The translations under genes and the position numbers were made by a program. This document shows, piece by piece, positions 1 to 64,000 of a stretch of DNA of 64,000 nt. The DNA is taken from contig CANNZV010000331.1 of assembly GCA_947561585.1 (NCBI GenBank), positions 124,001 to 188,000 on the forward strand, written 5' to 3'. Position 1 is the stretch's first letter. The number at the start of each line of letters is the position of its first letter. The notes beneath the pieces were generated by a model. The model did no database searches. It saw only the letters and a list, made by a program, of their open reading frames with translations, and was not told the DNA's origin. This stretch comes from Caprella mutica. Taxonomy: Eukaryota > Arthropoda > Malacostraca > Amphipoda > Caprellidae.

Positions 1-295
1 ATATCTGTTAAAATTCACCTATTCCAGCCCCACCAATTCTCATTCCCATCCTTTCAAACTAAATACATATCCCTAAATTCGAAGGAAAAGGACAAAGACA
101 TCTAATTACAAAGGAAAAAATCTTTTAGATAAACAAAACTCAGTCTGCTAATTACCTTTGTGGTTTATTCATCTTAATTATGATCTAGACTACATTAGTA
201 TTTGTTAATGCAACTGAATTTAATTCACAACATTTTAAAGTGATGTGGACAATGAACATTGCCAATGTTTCATTTCTGTTTCAACTGTCACTCAC

Positions 296-429
296 ATCTC
301 AGTTTCAGATGACTTTTTCACAGACTTTAATCTGATACAAGCCCCTGTCATTTCTCTGACGATTTCATTTTCCAATACATTGAACTCTTCGAATGCGGAA
401 TGGTCTGATAGATCATTTTGTTCATTCAT
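296..429 (-). CDS. Candidate first coding exon, unknown protein
   Basis: Reading the minus strand, an ATG at 429 opens a 44-codon frame, and the segment is followed by a strong donor (GTGAGT, 295-290) that would split the next codon after two bases. The peptide begins MNEQNDLSDHSAFEEF and contains EIVREMTGACIRLKS; it is acidic at first and then basic. G+C is higher than in the flanks. The rest of the gene would lie left of the window. I recognise no family. A frame this long can occur by chance in this DNA, so the splice donor and the composition are the main support. The plus-strand frame over the same bases (245-451) looks like a shadow. Confidence 0.3.
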
Positions 430-1088
430 TTGTAAGTTTGTCCATGTTTGAATTATTCAGTATTTCCCCAAATAAAACAGAGGCAGCAAATTCGATGGAT
501 GGTCATCTGTAGGCCTACCAAATGTCTGCTATTCCACTGTGCTTGTGTTCATTAGTTATAATACATACTCTAATAACTGGGATTTTCTGTTATAATTTTA
601 AACCAATTACATTTCTATAATTTGAATAGCCAGAATAATATTTTAAGCATTTCTATGTATTCATTTGTAGTTAAATAATATATTTCAGCTGATTACTTAA
701 GAGATTACGCGATTTCAAAATATTCAACCAATTAACATTATATATGTCAAAAATAAGATTCATATCCTCATTATTTTCATATCATTGAGTATTTTTCTCT
801 CTGATAAAAATTTCAATAATCTGAAACTTACTTAAGATAGAACCAAGGTATTACACACAATAGACACTCAAAACTATTCGATTTTCAATAACAATATATG
901 TATCAATTCAAATTGATTGATATTTCCATATAAATGTACCAAGTCAATGTTAATTGAAAAAAATACGGAATTATGATCCTTAAGCATATAATTTTACAAT
1001 GCTCTTCCACACTATACTCTGTTGTCGACAAACGGAAATATTATTTATATATTTTACCTATCGTACTTGGCCAAAATGCATATTTATA
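430..1088. other. A+T-rich stretch, nothing recognised
   Basis: I see no gene, RNA or organised repeat here on either strand. Confidence 0.5.
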
Positions 1089-1262
1089 GACAAAACACCT
1101 AACGGACAAAACGCCTACAGACGAAATGCCTAACGGACAAAATGCCTAAGTTACCAAATATATGAAAATAGAAAATAAAATAGTAAAATATTGATACAAA
1201 AGAATGTTTTCATCCGTTAGGCATTTTTTTCTGTAGGCGTTTTGTGTGTAGGCGTTTTGTCC
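1089..1262. repeat. Small fold-back element with phrase repeats
   Basis: The left arm (1089-1149) holds four degenerate units of the type GACAAAAYGCCTAACG. The right arm (1211-1262) holds the same phrase in inverted orientation (CGTTAGGCATTTT, GTAGGCGTTTTGTCC). About 60 A+T-rich bases separate the arms. The architecture matches the larger fold-back elements at 31519-32688 and 45375-46466, but the phrase differs. No coding potential is visible inside. Confidence 0.75.
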
Positions 1263-1680
1263 TCTCTCGCTACCTGTTGGTGAGTTTTTCAATTAACATT
1301 ACTTCTTTATGTTATTACTGATAATGAATCAGTTTCATAAAGAAGTGATTGTAATTGTAATTAGAGTATAAAAATATTTAGATTTCTCATATTTACCAGA
1401 TGTGATTCAATAATTAGTTTCTTTTATAATAAAATAATTGACTTCAATTGAAGCAGTTCTAATAAACAATAACGAAAAACTATGAAACACATTATTAAAA
1501 ATATTCACCAATTAGCAAATTAATTAACGAAATACTAACAATCATTATCAATCAATCGTAACTTAAATAAATAAACTTTTTTCAATAATCAAAAACATAT
1601 TTTTCCATTGCAGATTGTTAATTATTGATGTAGAAAAAATGCAAATTCATCGATGTTTGATAAAGTTTTTTTTTACGCAG
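1263..1680. other. A+T-rich stretch, nothing recognised
   Basis: No gene or organised repeat is visible. Confidence 0.5.
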
Positions 1681-2324
1681 TAGTAAGCCATCAACCAGTT
1701 GTAAGTCGTTATCCAGTTGTATGGCTTTACTCCCTTGTAAGCCTTCATCCAGTTGTATGTCTTTATTCAGATGTAGGCCTTTATCCAGTTATAGGCCTTT
1801 ATCCAGTTGTAGGCCATTATCCAGTATAAGGCTTGTAAACAGTTGTAAGTCTCAATCCATTTGTAAGACTTGAACCATTTGTAAGTCATGATCTAATTGT
1901 AAGCCTTTATCCAGTTGTAAGTCTTTATCCAGTTGTAAGCCTTTATCCAGTTGATAAATATGTAAGCCTTTATCCAGATATAAGCCTTTATCCAGTTGTA
2001 AGCCTTTATCCAGTTGATAAATATGTAAGCCTTTATCCAGATGTAAGCCTTTATCCAGTTGTATGCCTTTATTCAGTTGTAAGCCTTTATCCAGTTATGA
2101 GCCTTTATACAGTTGTAAGCCTTTATCCAGTTGTATATCTTTATCCAGTTGTAAGCCTTTATCCAGTTGTAAGCCTTCTTTATCCAGTTGTAAGCCTTTA
2201 TCCAGTTATAAGCCTTTATCTAGTTATAAGCCTTTATCCAGTTATAAGCCTTTATCCAGTTATAAGCCTTTATCCAGTTATAAGCCTTTATCTAGTTATG
2301 AGCCTTTATCCAGTTATAAGCCAT
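1681..2324. repeat. Minisatellite, 18-bp unit, about 35 copies
   Basis: Direct tandem array of TAAGCCTTTATCCAGTTG and variants. Copies before about 1900 are diverged (for example TAAGTCTCAATCCATTTG), and those near 2170-2320 are nearly identical and carry a TTATAAG variant. Because 18 is a multiple of three, two plus-strand frames stay open and translate as repeated LSSYKP or YPVISL motifs; these are consequences of the repeat and not evidence of a gene. Confidence 0.97.
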
Positions 2325-3080
2325 AATATTTTAATGTTTCATTCACCGCTTGTACAGAATAATTTTTTTATCAAATATTAGACACGATCGACAATAATAA
2401 TTATTTGATCATTATATATACAATTTATGCATATATCGAAAGAATGGTAAAAAATATTCAACAAATATAACCAATTCAAACACAATAATTAAAACAATTA
2501 AAAACTACTAGTATCTGAGATGACATATTCATCATTTACATCTTGCATATACATAATATATATTTATCATATTTTACAAATTTAGTCATCAATCAACATA
2601 TATATCATATGTACTGATCATATACATCATATGAACTAATAATTTATATCAAATGCATTCAACATATACAATACATCATAATATGTACTCATCACATACA
2701 CCGTAACTACCTAATTCAGTCGTTTTTCGCCAGTCGCTCCATCAAACAGAGTTCCAAATCTTTTGCCGCATTTTCTGGGTCGTTTAGCATAAATAATGAA
2801 GCGGTTAAGGGTTTGCCTCAAGTTAACATCAATGTAAGCCTCGCCATGCCAAAGTAGGGAAAAGTAAGGATGTTGCTTAACCCAATAGTTAACATACATA
2901 TAAAATACATATAAAACCAATAGTTAACATACATATAAAAACATACATAATAGTTAAAATCAGGTTTATTTAAAGTCAAGTATATAAAGAATAAATTGTT
3001 AAGAAATATGAACATGGACATCGATTACATGTAAATGTGTATAAAATACTAATATCTAGAATGAGCACTCTTAGAGCACA
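2325..3080. other. A+T-rich spacer with one short open frame
   Basis: Mostly low-complexity A+T. A short duplication (CCAATAGTTAACATACATAT, twice) lies at about 2881-2945. A minus-strand frame ending at 2711 reads HGEAYIDVNLRQTLNRF and then KRPRKCGKRFGTLFDG. It is richer in G+C than its flanks but has no matching splice pattern that I trust and no family that I recognise. Confidence 0.35.
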
Positions 3081-3222
3081 TTCACTCACCGCCGCTTCAG
3101 ACGATTTTGACCCTTTAGTGGCCTTGACCTGAGCTCCCAAAATCTAATCAAATGGTTTAAGTATAATGACCAATCGTATCACACAACTTCAGGCAATTTC
3201 GTCGAATACTTTTGAATTATGC
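3081..3222. repeat. Dispersed GGTCA-type repeat, single copy
   Basis: This segment matches one monomer of the tandem block at 43250-43725: a CCTTGACCT core, then GCTCCCAAAAT, a CCAATCGT block and a TCAGGCAATTT...GAATACTTTTGA block in the same order and spacing. The preceding CACTCACCGCCGC also resembles the flank of that block. It shows that the family is dispersed as well as tandem. Confidence 0.6.
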
Positions 3223-3774
3223 GATAAACAAAATCATGCATATGAATAAGTACCTAAATATTGACGATCAAAATATAACCTTCCGCCAATTTTTGAACGG
3301 AATTATAGAAGGAATAATAAAGCGTTATATAAAAATGTAAAATTATTTCATATAGATTATGCATTTTAATTGAATATATTAACTAAATAAATAAAAGTCC
3401 ATTTAAAATAAGAACCTTGCTTCATTTTACATGTCTTCAATTAATCAGTAATAATAAATATATTTTAACCAAAACTGAGACATCCTCCTCTAGATTTAAT
3501 TACGATATAATTTCCCCGTCAATTAGGACTCTACGGGGAATCAATTAGAAGTAAATGTATCAAGACACTCAACTTCAATCACTATCAGCATAATTTAAAA
3601 TAATATTATACAATAGATACGATTTGTGTTGCATTGAGAGAATTTAGATAAATATTAAGAAATTATTTGAGTTGTCTATTCTTCTTTCAAAATTCTTTTA
3701 AAAATTAATGCATGATTTATATTTCTGACGTCGAAAGGTATAATATATAATCTAAAGTTATATACATTAATTAC
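3223..3774. other. A+T-rich stretch, nothing recognised
   Basis: No gene or organised repeat is visible. Confidence 0.5.
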
Positions 3775-3889
3775 CACTAATGGTGGCAAAGGGTCTGGCA
3801 GACCCATAGCTGTTTTTTCCATATTTCCGACTCTCAGCAGCTCTGATTCGGAAAAAAACTTAAAATTTGATGATTTATTTTGCCTTGCA
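3775..3889 (-). CDS. Candidate internal exon, unknown protein
   Basis: On the minus strand a pyrimidine-rich acceptor (CCATTTTGTTTTAG, ending at 3890) precedes a 115-nt segment that is open throughout in one frame and ends at a GTAATT donor (3774). It starts with one base completing a split codon and ends on a codon boundary. The 38 residues include SNFKFFSESELLRVGN and GLPDPLPPLV. G+C is near 40% against about 30% around it. A frame over the same bases can be extended to an ATG at 3990, adding a hydrophobic N-terminal stretch, so an unspliced reading is possible. GLPDP occurs in C2 domains, but the rest does not fit, so no family is assigned. Confidence 0.3.
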
Positions 3890-5950
3890 CTAAAACAAAA
3901 TGGCAATTGAACAAAATAGACACCTGCAATGTACAGTGACATTCTCATCATCACTTGTACCAAGGTCAGATTGAATTTCAAGTGAATCAAGCAAGCAATG
4001 ATTTTTTTCCATATCCATCATAAGCCTTGCAAATTTATAGTGTAAATCGAATTTAGCAATACATTTTCTAGTTGAAAAACAAAAGTAATGATATTTTAGG
4101 CAATAATACTAGAAAATCTAATTTCCTTACATAAATGGTGGCAGAGACCAATTTTACTTTAATTCCAATAACTATGATGGAAAAATTACCTTAAGGCGTT
4201 GACATTCTCATAGTATGCTAATTTGCATCTACTTAAAAGGTACTGAAAATATAATCATTTGGGACTATCTGGAAAACAATAAAAATGTACGAAAAGTATG
4301 CTCATGGTCTCACAGACACGGTACCACCTCTGAAAGGTTATATACAAGGAACGTGAAGTAGCAACCAGAGAGGAAAGTGGTCCCATGGATAAATTCACCT
4401 ACTACCATACGGTGACACTGCTCATGAATGCGTTAAAGCTTCTACGTAAATGAATTTACAATGACCAGGACACAGAGTTGTGTGAACTTATACTATGTAT
4501 AGTGTACACTGTTCACTTAATCATTATGTTACAATTTATAAGTTATTCTCAATTTTATTTTATGCAAAACTTTGTGATTTAAATTGGTTCATCTTCTTAA
4601 TGGCAATGAAATGAATGACATTCATCTCTTTTGTTCTTTATCTTCAATCCAATAAATTTTCGCAGTTTCCGAAACACTCGAAAAGACTCTCAGAGACAGT
4701 GACAGATTGTGTTAAATCCCCTGAGGGAAATTATTCACGATTCGCAGTTTTATAAAATATCTGAATTCAAAATAGACTGTGAGGTTGATAGATTTTCAAC
4801 AGTTGAGGCACAAAATTTGTCGCTAAAAATGGTACCAAGTTACAAAAGCATTTTCTTGTGATTATTTGATTTAATCAATTTTTTATCTGTATATTGTTAA
4901 ACTCTATAGTATGAAATATATATGACAATCACAAAGAAAATCCTTTTTAATCCTTCATTACAAGGTGGGAGATAATTAGTCCCAGGTTGTACATGTGCTC
5001 AAGAATCCCACCATGCAACAAATGTAATTAGATAAATGTTGATCTTAATGCCCCACCACGCCTCAATTTATACTATTATTTTGAAATATGATAAAAGAAG
5101 TAACCGATTCTTTAGAATTCAAAAGAGTTACATATATAGCATTGTATGATACTAATTTTAATTATCTAGTATAACAATGAAAAAATTAATAGCTTTGGAG
5201 CTAAGTAATAAACTATATTTGGCTTTAGCTTCAAATACATATAGAAATCTGAAGTTTTGATCAAATAAAAACAATTTTCATTATCAATATTAAGTACACT
5301 AACATGAAATTAATAACTTATGAATAATCTAAAAGTTGGAACCAATGAAGTTTCTTTTCAATATAAATAGTAATTAATACTAATAACCATACCTTGAATA
5401 TCTTTTTTACTATAGAATGACGAATAACTTCGACTAATCAAAGACGGTCGGATTATCTACACGTTCTATGGCATCATTATAGAAAAAGTTTTCCTTTTCC
5501 GAGAATCATTAAATCTCATCTAAGGATTCAAGTGGACAAAATTCTCTTGGAACATTTTAACGATGTGTTCTGGATTTAAATACTAAATTCTTCTGATGGG
5601 GAAATTCTTTGGGTTTTTGATTGGTAATGTGAACAATATTCTGCATCTCAATCATCCAATCGTAATAGAAAATACAAAATCTATTAATTTCTCCTCCGTA
5701 CGAATGGTACCAATTGAGGCGGTAATTTTCCTCTCCTACAGGGGTGATTATTCATCCAAATTATCCTCGTAAATTCAAAACAAGATTGCTTGGAATAAAA
5801 ATAATATCGTTTCATGACATTTATTAAAAAAAAAATATTGATTAGGTTAAAGTGTATGAATGAATATATTCCTAAATCAAAATAAGAACATATAATTAAA
5901 TGCAATACATTGACATTCGAATCAGCTGAGTCTATTTTATATTGAGATGA
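3890..5950. other. A+T-rich stretch without a supported gene
   Basis: Around 4230-4440 two overlapping plus frames of about 40 codons are open, one reading VIYKEREVATREESGPMDKF. I see no splice pattern or family match, and treat them as chance or decayed sequence. The remainder shows nothing. Confidence 0.4.
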
Positions 5951-5954
5951 AATA

Positions 5955-6125
5955 ACTGGATATAGGTCAATTATTATTGGATCCCGGTCAATTAATTCCC
6001 ATATAAATAGGTTACCAGCTAAATAACTCCCAGGCAGTCAATTCCCTTACTATTCAATTCCTTGTTCCATATTTGGTTCCTGATTAATTGGGCCCCTCAC
6101 AAATTATTTCAAGGCCAATTGGTTT
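5955..6125. repeat. Weak phrase array (GGTCAATTAATTCCC type)
   Basis: Degenerate repetitions of a phrase like GGTCAATTAATTCCC, with TCAATTCC or AATTGG variants, occur at irregular spacing. It resembles the clearer phrase arrays of the window but is too diverged to define ends. Confidence 0.4.
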
Positions 6126-6493
6126 ACATGATAATTATTATAGTGTGAATAATTATAATTGCCATCATAAATGAGTTTTAGCTGGAATTTATTTTTACAT
6201 AAAGGTAAAACGTCTGCTTTGGACACAAAGGCTATGCAAAAAAAAAAAAACAATACATAATCCAAATTACAACAGTTTTAAGCCCCTTTTCTTCCATTCA
6301 CCACATACAGCTTCAGGATAGAGCCTGAAATCTCTTTTTCAATAAAACTGTTTCATTTAATATCTGCATCTTATGAAAGTGTAAAGTAATTTATTTACAT
6401 TTAGCTCACTAATATTTTTTTATTTTCATCTTCTCTTTAATGTTAAATACATAACTGAAATTACCCATATAAATTACATGCATTTCCCTTCAG

Positions 6494-6661
6494 TCTATTT
6501 TCGACAGAGAAGAAGTTTCACGAGACAAGAATAATTTGGACAGACGAAGCGGAAAGGAAGTTAAAGTAATTCCAGCCTCTTGTCCTAAGATCGTCAATTG
6601 CTCAATGGTTCGAATACGAAAAATTTCTTCTGTACGGACTTCAGTTTCACAAACTAAGAAA
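6494..6661 (+). CDS. Candidate internal exon, unknown protein
   Basis: A good acceptor (GCATTTCCCTTCAG, ending at 6493) is followed by 56 open codons ending at a GTTAGT donor (6662). Both boundaries are phase 0. The peptide begins SIFDREEVSRDKNNLDRRSG and contains VIPASCPKIVNCSMVRIRK. G+C is about 40%. A second frame over its first half reads TRIIWTDEAERKLK before a stop, faintly like a Myb/SANT start. I cannot choose on sequence alone, and prefer the frame open across the whole segment. No family is recognised. Confidence 0.3.
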
Positions 6662-8702
6662 GTTAGTTTAAGGGCGAGTAGATTCTGTCTTCTGATGTAA
6701 ATACTTTAGATCAAAAATAAATGTGGAAGAGAAAAAAAATTGGGAAACCTCGAAACAAAAACAGAGTGGAATGTATTGGTACTCTAAGTGCATATGAATT
6801 AACACGGCATTATTGAACCATAGTTACTGTCATTACATTAAACATAATGGAATGAAAATTAAATTTCATGTCCTAAACATTTTTGTCACTTTTTTCAATA
6901 ATTGATATTTGAAAGTAAATATCCAAAAATTTAATTTTCCTACAATCTTACAACTTATTCTCGTGAGTGATAATATCAAATTCATGACACACAACTCATC
7001 TCTTTTATTAACTCTTCAGAGTGACATGACATTAATGTAAAATTACTCGCAAGAAGAGTAATAAAAAGCACCAACAACACTTTTCCTGTGGATGAGACAG
7101 ATAAAAATATTAACCGCAGTATGACTAAATATTTGCTTGAACTTTTTTTCAAATTTTTAGGAATGCTAATAGTTTCATCATTATATACATTTAGTATTTT
7201 TTCCTAATTTGGGTCAACTATTCTTCACCATAGAAAACAGAAGCTAGTATGATATGTCTAGTATGATAATGATAATTAATGGGTAGTGTCTATAGTGGCA
7301 AAAAAGTTTTATTTTCCATCCTTTTATCAGTATCACTTCGTTTAAATAACAGATGTTGCAATGCAGATAAAAACAATTCTATATTCTCTCTTCCTGCATT
7401 CTTCACATTATTTCAGCTACATTGAGCTAAATATTAAAATTGTTAGAAAGGGTTCTCGAGTCTGAAATATTCAATTTAGAAATATCAACAATAATAAAAC
7501 ATCAAATTTGATAGTTGATCCTCAATTTTCCAATTGAATTTTTTTTTACTTATCTTGTAACCACTCCCCATAAACAGCTTCCTTATATTTATTTGTCTGT
7601 TTGTCTGTGGTCTGTCACGCTTTGAATAATATTAAGAAATTAGGCCAAATATGTTAATTAACAAGTAGTAACATGAATAACGATTCTTATATGAGTTAAA
7701 TGAATGAATGATTATTACTATAACTGAATTAGAAATTATTTCAAATTTACAGTGTAAGTTTATAAAGAACTATTTACAGCTTCTGATATACTTTACATAT
7801 ATACTTTGTGACTCTATTTATATGATATAATCATAATATTATCGTCTTTATTCAATAAATAACTTCAGTTTAATCTGAGGACACGTACCAAAGTGTTGAA
7901 AGTTAAATTACACAAATATTGATATGAGAGCACGTTATTCTTAACGGGTAACTGCACTAGTATATTAATAATATTCTAGTTAAACTACCCTCTGTAAATT
8001 TAAATTATCAAGATATTGACTTCGGTTTAGAGTGTAGAGGTATATTTCAAGTCAAGGATTCAGTTAAAGAGATTTAATGGCGTTATTCCGAGATTCAGAT
8101 TCCAAATCCCTTCCAAGGCAGCATAACTATATTACGGATATGATTAGGTCAAGGTTGTGTCATTGGGATTTGCTTGGGTACTTGGGAGAAAATTTTCAAC
8201 AATGGGACCTCAAAGTTGAACCAATAATGTTATCACAGTCATGTCTCAATGTTATAACAATTTTGTTTCCAATTCTAGTTCAAATTCATGGGCTATAGCT
8301 GCGTTTCACTGAGCAGATAGGTTACCCATCCCAAATAAGCTATCAACCTTTAAATTTATATCCAAACCAATTTGGTTCTTTTATTTTGTGAAATATTACA
8401 TCCATTCAATTTGAAAATGGTAAAGTAGGTACCAAGCTAGGTATTTTTGTGCTTTAGGTTCGCCTCTGATTTTCAATATGTTGACACCTTATTTTGGTAA
8501 AAAGAGCCATTTTAAGACGTTTATAACGAATACCATTTTTACGTGGAAACTCTTTGTTTACGAGATATAACGCAATCACGTTTCCTGTAGATTTTTTGAT
8601 GAAATAGTTTTGTGATATGAAACCTTGTTATAGGTTGGTGTATCCGCTATTTTGTTGTACTGCACACTTTCTAATTGTTTAATGAGCTGGCAGCTATGTG
8701 AC
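6662..8702. other. A+T-rich stretch, no supported gene
   Basis: A plus frame at 8077-8298 (starts MALFRDSDSKSLPRQHNY) has no splice or family support and runs into phrase-like sequence (TGGGACCTC, TGTCTCAATGTTATAAC). Nothing else is visible. Confidence 0.4.
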
Positions 8703-8930
8703 AAAATCGGGACATCGTTGTCCCGATGTTGTCTTAACTATAGTGGGTTTGGGACAAGGTTGGGATAGTAACCTAAATATGTCCCATCATTGAGAACTTT
8801 TTTTTCCAAATCTTAGGTATCAACATTGACTCAACAATAACAAAATACAAGATTGTTCTAATCATGGGTCCCAATGTAGTCCCAACTTTGTGTGGCAGTC
8901 AAGTCCCAATGTTGTCCCAAGAAAATTTGC
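8703..8930. repeat. Phrase array, GGGACAATGTTGTCCCA type
   Basis: Variants of a partly palindromic phrase (GGGACATCGTTGTCCC, TGGGACAAGGTTGGGA, GTCCCAATGTAGTCCCAA, GTCCCAATGTTGTCCCAA) occur in both orientations over about 230 bp. Related phrases appear at 47140-47346 and 61801-61875. No coding sequence is associated. Confidence 0.55.
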
Positions 8931-9732
8931 CGCCTAGGTTACTATCAATCACTGTAGGCATGACATTGAGAGGTGAGTTTTAGGTGCTATGGTCATAAAC
9001 TCAACTAAAATATCCATAACTGATCTTATTTGAAGCTGATGGTCATTAGAGAAAACCCAGGCAACATGGAATTATTCCTGGGATATCAAAAAATATATCT
9101 GAGGAATAAATGCTTCTTGCCTGAGATACTCTCTTAATATCACAGGAATAATACTTGTTTCATGGGAAGCTTTATCAATTTTGAAGTTCAAACTAAAACA
9201 TTGATAATTAAATACTTGAGCCATTGAACATAATATTATCATAAATAAATATAGAATATAAATAAAATAGAAAAAAAATGTAATAGAAGGTGAATCGAAT
9301 ATAATTGCATCTTAGTAACTTCTAACTGCACGGATATTGCGCTAAAACTGCCCCACCGCTATTAGTTACAGTCCACAGTATCAAGTGACTGACAACAGTT
9401 CAGTATATTTACCAAAAGAGTGAAGATTACAAAAAAATGAGTTGAGATTTTATATGATTTAAATGATCTAGTGACATAAGAAAGTGAGATTTTAAACTTT
9501 CTAAATATTTAGTTCATGTGATAAGAAATATTGTGAGAAATTGAAGTGTACTAATGATATAGAAATGATTATTAAAAATGGAATGAATATTGAAATATTA
9601 AAAATAATATTTAAAAAGAAAAATATCAAATTATTAATATACGAAAAATAAATACACGATTAAGCTATTTTGATGATACACCACACCATTCCAATGTAGA
9701 GTAAAGACTTCTATGGCACACACAACCTATAA
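8931..9732. other. A+T-rich stretch with one small inverted repeat
   Basis: At about 9064-9180 CATGGAATTATTCCTG is matched by an inverted CAGGAATAAT...CATGG about 80 bp later. The rest shows nothing. Confidence 0.5.
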
Positions 9733-9895
9733 TTAAGTTAGGCACCACAGCTTTTCCTGTTCAAACACTCCAAAACCTCTGCTCCCTTTCCGTAGAGTTT
9801 CATAGGATTTACCGTCTAACGGGTCAGTGAGAGGATAAGCTCCGAAAGTTACTGTGAACTCTTCAACTTGAAGGTTTTCTTTTGCATAGTTATTT
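9733..9895 (-). CDS. Candidate terminal exon, unknown protein
   Basis: On the minus strand a clear acceptor (TTAAAGTCTTTTAG, ending at 9896) opens a segment whose first base completes a split codon, followed by 53 codons and a TAA at 9735-9733. The peptide includes NNYAKENLQVEEFTVTFGAY, PLTDPLDGKSYETLRKGSRG and FGVFEQEKLW. G+C is about 43% in a 30% background and residue use looks natural. I cannot name the family. A resemblance of FGVFEQEKLW to the region before the C helix in CYP2-clan P450s is too weak to use. The direction is the same as the candidate exons at 3775, 12047 and 15868, but phases do not join them convincingly. Confidence 0.4.
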
Positions 9896-12046
9896 CTAAA
9901 AGACTTTAATAAGAAACTGTCAAATTAAGTAAATTACTTGCCAGTTGACAATAGATTATCAAATACAACATAATCCAACACATCATTTGAAATTGATATA
10001 CTGTGCTACTAATCATTTTTTATAATATCTGTAGGTATACGAATTATAAGACGTAAATAGTTCTACTTATCACACTGTTCTAATATTATATCAGTATGTA
10101 AAATAATTAGTAAATCAGCTTAAATGGGGAAAGTTTCCAGATCATTTACCCTATTTTTCAGTCTGTGGCATGTAACTAATTTTCCGAGTCTGTTAATTGC
10201 GGTGATAAACACTGTGCGTGAATTAATTGGAGAGAGAGGAGTGAAAAATTACAAAACTTACACTATGATCAAATTTAAAGAGATAAATAAGACAAGTTAT
10301 TAATTTACTACTTCGTGCAGATTGTTACTTTGGATAAAATTAATTCGAAAATAACTGATTTATTTCAAAATATAATATTTGCTTAGAATTTTCTAACATA
10401 TATAACAACTGATGACTTCAATCTATAAATAAATTATTATGTTCCGAAGGCATTGAAGGTTTGATAACAGAATTATATAACATAAATAGATATTTCTAAC
10501 ATTCCATTCTATATTTAGTTCACCATCTATTATCTACTTAAAAATGATCTACATATAAAAAAGACAGGACCTTTCTCTGATAATAACAGGGATTTACAGT
10601 CAAGGCCTTGGTGTTAAAATGATAAAAGAATGTGCCTTAGTTACGAAAATAGGCGCTAGTCTTACAATTGCATGGTAGGAGTGAATTGAATTACAAAAAG
10701 GAATTTAGTGAGACTTTATAGTTTGAAATGTTGACGTTACTTCACACTGAGTAATAAATACGATAATATTAGAATGAAGTTGATGGCTTAAAATGAATTA
10801 ACATTTTTCATATTTTAGACAAACTGATGTTGCTATCAAGAATCATTTTCTATGTATCTGTAAATTGAATTACAAATTTGTATGCAAACTTAATTTTGGG
10901 AAATAAAATAAATAGTAAATCAGTAAGATATAATGAAGGTTTTAAAAACTATATAAAAATGATAGTAATTAGCTATCTACAATTAAAAAAGGAAATGAAC
11001 TCTTTTGGAGGTAAAACGAGAATTCGTTTAAAAAATATGAAGAAATTAAAATTTAAAAAAGTCTTAACTAATATTTGAGTAAAGTAAAATATATGGAAAT
11101 TATTAATGGAAATTGCACTATTACACTGTTCGGTATGGCCTCTAATGATTAAATGAGGTGGAAATATTGGTTTCTTAAGTAGCTCCGCCCAGCATTTCCT
11201 GTTATCCATTTATAAAGAAAGCATTGCCAATGAAAAATAAGAACTCAAATGAATAAATTTCGTATAACTTTCTTAACCCATTTGACTGTTACTTTTCAAT
11301 GAGAAAATTATTCTCCTTGAACTGAAACCTCAGATTTTTTGAAATTAGGGAAAATGTGGCTAATTTCAGTAAATTTTATTAAAAACAATAATATATTAAA
11401 CCTCTCTTCTATAATGTATAGAGAGTAAAACACAATTTCCAAAACTGTAAGTAAAATATCACATTGCGTACAATTACAATTTTATTCAAGGATTTACTCT
11501 TTTAAGTTGAAACTAAACTGTTTTCAAAAGGGAATTGTTTCGGCCAAATTGGAGTTCAACTGCTTCACAATATGGATATTTGATGACATCTTTTTTGCGT
11601 CACCGTTTCGTCGTTCTGAATATCAAAATTCTGCCTAGAAAGATTATCTTCCGAAGTTTTTCGAGAAATTGTTTGTAAAATTGTGTAATCTTGATGCATT
11701 GTGTAGCAGTAAGGTACAACTTTGGAAATTACTTCTTAAGTCCACTGTAATTAATTACTGATTAGTACATAATAAACGATAAATAGATGAAAGAAGAAAT
11801 ATGAAAAATGTATTAGTTAGATCAATGGGTAAAAATAAAATTCTTCTATAAAATGAAAAAATTACCTCTGTATTTATGTATTACCAATCATACAATAATA
11901 ATTATTGTAATATAGCATTCATTGCATGTGCCTCAACTATACATTCACAAAAAAAGGAATACAAACATTAATTGTGTCTACAAAAAATGTATACCTTTCT
12001 CCATAAAACAAACTTTCAGAAAATCCATAAACCGCCCTCATTAAAC
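9896..12046. other. A+T-rich stretch with ambiguous open segments
   Basis: At 10162 on plus a good acceptor (CCCTATTTTTCAG) leads into 46 open codons starting LWHVTNFPSLLIAVINTVRE but with only a weak donor. At 11719-11590 on minus an acceptor-like TTTCCAAAG precedes a segment open in two frames (one with TISRKTSEDNLSRQNFD, one with TQFYKQFLEKLRKI). At 11209 on minus a frame starts MDNRKCWAELLKKPIF. None is convincing alone. Confidence 0.3.
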
Positions 12047-12136
12047 CTTAATAAGATGACATTTTTGTCCCACAGATCTGTGGAAATTCTCATGTCTCTG
12101 CAGCGCCGCGTTAATATCCCCCGAAGTCACGTGTAA
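12047..12136 (-). CDS. Candidate internal exon, unknown protein
   Basis: Thirty codons on the minus strand lie between an acceptor (TCATAATATTAG) and a donor (AAG|GTTTAA), both phase 0. The peptide reads TSGDINAALQRHENFHRSVG and then QKCHLIK. G+C is about 46%, the highest in several kilobases apart from transposons. The plus strand also has a fine acceptor here (TTTTTGTCCCACAG, ending 12075), but its frames close within about 20 codons. No family is recognised. Confidence 0.35.
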
Positions 12137-12257
12137 CTAATATTATGATTAAACTTTGGGGGAAATTTATCAGCACTCTTCCGAAACACTGGAACAGAAA
12201 TTTTGAAATTATTAAATGCCCGTAGAGTGATATATCGCCAATTTTCAGCAAAAGCTT

Positions 12258-12503
12258 GTTATGAACATTCTACTCTCAATTATTATAGTACAGATGTTAG
12301 TTATGAACATTCTACTCTCAATTCTAAATATACATATGTTTGTTATGAATATTTTCCTTTCATTTCTAATGGTGCAAATGTTAATTATGAGCATTCTACT
12401 CTCAATTATAAAGGTACATATGTTTGTTAAAAAGATTCTCTTTTCAATTCTAAATGTACAGATGTTTGTTATAAACATTTATCTCACAATTATAATGCCA
12501 AGA
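12258..12503. repeat. Minisatellite, 42-bp unit, about 6 copies
   Basis: Units begin TTATGAACATTCTACTCTCA and are spaced 42 bp apart (12260, 12302 and on). They become more diverged to the right. Because the unit is a multiple of three, long frames are open on both strands; these are artefacts of the repeat. Confidence 0.9.
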
Positions 12504-13344
12504 ATTTTGGTCTGGATATAAATTTCACTTGGAAAATATCTTGATTCGGAACTGAGGATTGAATAATTTGAATGTACCTTAACTGTATTCCTTTTTCCTC
12601 TTATATAAGTTTTCTCTTCATACATTTCTCAATGAAAATAGGGAATTTATTTTCACTGTCAATTTAAAAGAAAAAACAATTTAACCAATTCTAAGTGCCA
12701 ACGAAATAATCACATTCCTGACATTCCAGTAATTTAAAGTACATTCAGCTAATTCCAGATCATTCCCAATAACGGACTGTGTGGTAATGACCTGAGAGAG
12801 CATCGTAATTCATTGGGAATGAGACAATTCCTCATGAAAGCAGATATTCCAACTGGAATATTGATTAGTTTGTTCTCGTTTTTACTACTCTGAAATAAAA
12901 GTTGCTCAAAATAATAAATCTCATTAAAATTAAGTAAGAAACTGTGATAAATATTGCTAGTGCTTACTCAACAATTGAAATTTCAAAATACGAACAAAAT
13001 TTCTCGAAACTTTAAACATTAACACATTTAAATTATCAGAACTTTTCATTTCAAATCATTGCGTTAATATGATTTAAATTCTTTTAAAATGTAACTAAAT
13101 ACGAACTACAGCTATCGAAAAACTAAATCCGATTAAAATAAAATAAAAATACTCTTACCAGATTAAATATGTATATCGACTTAATTTACAAACTGAGGCT
13201 TAAAGATCTGATACAATAATCAAATAGATAAAATAGTGAATTCAATTGAAACGTGAAATTTCTATTCAACCCTCTTCAACCCCCGTCTCCTCTAACCTCT
13301 TCACCAAGCCTTCTCATACATACACCTCTCATCCATCTTTGTTT
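12504..13344. other. A+T-rich stretch, nothing recognised
   Basis: No gene or organised repeat is visible. Confidence 0.5.
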
Positions 13345-13735
13345 CTCACTAATTATTGCAATGTGGTCATTTATCAACAAAATAACATTAATATAAAAAG
13401 CTTCTTCAATTCCCTGAGTGCTATGTAAAATTCCCTCTCAATCTGTTCTTAGTTTCTTATGCGCAACTTAATCAATATTTTGCTCCAATATTCTGCCTGT
13501 AAATAAACACTTGAAAGCTTTAAAGCTCTTGCATGTGTCAGAGATTCGATAGAAAATGCATGAGGTAAAACATACTTTTCATGCATGGAAGTTTCTGTAC
13601 GGATTATCGGAAACAGAAAATTTCGGAAAATATTCTGAAATTTAAGAATAACGAACATTGGAAAAGTCCGAAGTTATTTTACACATATGTGAACAGTAAA
13701 TTACAATATATATATATACTGTTACTTCTAATTAC
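13345..13735. repeat. Dispersed repeat, copy 1 of 2
   Basis: This block matches 14975-15300 in the same orientation over about 330 bp. Shared landmarks in order are ATCAACAAAATAACATTA, AAAATTCCCTCYCAATCTGT, CTYATGCGCAACWTAATCAA, an AACACTTGAAA block, CATGCATGTG-like sequence and ATTGGAAAA. It could be an old tandem duplication or two insertions of one element. No terminal repeats were found. Confidence 0.7.
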
Positions 13736-14974
13736 TTCAGTGATAAGAAAATTCCTAATAAAATATTGTGAACCTTTAAAAGTAGTTCTCAATTAACTTT
13801 TTTTTACTGGAAACAATTATTATAATTATTATCAATACCATCAAAAATTGACGGACTATAAATTCATGGATAATGTAAAATTTTAAAAGAAATTTAAAGA
13901 ATTTTTAAAGAAATATTTGGATTTTGTTTTACATTCAATTTTATTATATTTCTGGTCTTTGGATATCGGTTAGACTATTAGGAACCAGTTATAAAATTTT
14001 CAGAATTTATTAAATACATTTTCCCGTATTTTTTTCCTTCATCGGAGTTATTTTGTTTATCGGATATATTTCGTATCCCATATTTTTATTGATATGGGGA
14101 TTTTTTATTATCCCGTTATTTTATGATCCAGATATTTGTTGTTATACGGAATTTTCTAATACCCTGGTTTCTGCTATATACAGACAATTATTTTAGTCAT
14201 GAAATTAAATCATGTGTTTCATGTTTAAGAGTTTCATTTTTCTTGCAACCAACCAATAGACAAACACACTTGTGTTATAGGGTAGATGCTTTCCACATAT
14301 CGAAACTGTGGAACATTGTCATCCTGGATACCTGAAACCTTCCTTAAGAATCGACGAAAACCAAAAAAAATTTCTGAAAAAAAATATGAAATAATTTTTT
14401 TTGGTAATTAGGAAAATTGAATTTAAAGTAAATTATTTGACTTCACATAGTTCATATAAAATATGAAATTCTAGAAATAAATATCTTACAAATTTAAGTT
14501 AAACAAAGCCTTATGACGTCTTGAAATGTTATCCTAATAATATAAATGGTACAGGCGGGATGGATTCCTCTCTAATATGAACTTTTCTCCATTTAGAAGG
14601 TCATTAGAAGAGGGATATAATTAGATTTTACCGTGAGAGCTGAGTAATGTAATTTATAGGGTCTTCTTTTAATCATATCTTTAGATGTTATGAAGATTAA
14701 AAGAGATTAATGGTGATTAATGTGATTAAATGGTCGAGATGATATGATATTTTCATTGAAAAATTCCTCTCGTACATTTTATTAACGATATATTGAAATA
14801 ACTTACGAGTTTTATCATATAAAGTGGAACTTTAATATAGCTACTATTTTTTTTTCAAAGATTGTGCATATACTAGTAATAGAAGAAATATATTTAATTG
14901 GTGATGTACAACCAGTATATTATATAAAAATTTGTCTTCATTGAGCGATTTTTTTTTAAATATAATTTATAACA
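13736..14974. other. A+T-rich stretch between two repeat copies
   Basis: No supported gene. A plus frame at 14123-14335 lacks splice and family support. Confidence 0.45.
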
Positions 14975-15300
14975 ATTTTTACTAATCATATCAATGTTGT
15001 CATTAATTAACAAAATAACATTATCACAAAAAGATTCTTACTTTATAATGAGTAAAATTCCCTCCCAATCTGTTGATAATTTCTCATGCGCAACATAATC
15101 AATAATTCAAACCAATATTACGCATGCAAATTAACACTTGAAAACTTAAAAGCTCATGCATGTGATAGTTCGGTATATATCGGAAAGAGGAAATGGGGTA
15201 AATAATCAGAAATTTAAGATCATAATCATTGGAAAATTATAGAGATATTTTTCATATAAGTGATCAATACATTCTAATGATTATTATTACTGGTTCTATT
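14975..15300. repeat. Dispersed repeat, copy 2 of 2
   Basis: Partner of 13345-13735, in direct orientation about 1.6 kb away. The copies differ by many substitutions and small gaps, which suggests an old duplication. Confidence 0.7.
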
Positions 15301-15867
15301 AAATACTTTTATTATATCTAATAAACATTTATAAGAGATGCACTTCCAAATGCAATCTTGAAGACATTATGGTAAAAAATAAAATATATATCCAATACTA
15401 ATAGGCGAATAATTTAATATCAATATGATCATTGAATTTAATTCATTAAATTATCATTTATTTATAGTTCATTTATAGTATTCATAAAACGTAAAATCAG
15501 GGTTGTGCTCTGATTAATATAACCGCGTGGTTTGTTTGTTCCGATTGTAAATGTCAGTCACTGAAAACTGTGAGAACATTTCGAGTAAATTTAATTTACC
15601 GATAAAAATGCTCAGACTCAAATTTCCAATTTACGTAACATGAAAAGTAAACAGAAAGTTATCGCGGCTGGTGAATTTTAGAGTAAATATTTTTTTATGT
15701 TTACAAAATGAGGGTGTCGGCAGTGATTCAATTACTGTCGATAACTAGTATTGCCAATTCAACATTCACTAGATAGCACACTAGTAGAATGCAATAATAT
15801 CGATATATTGGTAGAAGGAAATACAGTTTAAAGAAGGCATTTAGTTGTGAATCACGACGCTGAAGAC
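15301..15867. other. A+T-rich stretch, nothing recognised
   Basis: No gene or organised repeat is visible. Confidence 0.5.
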
Positions 15868-16048
15868 CTTTGTCTTTTTATTCTCACGGTCACACGGGCT
15901 TCCTTCTTTGTCGCACCTTTCGAGTTTGAGACAATTTTAATTCTCTTAATTTTTCCATTTTCTATTCCAATATTGTAAAAAGAATAGTAAAAGTAATCAG
16001 GATATTTGTTAGCAGGTACTCCTTTTAAGACTGATGTCTGCTGTTCAT
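15868..16048 (-). CDS. Candidate internal exon, unknown protein
   Basis: An acceptor (GTGTCATTTTTAAG) ends at 16049 on the minus strand. The following frame is open for 64 codons to a TGA at 15854-15852, and a possible donor (AAAG|GTCTTC) falls at 15867. The peptide includes TSVLKGVPANKYPDYFYYSF, then NIGIENGKIKRIKIVSNSKG and EARVTVRIKRQR. Composition is lysine- and tyrosine-rich. No family is recognised, and the donor is only moderate. Confidence 0.3.
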
Positions 16049-16436
16049 CTTAAAAATGACACTGACTGTCCAGAGAGAAAATACTATATTGAGAAACAAT
16101 CATATTAATTGATTAAAGTAGTGAGTTATACCTCAAGCTCTTGTAAGAGTTCCAGTGAACTCTTTGAGTAAACAATATAAATTACACATAAAAATAATCA
16201 CAACATTACAATAAACATTATACATAGTATTACAGTATAATAACAATAAAGCTAGTATATTATACATTTAATACAGAATTCGTTGGGGTTCATCATTCTT
16301 ATTATTAAAAGTTGTGTTACAAGTAACTGGTCTAATCAGTATTTCAGAGAAGTACACCACAATAGTAAGGAGAACGACGTGTCATAGTTAATTTTCTGTC
16401 ACTTGGCAATAGCTTGGTCCTAAATCTAGTATTGAT

Positions 16437-16768
16437 TTAATGCTGCAGCATATGTATGACTATACCAATTCTTTCTCGAACAAAATCACGCAAGAGAACA
16501 TTATGTAGATCATGTACAGTTAGAATATTATACATATATGAAATAAGTTTTTATTATGTGCCAGATAATCGGCAATGTTTACCAAACGAATTATTTTCTT
16601 TTGAAGAAAGAATAGCGGGAGAATATGACAACCATTGGTACCACCCCATTCCAAATTATAGTAACGTAGACTAGGGTAAAAATAGCTAGAATAAAGTTTT
16701 ACGAGAAATTTGAACGGAACAATTGCTATTTTTTTTAAATAAACGGTGTCCCGATAAAATATATGCAC
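16437..16768 (-). pseudogene. LINE relic, jockey-type pol C-terminal region
   Basis: The minus-strand translation carries the region downstream of the reverse transcriptase in jockey-like LINEs: YPSLRYYNLEWGG matches the hallmark FHS-L-YGI-LWGG block, followed by LFFLQKKIIRLVNIADYLAH, which fits LQKKAIRII...Y-AH. After a frameshift near 16520 the match resumes with NILTVHDLHNVLLRDFV. The rest of the LINE is absent. The scrap abuts a mariner-like terminus (GGTGTCCCGATAAAATATAT at 16744). It is non-functional and old. Confidence 0.6.
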
Positions 16769-16869
16769 CCTTTAGCAGCTTATAACTCAATTGTTTGTTT
16801 TTTCTTTGCTGACTGAACCCATTGAATGGAGTGATTCCAGACAGATTTAATTTCGAAGAAAAGAAATTT

Positions 16870-18443
16870 AAACTGCGTTTATCGCTTTATTGCAGATCAC
16901 TATTTTGTGAATAATTTCAATAATATTGATCGCACAGTAGTGAAACTTTAGTCACTGGAAGATTGCTTCTATGTTAGTATCTTGCTGAAATATTTTTTGA
17001 ATCCATGAGAAATTTGGAAAGTTATGATTGTTTATGTATTTTGAAGTCATTTTAACTGTCCATCGCTTTATTGCAGCTCTGTGAAAAAGCCAAAAAATGG
17101 GCGATTAACTTCTACCGAGAGGATAAAATTGTAGCAGGTCCTGCAGAAGGGAAAACTCTTCTAAATTTAGCTTTATAACTTGGAAGGGATAAGAGAACAA
17201 TAGTTTATTTTGTGGAAAATCCCGACACCAACGCAAGGAGAGATGAGGGTACGAGGAAAAGCTTTTTCCCTCGAAATATGCAAAAACTACCCAGGCAGGT
17301 TATAAGGCGGCCAAATAACACTAGTGCCTCAATTTTCGACAAGGCTGTCATTGGTTATTCGTCCAAACAGTGTCTTAAATGAGACGAAGAGGAACGTTAA
17401 GCCCATTTCCAGGCCTCCTATGGACAAGACCCATAAGGAAAAAGGCATTCGTTGTACACAGAATTACATGAAAACAAACTTCCTACTTGTTCTTTTAACA
17501 GATGAGGAAAGAGCCACACTTGATTGTCTGGATGGATGGGTTAAAGTTTGAATCCTACTGGAGCTGTTTATCCACACTGGTTTCGTCGTCAACAAGGAGG
17601 CTGTGGCTTTATGTTTTAAGCGGGCATCATTGTTGAAACGTTAATTGACCCTCTCCGAGTACCAGAGGGTGTAAACCTAACAATCCAATCCTACATTGCC
17701 TCTTTTGTTGAGTACTTGTTCCCTTGTCCTAATAGTTTGCAATTATCTCGTTGGCAAAAGATGATTTTCTTGTATTACTTCGAACAAACTCATGCTTGAA
17801 GGGTTACAACTTCTTTCCCCACATCTCTGGGCATCAAGTGAGAGACTCACATGACTTGATTGCCCTGTTCTCTGGTCTTAAGCCCCATTGAGCATTTCCG
17901 ACCGTTTCATTTGAGACATTACATCAGGACTGTTTTGACGTAAGACCAATGACAGCCTTGTCAAAAATGGAGGCACTAGTATCATTTAGCTGCCTTATGA
18001 CCTGCCTTATGACCTGCCTGCGTATTTTTCACATATTTCGAGGGGAAATTCTTTTTCTCTTACCCTCATCTCTCCTTGGGTTTGTGTCGGAATTTTCCAC
18101 AAAATAAACTATTGTTCTCTTATCCCTTCCAAGTTATAAAGCTAAATATAGAAGAGTCCTCCCTTCTGCAGGACCTGCTACAATTTTACCCTCTCGGTAG
18201 AAGTTAATCGCCCATTTTTTGGCTTTTTCACAGAGCTGCAATAAAGCGATGAACAGTTAAAATGACTTCAAAATACATAAACGTTCATAACTTTCCAATT
18301 TTCTCATGGATTGAAAAAATATTTCAGCAAGATACTAACATAGAAGCAATCTTCCAGTGACCAAAGTTTCACTACTGTGCGATCAATATTATTGAAATTA
18401 TTCACAAAATAGTGATCTGCAATAAAGCGATAAACGCAGTTTT
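16870..18443. mobile_element. Tc1/mariner element with long inverted arms
   Basis: The outer ends match in inverted orientation: AACTGCGTTTATCGCTTTAT at 16871 and its complement ending near 18441. The arms run about 520 bp each (16870 to about 17392, and about 17918 to 18443), far longer than usual terminal repeats of the family. Both arms contain the 5' part of the transposase relic, so the right arm is an inverted copy of the element's left half and not a simple terminal repeat. The middle (17393-17917) is single copy. A TA precedes the left end, but an exact TA on the right is unclear. Confidence 0.85.
17080..17935 (+). pseudogene. Tc1-like transposase relic
   Basis: Translated fragments in shifting frames follow the family order: a helix-turn-helix-like start (LGRDKRTIVYFVENPD), the linker, LLTDEERATLDCLDGW around the first catalytic Asp (about 17500), RRQQGGCGFMF at about 17584 (family RRQQGGGG-MIW), and LSPIEHF near 17880 (family NPIENLW). 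The stretch expected to carry the second Asp reads MIFLYYFEQTHA, so that Asp is lost. Several stops and frameshifts occur. The first part is repeated in inverted orientation in the right arm of the element. Confidence 0.8.
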
Positions 18444-19969
18444 TACTAAAATGATACTGGAAGTATGAAAACGCAATTAAAATAATTACTTCATTTTGTT
18501 CAATAATTGTGTATGTTGTTATAAGTAATATCTTGTTTATCTCTAATTTTTTTTAATGTACCTATGGGACTAATGAAGGACTCTGGCACTCACAGCATTC
18601 GAACAATGGGCGTTAGCATTGCTCAATGCTCATGAACCAATCTGACCTTGGAAATTTTTCGATTGAATTATCAACTAATAAAGACAAACCATGCAGAGTT
18701 AGAATAATTATTCCTCTGTCTTACCTTCACAGTAACTAACCTAATTAACAAACGAAGATGGATTTGCTTTGTGGTAATTAAAATAAGAAGGAAAGAAGAA
18801 ACATTCTTGTGACTCTGAGGAAACTTTTAACTTACTCTTTAACTTATTTTTAATTATATTGAGAATGTGGAAAATATACTATATTCTTTACTGTGTAACT
18901 TCTCAGTACTTGAACACATACAGTAACTACTGTTAATTTGGATCATGAATGGTCAATCAGAAATTTTTAAAGGTCTGATTGATCGATTCATAACATGTTA
19001 ATACCCACTATTCGAGTACTAGTGCCGTTCCCCTATCAAAACAATAACGTTCATAATTGCATTAAATGATAGGACAGAATTCTTTAAATTTTATTATATC
19101 TTTCCTTTTAGTTATTTATTGAACCAAAGGAACAATAAAGTGATTATTTTAACGATATTTTTGGGATATTATCATGAATAAAAATGTATGTATATATGTA
19201 TGATAATATTGCAACTCTTCTTAGTGTTAGTGGAAAAAGAAAAACTCTCCATTCAGTTACAAAGAATAAGAATTTTACTTACTTGATTTATACTGGCGGG
19301 ATGTTTATAAAGTTTCATATTTTGTTTGTCACATCTACAAGTAATATATAGTTTCAACAACTTTATCACGATATAATATCTGAAATATATTTCAAGCTTA
19401 ACAAAAAACATTCAACATTGAATGCATCATTTTAACTTTTTGTACCATTCCCACTATTGATTATTGCATAATTCCAATTTTATTGCTGTCAAGTATTCAC
19501 TATTTTTTTTATATCTCAACAATTATTGTTGCATAAGTTCACCTTTCATTGCAAAATATTTTAAGCTTACTCAAAGTTCATTACATCGTTTTTTCATCAA
19601 ATAACTACTTCTAACACAGCCTTTCAATGTTCAAAGTGCAAGATACTATCAAACAAACGATAATTTCAGTGAATTGACTTCCTCATTCATTTTTTCTAGT
19701 ATGCACGTTACATAGGCACAAAAATGGCTAATTAGTCAGCTCTTCTTTGCAGAGTTTGAAAGTCAGGAAATGAAAACACTTTTGACATCTCGAGATTTCT
19801 TAGAACAAACCTGTCGCTAATCGATTACTCAAAACAGTTTTAACTCGCCAAATTGAGGAGAATTTTTTGAAGAGAACTTATAATGAAACTGTAATTAAAT
19901 GGATTATTTTGAATTGAAAAATGCAGAGTGAATATGTCACATTTATTACTAGTCTTGTTATTATTTGTG
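18444..19969. other. A+T-rich stretch, no supported gene
   Basis: A strong acceptor (CAGCTCTTCTTTGCAG, ending 19752) precedes a short frame FESQEMKTLLTSRDFLEQTC with a stop at 19818-19820. It is too short to call an exon. Nothing else is visible. Confidence 0.35.
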
Positions 19970-20112
19970 GGTTTAACGTTTTCATATGACCACCAACACA
20001 GAGTGGTATTTCTAAAATAAATACAAGGGACTTTGAAGAATTGAGACATGAAAGAGGGTCCATGGACAAAATCACTGACTCAATATTGAATGTGCCTAAA
20101 ATGACAGATTAA
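19970..20112 (+). repeat. Coding-like dispersed segment, copy 1 of 3
   Basis: This block matches parts of 45705-45825 and 53470-53545. Shared landmarks are GGTTTAACGT at the start, AAATACAAGGGACT in the middle and GAAAGAGGGTCC near the end. In one frame it reads SKINTRDFEELRHERGSMDK and continues to a TAA at 20110-20112. The 45.7-kb copy reads KLNTRDW and, after a frameshift, EDVRKQRGSLNK. The pattern of substitutions keeps residues such as NTRD, E-R and RGS, which suggests an old protein-coding core. The family is unknown. An alternative overlapping frame looks like a signal peptide (MSHLLLVLLLFVGLTFS) but stops after 28 codons. Confidence 0.5.
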
Positions 20113-21040
20113 AAGAGACGGTTTTCAGTATTTTATAGAAACTTCATAACATTTTTACACTTTGGTACTTTATTGTGGGAAGGCTCCAAGAAAGCCATCA
20201 ATATTTCAGTTCTTTTCATTAAATATTTTAAAAGGAAATAACAGTCATTTATAAATAATAATTTTTGTTCATAATAAAATGAATACTGCATTTGAATTTA
20301 TCCAAAAAATTCAATCTATGAGATTTTTGCATAAATGAGTTTTGTTTATTGTAGTATACTATGAAAAAATAGAAAATAGATGTCTTTGATAATAGATTTT
20401 TCCTAAAGAAAAATTAGTCTTCCTTTACAGGATGACTCATCATATTACGTTTCTAACCATTTTACTTATTTCCAGTCAATTGTAGCTGCATTTTTGTAAT
20501 GATAGGTGCAATTTAATTTGAAGAAACTTTTTTTTTGACATTTTTCGATTAAATGAATAAGAAAACCTTAATTGTTCCATAGGAAAGAAATAAAAGATGA
20601 TTTTCACTTTCCTTCCCGTCTTCTTTGGATAAGTGATTTTTGGTGCCCAACCAAAATTTTTCAAGACACCATAAATTTTTATTTTTTATCTGTGCATATT
20701 ATTCTTATTTTTTCAAAATGAAAAATATTTCTTTATTATTTCATTCGAAATTATTTCAGGATTCCAAAACTGTTTTTTTAGTAGCGTGAAAAGCCTAAGA
20801 CATTCAGGCGAAATGTTAATTTTATCATAATAGACAAAGTTTGAATGGTGTTTTTATTGTTTGTTCAGCCATCTACAAATGATGGAAATTTTCTATTTTC
20901 ATATTTTTACTTGGTTGAAAAAAATCTTAAATTTTGAGTACCACTCAAAAATTGATAATTTCACCTAATTTGATGAGACGACCATCTTATATTGTTATTG
21001 CTAACTTATTCACCATTTTAACAATAACACTCACATTTAT
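20113..21040. other. A+T-rich stretch, nothing recognised
   Basis: No gene or organised repeat is visible. Confidence 0.5.
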
Positions 21041-21341
21041 TATTATGAGGTTATTTAAACTTAACGTTGAAGGTTTTATCAGGTTTCAAGCTTTCGAATA
21101 GAAAGAATTCTATTCATCATCAGGATGAATTAATTTTTAATAGATTAATTAATAATAATAAACAAAAAGATAGATAGCTGAAATAGAAAGACGTATCCAA
21201 CATACAACTATTGGTCATAAAATTCATTGTCAGGTCGAAGTTTTCCACCTTTTTCCTGATGATGAATAGGAATCTTTCTATTTGAAAGCTTGAAACCTGA
21301 TAAAACCTTCAACATTGAGTTTAAATAACCTCATAATAATA
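21041..21341. repeat. Fold-back element, about 85-bp arms
   Basis: The left arm (from TATTATGAGGTTATTTAAAC at 21041 to about 21126) is matched in inverted orientation by the right arm (about 21255-21341). Arms contain GGTTTTATCAGGTTTCAAGC and a hairpin-forming GAATAGAAAGAATTCTATTC. Next to the hairpin is CTGATGA (21256-21262 plus; 21117-21123 minus), and on its far side GAAA. The central 130 bp shows no coding potential. Many Penelope-like and other non-LTR elements carry a similar CTGATGA-hairpin-GAAA segment near an end, so this may be a decayed end pair of such an element. Confidence 0.85.
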
Positions 21342-21511
21342 AGGATTTCCAGTTGAGTTTGAATCTTTTCCATCAAACTCACATTTATCCTCACTGTTCA
21401 TCATTTATTTACCATTAACATTTATGTAATTTACTTACCATTTTATCAACAACACAAACATTTAACCTCAAGGTTCAATCACAGGAAATAAACTGAATTC
21501 AAAATGTACAA

Positions 21512-21587
21512 CATATGTGGGAGAAGCTAAACATGTGGGAGGAGCTATACATGTGGGAGGAGCTATACATGTGGCAGAAGCTAAAAC
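21512..21587. repeat. Short tandem repeat, 18-bp unit, 4 copies
   Basis: Units of the form ATGTGGGAGGAGCTATAC begin at 21515, 21533, 21551 and 21569. The first and last copies are variant. Confidence 0.9.
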
Positions 21588-22354
21588 TTCGATTGTTTGC
21601 TCACATGCAAAGTAACTTACGAATTGTCAGACGGAACCACATTTTTGATAATGTAAGAAAAAGAAATTATCTCCTTTAACGTTTGTGATATATAAATATT
21701 AATTCCATTTCTTTCATGAACGTAATTAAAGGAACTAGATTTATAACAATAACCAATGAGTTTGTATAACTTCATTAACTGTAATTATCTATTATTATCC
21801 GAGATTGTTGGAATGATAAATAAATGATAATTTGTCACATACACCAATCACCTCTACTTATAATTTTAATTTTTCTTCACTCTAACTTTGGATAATTAAG
21901 AGATTACGAGTTATTTAACTCGCCTTTCAAAACATAAATTTATAACATACGAAGCAAACAATAACTTTTCTTACAAAACATAAGCAAATATATATACAAA
22001 ATATCTTAATGGTTTATATATCTATTCATATCAATCAATTTTATCTTCTACATTTCTCTTTATAATTATTTAGAACATTTCATCAATAATAATTTTTATT
22101 AAAACACTGACTATATTATTTTTGGTTCATAATCATCATATACGGTTCATGTAACTTTAAATAGCTTTTTTTTTCATTTTAATTACCTAAAAAATCAAAT
22201 GATAGTACTGACATGTTGTCTTCCTTTATTCATTTTATCAGTAAAGTAGGTTAATGTCACACAAAAGTGAATTTAAGTTGAGAAAATAATTTTTTGAAGT
22301 GAATTGATAATTTCCTATTATTTGAATTAATTAATGCTCTTTGATGGTGTATCA
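21588..22354. other. A+T-rich stretch, nothing recognised
   Basis: No gene or organised repeat is visible. Confidence 0.5.
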
Positions 22355-22356
22355 TA

Positions 22357-23961
22357 CAGTAGAGGACAAAATATAAGGGTAGGGAAAAACAAGTTTTCTA
22401 AATCATTAATTACATAAGAAGTACAGAACACACACTATTGAAACTTTGCACGTATTTTCATATAGAGCTCATATGTATTCGTATGAAATTTCAAAGCATT
22501 TGGACAAATATTCTAAGAATAGTTCTAAATTTAACTTCAAACACTAAATTTTGCTCTGGTCAACAGTTAAGGGTAGCCATCATAAACTTTGAAATATTTG
22601 CAGATATTGGCAATTAACTTAATACTTTGTGAATAATTCTTTGCTATATCACTTCTTTACATCTTCTACCACAAAATTCTACAAATTTGGCACAATATGA
22701 AGGAGTTATCCATCTTCTATTCATCCTCGAGAAATGTCCACAATTCGTCCACATTTCGTGTGTTTTTTCTCTGAGTACAGTCTCCAATTATTATCCAAAC
22801 ATTCTCAATTCGATTGAGGTCAGGACTCTGTGAAGGCCAGCTCATTAGCGCAACTTCTTCATCTTCTTATAGGGTCGTAACTTTTGTATCTGAGTAGTAG
22901 GCTATGTTTTTCTGCTTGAAACTCTGTGGTTGAGGGTCAGCTGCTTGCTGATAGGGAAGAGTATGATGACGAAAGAGCTGTTTTTTACTTCTGTAGTAAC
23001 TCCTCCTCGTAGACGAACAATGGGACCAGCATCACACTACCTCCTCCAAAATTAACCGTTTTCTTGACGCAGTTCAGAGTTAAAATTTCCCCCACTTTAC
23101 GTTTAATTCGAACTTTCCCTTTAAAACCAAATATTTCTATTTTTCTTCCATTCATCACTAGAATGTACTTTCGACCACTGATCAATCGACCAAACGACAT
23201 ACTCACGTAAAAACACAAGTAACACTTTCCGTTTCTTTTTTAAGATTGAAAGCTTCGATGCAGGGATAAATGGTTACAAACCATCTTGTTGAAGTCGAAG
23301 CGAAAAAGTAGACCGGGACCCCATACCACCAGACATGACATCTATCTCACGAAAAATTTGACCAGAAGTGTTGAAACTACCTTGCAAGCTACTTTGAAGA
23401 CTTGCATGATCTTCTCTCAGCAATGCTTTGGGAAGTCTACCATTCTTCGGTTTAGAATCAACAACTCCAAACTGCTTATGTTAAGCCACAATATGTTGCA
23501 CAATCCTTTTGGACCTTCATGTGGCAATAGAAATCTGTCCCAACGACAATTGGAGACTGTTTCAGAGGAGAAACTTGTGGATATTTCTTGAGGATGAATA
23601 GAAGATGGATAACTCCTTCATATTGTGAAAAATTAGTAGAATTTTGTAGTAGAAGATGTATTAGAGTGATATAGCAAAGAATTATTCACAAATTATTAAG
23701 TTAATTGCTAATTTCCTTGAATAAATCAAAGTTTATGATGGCTACCCTTAACTTTAGACCAGATCAAAATTTAGTGTTTGAAATTAAAAATAATTTTTTT
23801 TCTAGAATATTTGTCCAAATGCTTTGAAATTTCATACGAATACATATGAGCTCTATATGAAAATACATGCAAAATTTCAATAATGTGTGTTTGGTACTTT
23901 TTACGAAATTAAAGATTTAGTTAACTGGTTTTTGCCTACCCTTATATTTTGTCCACTACTT
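22357..23961. mobile_element. Tc1 element with TA duplication and long arms
   Basis: The left end CAGTAGAGGACAAAATATAA (22357) and its inverted counterpart ending ATTTTGTCCACTACTT (23961) are flanked by TA at 22355-22356 and 23962-23963, the Tc1/mariner target site. The arms are about 420-440 bp (22357 to about 22793 and about 23545-23961). The inner part of each arm includes the 3' end of the transposase gene: the GAGGATGAATAG coding end present in the left arm on minus recurs on plus in the right arm at about 23590. The element is 1605 bp, a normal Tc1 length, but the transposase is dead. Confidence 0.95.
22717..23500 (-). pseudogene. Tc1 transposase relic
   Basis: Read on the minus strand from about 23500, fragments follow Tc1 transposases: GRLPKALLREDHA (AT-hook-like GRPRK region), then KLSILKKKRKVLLVFLREYV and WSIDQWSKV (family P-LT-KNR--RL-FAK-H--W---DW--V), then VMNGRKIEIFGFKGKVRIKR and VNFGGGSVM (family FSDES-I--FG...GGGS-M-WG), and SQSPDLNRIENVWIIIGDCT, which is the final DDE block, with a stop at 22719-22717. 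The first catalytic Asp is replaced in VMNGR. The part with the second Asp is not recognisable. Stops and frameshifts are present. Confidence 0.87.
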
Positions 23962-23963
23962 TA

Positions 23964-24452
23964 GATACTGTTTGATTTATCTTTAGGAACTTCTAAATAT
24001 AATTAGTTATGTTGGTATCTATATTGAAACAATCTGAGTAATACGGAATTCATTAGCAATATATAATGTGTCACCTGTCTGATGTCAAATTATTCAGCTA
24101 ATTAACTGATGATAATTACCTCATTGATTTACAGATAATATCTCCTTCATTGGAGAACACTCAGCCACGTGCAGAAATGTGCCGATATAAACTGATAATA
24201 TGAAGTGGATACCAATTAAAAATATGTGCCTTCTATTACGCCTATTTTTAACTGGTAGGGTCGGACGATGTATCACCACGCATAATCCCGCAATCTCTGT
24301 ATTTACTCAAAAATTAAATGTACTAGAGAAACTCTTTTTCTCGTGATGAAATGATCATGAATGAGTATGGTTCTCAACCAGGTTCAAAATAGTACCTTAG
24401 TAAATGAAATACTTTTTGGCAATTTTTCGTGCGCAACTTTGGTGAGTATATT
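23964..24452. other. A+T-rich stretch, nothing recognised
   Basis: No gene or organised repeat is visible. Confidence 0.5.
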
Positions 24453-25142
24453 GGGGTATTACTGCGCACAAGAAAGGGTATTACTGCGCATTGCATAACC
24501 CCTCCTCATCTAAAACCCCCTTCTTACCCCATCTAAAAACTCTTCTCCTCCCATATAAATCCCACTCTCTTCTCATCGAAATCCATATCTCCTTCCATCT
24601 AATTCCCACTCTCTTCTCATCAAAATCTCCCTCCATTTCCAATCTAATTCCACCTCTTCCCCATCTAAATCCTCCTCTCCCTCATCCATATCTCCCTCTC
24701 CCCTATGAAAATCCCCCTTTTCCCCATCTGAATGTTTCTCTTTCTCCATCTAAATGCCCTTTCCCCAATCTATTTGTCCCTCATTTTTAAAGACATATTT
24801 AATTAATCTGCAACCAATTTAACACTTAAATTTACATAACTAGTTACGATTGTAAGTTTAATGTTGATAAATATTTTAATTCAGTAACCTCTCACCCCCC
24901 ACCTAAATACCCCTCTCCCTATCTTAATACCCCCCACATCAAGTAGCTAGAATAGCAACTACGAACGTAATTTTATTGATAATCAATATTATAATTAAAC
25001 GACACATTATTCAATAATTATGCTTTTATTAAAAAGTTAAAAACTCAAAAATTGTATTTATATTTACATACAAATATGGTAATTAATGATGTGCAGTGAT
25101 ACTTCTCTACCTCTAAATTATCTGGGGTATCACTGCGCACGG
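24453..25142. repeat. Pyrimidine-rich repeat flanked by TACTGCGCA phrases
   Basis: GGGGTATTACTGCGCAC at about 24453 and GGGTATTACTGCGCATTG at 24476 precede about 300 bp (24495-24790) of plus-strand C+T-rich sequence built from degenerate CCCCATCTAAATCCCCCTC-type units; a shorter C-rich block follows at 24890-24945. At the right, GTGCAGTGATAC (about 25091, inverted) and GGGTATCACTGCGCAC (25124) recur. The frame 24491-24790 rich in Pro and Ser is a by-product of the repeat. Confidence 0.7.
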
Positions 25143-25677
25143 TTGTGGCGGGGAAATCGATGAAACTGAGAAGTTTAAAATTTGACGTAATGTAACGGTT
25201 AATGTCTGTGTTCATCATGTTAAAACGAAATGAATCTATAAATCTCGGTTCTAGAGTTATTGGAGAGTTTGCGGCACAGACCAATTTAATACCAAGATGT
25301 CCCAATTAAGTGTTTTGAAAAATCTAGCGACTGTTGGCACGTTTAGCCTATGGGTCTGTGACGTATGGAATATTCTTACGACTTTTGTCAGACAAGTATC
25401 TTTCTGAACCATATCCACAAATTAGGTTTTCAAGATTCAAATGGCATCCTGGCTTCAAAACTTCTATAAGTATGTGAGATTTACAGAGTACCTATATGAC
25501 AGTTCATTTCTTAGCTCCTTAAATAATTTTAATAATAATATGACAGTTTAAATCATAGGTGTGGTGTTAATTTATAGATTCAATTATACTGTTTGTAATT
25601 CTTGAATTAGAAATTACGCTAATTCAAGCTTTCGGTAACCAGGATTTTTTTTACCGGTAGGCCAAGGGGATCAGTGT
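25143..25677. other. A+T-rich stretch, nothing recognised
   Basis: No gene or organised repeat is visible. A minus frame at 25045-25305 has no family or splice support. Confidence 0.45.
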
Positions 25678-25861
25678 AAATTCATCGCGGGTAAATTCAT
25701 CGCAGTAAATTCATCGCGGTAAATTCATCGCGTGGTAAATTCATCGCATGGTAAATTCATCGCGTGATAAATTCATCGCGTAGTAAATTCATCGCATGGT
25801 AAATTCATCGCATGGTAATTTCATCGCAGGTAAATTCATCGCATATAGTAAATCATCGATG
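25678..25861. repeat. Phrase array, GTAAATTCATCGCG, 12 units
   Basis: Twelve head-to-tail units of about 14-17 bp share AAATTCATCGC followed by a variable 3-6 base linker (GGGT, AGT, GTGGT, ATGGT, GTGAT and so on). The constant core and variable linker distinguish it from an ordinary minisatellite. No inverted partner exists elsewhere in the window. Confidence 0.95.
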
Positions 25862-25966
25862 ACATATAACAGGAAGGTAGATAATACAAATAATAGAGAG
25901 GTATATAAATAATAGATAATTTAAGAAAAAAAGACATTGTAACGTTATAAATAATATGGTACACAG

Positions 25967-26104
25967 ACAATTGGGCACAGGGAAATTGGGCCTGCCGACA
26001 ATTGGGCCTAAAACAATTGGGCCTAAAACAATTGGGCACCAGGACAATTGTGCCCAAGATAAATGGGCCTCAAAACAATTGAGCTCGAAAAAAATTGGGC
26101 AGAG
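25967..26104. repeat. Phrase array, ACAATTGGGCCTAAA, 9 units
   Basis: Nine units of 15-16 bp share ACAATTGGGC with variable tails (ACAGG, CTGCC, CTAAA, ACCAG). One unit carries TGTGCCC in place of TGGGCCT. It starts about 105 bp after the previous array ends, in the same style but with an unrelated phrase. No inverted partner was found. Two minus-strand frames here (25836-26057, 25853-26047) only translate the repeat. Confidence 0.95.
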
Positions 26105-27805
26105 GACACAATGAAGAAGTTTTACTTTGTTATTACATAGGATAGTGACAATATTATATTTGAAATATGTTTATTTTCTTTAAAAATATATTTATAATTT
26201 TTTAATTCGATTGATATATACTTGATAAGGTGTATATTATGAAGCCCGTTAAATCTCATTTGGATTGTTAATCTCATGTTTGATGCAATGAAAATCTTTG
26301 AAGTATTTAAATAAGTCGTATTAAATTGAATCATGTCATGTGGATCCAATTTGTAGTGTAAATCGTCTGAAAAAATGGTCATAGTAATATTTAGTTAATA
26401 AAATTGTTAAATTTGAAAGATTTTCATTACATTGAACTATGATAAATTGAACAGTTGTAGGGATAAACTGAGATTATGGGAATACATTTTGTAATAATAA
26501 TTTATAAAACTCTTTTCAATTGAACACAGACTGCAGTGAACAGATTTCAACAAATTCACATTAACTTTCAAGTTGACTTTTATGTTCCAAAAATTTCAGC
26601 ATGTCTTGGTGGGCCACGGCTATCTTTAAATACCCACAATCTTATTTTCTATTGTCTCTTCATCTAAAACAGCCACATTCTTATTTTCTATTGGCTACAT
26701 CCTAACTCACTCACTATACAGGAGTTCACTATAGTAGTACTGTAACTAGGAAATTTGTTACTTACATGAATTATCTAATAATAACATTTAACTCCTTCTA
26801 AAGTAGATATTATCTTATTTGGCGACTTCGTAGTGAAGAATTTACTGTTGAAAACATCATTAATTCATTATGTTTCATGTCAGATGCAGCATGTGCATCC
26901 TCTATGTAAATTTTATTAGTGATTTAACTGTTAATTACAGTTTTTTCATTTTATTTCATAATTTCACCCCTCAAAATATTGGCAATGGCGACTTTGTGCT
27001 GATTTGAAAAATTTCATCCATGATTCAGAGTAATGAGAGTATTTCCATTAAATAATTGGCTTACATTTCAAAATTTCAAATCTCAGATAGCTATGTCTAG
27101 GACTCTAAGTATTGACTTGATTTTTTTTAGTAATTCTTATTTTCCCCATGTTAAACAGTTAATTTTAGTTTTGAATCTTCAAAATGAGCCAAAATTGGCT
27201 TGGCTCAAATATTGGGTTACACCGTTACAGTTCTCCATCCATCATCTGTAAACACTCTGCTAATCAATAAACTGTAAAGCTAGAATTCGATTTAAAATTT
27301 TAATTCCTATCATGATATGATCCTAAGTTCCCATGTCAAATCTTCAAAAAATACTCAAAATTGGCTATGAGCAGAATTATTGTGAAAGCTTAGTTCAAAA
27401 TTGGTGAGCCTATGGAACATGGGAAGTCACCACTGCAGTGAGAAAATGAATTGGCATCCATGCTTGATAAACCAAAGTCACTATGTTTGATATAATAAAA
27501 GTAATATTTGGTTCCCTAATGATCTGTATTTGCCTGTATATTTATGAACTTGTACAATTTTAATTGTCCAGAATGCAGCCAATAGCTTTCTTGAGTCATG
27601 CTTTATTTATTATTTTTACAAAATATTAAAATTTAAAATGACATAAATTACTTTCCATTAATTAATAGAAGTTAATTTGCAATATGAAACTAACAATTGT
27701 TTATCATATTGGAATGTTTAAATGAATACCTCTTAATTTGATGTTGTTTTATACCTGGGTAAATTGCTAGTCTAAATTAATTTTCAATATTTTATTATTT
27801 TTCAG
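26105..27805. other. A+T-rich stretch with a small duplication
   Basis: At about 26634-26700 CACAATCTTATTTTCTATTG and CACATTCTTATTTTCTATTG occur 40-50 bp apart. No supported gene is visible. A plus frame at 27033-27251 lacks support. Confidence 0.45.
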
Positions 27806-27981
27806 GGCACACAGAGACAATGGAGTTGCATCAGCAACTTAGCTATTCTTTCCCAGCAGCGGCGACCTGTCTTGGTTAAAAGGCAACAGCGACTCTACAT
27901 TAGCTTCTCAGACTGTAAAGGAGTGGCCAGGAACTTAGAGGTCCTTTTTCAGAAGCTTTCAATGATGTAGACAAGACACAG
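27806..27981 (+). CDS. Candidate spliced exon, coding status unclear
   Basis: A textbook acceptor (TTTTATTATTTTTCAG) and donor (G|GTGAGT) bound 176 bp with G+C near 48%, a sharp contrast with both flanks. In the first frame it is open for 54 codons (with SNLAILSQQRRPVLVKRQQR and SDCKGVARNLEVLF) but a TAG occurs near its 3' end, so it cannot be an ordinary internal coding exon in that frame. The third frame has an ATG in good context (GAGACAATGG) giving a 20-codon peptide. A 5'UTR exon, a non-coding RNA exon, or a coding exon with an alternative donor before the stop all fit. No family is recognised. Confidence 0.45.
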
Positions 27982-28863
27982 GTGAGTAATATAATCTCGT
28001 AGCTTGAACTTGAAGTAGTTAACAACCATTATTCATACTAGCAGCAGCACCATGAAACTTTTAGAAACAAGATAGTCTGATATCATAAGCTTTCTCTTCC
28101 TGTAAAATATTAAGGCTCATTATAATTTCATTTCTTCATGTTTCACTTTATTTCCTCTTTACTACCATTTTCTCTCAAAACTCTTAGTGATGTTCTTTCA
28201 TCTAATTATTTTATGGACAAACTCTTTAATTGGTATAAAACACATGATCTGTAAATCTATAAATATATCTGTATACCACCTACCTCATGTTCAAACTAAT
28301 TTTTCTTCCCTGAAATTCCCTTCATTTTCTATCTTTTTTTATCCTATCACTTTATGTGAACAGATAGGTGTGAAATTAGCGTTCCAAAATTAATTTGTTT
28401 ATCAAATTTTATTATATTTAATCAAGAAGTGAAAAAGTCTGTTTATACCAGCTCTAGTATTATATTCTTCGTAGTAAAATTTGGACCTGAAATTGATTAC
28501 CTTTAAACTGAATATAATTATATTTTAGGCAGTACTTATCTTTCACTTCCTTAATGTACTCTACTTATGTAAGTATATTTGTGTAAGGCTGTATTAATTT
28601 TTATTCTCTCATAATTATAACATTTATACTGTTGAAATTTAGGTATTTCGGTGTAGTATATATATTTAAACTTTAAATAAACTGTTTCATAATTTAACCT
28701 TTTTTTAAAATGTTGAAATTTACGTTTGCTGACTTTAAATTGCAACTACCGTTAGAGAGCAAAATATTTAATAATTTAATTTTTTAAACTCTTAAAAATG
28801 AGTTTTCTATTGAACCTTTGAGTTGGAATTATTTTGCACTTGAATATTATTGCCTAGAAAAAT
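27982..28863. other. A+T-rich stretch, nothing recognised
   Basis: Would be intron if 27806-27981 is a real exon. No gene or organised repeat is visible. Confidence 0.45.
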
Positions 28864-29220
28864 AGTATCAGTTTCTCCTGAACAACTTGCTGTAGACTTT
28901 TTGGCTAAATGACGTCACGCACCCATAATTCATTTTTATTTTAGTCTACATTCAGTGAAAATACGTTTTAAATTAGATCATAAAATAATAATAACCTTGA
29001 AAAACTTGCTGTACATAAAATTATTATATTTTCCATTTTAATCGATGACGTCACGCACCCATAATTGTATTCTATATTAATTGAAAATGCGTTTCAATTC
29101 GACCATTTAAGTTTGAATTAGTTCACCCTTAAATAATATAGAAAACTAAATCGAATAAATTAGTATCCCCTGAACAACCTGCTGTATAGAAAACGATGAC
29201 GTCACGTACCCATAATTCTC
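28864..29220. repeat. Three diverged repeats, each with a CRE octamer
   Basis: Three units carry a leading CTGAACAACTTGCTGTA block and, after 25-40 variable bases, GATGACGTCACGCACCCAT. The perfect palindrome TGACGTCA lies at 28910-28917, 29046-29053 and 29197-29204. Units one and two also share GAAAATRCGTTTYAA downstream. The spacing (136 and 151 bp) and diverged linkers make it an old tandem duplication in which the octamer region stayed almost unchanged. TGACGTCA is the known binding site of CREB/ATF bZIP factors; a role here is inferred only. Confidence 0.85.
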
Positions 29221-29990
29221 TGATTGGTTCCCGCACATTTTTGATTCAAATTAGGAAGGTTTGAAATCTACGTTGCATTGGAACATCTTGGTATTCATTG
29301 GTCTGTGGTTTGCGGGATTAAAATATCACCAGCGTTAACTTTTTCAGATCGTTTTGAGAGAACCACATACATCGCGACTTACCTCTAGAAATACTCATAT
29401 GATAATGGTCCGTCATGATGTTTTTGGGAGAAAAGAAAATGCTTGAAATGATGGTGTAATCAGATTAAGGCTATAACAAGTGGTTTTAAAATTATAAAAG
29501 GTGCGTAGTGATAGATACCCCATGAAAAGGGTATGCGAGGTGATACCACGTCTGACCCTGTTTGGAAGTGACACCTCTAAGGTTACAAATTATAAGTTTA
29601 TTACCAATAATATTATATGTAGTTTTAAATTATTTGGTTCTTGTGGATGTAATTTCGACGACATTGGGGCTAAGGTTATTAGCTCACTGATTGGCTATGG
29701 AGGTTGACCAATAAGAGTATCGGGGGCGTTCCAACACCCCCCAACCAGGTAATTAAATAATCATGAAATGAGCAGTACATCAAACCACCGGATTAAACAA
29801 ACTACATACATCAAGGCCATCATGCTTAATTGAGAGTTTCAGAGTGTGTATTATTTGAAAAGCAATTCAATTCAACTAAAACTTTATATGTACAAGGAGC
29901 AGGAGCCTGCAGGGAGCGGAGCACTAACTCTTTAGTGATCCGCCCCCTTCTTCTTGCCAACCAATCAGAGAAGTTTTTACTTAGAAGTCA
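29221..29990. promoter_or_regulatory. Promoter-like cluster of CCAAT, GC-box and TATA
   Basis: Right after the third CRE unit come ATTGG/CCAAT pentamers (about 29223, 29308, 29691, 29707, 29961), GC-box-like GGGGGCG (about 29721) and CCGCCCCC (29940), and a consensus TATAAAAG at 29493-29500. CpG-containing words are more frequent than in surrounding DNA. The mix suits a polymerase II promoter or a GC-richer dispersed element. No coding exon could be placed downstream, so function is not established. The frames at 29501-29707 and 29830-30096 look incidental. Confidence 0.3.
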
Positions 29991-31389
29991 ATATCAGGAA
30001 AAACATATATTCCTGGAACACATTATCGATAGAAACGTATTCGATAGAGATAATATCTCAAATATCTCATGCGTAGTTTATGTATTAAAAACATAAACTT
30101 ATTTGGCACACCGGTATGAAGTAAGGAATAAAGAAATTACTTTAAATGCGCTGTTAAAAGAAAATTATATTATTCTTTATCTTTTGTTTTTCTTTGTAAC
30201 ACTTTCCATATTTTCAATGGAGTTTGTGCGATCATATGTGAAAGTACTTCATCCAATAATAATGTCATATATGTTTTATTAAAATCTATTCATTTGATGA
30301 AGTGCCTTCAAATCGTAGTCCTTTGTACTTGAGTGTACCCCTAATGATGATAAATTTACAACTTAATAGGAATGGAAATTTGTTATTTATTAGAAAATTT
30401 ATAGATGAAGATTAATGATTCCAATCTTCTAAATTCTAATTAACATTTGATATCGGATCCTTTGTCTCAATCACCTATCAATCATGTTCAAGTTTTTCTT
30501 TAATCAAGAGACGTTAAGAAGCAGGTAAAGAAACAGTTACGAGCCTTTTATTGAAGTAAATTGATTATAAGTGAGAGTTTCATTTCAATGTATTTTTACT
30601 CTTAAGTGAACGTGAAAAGTCTAATAAATTTGTTTAGCGATAGCTAGTTAAACGATTTTCTCTACATTATTAAAAAATATTTTGTTTTTCTTTTAATATT
30701 GTTCTTATTCTACTTTTATTTACTTTTCCCATTTTTTCACAACCCACTACTCGAAAATTAAGTAATATATATATTTATAGAACGTTATTTCACTAGTCAG
30801 AATTTTTTCAATATTTATTATATCAACAATACATTGAAATTATTTAATCACCATTACTTATGAAACTATCGGAAGTTAATTTCATTTCAGTCAATCCCAA
30901 TAATTTAATTCAATTTGAATGATTCAAGGGATTCTCATTTGGGAATTAATCGAATGAAAGTCAGACTGTTGAAATGAGCTGACACTATCAACTGATTGTT
31001 ATCTTTGGATTAGATGATTAACATTTTTATATAATTTTTTAGCTTATAATGTAGTATACTTTATGAATAAAATTATGGAACGTGATTTTCAATTGAATAA
31101 GAATTGTTGTTGAGGAATAAATCATATTCATCAACATAATTTATTATTTGTAAATTATGACATTTTCTGGTACTGTACTGACAATAATATGTTCTGTAGT
31201 ACGTTTTTCTCTTTACTATTTATCAAAAAATTTTACCTTATAATTCAACGTCTACTTTGGAACCAATGGCCAGGTCTCTGACGTACATAAGATATTTATT
31301 ACAAGGTACTAGAAGCAGCAGTCACAAAAAAGTGACTCTATGGAACGACTCTTCATCAACTGTGTCACTCGAATCAGATAACACTATCA
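29991..31389. other. A+T-rich stretch, nothing recognised
   Basis: No gene or organised repeat is visible. Confidence 0.5.
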
Positions 31390-31475
31390 TAAAGATCATA
31401 CTGAATTATGACACTCTTATTCACTAAATCACCTCTTTTTAAAATTACTTTATATCTTTCAAGTCATTCCTTTAA

Positions 31476-33063
31476 CCATAATGAGTTTGAGTGTCAGAAT
31501 GAACGGGAAGGTTTGACTGGGTCTAGGCTGATTTTCCGAGAAAGAATTGGCCGAAACCAAATTTTCCGAAAACTAATTCTCCGAAACCGATTTTCCGAAA
31601 ACGTGTTTGCCGAATCCCAAATTTGCCGAAAACCAATTTTCCGAAATACGGATCTGCGAAGGACAAATTTTCCGATTGACGAATTTGTTGAAAATCAAAT
31701 TTAATGTATTTAAAAGAACATTCTGTGGAACTTTGTAGTTCTCATCATTATATCTTATGCAAAAAAAACATATCTTATATGAATTTGACATTGATATTGC
31801 TATGCAAATTTGTGTTCCGCTAATTGGCATTACAAATAAAAGGTTGATAGGAATCAATGTTTTTTTAACTGAAACAAATTTATTCGTGTAACTGACACTA
31901 TAATTGAAGCCAAAGGTATATTGGGAAGATATAAACATAACTAATAATTATGTTATTCACTACTAACAATTTTATATTCTAAACGCAATAAATGGATTAA
32001 ATATTAATATGTCAGCCATAAAAAACCTTTTGTATGGGATACTATTAATAACTGAATCCAAAATAAGAATCCCGTGCGTGCTTTATATGGCGTATTTACA
32101 CAAAGAATTTTGGGTTAAGTAATCACACAAAGTTGTTTACATGTAGTTTATTATTTATTATTATATATCATTATTGCATTAAAACAATGAACTATAAATG
32201 GATTATTCACAAAAAAATGAATAAACACGTTATAGTAACACACAATCTATAAACAAGTCAAACGCTCAAATGAATGAAATATAACATTCACCCAAAACTG
32301 ACTGACTGATACTGACTGAATAAAGCTTGAACGGCTTTAAAATGAGAAAAAAGACGGAGGATCATTTAGTTGTACAAAGATAACAGTTTGAGATAGAATA
32401 ATTAAAGAATCGATTTTTAGTGTAACTAAGGGTTATGATTTCGTTTCTTTCCTGTAACTTTTGTATATTTTTACATTTGGTTTTAAATAAGTCTTTGGTA
32501 AATTTGACTTTCAGCGAATTTGTCTTTCGGCAAATCTTCATTTCGGCGAATCCGTTTTGGACAAATTTTGGTTTCAGCAAATTCGTATTCGGAGAATCCG
32601 GTTCGGCGAATTAGGGTTCGACGAATTATTTTTCGGATAATTTGGTTTCGGCAAATTCGTTTTCGGAAAATTCGCCGGATACCGGTTTTACTATGTGTTA
32701 GAAAGAACACATTTCTTATTTATAAACATACGGTACTGACATTGGCAACTAAGAGAGCAGAACTGTGTTTGGGTGGAGTGTACCCTAATCACAGCTCGCG
32801 AATTTGTCTTTACTCCATGAAAACTAGAACAGATTAGTGATTATATGCTAACCAAACTGTATTTCTACGTTGCCACACGTCACGACAGTAAAATTAATTT
32901 CCTAATTTACGTGACTTACGCAGATACATGAATATTTTTTAAACTTTTAAGTACAAAAATATATTTGGTATTTATGTAAAAACAAATTTAAAGGAATGAC
33001 ATGAAAGATATAAAGCAATTTAAAAAGGATGTGCCAAGAAAACACACGTCGAACTCAATTGGG
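31476..33063 (-). mobile_element. piggyBac-like MITE copy A, split by an insertion
   Basis: The ends are flanked by TTAA (31472-31475 and 33064-33067). The left end CCATAATGAGTTTGAGTGTC and the right end ACACGTCGAACTCAATTGGG match the ends of copy C at 34808-35330. Between 31519 and about 32688 a phrase-repeat element interrupts it; without that insert the copy would be about 420 bp. To its left, 31425-31472 resembles internal sequence of the same family in the opposite orientation, so an older partial copy adjoins. It encodes nothing. Confidence 0.8.
31519..32688. mobile_element. Fold-back phrase element inserted in MITE copy A
   Basis: The left end (31530-31686) holds about ten units like TTTTCCGAAAACCAA and TTTGCCGAATCC; the right end (32501-32684) holds about twelve inverted units like TTCGGCGAATTCG and TTTTCGGAAAATTCG. 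About 800 bp of A+T-rich DNA without a convincing gene lies between them. Comparison with the uninterrupted copy C places the insertion inside the MITE sequence GGTTTGA/TATGTGTTA, and ACT appears at both junctions as a possible 3-bp target duplication. Frames over the arms (31408-31704, 31573-31938, 32483-32710, 32520-32837) only translate the phrases. Confidence 0.85.
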
Positions 33064-33198
33064 TTAAGGGGATCATTTACCAGTTTTGCTAGCTACCAAT
33101 AATACTCGTCCGACTTAGCTGAGATTTTGAAATGAGGTGTAAAATACTCCAAATCTTTGAATTTGCTTTTGTAAATTTTTCATTTTGTTTTTCGACTC

Positions 33199-33505
33199 CT
33201 TCCCCCCCCCCCTCCGAAAAGTCACAATCTCAATTGGGGCTGGTCCTACAGAAAAAATTATATAAGCTAATATGTTCATGTCGACCTTCTTAAGATCGTC
33301 CAGTGAGCTTTTTTTGAACTTCAATCTCAAATTTTTTTATTCATCTTACAATTATTTCACATTTTCCAACTTTTTTTTTGAATAAATAAAGTATGAGATC
33401 GAAATTCAAAAAAAGCTCAGTAATTTTGAGCTGAACATTTTAGCTTCTATAAATTTTTATGTAGGACCAACCTCCATTGAGTCTATAGACTTTTCGTTGG
33501 GGGAT
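33199..33505. repeat. Fold-back repeat, about 125-bp arms
   Basis: The left arm (33199-33345, with CTGGTCCTACAGAAAAAATT and GAGCTTTTTTTGAACTTCAA) is matched imperfectly in inverted orientation by 33380-33505 (GAAATTCAAAAAAAGCTC, TTTATGTAGGACCAACC). A run of about 12 C residues sits at the outer left edge, and a run of about 10 G follows at about 33690. It lies between two piggyBac-like MITEs. No coding sequence. Confidence 0.8.
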
Positions 33506-33865
33506 TTGAGTAAAAAAAGTTTCCGAGATAATGGACTAAACAAAAAAAGTTCAAAATTATAAAAAACACAAAAAATAAAAATATAAACAATAAATGGAGC
33601 TTTTCGTCCCTGATCTCAATTAGGTCTCCCAAGGCATCGATGAAGCCACCTACCAAAAATGGGAGGCTATGCTCATTTTAGAAGGAAGGGGGGGGGGGTT
33701 AGTGTGGAACACCCTATTTTTCACCCCCTTCCATTATTCACACTGACTTATAGTTGTCAACTTGTCACACCAAAATAAATGAAACTTTTTGTAGGTTTTG
33801 TTTGGAATGTTTACTGGGGAACTAAAGTAAAATAAATCTGTACAAATCGCAAAAACAGGTAATTA

Positions 33866-34312
33866 CCGGCCTTTCTCGACTTTGTTCAAACATGAAGCAT
33901 GATTACCAAGTATATTGTTGTATTTAAAAGTTAAAAATGATTTACGTACCAGCGTAAATAAGAGTAAATCACGTAAATTAGGGATCTAATTGCACTGTGG
34001 TGACCTGTGGTAACGTAGAAATACAGTTTGTTTAGCCTTTATGCACACTTCAACCCACGTTTTCATGGAGTACACACACATGAGCTAGCTGTGATTGGGT
34101 CACACTCCACCCAATTACAGCTCTACTCTCCTACTTGTCAATGTCTTTTATACCTATGTATTTATTTATTCTTATATGTTCAATATTTTTACTTGAAATT
34201 TGGTACACATTAGTTTAGTATATATACTGACAACTTGTAAAAATAACAATACCATAGGTTTATAAATAAGTTTTCTTTTACATTCTGATAGTTAAACTTA
34301 TTAGAGTTAAGG
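33866..34312 (+). mobile_element. piggyBac-like MITE copy B, truncated
   Basis: It matches the reverse complement of copy C from the CGGCCTTTCTCGACTTTG block through TTACGTACCAGCGTAAAT, GTGGTAACGTAGAAATACAG and CACACTCCACCCAATTACAG to a decayed terminus AACTTATTAGAGTTAA at 34312. The opposite end, about 70-80 bp in copy C, is missing or unrecognisable. Frames over it (34028-34213) are incidental. Confidence 0.75.
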
Positions 34313-34803
34313 TGTTAAGATTTATTGCCAGTGCTTCATTATGAAGACGGAACAACGAATAAATTTACAACAGGAACAATCAATCATCGCACACAAATTA
34401 ATATTTTATTCATTTATGAATTTCGTACTTATTTCTCCTATCCTCTTCGTGAATTCTGTTCAAAAGCCATGACTGAAGTCACTTGCTTTTTATCAAACAT
34501 ACGAAAGGTTATGAAGTTAACATTCTGAATGATGGCCGCTAGAACTGCTCGTGATTTATATCCATTGCCACAGGAATGAGAATAAGGAAAACTGGAATTT
34601 GACCAAATCGTGAGGTGGAAATTCAGTTTATGGTATAAATTATTAAAACTATATATATAAACAGAGTAAAATTGAACTTATAAAATGAATTTACAGAATA
34701 CATCCATTTTAAATAATATCATTATAAAAACTTGTTATAATGGTGCAAGAGAATGGGCAGTCATAATGCCCAATACATAACAATTAACATTCCATTTCAA
34801 TCA
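34313..34803. other. A+T-rich spacer between MITE copies
   Basis: No gene or organised repeat is visible. The frame at 34325-34528 has no support. Confidence 0.45.
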
Positions 34804-34807
34804 TTAA

Positions 34808-35330
34808 CCCTAATGAGTTTCACTGTCAGAATCAACGGGTAGGTTTGAGTATGTGTTAAAAAAAACACAAGTCTTATTTATAAACCTACGTTACTGTTTC
34901 TTTTCAATGATGATGTACTGTTTTTTTACATATATTAAACTAATTTGTACCAAATTTAAAGTATAAATATTGAGCATAATATGAGGAGAAGTAAATACAT
35001 AGGCAGCTGAGAGAACAGAGCTGTGATTGGGTAGAATGTGAACCAAACACAACTTGCGTATGTATCTGTACTTGACGAAAACGTGAACAAATTCTTGCGT
35101 ATATTGGCTAACGAAACTGTAATTCTACGTTGCCACACGTCACCAAGTCCAATTAATTCCATAATTTACGTCGATACGTAAATTTTTTTTAACCTCTAAA
35201 TATGAAATTATATTTGGTATTCATGTAGGATCAAAGTCAAGAAAGGCCAATAAATTTAATGGAAGGACATGAAAGATATGAAGTAATTTAAAAAAATGTT
35301 CCTAGAAAACACACGTCAAACTCATTAGGG
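34808..35330 (-). mobile_element. piggyBac-like MITE copy C, complete
   Basis: Flanked on both sides by TTAA (34804-34807, 35331-35334). Terminal inverted repeats are CCCTAATGAGTTTCACTGTC and its counterpart GACGTGTGTTTT...; the outer CCCTAATGAGTTT is perfect at both ends. TTAA duplication and CCC-starting termini are diagnostic of the piggyBac superfamily. At 523 bp it has no transposase and must have been mobilised in trans. It is the reference for the other copies in the window. Confidence 0.92.
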
Positions 35331-35334
35331 TTAA

Positions 35335-36270
35335 AGCTTTAAATATTCATATCATTCAGCTGTCTTCATAAATAAGTCTGTTGAAGAAAGCATATCCATG
35401 TTATTTATAATCATAATGGATGACATGAGAAGTGATTTTCGAGTGTCGTTGAGAGGCATTACATTATTATTCTATGAACATCAATTCATTATTCACTCGT
35501 CTTTTGAAAGGCACTCACTTCGATTGCGAGTAAGAATTCCTAGTCTGGAATCTGAAAAAATGATGATTTATTAAATTCCCCTTTGAATGGTCCTGACATC
35601 TCCTTTCGAATTTCATTGATGCCGAAAAATCAAGAGAAAAATAAGCATCAGATAATAATCAATGAACGAGTACAACCTTTCGGCTAGTACAACGGGATTG
35701 ATATAAACTTTATAAGTTCATCCTTACAAATTCCCAACTTAAATCTAATGAATAAATTTACGATTTTTCACATAAAACTTTTTAACAACTTCCTGAACGT
35801 GATAATGGTGGGCAATATTGCAAGCAGAATATCGACAAGTAACTATTATCTAAAATATACAGATGTTAATAAAGTGCTTAGTAGTAATCTTTTAAGTTGA
35901 CAAAGTACAGTGTTGATTTGCTATTGTTTAGTTATTCGTGTCATTATTATACAATATATAGATTTGAATGCAGAATTGATAGATAATCTAAAGGAAAAAG
36001 TAAATATAAGTAAAAAAAAAAGGAAAATGTTGGACATTTCAAATCATTGTATAGATTGTCCTATGGTTCATTATTGAAATATGAAGAGAAATTTCCTGAA
36101 ACAGTCTGAAAAAGATATTAACAATTTGAGAAGCTTGTGCCATAAAAGAAAATGTAAGGTATTCTGAGCCTCATCTTCCTAATTAAAGATATCACATATG
36201 GAAAAAATTAGATTACTATATTCTTAAAGAGATTAGAACATCTGCAGTGCACTTTGATTGAACTATAATA
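35335..36270. other. A+T-rich stretch, nothing recognised
   Basis: No gene or organised repeat is visible. Confidence 0.5.
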
Positions 36271-36275
36271 GAAAA

Positions 36276-36968
36276 CAGTTACTGTGATGATGTACTATCA
36301 GAGAGAAAAGTCACTGTGATGATGTACTATCAGAGAAAAGTGTCACTGTGATGATGTACTATCAGAGAAAAGAGTCACTGTAATGATGTACTATCAGAGA
36401 AAAGAGTCACTGTGATGATGTACTATCAGAGAAAACAGTCACTGTGATGATGTACTATCAGAGAAAACAGTCACTGTGATGATGTACAATCAGAGAAAAG
36501 GGTCAGTGTGATAATGTTCTATAAGAGAAAAGAGTCACTGTGATGATGTACTATCAGAGAAAAGAGTCACTGTGATGATGTACTATCAGAGAAAACAGTC
36601 ACTGTGATGATGTACTATCAGAGAAAAGAGTCAGTGTGATAATGTTCTATAAGAAAAAAGAGTCACTGTGATGATGTACTATCAGAGAAAAGAGTCACTG
36701 TGATGGTGTACTATCAGAGAAAAGAGTCACTCTGATGATGTACTATTAGAGAAAAGAGTCAATGTGATGATGTACTATAAGAGATAAGAGTCACTGTGAT
36801 GATGTACTATCAGATAAAAGAGTGAATGTGATGATATACTATCAGATAAAAGGGTGACTGTGATGATGTACTTTTTGAGAAAAGAGTCACTGTAGATGAT
36901 GTACTGTTAGAGAAAAAGAGTCACTGCAGATGATGTACTATCTGAGAAATGAGTCACTGTGATGATGT
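36276..36968. repeat. Minisatellite, 32-bp unit, about 21 copies
   Basis: Direct array of AGTCACTGTGATGATGTACT followed by ATCAGAGAAAAG. The phase is constant (starts at 36311, 36343, 36375 and on). A variant pair with TGATAATGTTCTATAAGA appears twice about 130 bp apart, so part of the array was duplicated as a multi-unit block. Units after about 36750 are diverged and some gained bases. Confidence 0.97.
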
Positions 36969-37672
36969 CTTGGTCAATTCATGTAATATCTTAATATGAA
37001 ATAATCCGATTTATCGTACGTTTTCAATTTTCAATCATTTGAAGGAAGCATTCATTATTTTAAGTCTAAATTTGTATCCACGATATCTGCAGGTATAGTG
37101 GATAGTAATGTTATTATCATGACATTTCATTATTTTTCTTAATTTTCTTTGATGGATTTTTGGCTATGGCCAAAAGTCTCTTTCTCTGTGTGCGCTTAAC
37201 GTTTTTTCTTAATGTTTTGTATATTCATGTGCATACCAGTCACATCTATATTACTCTTAGTGAATTAATATATATCGATTAATATGAATACATTGAACTC
37301 TTTATGACCTAGGGAACGTATCAGTCCTCTTTCGAATGATGTATTTTATTGCGATAATTTAAGAGATATTTCTCTCAAATGACTTGTTAAACAAGTTTGC
37401 AAGCTTATACTTTAGTAAAGAAAAATTGTGATTTTTTCAAACAAATATGGTTTTTGGTTAATATACCTGATTTGCCTATACATCACAAGTACATTGAAAC
37501 TTTTTTTTTTCTCGTTCAAATAAATTGAAGTCAATAATGGTTTAATGAGAAAATAACATTAGCACACACACTAATTCTCCCAATTGAAAGTAAGGAGCGC
37601 CATTAGGTTTCTCCAATTAGAGCAAATCACTGAGTGTAATGACCCCATTCGTCTGTACATTCATTATTGCAG
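36969..37672. other. A+T-rich stretch, nothing recognised
   Basis: No gene or organised repeat is visible. Confidence 0.5.
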
Positions 37673-37790
37673 CTTAACCCAAACTCCACTGTTTGGGATC
37701 CATGTGTCTGATCTTCTTAGAAGACTGGAATATTCATTCCCGTCTGGTGGTTATTCCAGAATAGATTATCTGAAAAGGAGGTCTGGCTGA
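37673..37790 (+). CDS. Candidate exon, unknown protein
   Basis: An acceptor (TACATTCATTATTGCAG) ends at 37672. The next base completes a codon of a frame that stays open for 38 codons to a TGA at 37788. The peptide has LTQTPLFGIHVSDLLRRLEY and SFPSGGYSRIDYLKRR. G+C is about 44%. The same frame is open upstream to about 37584, so an unspliced reading is also possible. Only a weak donor (GGAG|GTCTGG) exists, so it would be terminal or mis-bounded. No family is recognised. Confidence 0.3.
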
Positions 37791-38251
37791 AGCCAATATT
37801 GGAATTGATTTTGTCCCAGGGTATAGATTGGTTAGATCACTATTTAACTGTTTATTCAACTGTGAATAAAGTAAAACCTTAGAATGAAAGTTAAAAATCT
37901 AGTTGTTTCCATTGTTTTATCAAGATCTTATATTAAATCTTCATTGATAATTTTGTAGATATTAAACATATAATAGTTTACCTTGCAAAAGTATGATAAA
38001 AATTAAACCAAAATAAGAAGAATGATATTTCTTATATACGAATGATAATTAATCGAAGCTAATTATCACACTTCAACGTTTAATATATATTATATATTTA
38101 AACGCATTCCTTACGAATTACAGACATAAAAATGATCTGTAAATATGTTCCTGCAGAGGAAGGAAAATTTCATGGTATCATTTAATAATTCTACCATTTC
38201 TGAAGCATTTAATCTAGCGTTGACGTGAATAAAATACCTGGCATTTCGATT
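37791..38251. other. A+T-rich stretch, nothing recognised
   Basis: No gene or organised repeat is visible. Confidence 0.5.
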
Positions 38252-38259
38252 GTCGTTAC

Positions 38260-38441
38260 TAGAGTTTTGACACAATGCGTTAAATCACATATATTAAGAA
38301 CATCGTAGACCACACGTATTGAAATGGTACATAGTATTGTATACAGCTTTTTTGGAACGTTTCAATAGAGTAGAGTTTAATTCACTCTGTCTGTAATATT
38401 TTGCAGATCTATGAATTTAAAAGCATACTGTCACAACCCTT
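38260..38441. mobile_element. hAT-like MITE, copy 1
   Basis: Its ends TAGAGTTTTGACACAATGCG and GCATACTGTCACAACCCT are inverted repeats that match those of the copy at 48447-48609. Flanking octamers GTCGTTAC (38252-38259) and GTCAATAC (38442-38449) agree at six of eight positions, an aged 8-bp target duplication. The length is 182 bp and it is non-coding. Confidence 0.8.
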
Positions 38442-38970
38442 GTCAATACTTTTAATATTTGATAGTATCCCAGAAATAAATTACGGACATTTAGAATAGT
38501 GCTACAGTGGAATGAAATATAATAGCATTATCATCGACTGTAGTTTTTTAAATGTCATATCCTGTTAAAATAGGGGAATGTATTCGAAAGTGATCAGTAG
38601 GCCTAGGCATACCCTATACCTGAAAATCTGATATATTCTTTCTTGATGGAGATACGTTTTTCTAATTTCCAATATCATTCGGAAAGCAATGGTGAAAATC
38701 ACACATAAACATCACTTTTCGCTAAATTATTCATTCCGAAATTATCTTGGATTTGAGAAAATTCCATTGTTATTCAATTAAGATTTGGAGGTTGAATAGC
38801 TCCTTGCCTAGAAACTTTACGAGAAAGATAAGCGAAGTGGCGATGTTTATGACTCTGAAATGAATTCATTGCGGGAACGAGGAAAGGAGGAGAAAAACAG
38901 GTAGACTTTAGGGTTGAAAAAAAAAAAGGATAATCTTATTTCAAAATTGTGTAACTTTGGTGTTATTTTT

Positions 38971-39060
38971 ATTGATATTCAGACTCGTTCAAACCGGTTC
39001 ATACACGTTTAAATGAGTTCATACTCATGAAAATTCATAGTGCTTATTAAAACAGTAAAA
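38971..39060 (+). repeat. Direct repeat, left copy, 2.0 kb from partner
   Basis: TTCAGACTCGTTCAAACC and CATACACGTTTAAATGAGTT followed by AGTGCTT...ATTAAAACAG recur at 40971-41045 in the same orientation. The left copy has 14 extra bases bounded by TTCAT repeats, consistent with slippage in one copy. A mariner relic and the P450 exon lie between the two copies. Confidence 0.85.
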
Positions 39061-39221
39061 AATAAATACTATTTCCCACATACTAAAATTGAGATCATTA
39101 TTAACACTTACTGACAATAATAGTTTTATTTTTTCTAGTCAAGTATTTCTAGTCATATTGATAACATAGGAAAGTTTATATTATGAATAGACCATCAATA
39201 TCTAAATTATTCTGAACTGTA

Positions 39222-40596
39222 CAGGGTGACCCAAAAAAAATGTTGGTAAAAGTTAACGCTTATAACTCAAAGAATATTATACGTAGAACGATGAAATATA
39301 AACCAAATGAAAGAATACAACTTCAAGTTTTATTTATATTGCAGTAAATGTTCAAAATGACCTCTTCGCTGTTGAATGCACAGCTCAACACGTTTTTCAA
39401 AATTTGTGGTTACTGCAGCCAAGGTATCGTGGTCAATTAGAGCGAGAGCTTCACGAACTGCTATCTTCAGATTGTTAATGCTGCTTGGTCTTGTACTGAA
39501 CACCTTTTCTTTCACGTAACTCCACAAGAAGAAATCCAAAGGCGAAAAGTCAGGGGATCTGGCCACCCATGGGAAGTCTGTGCGATGCGAAATAACCTTG
39601 TTTCTCCAAAGCGCGATTTTAACCAATCTCTAGCAATTACCGAAGTGTGAGCAGTGACGCCCGTCTTGCTGGAACCATATACCTGGAGTGATACCAACAT
39701 TCATGACAGTTTCTAGCATCTCAATGTAAGTTTCTGTGGTGAGGGTGCAAACATTACCGGTCTGAGCATCATCAAAGAAGAATGGACCATTCAGTCGGTT
39801 ACAGCTCATGCCGCACCAAACAGTAACCTTTGGTAAGTGTAGACTTTAGAGGCTTTTCGAATACAACCATCGGTTTGTTGCGGCCCCACATTCGAAAGTT
39901 CTATTTGTTCATAAATTTGTTGAGATGACTATGACTCTCATCGCTGAAAATAATTGATTTGATATCTAACTCATTTCGTTGGACCATATTCTTAATTGCT
40001 AGGCAAAACTCCAACCTTCTTTTTCGGTCGTTAATGGTTAGCAGCTGCGACATGTGTAGTTTGTAAGCTTTTAATTTTCAAATCATGCTTTACAATACGC
40101 CTTACAGATTCTCTTTTTAAACCTGTTTCAGCTGCTAGCTTCCTCCAACTTTGACTAGATTCTGTAGTTCTTTCGACGATCATGGGAATGTTTTCTTCTG
40201 ATCTTGCAGTTCTTTTCCGTCCAGAATGACTTTTGTTTTGGTTCAGAATCGTTCCTCTATCTTTTTACTTAATTATCAACTTATCAATTGTATTGAGACT
40301 AACTTTTTGTCTGTAGTGGTGGGAATAAGCTCTTTTTATTTTGGTCGGCGAATCTGTCAGGTAAAATTTTTCAACAACGAAAACTCGTTGCTCAGAAGTT
40401 AACTGCATTGTAGGGTGGAACTTGTTATTTAAAACAATGAGTTTAAACTATGAAAAATATAGAGAACTGCGGTAACATGGATGCCAAATAAAACTGGAAG
40501 TTGTTTTCTTTCATGTGGGTTTTATTTGATCGTTCTACGTTCAATATTCTCAGAGTTATAAGCGTTTACTTTTAACAACTTTTTTGGGTCACCCTG
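39222..40596. mobile_element. mariner-like element
   Basis: Inverted ends CAGGGTGACCCAAAAAA (39222) and TTTTTTGGGTCACCCTG (40596) continue inward with TAACGCTTATAACTC and its complement GAGTTATAAGCG, and with an inverted CGTAGAACGAT and ATCGTTCTACG. TA precedes the left end; the right flank reads TG, a likely mutation of the TA duplication. The length of 1375 bp is typical. The single gene is on the minus strand and broken. Confidence 0.95.
39330..40408 (-). pseudogene. mariner-family transposase relic
   Basis: An ATG at 40408 starts MQLTSEQRVFVVEKFYLTDS, the N-terminal helix-turn-helix of this family. Further on come SWRKLAAETGLKRESVRRIV (second helix-turn-helix), a KRRLEFC block, IIFSDESH with the first Asp, WGRNKP, WFQQDG with the second Asp and ARSPDFSPLDFFLWSYVKEK with the third, ending at 39330 with a C-terminus of about the expected length. 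All three Asp are still readable, but at least one early stop (about 40290) and several frameshifts break the frame. The spacing of the last two Asp is about 40 residues and would need an alignment to place the clade. Confidence 0.93.
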
Positions 40597-40655
40597 TGTT
40601 AGAGGTTAAGATGAAAAAAATATGGAATCGAGTATTTTGTGTCTTTCTATGAACG

Positions 40656-40661
40656 TTTATT
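40656..40661 (-). promoter_or_regulatory. Putative polyadenylation signal of the P450 gene
   Basis: AATAAA on the minus strand lies 90 nt beyond the P450 stop codon and about 60 nt before the mariner end at 40596. Position fits a short 3'UTR. Confidence 0.5.
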
Positions 40662-40750
40662 GGAAAATATAGTGGCAAAAGAAGTTTTCTGAGCAGAAGA
40701 TACTTCTTCATTTAATTTGTAGAAAAATGTATTGTGACCTGTTGAAATTC

Positions 40751-40932
40751 CTAATTTCTTTTATAAAGAACACTGAAATGTTTTTCAAAGTTGAAAAAGA
40801 CTTTATATTGATCGAAACCAAGATCAAGTGGATGATCTGGATGGGGTTTGATTGTGAAATTCTGAGGAATTGTACAGGTGAAGATGAAGAACTCGGCTTT
40901 TGCTAGAGTTTCTCCTAGACATTGTCTGCGAC
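40751..40932 (-). CDS. Cytochrome P450, terminal exon (CYP2-clan-like)
   Basis: On the minus strand the acceptor ATCTTATTTCCAG ends at 40933. The exon begins GT, completing a Gly codon, and reads RRQCLGETLAKAEFFIF, the heme-binding loop and L helix of P450s; the Cys is the axial heme thiolate and the CLGE-LA pattern is typical. It continues with QNFTIKPHPDHPLDL and ends SVLYKRN with TAG at 40753-40751, about 45 residues after the L-helix start, as expected for a P450 C-terminus. An intron just before the GRR-C motif is common in this superfamily. P450s are heme monooxygenases, usually anchored in the endoplasmic reticulum. The GE-LA wording suggests the CYP2 clan. No earlier exon was found upstream to 64000, so introns are long or this is an isolated fragment; the frame is intact. 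Confidence 0.88.
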
Positions 40933-40970
40933 CTGGAAATAAGATTTGATGTATACAATTGTTTTTTTAT

Positions 40971-41045
40971 ATTAATATTCAGACTCGTTCAAACCAGTTC
41001 ATACACGTTTAAATGAGTTCATAGTGCTTCATTAAAACAGTAAAA
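40971..41045 (+). repeat. Direct repeat, right copy
   Basis: Partner of 38971-39060, lying in what would be the last intron of the P450 gene, 39 bp from its acceptor. Confidence 0.85.
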
Positions 41046-41223
41046 CATCTTTATATAGAAGTATTTATAGAAATAGTTGGGCTGCTCGAGTTGCTCGAAA
41101 TATTCTTTACTGTAATGACAGTATTCCTGGCAAGCTATTATTGCATATCCCTGATTATAAAAAACTGTTTGGTGATATTATTGTATATTACTAATTTATA
41201 TATATTTATTACTTCATTTTCAA

Positions 41224-41718
41224 GCGCTCGGTGATAGGGAAAAGTCCAGTGATTTATGTAATGATCAGTAATTAGTAAGTGTTTGGTGATTGGGAAATTT
41301 CTAGTGATTTATGTAATGATCAGTAATTAGTAAGTGTTTGGTGATTGGGAAATTTCCAGTGATTTATGTAATGATCAGTAATTAGTAAGTGTTTGGTGAT
41401 TGGGAAATTTCCAGTGATTTATGTAATGATCAGTAATTAGTAAGTGTTTGGTGATTGGGAAATTTCCAGTGATTTATGTAATGATCAGTAATTAGTAAGT
41501 GTTTGGTGATTGGGAAATTTCCAGTGATTTATGTAATGATCAGTAATTAGTAAGTGTTTGGTGATTGGGAAATTTCCAGTGATTTATGTAATGATCAGTA
41601 ATTAGTAAGTATTTGGTGATTGGGAAATTTCCAGTGATTTATGTAATGATCAGTAATTAGTAAGTGTTTGGTGATTGGGAAATTTCCAGTGATTTATGTA
41701 ATGATCAGTAATTAGTAA
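41224..41718. repeat. Minisatellite, 55-bp unit, 9 copies
   Basis: Units start at 41224, 41279, 41334, 41389, 41444, 41499, 41554, 41609 and 41664, each GTGTTTGGTGATTGGGAAAT, then TTCCAGTGATTTATGTAATG and ATCAGTAATTAGTAA. Copies two to nine differ by only one or two bases, which indicates recent expansion. The first copy is diverged, and beyond 41718 decayed pieces (GTGTTTGGTGCTTGGG, GTGTTCGGTGATTG) continue to about 41840. Confidence 0.98.
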
Positions 41719-41855
41719 GTGTTTGGTGCTTGGGAATGTCTGATTATGGTAATGAATGATAATTAAATAGTTTTCGATCTATGATCGAGGAAAGTTCAGT
41801 GATTTCGGCAATTGGGTAGTGTTCGGTGATTGTATAGTGGTACGTATACATACGT

Positions 41856-41898
41856 ACAAATTGTATAATGTATATACTCTATACATTATACAATTTGT
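41856..41898. repeat. Perfect 18-bp hairpin
   Basis: ACAAATTGTATAATGTAT (41856-41873), a 7-base spacer and the exact inverted copy (41881-41898). It could be cruciform-prone DNA or the relic of a palindromic element. A role as a terminator or small RNA is not supported. Confidence 0.9.
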
Positions 41899-42332
41899 CT
41901 AGTTTGCTTAATTTCATACCATGATATGTTTTTTCCATTCCATGCTGGATATGTATATATTGAAGCACTATTTTGCTTCAAAACATATCCAATAATGACA
42001 ATAATAATTTTCATTTATTCTCCGAACGGTTTTATCTAATAAATTGTCCTCACAATAACACTCATTTATTATTGTTTATCATCGAATTATTTTCTAATAG
42101 AACAAGAATATAAGTTAGTGACTCCATTAGTTACCTGAGAATAATAGAAAATAAGACTGAGTTGTTGTTGTTGTAATCTTAAGAGCGACACATAAAATTA
42201 TTCTTACTAACAGGAATATTATCAGACTGGAATTAGCAGTGATAATAGAATGTCAAATATTGTTATTGTTCCAATTTGATGGGAAGATATATTTTATATT
42301 TTGTATTTTATATTTTATACTTTCTATCTGCT

Positions 42333-42507
42333 ATAAGGTAAATTACAAATTATCGGTCAGTTTCACATCTTCGGTCATATAAGAAAAAACGATATTATAA
42401 TTGTTATTTTATTTTTATTTTTATTGGTATCCATGATACCTGCAGGTATCATTTTTCTTATATGACCGAAGATGTGGAACTGACTGATTAATCGTAATTT
42501 ACCCTAT
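42333..42507. mobile_element. Small MITE, about 55-bp inverted ends
   Basis: The left end AAGGTAAATTAC...CACATCTTCGGTCATATAAG and the right end CTTATATGACCGAAGATGTG...GTAATTTACCCT are inverted repeats with a few mismatches, 172 bp in total. Near the middle of the right half is a perfect 20-bp palindrome (42433-42452, ATGATACCTG and its complement). The target duplication is unclear (TAT or AT). No coding sequence. Confidence 0.85.
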
Positions 42508-43249
42508 GTGTATCATCTTAAATATTAATTTTTATAAAAAGTGAAAAATTGAAAAAAGTATAACATAAAAAAAAAGAATCACCGTTATCTAATATTTCGT
42601 ATCATCAACTTTAAATTTTACTAAACATATTTCAAATTTGTCCGAGAGCTTTCAAGTGGGATACATTTGACACAAGTCAAAATGATGTTCGAAAGCCATA
42701 TCCCAGTTCGAATGGTGGCACTAGAGTTATCTAAAGTGACATTCCATCGCAATATAAGGCACGAAGCGACTGGTTTGATGGGGACATTCTAATCTCTATT
42801 AGACAGTTGTTATTGTTCCAAATGATGGGATTCGAATCATTCTCTTTGTGTTAGATTGAAGAACTGACGATACTTCATTCGTTTTGGCAAAGTTTATTAT
42901 ATACCCAAAGCCTAAGGAATTGATATCAGTAACTCTGAAAACAAATTATTTAATATTTTTTTAATCGGGTGCACATGGCAGAAATCTAACACTCACAGTA
43001 CCTGGAAAGTGGGCATTGACATAGGCACAGAACCATTCTTTATAATTGCGATGCTACTAGCAACTATCGCAGTACTGTGAGTTAAACATTTGCATCGTTC
43101 CGTACATTTAAATTGTTTCACAATGAGTAATAAACTAACAATAAATAACAAAATTTTGTTATGACATTTTAGTGAAACTATGCACAATAATGACATATTG
43201 AAACTAGATTATGTGCACTTGGTAGAACGCATACACCTTCGCCGCCACT
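42508..43249. other. Stretch without a supported gene
   Basis: A GTTATTGTTCCAA-T-GATGGGA word occurs at about 42259 and again at 42806. A minus frame at 42993-43196 ends at a donor-like GTACTG but has no family match. Confidence 0.4.
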
Positions 43250-43725
43250 TTGTCCCGTTCTCTCCCAAAGTTTAATAAACTGCTAACTGGATAATAACCA
43301 ATCGTCCCACTAAGTTTCATGCAATATGGTTCAATACTTTTTGAGTTATTGAGTTGTAAATGACCTTGACCTTGACCTTTGACCGGATCGCTCCCAAAAT
43401 TCTGCCAGATGGTTCCTGTACATTGTCCAATTGTACCATCAAATTTCAGACAATTTGGTTGAATACTTTTTGAGTTGTAAATGGTCTTGACCTTGATCTT
43501 TGACTTAATTGCTTCCCAAATTTGACAAAATGGTTATTGTATATTGACCAATCGTCCCACCAAGTTTCATGTCATATGGTCCAATATTTTTTCAGTTATA
43601 AATGACCATGACCTTGACCTTTGACCGAGTCGCTCCCAAAATTTTACCAGCAGGTCACTGAACATGGACCAATCGTTTCATCAAATTTCAAGCAATTTGG
43701 TTGAACACTTTTTGAGTTAAGCGAA
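43250..43725. repeat. Tandem 121-bp repeat with GGTCA half-sites
   Basis: About four diverged monomers (CCAAT landmarks at 43298, 43427, 43548 and 43669) share CCAATCGTCCCACCAAGTTT, a GGTT-AATACTTTTTGAGTT block, ACCTTGACCTTGACCTTTGA and CGCTCCCAAAATT. On the minus strand the central block is a run of AAGGTCA half-sites, the word bound by nuclear receptors, but repeats rich in it are widespread in invertebrates. A single related copy is at 3081-3222. Confidence 0.9.
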
Positions 43726-44467
43726 TAACATGATGATAAATAATTAAATAAATATATTTATAAATAAATCAATGAGGGCTAAAATATGACCTTCCCGCAT
43801 TCTGCAAATGTAATAACCATGTACAATGTACAAGCAAAATATTTAGAAAGATTATTAAGAGAAAAGTTACGGTGACACCAGAGAAGATTAAGGGTGATCT
43901 TTAATCAATCTTCAGTGGCCTTCCATAACTTTCTCTCTGGTCATGAATTTAATATGACAAGTTATTCTATCTGAGAAATCATTAAAAAATGACAAGGAAT
44001 TTCCATCGAGTCCGATAGAGGGGAGTGATATTCAGCTATGAACATATTCATTAAAAACCTTTTCATTTATTAATGAAATTAACAGACATTTACTTCCTTG
44101 ATTTCTAGAGTATATATCTTATTAAATTTAAAGATAGTGACGTTAAAATACATTTCGTTTGTGAAAAAGTATCTACGGTTGCACATGTATCGATTCTCTT
44201 TCCTCTCTCATCTTGGATAATTGAATGTATTAATTCTTATTTTCGTTTTAGCAAATGTTTAATGAGAATATCATCTGTTTTTCATTCTTATTTTTTACAA
44301 CTGAGTTCTGAGATAACATGTTTTGACTGTCTGAAACTGTCACTATATGAAGTAGGGTCTCAAAGCTTTCCTAAATCCCTCATACCCTCAGGTATTCTTC
44401 TCCGTGTCCGAGTGTCTGCGAGGGAAGCTTCCCTCCCGATATAACTTGTATCGAGTTTTCATAAAAG
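43726..44467. other. A+T-rich stretch, nothing recognised
   Basis: No gene or organised repeat is visible. Confidence 0.5.
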
Positions 44468-44652
44468 AGAAACTCGAAGTTGATGGATGTGTTTATTCCT
44501 TTGTCAGAAAAAGAGAAAGAGTTACTTAGGTTTGTGATCCATGATGCAATTGAAGTGTTTATGACAACAGCAGCTAGAGCTGGAAGATTTATGCATGGTT
44601 GCACACTATTTATAGTGATGAATAAACTAAACTTTGATATAGTGTTTGAAAA
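44468..44652 (+). CDS. Candidate internal exon, unknown protein
   Basis: An acceptor-like TTTTCATAAAAG ends at 44467 and a GTAATT donor starts at 44653. The frame between them is open for 61 codons and ends in the middle of a codon. The peptide includes MDVFIPLSEKEKELLRFVIH and TAARAGRFMHGCTLFIVMN, an amphipathic stretch followed by a hydrophobic one, loosely like an intracellular loop leading into a membrane segment of insect chemoreceptors. That likeness is weak. A minus frame (44380-44736) overlaps and may be the shadow. Confidence 0.25.
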
Positions 44653-45374
44653 GTAATTGATACTCACAAATATTTTATGTAGTACTAAAACCATGTTAAA
44701 TTTAACAATTACAATTATTGATAGAAAATCAATCAAGGAGCTTAATTGTAACCTGATAATTCAAAAAAAATGTAACCTAATAATTCATTCCTAACTCGAG
44801 CTATTGAAGACTTAGTCTTACAATCTGAAATGTATTAACGAAAATGAACAACAGTGAAGTCGCATTTCAAAATCTCTCTTTTGCAGATTAAGAAAAATAT
44901 CACTCTAATCTAAATTTCTTCAATTCTAAGACTAATTCTTTTTCGGATTTTTTTTCTAAGAATGATTTATAGCTGCATGTAACTCATCTCTCCAAAGATT
45001 GTTTCATAATGTTCAATATCAGGACTGTCTAATCACACTGATCCTCAGCTTCAAATAGACAGAGTCCCAATAATCCTCTCAAATTGTTATCCATTGAGTC
45101 CTTAGAATTCGAATAATTGTATTAAAGACGAATTCGATCAAACGTACTAAGGCTATATTATTCGATTAATAACTATATTTCCTTTTGGTATTTTATTTTT
45201 CTTTTATGTGTTTTGAAAAGATGTTAATTATTATTATGACTTTCACAATTACTTTAAAACTTGCACTCATTTTAGTTATACTCAAATGGTACTTCAGTTA
45301 TTGCATATATTATTTATTACAATACGTGAAATTTAGTTATTTCAGTCGTTAAATATATGAAATCATAGTTTTCC
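44653..45374. other. A+T-rich stretch, nothing recognised
   Basis: No gene or organised repeat is visible. Confidence 0.5.
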
Positions 45375-46466
45375 TAGAACGGTTCTAGGACAACTCGACA
45401 CTGGAAAATTTGCCACCGGACAACTCGCCGCGGAAAATTCGCCTTGTGGACTACTTCCTGCTAGGACAGGTTGCCACCAGGACAACTTGCTGCGTGATTT
45501 ATGTTTTACCGGCGTATTCATCATTTACATACATTTAAAATTATTATAAAATTTCAACAAGGATTTATTTTCATATGCTCAAGACTGACGTGAAAGAGTG
45601 ATTGACAAATTTCATTATATCAATATATATTATATCAATTTATTATTTTCTTTTTTGTCTTATTTCAAGCTGCAAATATATTAGAGCTATTAATTTAAAT
45701 TTAGTAGTGTTTAACGTCTATTTCGAAACGAAGGGCCTTGTCGTTGACGGCAAAAGTAAATTAAATACAAGGGACTGGAAGATGTCAGGAAACAAAGAGG
45801 ATCCTTGAATAAAGGCGCCAACCACCAGTCCTTGATAATGCTCATATATGGAGAAAAGCTACTTCGTGGATTTAATCACTTACCAAGGAATGAAATGAAA
45901 AGGGACACAAGCACCGGTGGCTGCACTTACAAATATGTATATGATGAAAATGAAGAGGTGATAGTAAATGTCACCTATTAGCCTACCTAACACAAACATC
46001 GAAGACCTCGTAGTTAAAGAATATTTTATTTGCACTGATGTACTAGCTTTAAACGGAAGTTTTTTTACAGGTCATTATAAGTATTTAGAAGACACCTGAG
46101 CTTGTTTTCTTTCCAATAGCAAATTACTTTTAGCAAAATGCTTTCAAACTTAAACGAAGAAAGTTTTATTGTTAATTTACAACATACACTATATTTATAA
46201 TAGTTTAGATTATATTTTTATTAAAAAAACATTTCTTTAATTTTTGAAATTGAAAAGAAAACATTTTCAAATAGGGCTAAGAAAATTGGATAATTATTTG
46301 ACAACACACAGTTTATATTTATAATATTTTTTATACATAAATGTTGTATACGGCGGTAAAACATAAATAACACGACGAGTTGTTCTGGCGGCAAATTGTC
46401 CTAGCAGCAAGTTGTCCTCGCGGCGAATTGTCCAGCGGCGAGTTGTCCGGCGGCAAGTTGTCCGGT
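45375..46466. mobile_element. Fold-back phrase element, GACAACTTGCCGCC type
   Basis: The left end (45375-45497) has about eight units such as GGACAACTCGCCGC and GGAAAATTCGCC. The right end (46370-46466) has the inverted phrases GGCGGCAAATTGTCC and GCGGCGAATTGTCC. Just inside each array the match continues as GTGATTTATGTTTTACCGGC and its inverted form near 46348-46375, so each arm is about 125-145 bp. The 0.85-kb interior carries a coding-like relic (45705-45981). The architecture is the same as at 31519-32688, with a different phrase. Confidence 0.87.
45705..45981 (+). pseudogene. Coding-like relic, copy 2 of 3
   Basis: Its first part matches 19970-20085 and 53470-53545. One frame reads FNVYFETKGLVVDGKSKLNT and stops at 45808; another takes over near 45760 with GLEDVRKQRGSLNKGANHQ and continues GEKLLRGFNHLPRNEM to a stop at 45979-45981. 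Agreement of NTRD, E-R and RGS with the 20-kb copy across a frameshift suggests a decayed gene. It sits inside a phrase fold-back element, so it may be the remains of that element's own protein. The family is not recognised. Confidence 0.45.
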
Positions 46467-47139
46467 TAGTGGTTAGAGTACATAATCTCCACCATCAAAG
46501 CATATCGTGTACGGTTTTCATTAGTTTAATCTTTCTATTAAAATTGAATTATCTCGTTCAAACGAAATATTCAACTGAATTAAATAATTGCAGCCTATTG
46601 AAAACACTAAAGATAATTTCTCATCTTATTAAACACAAGAGAACTGCAATTAACTATTCACATCCCAAAATGTCTACAAACAGTTTTTTTCACGAAATTT
46701 AATTAGATGTAAATACTACTAGAGGCTAGATTGGCAATTACCTTTGACAGTCTTGAATGAATTGCACACATTCCAATTTGATTTGGAAACAATTATCGAA
46801 ATGTTTTAAAAACCACATCGTAATTGGCGTACGTTTTAATTGAGATGAGTTTTGAAAACCGATTCAATGCTTTCGCTAATTATTAGAACTAATAATGTTG
46901 ACAGAATCAATACTAATTGCTTAAGTTAAAATTGAAGGAAAATATATAACACGTGATTGTAATACAACTCCATGTACTGGAATAATTTTGGAATGAACTT
47001 GGGTAAGACTTACTAAAGGTTTATTGTCTATTGATATCAGATTGTAAACATACAGTTAATAGTTTATTTAACCATTTTCAAGTATGAAAAGAGAAAACTG
47101 ATTCATTGACTATTACGCCTTCATACCAAGAAGCAATAA
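46467..47139. other. A+T-rich stretch, nothing recognised
   Basis: No gene or organised repeat is visible. Confidence 0.5.
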
Positions 47140-47346
47140 CAATGTTTCGAGGGGTAACTTTGTCCTATATTGTCAACATTGTAACGATATTTGAATAATG
47201 TTTACTCAATATCTGAGCAATAATGTAACGATTTCGAGTCAATGCTGTACCAGTGTTTCAATATATGGTCTTTATATTGTTGAAACATAGTCCCAATATT
47301 GTTACAGCATTTCCCACAACATTGGTATCCTAATAGTGCTGCAATA
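47140..47346. repeat. Phrase array, CAATATTGTTACAACATTG type
   Basis: Degenerate, partly palindromic words (TATTGTCAACATTGTAACG, CAATATTGTTACAGCATT, AACATTGG, CAATGCTG) recur for about 200 bp. The left edge AATGTTTCGAGGGGTAAC matches AATGTTTCTCGAGGCAAC at 61803, so the two loci are related. Confidence 0.5.
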
Positions 47347-48438
47347 CTGAGACAATGCTGCTCAAGATTTTTTAGTCTTTTTAGGACACGCGCTATTCAA
47401 AATGTGGCAGTCAAGAAGACTGTCATCGATAAATATTTTATAAAAATTCAGATGAAAGTAATCACGTTAATCTTAACATCTATGAAAATTACATGGGAAT
47501 ATTATATAGCTCATGTGTTCAGAACTTCATGAGAGGACTGTATAATAGAGACATTAATATGGCACTATAAAATATTCGTTTCGCTGTAGTAATGTAAGAA
47601 ATTAGATGAGAAAATGAACATGAATTTACTGAATACCATCACGAGAATAAAATACTCATTTGATTGAAACTATATTTCAGGATGCCTTATGAATTAATCA
47701 ACTATGATTTAACTATTCAAAAAGTGTTTTGATTATAATATCCATGAAAAAACATGTTTTTGTATAATAATTATCAGGGAGAGATAATCTATAAATCTGC
47801 ATGATCATGATAATATATTTATCTAGTTAGGACATATTTTGATCTTGAATGTAGCTTTGTGATTCAACTTATGAGTTTATATTGAGTTGAAGTGTAATAT
47901 AAATACACGTCATATTATCTAACTGAATTATGTTGAACATTGAGTGTACCAGATTCTTTTCGAAAAGAAATATTATTATTTGTAGAGTTTTCCTCCAGCA
48001 ATGATTTGAAAGAAACAACGCTATGCAGCTGGAATATTAATTAGGGATTATAGTTTTTCCAGACTTGAATCAAGAGATACGTACTGTTCAAATCATTCAA
48101 AACAAACCAATGTCATCCTACAATCATTTTAAACTACGATTATAGACCATGACTATATTTTCAACCATTTTTCGCCGAAATTCCACTATGAAGTAAATGA
48201 TATCAAAATGTGATGGAACACACTACTTCTGATTATTAAAATCTACGATATGCCGATATGAAATATAAATCCATATTCGATGGAACTCACTTTTGAAAAT
48301 GAAGTCTCGTTATATTCTTTATTAACTCTTAAAGCAAGAATTTGCAAAGGTTCTTCTTCTCTTTTGACTGAAATTATAACTTCTTATTTTTGGATCATAT
48401 AGGTGTCCCATTAAAATTTTCTCATCTTTCAAAAATAC
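47347..48438. other. A+T-rich stretch, nothing recognised
   Basis: No gene or organised repeat is visible. Confidence 0.5.
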
Positions 48439-48446
48439 ATTATTAC

Positions 48447-48609
48447 TAGAGTTGTGACAATATGCGTTTAAAATACTAGATATTAACAATATCATAGACG
48501 AAACGAAATAAAATGGTTTCAAATACCATATATTTCTGGTTTGAACGATTGAATCCGTCTATAATATTTTCAGGATCTATGATTTCAAACGCATAGTGTT
48601 ACAACCCTA
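48447..48609. mobile_element. hAT-like MITE, copy 2, intact duplication
   Basis: Flanked by a perfect 8-bp target duplication ATTATTAC (48439-48446 and 48610-48617). The ends TAGAGTTGTGACAATATGCG and CGCATAGTGTTACAACCCTA are inverted repeats of about 23 bp. An 8-bp duplication with TAG/CAG-starting short inverted repeats is the hAT superfamily signature. The length is 163 bp, with no coding capacity. The second copy is at 38260-38441. Confidence 0.92.
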
Positions 48610-48617
48610 ATTATTAC

Positions 48618-49957
48618 TATTGAATAACAAATATCAATAGTGATTCTTAATTATATCCCAACATTGTATTAGTTCTATTAATTTATTTTATAGTATAGTT
48701 GGGCATGCAATTAATAGAATTGGAAAATCTTCAATTATAATAAATTGAATTGAATAGTTCTGTATTCAGGCCTAGTTAATTAATGATGTGAAATGATGAA
48801 CCACTTTAATTAATGATATCAAGATTATTGCAAAATAATGAAATTAATTCTGTACCTATAATGAAATCTTTACTGAATATCAAATGATACAAAATTAATT
48901 CATATAATATTGACAGTAAACATATTTTAACTAAATAAAGTTAACAAATATAAACAATTCACAAAATACAATATAATGGGAAATAAGTGAAGGATATACC
49001 TACCATTTGAGGTTTAAAGAGACTAATCGTTAGGTCCTATGACCAGGTACAACCAATGCAATGAGGGAAGATCTTTTGAAGGTTAGATATTTGTTTACCA
49101 TATTTTTTCTGCAGTTATAACAATAGAGTTTAATATATTTTCTGAATTTTGAATTACTACAGAATTATTCTTAATAAATTAGGTACAGTGATAAGTATTT
49201 TAAGGAACAACTGTTCAAGTTTTGGTTAGGCACATCCACAAACAAAATTATATCTAAAAAAGTCTCGCATGAATTAAGGTTATTTCTCATTTCCCCCGAG
49301 AGTGAATTGTTTTTTTATCAAATTGCAATTCAAATGGATATTTGCATTCTATCCACGTCAGTCTATTCCAACTGGAATTGACTGCATTTCAAAATTCTGA
49401 AAATTAAAATCAATACAATTTGGGTCCAAATTATTGCCCTTTGAAATCTTTGGTAACTCAACAAAATTGTATAAATCAATTTCAGTATAAAATAGTATCT
49501 AATTATGTAGCCAGTACACACACTACACAATGTCTCATAATTTTTGACATTTAAAATGTGTATTTAACATTCATTGGTAGTATAACAAATTTAAATAGTG
49601 AAATAGTTAGAAAGAAAATCTATATTATTATATAACTCAGTTAACGTTGTTCTATTTCTTTGCACACTAAAGAAATATTATTAGGAATATATAAGCTTAA
49701 TTTTCCATGTACTCCAATGGAACTAATTGGAAGGCTCAAGAGGTACCATAACCCTAGATACAATCAGACTATAAATTTATCGCGCAAACTCTAATAAATA
49801 AAGATAAATTATTTAATTACGAAATAATATATTTTGCTTATTCAAGTCATTAAGCACTTTATTAGATTTCGCAAGAAATATTTTTGGAAATTCTTCAAGT
49901 TCTTCCAGTCAATAATTACCAAGTGAGTGGAAATGTAATTGAATTTGAGTGGAAAAG
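48618..49957. other. A+T-rich stretch, nothing recognised
   Basis: No gene or organised repeat is visible. Confidence 0.5.
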
Positions 49958-50160
49958 AAAAAAAAGGAGTTGGGAGGGAAAGAAGTAAAAGGAGTTGGGA
50001 GGGAAAGAAGTAAAAGGAGTTGAAAGGAAAAGAAGAAAAAGGAATTGGGAAGAAAAGGAGTTGAAAGGAAAAGAAGAAAAAGGAGTCGGGAGGAAAAGAA
50101 GAAGAAAGGAATTGGGAAGAAAAAAAGAAAAAAAGAGTTTGGAGGGAAAGAAGCAAAATA
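49958..50160. repeat. Purine-only minisatellite, 25-bp unit
   Basis: About eight units (starts 49966, 49991, 50016, 50041, 50057, 50082, 50108, 50134) of GGAGTTGGGAGGGAAAGAAG and AAAAA. One strand is almost all A and G for 200 bp, broken only by the TT of each unit. Frames on both strands (Lys/Glu/Gly-rich on plus, Phe/Ser-rich on minus) are by-products. Confidence 0.95.
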
Positions 50161-51547
50161 TGATTTTGGAGGAGCTGATCATGGAAATGGCAACTCTAAA
50201 GTAATTTTGAATTTAATTTATTAACAATTAGTGGATTGAAGAATTGATACGATTGTAAATTAGTGATACAATGTAATTTATTAATCACTGTTTAATTTAA
50301 ATTCAGGCATATTCTCCATCAAGTTGAAAATGAATGTACAAACAGATAAGTACAGCAATAGTATAATTGTAATAATTAAATTTGTGTTCGTTATCAAATC
50401 CATTGATAAGGCTGCTATCTTATTCAAGTAATTTATATTCTACAAGAATATTGCAGGCTTTACTTTATTTACACGACATCAAATAGAACTGCACTGCCAG
50501 ACTATATTTTTCACTGAAGTCACGTTCAACTCATCTTATTATTATCAAACTTTGTGTAAAAAGTACCAGGGTTACATTCTGAACGCCAGATGGAAACTCT
50601 ATCGACCTATTCATTATATTATATATTTTACTCTTTAAAAACTGGATGAGAGAGAAATCAGAAAGAAAATGGGAAATGCCGTCGTAGAGTACGTACTGTA
50701 TATGGATCTTTTAGTCATTGGTGGACCAATTACACTTCTTTTCTGTAGATGAAAATATTTGGTTTAAAAACCTAAGATTAGAGTTATGAATGATTATACT
50801 GTCTTTGGTGGTTGATTATTATGCAATTAGTGATTTTAAACGTTATTCATTCATACCTTTCCCCTTCATGTAATTATACAAGATAAATGATAACCTTTTC
50901 AATTCAGAGGTCACGTTTAATATTTTCTTAGCGCTGATCTTTGGCCCCTTGCTAGAATATTGTTTATTTGAGGCCTAATTATTAATTAAATCAAACATTC
51001 AGCTAATATATGTACATTCTAAATTATTGAATATCATTGTCCGTGACTTGAAATATACACTCAAAACTTCATCTGTAATGAGTGTTTCAGTTTACTAATT
51101 TCACAATTCCAAAAATAGACTTATTTTTAATTAAGAAAACTATATCTGGTATTCATTAATATCGATAAATTTCATCAATAACATAATAAATAGTGAACTT
51201 ATTAATATATATATTAATATTCACTAAATGCCTCTTAATCAACATTTCACGAATTGTAATTTTCTGTTAACCTTCAAACAAAGTTTCGCATGATTCCATG
51301 ATTTGGAATTTAGTTCATTCTTCATAGCAAATCGTTTGAATTTTGAGAATGGGAACATTCCGAACGATTCCAGCCATTAAAGAGGGAATGTTAATTCGGT
51401 GCACTAACTTCTGACAGTTGGACTCTGATGGTGATTCACGTGAAACTATTTGAAGATACTTCGGTAGAACAATATATCATGTATAAATATTGACAATGGA
51501 AGATAGGAAATAGTGATTTGAAGGCCCTTCTCTTTAATTAAACGTTC
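50161..51547. other. A+T-rich stretch, nothing supported
   Basis: A plus segment near 50650-50750 reads ERNQKENGKCRRRVRTVYGS before a stop, without clear splice sites. Nothing else is visible. Confidence 0.45.
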
Positions 51548-52012
51548 AAAAGATTGGAGAAAGTAAAGATAACGCACCAGAAATGGACCAAGTAAAGTTA
51601 CCGGACTAGAAATGAAGCTGGTAATGATATCGGACCAGAAATTAAGCTAGTAAAGTTAATGGATCACAAAACTTTTTTTAGTTTTAAAAAATATTTGCTT
51701 CAGTATTTTATAAATATACAACTGTATATATGATAATATTAATAATTATACTTTTTTTTAAATATTTTTAATTGAAAGAATTGATAAATAACGTGATTCA
51801 TTTTGAAATTATGAAGAACGAGTAGTTAAAAGATGAGAAAAATGTGGTATCTATGATTCCAAAATTATAGTCTTATTTAAATTATTGGTCAAATATTTAA
51901 TAATTTAACCAAGTAAAGAAAACGGACCAAAATTGAAGTTAGTAAACATAACGGAGAAGAATTTAACCTAGTAAAGTTAACGGACTGTGGTCCTCTGTCT
52001 TTACTTGCTCCA
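51548..52012. mobile_element. Phrase element, 29-bp AGTAAAGTTAACGGACC unit
   Basis: The left block (51562-51666) has four units of AGTAAAGTTACCGGACTAGA plus AATGAAGCT; the right block (51909-51988) has three more in the same orientation. The extreme ends are inverted: TTGGAGAAAGTAAAGATA near 51555 and GTCTTTACTTGCTCCAAAAG ending at 52014. About 240 A+T-rich bases lie between the blocks. It combines direct internal phrases with inverted outer ends. Confidence 0.8.
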
Positions 52013-52663
52013 AAAGATTATACTCATGAGAAAATAATATATTCCGATACTTTTCTGCATACTTCTGTCTTAAATTTTCAACTATATAATCAGAATTCCC
52101 ATAAAATATTTCAAATTTTCATTATAGTTAAAATTTTTGTTTAATATTTACAGAATTTTTTTGAGTAATTAACAAAATGAAAAAATATTAAAATTATATA
52201 CTAAATATATTACAAAATACATTTCTAAATTCCTTTAATATTACACAATTTTCAACTTAGAAAAACCTAATAAACAGTGAAGTTGAATTTGGTAATATTC
52301 ATTTCTTTGTTTGCCCTTGTGTATAATTTCTAGATCCCTGGTTCATGATTTTCGCCCCCCCCCCCCCAAGATATAAAAATAACTAAAAAAACGTATTATA
52401 ATTAAAAGTCGCAAAACTCTATATTCTTATAGTTAAAAATAGCTATATAATATCGAAAGATAACAATCGATTAATTCTAGTAACCTAGCCGCTGGCGCAC
52501 CAGTCGTCGAAGAAAATAATAATAACATTAATTTTATACCGATTTGGAAGCGGTCTTATCATGACATTTTTTTTCACATAATTAGACAAAAGCTAAAGTG
52601 TTAAATTGTAAAATACTCATATTTTGAGCATTTATTCAAATACATTAGTAGTATATCGGTACA
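52013..52663. other. A+T-rich stretch, nothing recognised
   Basis: A run of about 14 C is at 52356. No gene is visible. Confidence 0.5.
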
Positions 52664-52722
52664 CGGAAAACTGCTAGGCGGAAAACTGCCAGGCGGAAAA
52701 CTGCCAGGCGGAAAACTGCCAG
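52664..52722. repeat. Phrase array, CGGAAAACTGCCAGG, 4 units
   Basis: Four 15-bp units, the last three identical. GGCGG...CTGCC within the unit makes each one weakly palindromic. About 750 bp downstream lies a segment homologous to the interior of the fold-back element at 45375-46466, so this may be one end of a related element whose other array is lost or beyond the LINE-bearing MITE. Confidence 0.93.
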
Positions 52723-53469
52723 TCATTTAATGGCAATTTAAAGACTTTAGTCAATAATTATATTTTAATTTATAAAAATGTTGTTCGCCCAACGTTAAGG
52801 AGGTAAGGAACATTCATTTTTACTTAGTATACAAAACAAAAATAATAGTTAAATGTAGACAATTTATTAGAAAAATATGTAAATATATAAATATTAAAGA
52901 TATAAATGAAATATTATATAAAAATTAAAAACTGAAATATTTCTTAGAAAAGGTTTAAAATACTAAGAGAAGAAACAAAGAAATATTAGTATTAGGGACA
53001 GAGAACAATTTCTTTGTTTACACAACGCATCTTCAAATTATCAGTTCATAACGCGCTAAATGTCTAATTTTTTTTTTAATAATTTGAGAATTGAACAAGC
53101 TTTCAAGCTTAATATTCGCTTGTACTCATTATAAAAGAATTTCGATATATGTTTGTGAAATATTTAGAATTTGCAACACAACATCTATGATTATTAAACT
53201 GCTATTACCTGCAAATAGTACCTGAATCTCTGACAATTTCACTCGATCGAATTGGATTGTATATTTATTAATAATACTTGTTACATATAAAGGAATATTG
53301 TAAAAATGAAGGAGTTGTGCTATTGACATGGAGAATATAAATGTAAATATAATAAATATTGAACATACATACATATATGTTGATTCAACATACGCTTAAT
53401 TTATTGTATAATTTAAGATTAATTAATTATAAGAATATCTAATTAGCTATTAATCACAAATCAGTAAGC
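52723..53469. other. A+T-rich stretch, nothing recognised
   Basis: The minus frame at 53129-53374 is hydrophobic but has no support. Confidence 0.45.
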
Positions 53470-53545
53470 GGGGTTTAACGTTTGCTTTTGAACCGAAGGT
53501 TATATTGCTGACATTAATAAAGGAAATTAAAAACAAGGGACTTTG
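53470..53545 (+). repeat. Coding-like dispersed segment, copy 3 of 3
   Basis: GGGTTTAACGTTTGCTTTTG, ACCGAAGGTTATATTGCTGA and AAATTAAAAACAAGGGACTT align with 45705-45780 and, at both ends, with 19970-20034. Translation gives GFNVCF, a stop, TEGYIAD and, after a shift, KLKTRDF. It is more decayed than the other copies. Confidence 0.5.
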
Positions 53546-54013
53546 TACGTAACTTAACATGTTTTTTTAAAATTTACATGGCATAGCAAATAAGTATAAA
53601 ATGGTAATTGTTACTTCCTTATGTGTACTGAAGTTTGGTATACTGTGTGTTTAATAAGGTAGCTTTGTTGAAATATAATTTTTATTTGAATATTAAGTAA
53701 TCCAATATCTATATTTTATTACTGTAAAAATGAATATCCCCTTAACCACTTAACGAAGGGCTGACGCCGTTTTTTTAATTAAAATGTTCTTTAAATGTGT
53801 TTATAACTAAATAATAAAAGTGAAAAATACATAAATTAAAATATTTACGTATCGGCGTAAATCACGTAAATTATTATATTAATCGTACTCTGGTGACGTG
53901 TGGCAGCGTAGAAATGTAGTTTGCTCTGCCTAAAAACACACATCTGTCTATGTTTTCATGTAGTACACACACATGCGCGAGTTGTGATTGGGCCACACTC
54001 CACCCTATCACAG

Positions 54014-55637
54014 CTCTGACATCGTCGCCGAACTCAACAGTTATTTCGTCAGTGTCTTCACCAGGGAGGATGCGCTTGGCACCCCTGACCCCGTAGTCTA
54101 CTACGAGGGACGAATGCCACTGACTGAGATTGTTTGTACTGTTGAGGAGGTAGTGGACAAACTTGGCAAGCTGGACCCTAACAAGGCAGCTGGTCCTGAT
54201 GGATTCTTACCGACAGTGATGAAGAACGTGAAGGATGGTTTGGCGGCACATCTGCAACAGATCTTCAATGTCTCTTTGGAGTCGGGCGAGGTCGCCGACG
54301 ACATGAGGATCGCGGATGTGACCCCAATCTTCAAGACAGGTGAGACCACTAGCAGTAGTAACTACAGACCGATTAGTTTAACATCGGTTCCTGGAAAGCT
54401 GCTAGAATCCATCATCAAGGATAGGATTGTGGATCACCTGGAAGAACACCAGCTCATAGGAAAGAGTCAGCATGGCTTTCTTCGCGGGAAGTCATGCCTG
54501 ACAAACTTACTAGAGTTCTTCTACTACGTTCTTCAGGAGCATGACAAATCCAAAGCTGTTGACATCGTCTACCTTGATTTCAAGAAGGCATTTGACAAGG
54601 TACCTCACAAGAGGTTAATGGCGAAAATAGCAGCTATTGGTGTGGGTGGTCGAGTTCTACAATGGATCAGGTCATGGCTAAATAACAGACGACAAAGAGT
54701 GGTGGTCAATGGCGTGGCCTCTGTGTGGAGCTCCGTAACCAGCGGGGTTCCCCAGGGCTCAGTCCTTGGTCCTCTGCTCTTTATTATTTACATAAATGAC
54801 CTTGACGTAGGACTCGTCAGTAGGGTATCCAAGTTTGCTGATGACACAAAGATTGGCATCAACGCTGCAAGTCCAGAGGCCATCGGACAACTCCAACTTG
54901 ATCTTTTCAAGATCGGAGAATGATCGGAAAAGTGGCAGATGCCCTTCAATGTGGACATGTGTAGAGTACTTCATGCTGGTCGTAGGAACGCTGAAGCTTT
55001 CTACACGCTACTTGGAGCCCAAATAGGACCCACTGATGTACAGAAGGATCTTGGAGTTATGATCACCAGGGATCTCAAGTTCTCTCGACAGTGCCTGGAA
55101 GCTGAGAAGAGAGCAAACAAGATCCTAGGGTATATCAAGAGGCAATTCAGATACAGAAACAGAGAGACAGTCCTCACCCTGTACAACTCTCTTGTAAGAC
55201 CTCTTTTGGAGTTTGCGGTCCAGTTCTGGTCACCGACGTTGCGAGCAGATGTCCAGCGGTTGGAACGGGTGCAAGCGAGGGCGACTAAACTTGTACCTGA
55301 AATCCGATCCAAGGGATACGCACGTCGGTTAGAAGACCTGGGCCTCTTAACGCTTGAGCAGCGACGTTTGAGGGGTCAACTCATTGAGACTTTTAAGATC
55401 CTTCGAGGGATAAGTCGAGTTGATCCCGAAGACTACTTTTCGCTGTGTGTGAACCCCACCCGCAACCACGGGTGGAAGGTGGTTCCGCCTCGGTTCACCA
55501 CTGCTCAGCTGGAGAACTTCATGCTGGTAAAGATCTGTAATGTCTGGAACAGACTGCCAGAAAATGTTGTCAGCAGCCTGACTGTTGACACATTCAAAAG
55601 GCGACTTGACAGGATACTCAGTGAGCTGGCTTACTGA
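54014..55637 (+). pseudogene. LINE reverse transcriptase, one nonsense codon
   Basis: One frame spans the region with a single TGA (54921-54923) where a Trp is expected (KIGE-stop-SEKWQM; relatives have WSEKW). Recognisable blocks in order: AAGPDGFLPTVMK (about 54190), NYRPISLTSVPGKLLE, SQHGFLRGKSCLTNL, YLDFKKAFDKVPHKRL with the first catalytic Asp, SGVPQGSVLGPLLFIIYIND, and KFADDTKIG with the catalytic Asp pair at 54834-54845. After the stop come KDLGVMI, the YNSLVRPLLEFAVQFWSP block, RVQARATKLVPEIRSKGYAR and a C-terminus ending SELAY with TGA at 55635. The first readable residues (SDIVAELNSYFVSVF) lie between endonuclease and RT, so the endonuclease is missing. The 310 codons before the stop and 237 after it are free of frameshifts. 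Confidence 0.95.
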
Positions 55638-56117
55638 GCTGTCAAGCGCCTCCATGACTTGACCTCGGAGTTGAGATGAGAGTCTTAGCTATCTTTTCTG
55701 ATAGCACTCTTACTTCAACTCCAACCAACCAACTAAGAGAAAACCTGGCGCCTTTCCGTGGCTAGAGAGATCAGGTCACACCCTGCGTTCTGTCACCGTC
55801 TCAGGGACTGCCTTTGGGCGGCCCCTGTGAAGGTGGCAGTGATTGGCGGGTTTGACTGACCAAGTCCAGGATAAAACTTGGAGCTAATGATTGTACCCAA
55901 ACTTTGCTCCTACGCCTGATGGAGGTTCTTTCTTTGTCAGGTTTAGGAGTACGGTTTGGAGTGCTTAGGTTCCAAGTGGGAAGTGATGGAGAGAGATTCA
56001 CCTTGCTCCGTTGTTAACCCAACGTCGAGCGCACAGCTGGCTGTGCACAGGGGCCATCCTTGGATGGGCATATTGTGCCTTTTGATGGTCCCTTTATCCT
56101 TGTGACTCCTTGTGACT
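54014..56117 (+). mobile_element. CR1-like LINE, 5'-truncated
   Basis: The LINE interrupts the MITE right after CACAGCTCT. Its 5' end is truncated inside the linker between endonuclease and reverse transcriptase. A GC-rich 3'UTR (55638-56097) ends in two copies of CCTTGTGACT (56098-56117), the short terminal repeat pattern typical of CR1-type elements instead of a poly(A) tail. G+C is about 50% against about 30% around it. The MITE was present first. Confidence 0.93.
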
Positions 56118-56452
56118 CTGTTGCAAATGTCTTATATACCTATTTATTTATTTCACCTAATACATTCAATATTTTCACTTCAAATTTGGAGCACACTAGT
56201 TTAGTATATATACTAACAACTTGTAAAAAATGCAGTACCATAGGCTTATAAATAACACATGTGTTTTTTTAAACATAGTCAAACCTTCTCGTTCATTCTG
56301 ATAGTCAAGCTCATTAAGCCGATTAGGGCTAAAGGTGAGTTATATAGAAAGGAAAAACTACACACTCATGTTAGAAAATCTCGAATAGAAATTGTAAACC
56401 GGTGGCGAATTATCCAGGTACAAATTTTCCTCATGATATCTATCCAATTAGT

Positions 56453-57112
56453 TCAATTCTATGAATTCTATTCCATGAGTTCTATCATATGAATTTTATT
56501 CCATGAGTAATATCCCATAAGTTCTATCATATGAGTTTTATCCCATGAGTTTTATCCTATAAGTTTTATACCACGAGCTCTATCCCATGTGTTCTATCCC
56601 ATGAGCTCTATCCCATGAGTTCTATCCATGAGTTCAATCCCATGAGTTCTATTCAATGAGTTATCCCATGAGTTCTATCCCATGAGTACTATCCCATGAG
56701 TTCTATCCCATGAGTACTATCCCATGAGTTCTATCCCATGAGCTCTATCCCATGAGTTTTATCCCATGAGTTCTATCTCATGTGTTTTATCCCATGAGCT
56801 CTATCCCATGAGTTCAATCCCATGAATTCTATCCCATGAGTACTATCCCATGAGCTCTATCCCATGAGCTGTATCCCATGAGTTCTATCCCATGAGTTCT
56901 ATCCCATGAACTCTATCCCATGAGTTTTATCCCATGAGTTCAATCCTATGAATTCTATCCCATGAGTACTATCCCATGAGTTCTATCCCATGAGTTCTAT
57001 CACATGAGTACTATCCCATGAGTTCTATCCCATGAGTTCTATCCCATGAGTACTATCCCATGAGTATTATCCCATGAGTTCTATCACATGGGTTCTATCC
57101 CATGAGTTTTAT
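56453..57112. repeat. Minisatellite, 15-bp unit, about 43 copies
   Basis: Array of TTCTATCCCATGAGT with frequent single-base variants (TACTATCCCATGAGT, CTCTATCCCATGAGC). Higher-order blocks combining the TTC, TAC and CTC variants recur. It starts about 120 bp right of MITE copy D. The frame at 57074-57340 enters from the repeat and has no support. Confidence 0.98.
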
Positions 57113-58607
57113 GGGTTTTGTTCTATCTTCAAGATTGCATTTGGTAGTGCAGCTCTTATGAAATTTTGGGATCTTCAAACTCCAATATCTTGGTTATCGA
57201 GTACCCATTTTCAGTTTATGAAAGAACTTCAGATATTCCTAAAGTTTTTACCTTTTCTGATATTCTTATTTGATGACAGTGAGGTAGTTTTATTTACATT
57301 ATATAGTGTTAGATGCTATAAGAACTTTCAATATAAGTAATCTCAAAATGACCAAAAAAGAATCAAACACAAAATAGTTGGTGACTTTAATAGACAAGTT
57401 ATTCGGTTGTCCTTTCTCTATTTATGGAATATTCTGATAAAATAGTTAATGTAATGAACTAACTGCTAATAGGATTACGATGAATTTCAGGGTAATTCAT
57501 TATTTCTTGAGAGTAATTACCAATTTGCTCATTTAATCACATTTAATTCGCGCTGAAATCACTCTAATGGAGACAAATTGACCTCAAAGTCTCTAGAGAA
57601 GAATGAAGTCATTTTCAGTAATATATTAGTGAATTTATTTAAACTCATATATAAAAGTGGTAATACTTGAAATAGGTACTACCATAATCAAATTCTTTCA
57701 AAAAAAGTTAATCTCACATTTTCCATTACTTCTTTGGTTCCAGAAAAGATAATAATGAAGTAGTAATTCACTACCTGAAAATATATAACTGCCTGATTTA
57801 AATTCCATTTCGAGGTGTTTTAGTTCTCAAAATAGCTTTCTATTTTTCTATTTTTTCAAATTTGTCGTCATGTACCTTCATCAAATTTTATATCTATTGG
57901 CATTAACTTTAGTAAAGCTCCTGGTAAATTCTATTGCTTAAACTTTCAAATCTCATAACTTTTTCTGTAAATTATTTCTGTTAAAATTGAAACTTGAAAT
58001 CATAAAGATTTATTGAAGAAATTGATTCTTTTCGAGTTGCGAAAGTTGGAAATTATTGATTTCCTATCTATTATTGGTGAAACGTAAAGTTCGATATCAT
58101 AAAAACTTTTGATTCCATACATTTTCCCCATTGTGTCGTAGTATCTCCAATGAATCCTAATCAAAGAAGACATATAATATCTACACGAAAATGTAATCAG
58201 AAAAATATGTTATCTCTTTATTTTCATACATTTGATCACAATTATTTATAATAAAAATAGCAACCATATATTCTGTTTAAGATATAATGTCTATTGTCAC
58301 CAACTTTTTGATAATATAGCATACACATTATACACTATACAGTATATATATACCTATATAAAAAACAACCGCAAAGTATTGGAGCCTATTCTCAACTTAG
58401 ATATTCTATTATTAAGTCATTCATTAATTTGTTTATAGATAGTAATACCCGTATGGAGGATATAAAAAATAAACTCAAAAGAGAATTTATTAGTATTGAA
58501 TGAAATTAGTGCAAGTGCCTGGACGATATGGGTATGTATTTTATCACGACGATATAGGAGTTGTAGCAGATCAACCACCTGTATGACGAACATCGAAAAA
58601 ATCCATC
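57113..58607. other. A+T-rich stretch, nothing recognised
   Basis: No gene or organised repeat is visible. Confidence 0.5.
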
Positions 58608-58990
58608 CAATATTATCCGTATATGAAGTATGTAAAATACTTGAGATGTTATCAGTATATTAAATTAGTAAAATACTTGAAATATTATCAATACATTAAA
58701 TAAATAAAATATTGGTAAAATTATCCATAGAATAAATAAGTAAAATACTAGTAATATTATCCGTAGATTAAATAAGTCAAATACTGGCAATATTATCCAT
58801 AGATTAAATAAGTAAAGTACTAATAATATTTTTCGTAGATTAGATAAGTAGAGTATTGGTAATATCATCAAAAGGTTAAATAAGTGAAATACTGGATATA
58901 TTATCCGAAGATTGAATAAGTAAAATACTGGTAATGTTATCCCTAGTTTAGGCGAGTAAAATATTGTAATATTATCCGTACATTATATAT
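58608..58990. repeat. Minisatellite, 36-bp unit, about 10 copies
   Basis: Diverged units of AATATTATCCGTAGATTAAA and TAAGTAAAATACTGGT. The minus frame 58665-58871 with repeated LFNLWIILPVF is a by-product of a unit length divisible by three. Confidence 0.93.
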
Positions 58991-61800
58991 GTTAACTCCT
59001 ATCATCCTTCTGTCTCCCTAGGGCGTATACCTCGTACAATAATAAATATGCTTTTTATTCCATATAACATCTACTTTCTGTATCGACATTACCACTAAGA
59101 AAATTTCATTCGAAATTTCATCTTCACTTCTGAGAGGCTTGCATAGAGTTATGATGAACTGTAGAGAGAGGAAGTGTTGCAGCGATTGCAGGACGCTAAG
59201 GAAGACGGTGTAAAACCTTATTTTGTTTCAGTTATATCATTTCTCCATTAAATTTTTTTTCAGTTATATCATTTCTCCATTAAACTGACGCTAGATTGCC
59301 AGTCACGTGACTCAAAAATAAGGATTTTAGCGTCCCGCAAGACGCGATATTATTTTGGCCACTGACTCACCACTTGGAGGCTTGTGAGGATTCATTTGCC
59401 GAAACTTTTAGTCAAAATGTGACGTTTTCTCTGTCAGCTGACTTTAAAGAAAAAAAATATCACACACCAAATGATATCTTACTGAATTACATAATGTATC
59501 GATAGTGAATATTTTTTGATTAAAAGAGTACCTATATCTTGTTAAATGGATGAAGATGTTAATCTGAAAGATGATTTTAATGCAATTTCATTTGAATCAT
59601 TGTAAATTATATTGTACAGTTCCATTTACCATCAACACTTTAATATCGTATTATAATTACAATAGGTTATTATTAATGATAACTCAATATATAAGCAATT
59701 CTCTTATATATGAATTACTATGATGATAATATGCAATTGCAATTCGAATCCAATAATTGGTACTTTATCCTGTACTCTTACTTTTTAATTTACAATTCAA
59801 ACCAGTGATAGTTGCAAAGAAAAAATGTGTTATTAAATAATCCTTATATAATACACTCTTTACTTAATTACTTTAATTAATTGAGCAAATCTTGTCCTTG
59901 AATGATAATAATCACTGCAATTCCACTGTCTAAGATTCTTACTTTCATATTGAGAGAAGTAAGACTTGGCCTTTTAAATTCTACATGTAATATCGCTATT
60001 CTGTTGGCTATGTTTAGATTACTTTAATACAACGCAATACAATAAAAATTTGTAATTATAAATAAGTAATTGAATGAAATAATTTGTTTTATCTCATATG
60101 TGTGATAATGGAATACCTTTTAAATTGGAATTTTTAAATTGATATGATTTAATGTAACGGCTATCCGTTATGGAGGGGGAAACATACAACCAGTGAGATG
60201 CTATCTTGTACTTTCGTTCCTCGTGTTCTACAAACGTAAATCTGTAATAATTCATTCAATCAATAAAAGAAAAAATAATATCAAAAATAGAAAACTAAAA
60301 CAAAGCTGAGTTGAACGTGAACGTTGTTACCAAGTAAGTTCTAAAGTTTAGTTCAAATTATTTAAACACAGCTAAAGAAATATATAGGTAGGTAGTTTAA
60401 TTCTTTTAGAAGTAATATAATATAGTAATGAATGCATTGTTATAAATAATAAATGAATGAAGGAAGTTTTCTTATTAAAGATATATAAATTCCTTTTAAC
60501 AACTACTGGTTACAAAAGTTGAAACAATATGAAACGTAATCAAATATGTGCTACGTAACAAAGAATACCTAATAACAAAAGCATATACTGGCTGCTGTAA
60601 TTTGAAATATTAAGTCCAGTATTATCTAGTTACAATATTATGAATATTTGATACCTAATGCAATTAACGTACCAACTATGGAGCTCCTAATTTCAGTTTT
60701 CAAAGACACCGGCACAACCTCTTGTAGGTAATGTCATGAGTCTACTGAGAAAAATGCTAAGGGAAATGTATAGTGGCTTAGGCTACGTTATAATGAGTTC
60801 GGATGATAATTTGCGAATAACTTAAGTGATAAACAGTATGCACAAATAAAATCTTAGGAACATAAATGCAAATATTAAGTTTGATGTATTTAAATTAAAT
60901 ATTGTGGAAACCTCCACAACAAATGAGATCTGTAAGTTAATTTCATTATTTATTGTATCTAATCATTAATTTAATATTTCAATTAAGTGTCACCAATTAA
61001 CAGCAGCTTATAAAGTGTGTTCAATTAATTGATAATCCTATTGAAACAATGTTCAATTTGTTAGGATTTCAACTTCAATTAGAGTAACATTTCATGTCTG
61101 TGAGTGATAATCGTACGCGTGTAATCAAATATGAAAACATTTTTGAAATATATTCATTTCATGTTAACTGATGATAGTTCAATTTATTAAAAGAATATTA
61201 TCCCTGGCTTCGCTTTCACTCAATACTTTCATCTTAATAAAAAGAAAATTCTTAGCCGTTCGTAAGTGTTCGATTTATCCAATTAAAAAAATAATTTACT
61301 AATGATCGTAATCAGGCACGCTCAGTTTTTTTTAATTATATCCCATTATTAGATATATAATTATAAATAAATTATAATGATGTGAACGGTTCATTAAAAT
61401 ACACATAGCTCCATTACCTTTTTGTCACTTAGATCCTTCTTACTTTAATCACCTGACTGTTACCATTCCTTGCTAATAATAATCCTTAATCCCTCTCATT
61501 CATCCATAAAGAAGATTAAAGAATGTCTAATCAAAGCTTAAGATTCCTATTAATCATAATTAGAAAGATCTTAAAAAGACAATAAATCATGTATATAGAC
61601 AGTAACACTCTTAATTATTATAGAAGAAAAAAGACATTAACGTAGAACTGCGTGATTTAGAAATTACAAAATGGAGAATAGGGTTACATTATAACTCCCA
61701 AGTTTTGAAAAATATGTTATTAGTAATTGAATATTTTCCTAATCGTTAAATATAATCTAACATTTCCACATCATTTTATACGATAAAATACACAGTTAAA
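58991..61800. other. A+T-rich stretch with one small duplication
   Basis: TTCAGTTATATCATTTCTCC with ATTAAA occurs twice in tandem (59227-59252 and 59259-59284). A short segment near 60680-60735 (MELLISVFKDTGTTSC followed by a GTAATG donor) could be a first exon but is too short to call. Nothing else is visible. Confidence 0.45.
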
Positions 61801-61875
61801 GCAATGTTTCTCGAGGCAACATTGTCCAATATTGAAACAGTATTGGCAATGTTATATGTAATAATATTTCGGCAA
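61801..61875. repeat. Phrase fragment related to 47140-47346
   Basis: AATGTTTCTCGAGGCAACAT, TTGTCCAATATTG and TATTGGCAATGTTA share order and wording with the left part of 47140-47346. Confidence 0.45.
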
Positions 61876-63071
61876 TTTTACCTTTTTTACCCGATAATAT
61901 CTATTTCAATGAAATGTTTCATAATATACTTGTAAAAATGACACAGATTTTAATTTTGTGAGCCTATTTTTTTTGCCTCTAAATGCGATATTATAAATAT
62001 AATAGTATAGAATAAAAATGCAAAATTTAAATGAATGTTTATGAAATAAGCCAGTAAACTTGAGAGATAACTTTCACTATCATTATTACATTATCACCAA
62101 TAAGTAGGCTATATTTTAAGAAAAATATACATGTAAATTACATCACCGTCAATAAATAACTTGTTAGGCCTAAATAAACACATGTTTTCAATTTCCAAAG
62201 ATTTTCTAAATAGGCCCTAACTTAAAGGCTTCTCTAAACAAATCATTAATGATAACCCAAGAGATAAGTTCTATGTTTTCTCAGAAATATATTTCAGAGG
62301 TTGAGTCTAATTGGTTTGAAAAGAAGAAGCCAAATTATTGACGAGAAATGAATCTTGCGTTGAACAAATATTTTCTACTTTCGAAATATGTTTGAAACGA
62401 TGCTAAAATGAGAATCTTTTTTAAAATGAGCTGCGTAAGATTTAAAATAATAGAATAAGCTGTCAGTTATTTCAAAGCTTTCAGAAGAAGATTGTACGCT
62501 GATATCATTAACTAAAATGGTTTGATAACATTTTCTATTTACCTGCAGATGTCTTCACAATGGTTTAATTATGACGGAAATATATACAGAACGATTCATA
62601 CTTGGAATTTGCATTGTGATTATTTTATAATAACTACTATTTTATTTCACCATTTATACTAACTGTGTACATTGTAATAATGTTTATAGATACTTCGGTA
62701 ATTAGTTCCTTGTGTACTAACCCATATCATATTTACACTCAATTATTGTAGAGAAGCCAAAATCCTTAAATTCCCTAACAGATCTTCTATATTTACTAAT
62801 AACAAATACTTTGAAGCAATATCTCATACTAGAAACTTTTCTTCGTGAAAACAGTTTTAATGAATTAAAGTTTTTCACCATATTTCAAAAAGATTGAAAT
62901 GATTTGTGTCTCACATGGGAATTATTGCCAATGTTCATCTATCCTCCAAACTCTCTTAAGTTTGCTCGTAATTTGGCTTCAACTGAATGATGGAGAGAAG
63001 AAGTACACTGTGTAATGTGTTCAGCCTCTGCTACAATTGATTGATTGAACAGATCAATTATTTCAATGGTG
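61876..63071. other. A+T-rich stretch, no supported gene
   Basis: On minus, 63050-62939 reads DLFNQSIVAEAEHITQCTSS and ends LREFGG with a stop at 62939. It could be a terminal exon (acceptor-like TCAATCAATTGTAG) but has no family match. Confidence 0.35.
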
Positions 63072-63190
63072 CAACACAAATAGCAGACATACACAAATAG
63101 AGACACCAACACAAATAACAAACCAAATCAAATAGCAGACCAACATAAATAGCAGAACACCAATACATTAGTAGAACACAAATAGTAAAC
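63072..63190. repeat. Phrase array, ACACAAATAGCAGAC, 7 units
   Basis: Seven units of 15-19 bp share ACAAATAGCAGA with variable linkers (CAAC, ATAC, ACCAAC). No inverted partner is visible before the window ends. A minus frame (62939-63121) starts inside it. Confidence 0.75.
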
Positions 63191-64000
63191 TTCCTTACAA
63201 ATCATTCATATATTTAACCTTTCATATTTCTTGCGATCATAATTTTAATCTCTTAAACAAATTATGACAAGGTTTGCCGAAAGATAAAAGGTTAAAGTAA
63301 CTTTTAAGTTTAACATGTATTAATAAACACCATATTTGAAATTGTAGAAAGTTTTTTAAATAGCAGTTTGCAGTATTTTATCAATCATTTCCGTTTTTCA
63401 TCAGAAAATAATTAACAAAGCAACTTAATTTTTTTAGTTGCCTAATGATATGATTATTACAAAAATTATATCTAATATTCAAACTCTTATTATTTACAAT
63501 GAATGGAGAATATTAGATATATAACACAAAATAATGGAATAGATACATTTCATTTGCTAAGTAAACCTCATTCTAATTTCTGTACCTTATTTGGCTCTGT
63601 TTTAATTTACGTAGTTGATGGTATGTGAAAATAGAGTCCCTTATTATGTTGAGGGATAGAACAATAAACAAGCTAAGTCCTATTCACTTTGCAAGGCATA
63701 AAAGTCGAGCCAAAGCACATCTTCTTGCTGTTTCTAAAAGAATGGAAATTCCAGGGATAGACAACTCCTCCAACTTACTTGGCCTTTTACATAAGCTATA
63801 AGAGTAAAGAGTATTTCAATTGAAGCTGATATAATAATAAATTATCGTTGCTCCCGTTTGTAATGTTATATCCTTTATTGTGTAATAATGTTTATAATCT
63901 TTAGGTTTTATACGGTTAGACAATCTGCAATAAGTTTAATTTTATCTCCTTCAAAATGCCAAAACAGCCTTCATATCTTTTCCATATAGCTGAAAGTTTC
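63191..64000. other. A+T-rich stretch with one open segment
   Basis: On plus, 63619-63801 is open for 60 codons with G+C near 40% (includes RDRTINKLSPIHFARHKSRA and KRMEIPGIDNSSNLLGLLHK) and ends in TAA. On minus a fine acceptor (GGAATTTCCATTCTTTTAG) lies inside the same interval, leading to KQQEDVLWLDFYALQSE and a stop. I cannot decide between them; both may be chance. Confidence 0.3.

Follow-up and report, generated by a model that had tools for sequence, protein, structure and literature searches.

The TU elements of sea urchins, attributed to Liebermann in 1983, reportedly combine an outer domain of 15-bp tandem repeats with an inner domain, an 8-bp target duplication and varied middles; they are said to form one repeat family, and their likeness to the loci described here is by description only. 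Tm1 of the root-knot nematodes (Meloidogyne) is a foldback-type element placed in the Phantom subclass of the Mutator superfamily (PMC3169594). The placement rests on the transposase, and the authors caution that ends of the foldback type have arisen in various superfamilies. A Tm1 end runs from an 8-10 bp target duplication through a 7-bp tip (A1/A2) and the triplet GGA to an array of 13-15 bp tandem units, whose number varies, and an inner motif; most copies are MITE-like (PMC3169594). The Drosophila elements Tetris and Galileo (P superfamily) likewise have long, internally repetitive inverted ends, whose repeats have been put forward as extra transposase sites in Tetris (PMC4079207) and are reported to serve as such in Galileo (PMC3573991). 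Both accounts favour the view that terminal repeats can have this role; the repeats there are longer, at about 210-220 bp. Some Phantom and Rehavkus MULEs also have long ends; target duplications of 8-10 bp (Phantom) and 9 bp (Rehavkus) and minisatellites are reported, but the minisatellite is described as following the ORF or preceding the 3' end and not as forming the inverted end (PMC6446971).

The loci described here lie in a 64,000-nucleotide stretch of Caprella mutica DNA, referred to as the window, which is AT-rich (28-38% GC in 4-kb bins). We read them, with a probability of about 0.7, as old, decayed, non-autonomous foldback DNA transposons whose arrays represent repeated transposase-binding sites. 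The anatomy of the window loci resembles that of Tm1. A full end would consist, from the outside in, of an 8-9 bp target duplication, a YGGTNCW-like tip, often a GGA-like triplet, and an array of ~15-bp units; in one element, E, an inner inverted domain would lie inside the array. The caution of the Tm1 authors applies to the window loci as well, because no transposase was seen among the ORFs scanned.

The first-pass annotation had described the strong loci as a repeated core plus linker, and this description is upheld. TRF detected repeat arrays at all eight strong loci, named A-H from left to right, and an independent lag scan recovered the same eight, E with its right arm only. In the window the lag scan lists 25 loci with tandem similarity, whereas 20 dinucleotide shuffles average 0.4; the 25 comprise ordinary minisatellites as well as the arrays. 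Plain minisatellites with 14 to 55-bp units are numerous in the window according to TRF. The unit lists show a layout of core and variable linker at all eight strong loci. Mismatches are unevenly distributed between core and linker columns in five of the six families tested (A, 0.023; B, C, D and E, at most 0.0005; H, 0.35), a test that covered A-E and H and in which the core-aligned units favour unevenness. Among 65 steps from one unit to the next in A-E, G and H, 59 measure 14-17 bp, and these 59 average 15.46 bp; F, with its 29-bp units, was left out. Loci with both ends visible had been described as inverted. Clustered inverted partners are present at three of the eight loci, A (1089), D (31519) and E (45375), and here the description applies, but it fails at F, where both ends are visible and the arrays are direct.

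Element D (31519..32683, no strand assigned) consists of inverted arrays of ACCAAATTTGCCGAA, with 10 units on the left and 12-13 on the right, the tips GGGTCTA and GGTATCC, and an interior of 0.8 kb. When the left arm of D is set against the reverse complement of the right, the units pair in order and share unit-specific letters and linkers. In a register test in which blocks of 15-16 bp were permuted in 1000 trials per element, the real score was reached in 0/1000 permutations for D and 0/1000 for E. The arms of D and E are therefore true terminal inverted repeats in unit register and not two independent expansions. Element E (45381..46472, no strand assigned) has inverted arrays of GGACAACTTGCCGCC, with 7 units on the left and 5-6 on the right, a left tip of GGTTCTA and an uncertain right edge. 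The inverted match of E runs beyond the array into the inner domain, with 80% identity over 152 bp; the left arm of this domain (45494..45550, no strand assigned) contains ATTTATGTTTTACCG, and its partner lies at ~46318-46373. When an ORF spanning the right array of E was used as a protein query, nothing was returned at an E value of 0.1. Element A (1062..1269, no strand assigned) is a short foldback pair with the phrase GACAAAATGCCTAACG, for which the unit lists place units at ~1071-1149 on the left and, inverted, at ~1216-1262 on the right; its outer ends are a proposal. With so few units, the register of its arms is not significant (99/1000 block permutations).

Target duplications, which the first-pass annotation had put forward as a check, gave a divided answer when compared with the 8-10 bp of Tm1: F has 8 bp without mismatch, D has 9 bp with a single mismatch, and the ends of A and E have nothing convincing. 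Element F (51556..52011, no strand assigned) has the inverted tips GGAGAAAGTAAAGA and GGAGCAAGTAAAGA, which match at 13/14 positions and adjoin the exact duplication AAAAGATT (8/8) at 51548..51555 on the left and 52012..52019 on the right, both on the plus strand; a random 8/8 pair is expected at ~1e-4. This duplication sets GG as the first bases of the element. The 29-bp arrays of F (51561-51670 and 51902-51985) lie in direct orientation, unlike those of a foldback element, and F may belong to a different family. Galileo and the P superfamily make 7-bp target duplications; the duplication at F is 8 bp, and no P transposase was seen among the 10 ORFs scanned. At D, the left GGTTTGACT (31510..31518, plus strand) and the right GGTTTTACT (32684..32692, plus strand) agree at 8/9 positions, with bounds of GGGTCTAGGC and GGTATCCGGC, and are treated as a candidate only because a nearby rival direct repeat, GTGTCAGAA/GTGTTAGAA, is likewise 8/9. 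The best candidate at A, TTACCTAT/CTACCTGT, matches at only 6/8 positions.

Four arrays on the plus strand have no clustered inverted partner in the window. Array B (25667..25865) has 12 units of GTAAATTCATCGCGTG and an ambiguous tip, either GGGATCA or TAGGCCA; array C (25957..26112) has 9 units of ACAATTGGGCCTAAA and the tip TGGTACA at 25957; array G (52657..52722) has 4 units of CGGAAAACTGCCAGG and the tip CGGTACA at 52657; and array H (63067..63190) has units of AACACAAATAGCAGACC and the tip TGGTGCA at 63067. A duplication search at these four arrays gave mostly AT-rich, chance-like matches, none of them assignable. What separates them from plain minisatellites is limited to the phrase grammar described below, plus the tip at C, G and H.

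Gibbs sampling identified a tip of the form YGGTNCW on the outer side of six arrays (C-H), at a near-constant distance, with A and B ambiguous. The motif had been noticed by eye, and k-mer tests run, before the Gibbs tests. The input consisted of 22-bp left flanks whose windows were placed manually relative to the first core, which in A was taken as the weak outermost unit, at 1071; at B, C, G and H the left side alone was treated as outer. The sampler picked TCGTACT (A), GGGATCA (B), TGGTACA (C), TGGGTCT (D), CGGTTCT (E), TGGAGAA (F), CGGTACA (G) and TGGTGCA (H). For all eight left flanks, the result of the first run was reached in 1/60 shuffles, and a comparison with 400 shuffles gave 3/400 for the score, 0/400 for the position spread and 0/400 jointly. 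A rerun arrived at a solution of near-equal score (43.0 against 43.2) in which A and B sit at other sites, which makes their tips ambiguous; taken over all eight loci, the position spread of that solution is unremarkable (15/60). Without A and B, both score and spread were reached in 0/60 shuffles. Control flanks were unremarkable, whether inner flanks (11/60) or far sides together with right ends (20/60). The tip model accommodates the right end of F (0.07% of 7-mers) and, marginally, that of D (~7%), but not those of A and E. The k-mer tests were null or weak (no excess; 0.0485 and 0.0045; composition-matched, 0.083 and 0.0965), and since the motif had also been noticed beforehand by eye, the tip needs confirming on other copies. 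Within the window, 0/193 unlisted tip matches exceeded the 99th percentile of the background as further tip-plus-array loci. An RG[AC] triplet, chosen by eye, follows the 8-bp tip at five of the eight loci (A, C, D, E and G). The tip may also be an outermost array unit that has decayed, given its likeness to the CGGACAA portion of some phrases.

The array phrases had been said to differ entirely between loci, and this claim cannot be maintained. A directional grammar near GGACAAA.TGCC is common to them and outperforms shuffled, reversed and flipped controls. Consensus units were compared by their best circular match and same-strand similarities were summed, with phrases read outside-in at paired loci and along the plus strand at single arrays. 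The summed similarity was reached by 0/600 composition shuffles and 1/400 dinucleotide shuffles. The true reading direction was the unique best among 128 reversal combinations, and in a strand-flip test it was tied for best among 128 combinations, the tie being B flipped. Eight ordinary minisatellites of the window gave no grammar signal (0.63), and the grammar was found again with TRF consensuses as input. A, E and G (GACAAAATGCC, GGACAACTTGCC and GGAAAACTGCC) contribute most to it, and it weakens to 0.04 without A and E and to 0.065 without A, E and G. It is more accurate to call the phrases distant variants than to call them unrelated.

The resemblance to Tm1 extends in part to the tip. The Tm1 A1 tip CGGTTAA falls within the best 0.65% of 7-mers under the window tip model, and CGGATAA within the best 1.4%; A2 does not fit the model. 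At the 7-bp spacing of Tm1, A1 is unmatched at the five left ends tested (3-4/7, background 0.11-0.34). At the same spacing A2 matches the right end of E at 5/7 (0.003), that of D at 4/7 (0.024) and that of A at 1/7, a resemblance that is partial and not specific because the left ends of A, C and G also reach 4/7. One base further out, the first letters of A1 are matched at 5/5 in E and 4/5 in G. In Tm1 the triplet follows 7 bp of tip, whereas in the window it follows 8 bp, and Tm1 has a single phrase, CGATTCAGTATCCGC, in contrast to at least eight phrases in the window. This unit (motif C) is no closer to the window phrases than its own shuffles are (0.75 and 0.38), and the window loci are therefore not filed as Tm1 itself. 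By analogy with Tm1, the transposase that acted on them would most likely belong to the Mutator (Phantom/Tm1) superfamily. No transposase was found in the 10 of the window's 145 stop-to-stop ORFs that were scanned, one of which encodes a reverse transcriptase.

In the model that we propose, an autonomous relative elsewhere would supply the transposase, and the array units would be its repeated binding sites. The pitch of ~15.5 bp, about 1.5 helical turns, would correspond to the spacing of protein on the DNA, and multiple sites would raise affinity and tolerate decay. The tip would be the place of cleavage and hence slow to change; the array motif would drift with the DNA-binding domain of the transposase, giving rise to many phrases per genome. 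The loci are possibly one Mutator-like class with a drifted array motif. That they descend from one clade, in which the cleavage tip stayed fixed and the tandem recognition motif was repeatedly replaced to leave many mutually unreadable end "dialects" in one genome, is a tentative idea that we consider possible but less likely than not. The first-pass annotation had proposed both a foldback-type origin and a single class with turnover of its end repeats. The foldback-type origin gains from the in-register arms of D and E, the exact 8-bp duplication at F and the Tm1-like anatomy, and loses at F through its direct arrays. The single class draws on the six-locus tip and the phrase grammar; against it stand one firm duplication only, no transposase in the tested ORFs, and interiors that are not shared, the comparison of loci with different phrases, as the annotation had suggested, having found no shared interior in the window.

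It is quite possible, if short of an even chance, that several unrelated superfamilies (e.g. Mutator, P, hAT and Merlin) each expanded their ends, with a pitch that derives from helix geometry and not from ancestry. Foldback ends are known in different superfamilies, and F, with its 8-bp duplication, symmetric tips and direct 29-bp arrays, is unlike D and E. Convergence would also sit well with the unshared interiors, with a grammar that is strongest in A, E and G and weak elsewhere, and with the ambiguous tip site at A and B. It would, however, require two coincidences, a tip at near-constant distance outside six loci and a directional grammar that is absent from the control minisatellites.

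The remaining explanations dispense with transposition. Independent tandem duplications could have produced immobile ordinary minisatellites, the inverted pairs arising by local inverted duplication, and the many plain minisatellites with 14 to 55-bp units in the window, together with the lack of a clustered inverted partner at B, C, G and H, point in this direction. We consider this improbable, given the unit register of the D and E arms, the exact target duplication at F, a pitch that is mostly 14-17 bp, the tips at six loci, and a grammar that the arrays have in common and the control minisatellites lack. Host protein-binding arrays, such as replication or regulatory iterons, might also mimic transposon ends, and viral 15-bp arrays of GGACAAATTGGCC, which lie near replication genes in some of the loci examined, do look similar without transposons. 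That eight unlike arrays should occur within 64 kb, and that inverted arms should enclose interiors and one target duplication be present, makes such an origin very improbable. The viral arrays indicate that the array form, and even the core letters, can occur in other settings, and kinship is not to be read from them. Pattern scans for relatives in viral contigs were without match except for one pattern, with 23 loci, and no animal-like relative was seen among these (match regions read; 10 ORFs from four loci scanned). A pattern scan of genome contigs gave 14 bacterial records, which were checked for core density only.

For the foldback transposons that we favour, the architecture is already known; what is new is that one tip goes with so many divergent phrases within 64 kb. 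Several array phrases with one tip in one genome were not found reported in the titles and abstract openings of the open-licence papers that the literature searches listed. If a fixed tip with a replaced motif is the correct description, the loci would form a record of the co-evolution of transposase and binding site, and of the splitting of element families by changes in recognition. If the phrases differ while tip, pitch and grammar are common, they would provide a natural series of drifted transposase-binding sites within one genome. Setting the phrases beside the DNA-binding domains of their cognate transposases could then show directly how binding specificity shifts, how non-autonomous copies keep up with their helper or break away from it, and why ends of the foldback type evolve so often.

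Four weaker loci had also been assigned to these elements, and they fared unequally in tests that used query words drawn from the loci themselves, each against one shuffle. The locus at 5955 was rejected as a member of the array class (6 word matches against 5 in the shuffle). The word from 8703 had 9 matches against 1, in both orientations, and the word from 47140/61801 had 11 matches against 1, which are scattered, of mixed orientation and irregular in pitch. The only recognised protein among the scanned ORFs is the reverse transcriptase (RVT_1), at 53988-54920, which is followed by an ORF to 55637. Among the best 120 of 7949 matches in the reverse transcriptase search, those with names are mostly from animals.

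The tip, the YGGTNCW-like motif found outside the repeat arrays, stands on the left in three single arrays of the probable decayed foldback elements, C (25957), G (52657) and H (63067). Because only the left side of a single array was taken as its outer side, by choice of analysis, this common left-hand position may be a product of construction or chance. The left edge of element E, whose arrays are inverted, carries a palindrome at 45373-45389, CCTAGAAC-G-GTTCTAGG, with perfect 8-bp arms and a 1-bp centre.

Among the weaker candidate loci of the window, 8698-8960 holds words of the GGGACAACATTGGGA type in both orientations and an additional inverted pair, GATAGTAACCTA; it is possibly a ninth, degenerate element. 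The loci at 47172-47342 and 61827-61862 have CAATATTG/GTAACATTG-type words in common, scattered and of mixed orientation, and their status as arrays is doubtful.

The window also contains two diverged duplicate pairs (87-94% identity), 38961-39063 with 40960-41048 and, inverted, 39221-39335 with 40486-40597; a 20-bp tandem, TTCATACACGTTCAAACCAG, is present in both copies of the duplicated segments. Ordinary minisatellites at 1678-2322 (18-bp units), 36262-36968 (32 bp), 41230-41736 (55 bp), 56439-57112 (14 bp) and 58609-58989 (36 bp) supplied five of the eight control units in the phrase-similarity test.

The pattern scan of viral contigs returned look-alikes. Arrays of 15-bp GGACAAATTGGCC units (L001, 10052-10182; L017, 1832-1947; L008, 9885-9940) bear a striking likeness to the repeat units of C and E and are possibly replication iterons; that of L017 has a DNA polymerase A gene upstream and a VapE-like gene downstream. 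Palindromic GGACAATTTGTCC repeats at 1416-1476 of L009 lie within an ORF whose DnaD-like match is below threshold, close to a DnaB helicase gene, and look like an origin inside a phage replication gene. The same repeat stretch recurs in L021 and L022, the gene context having been read at L009 only.
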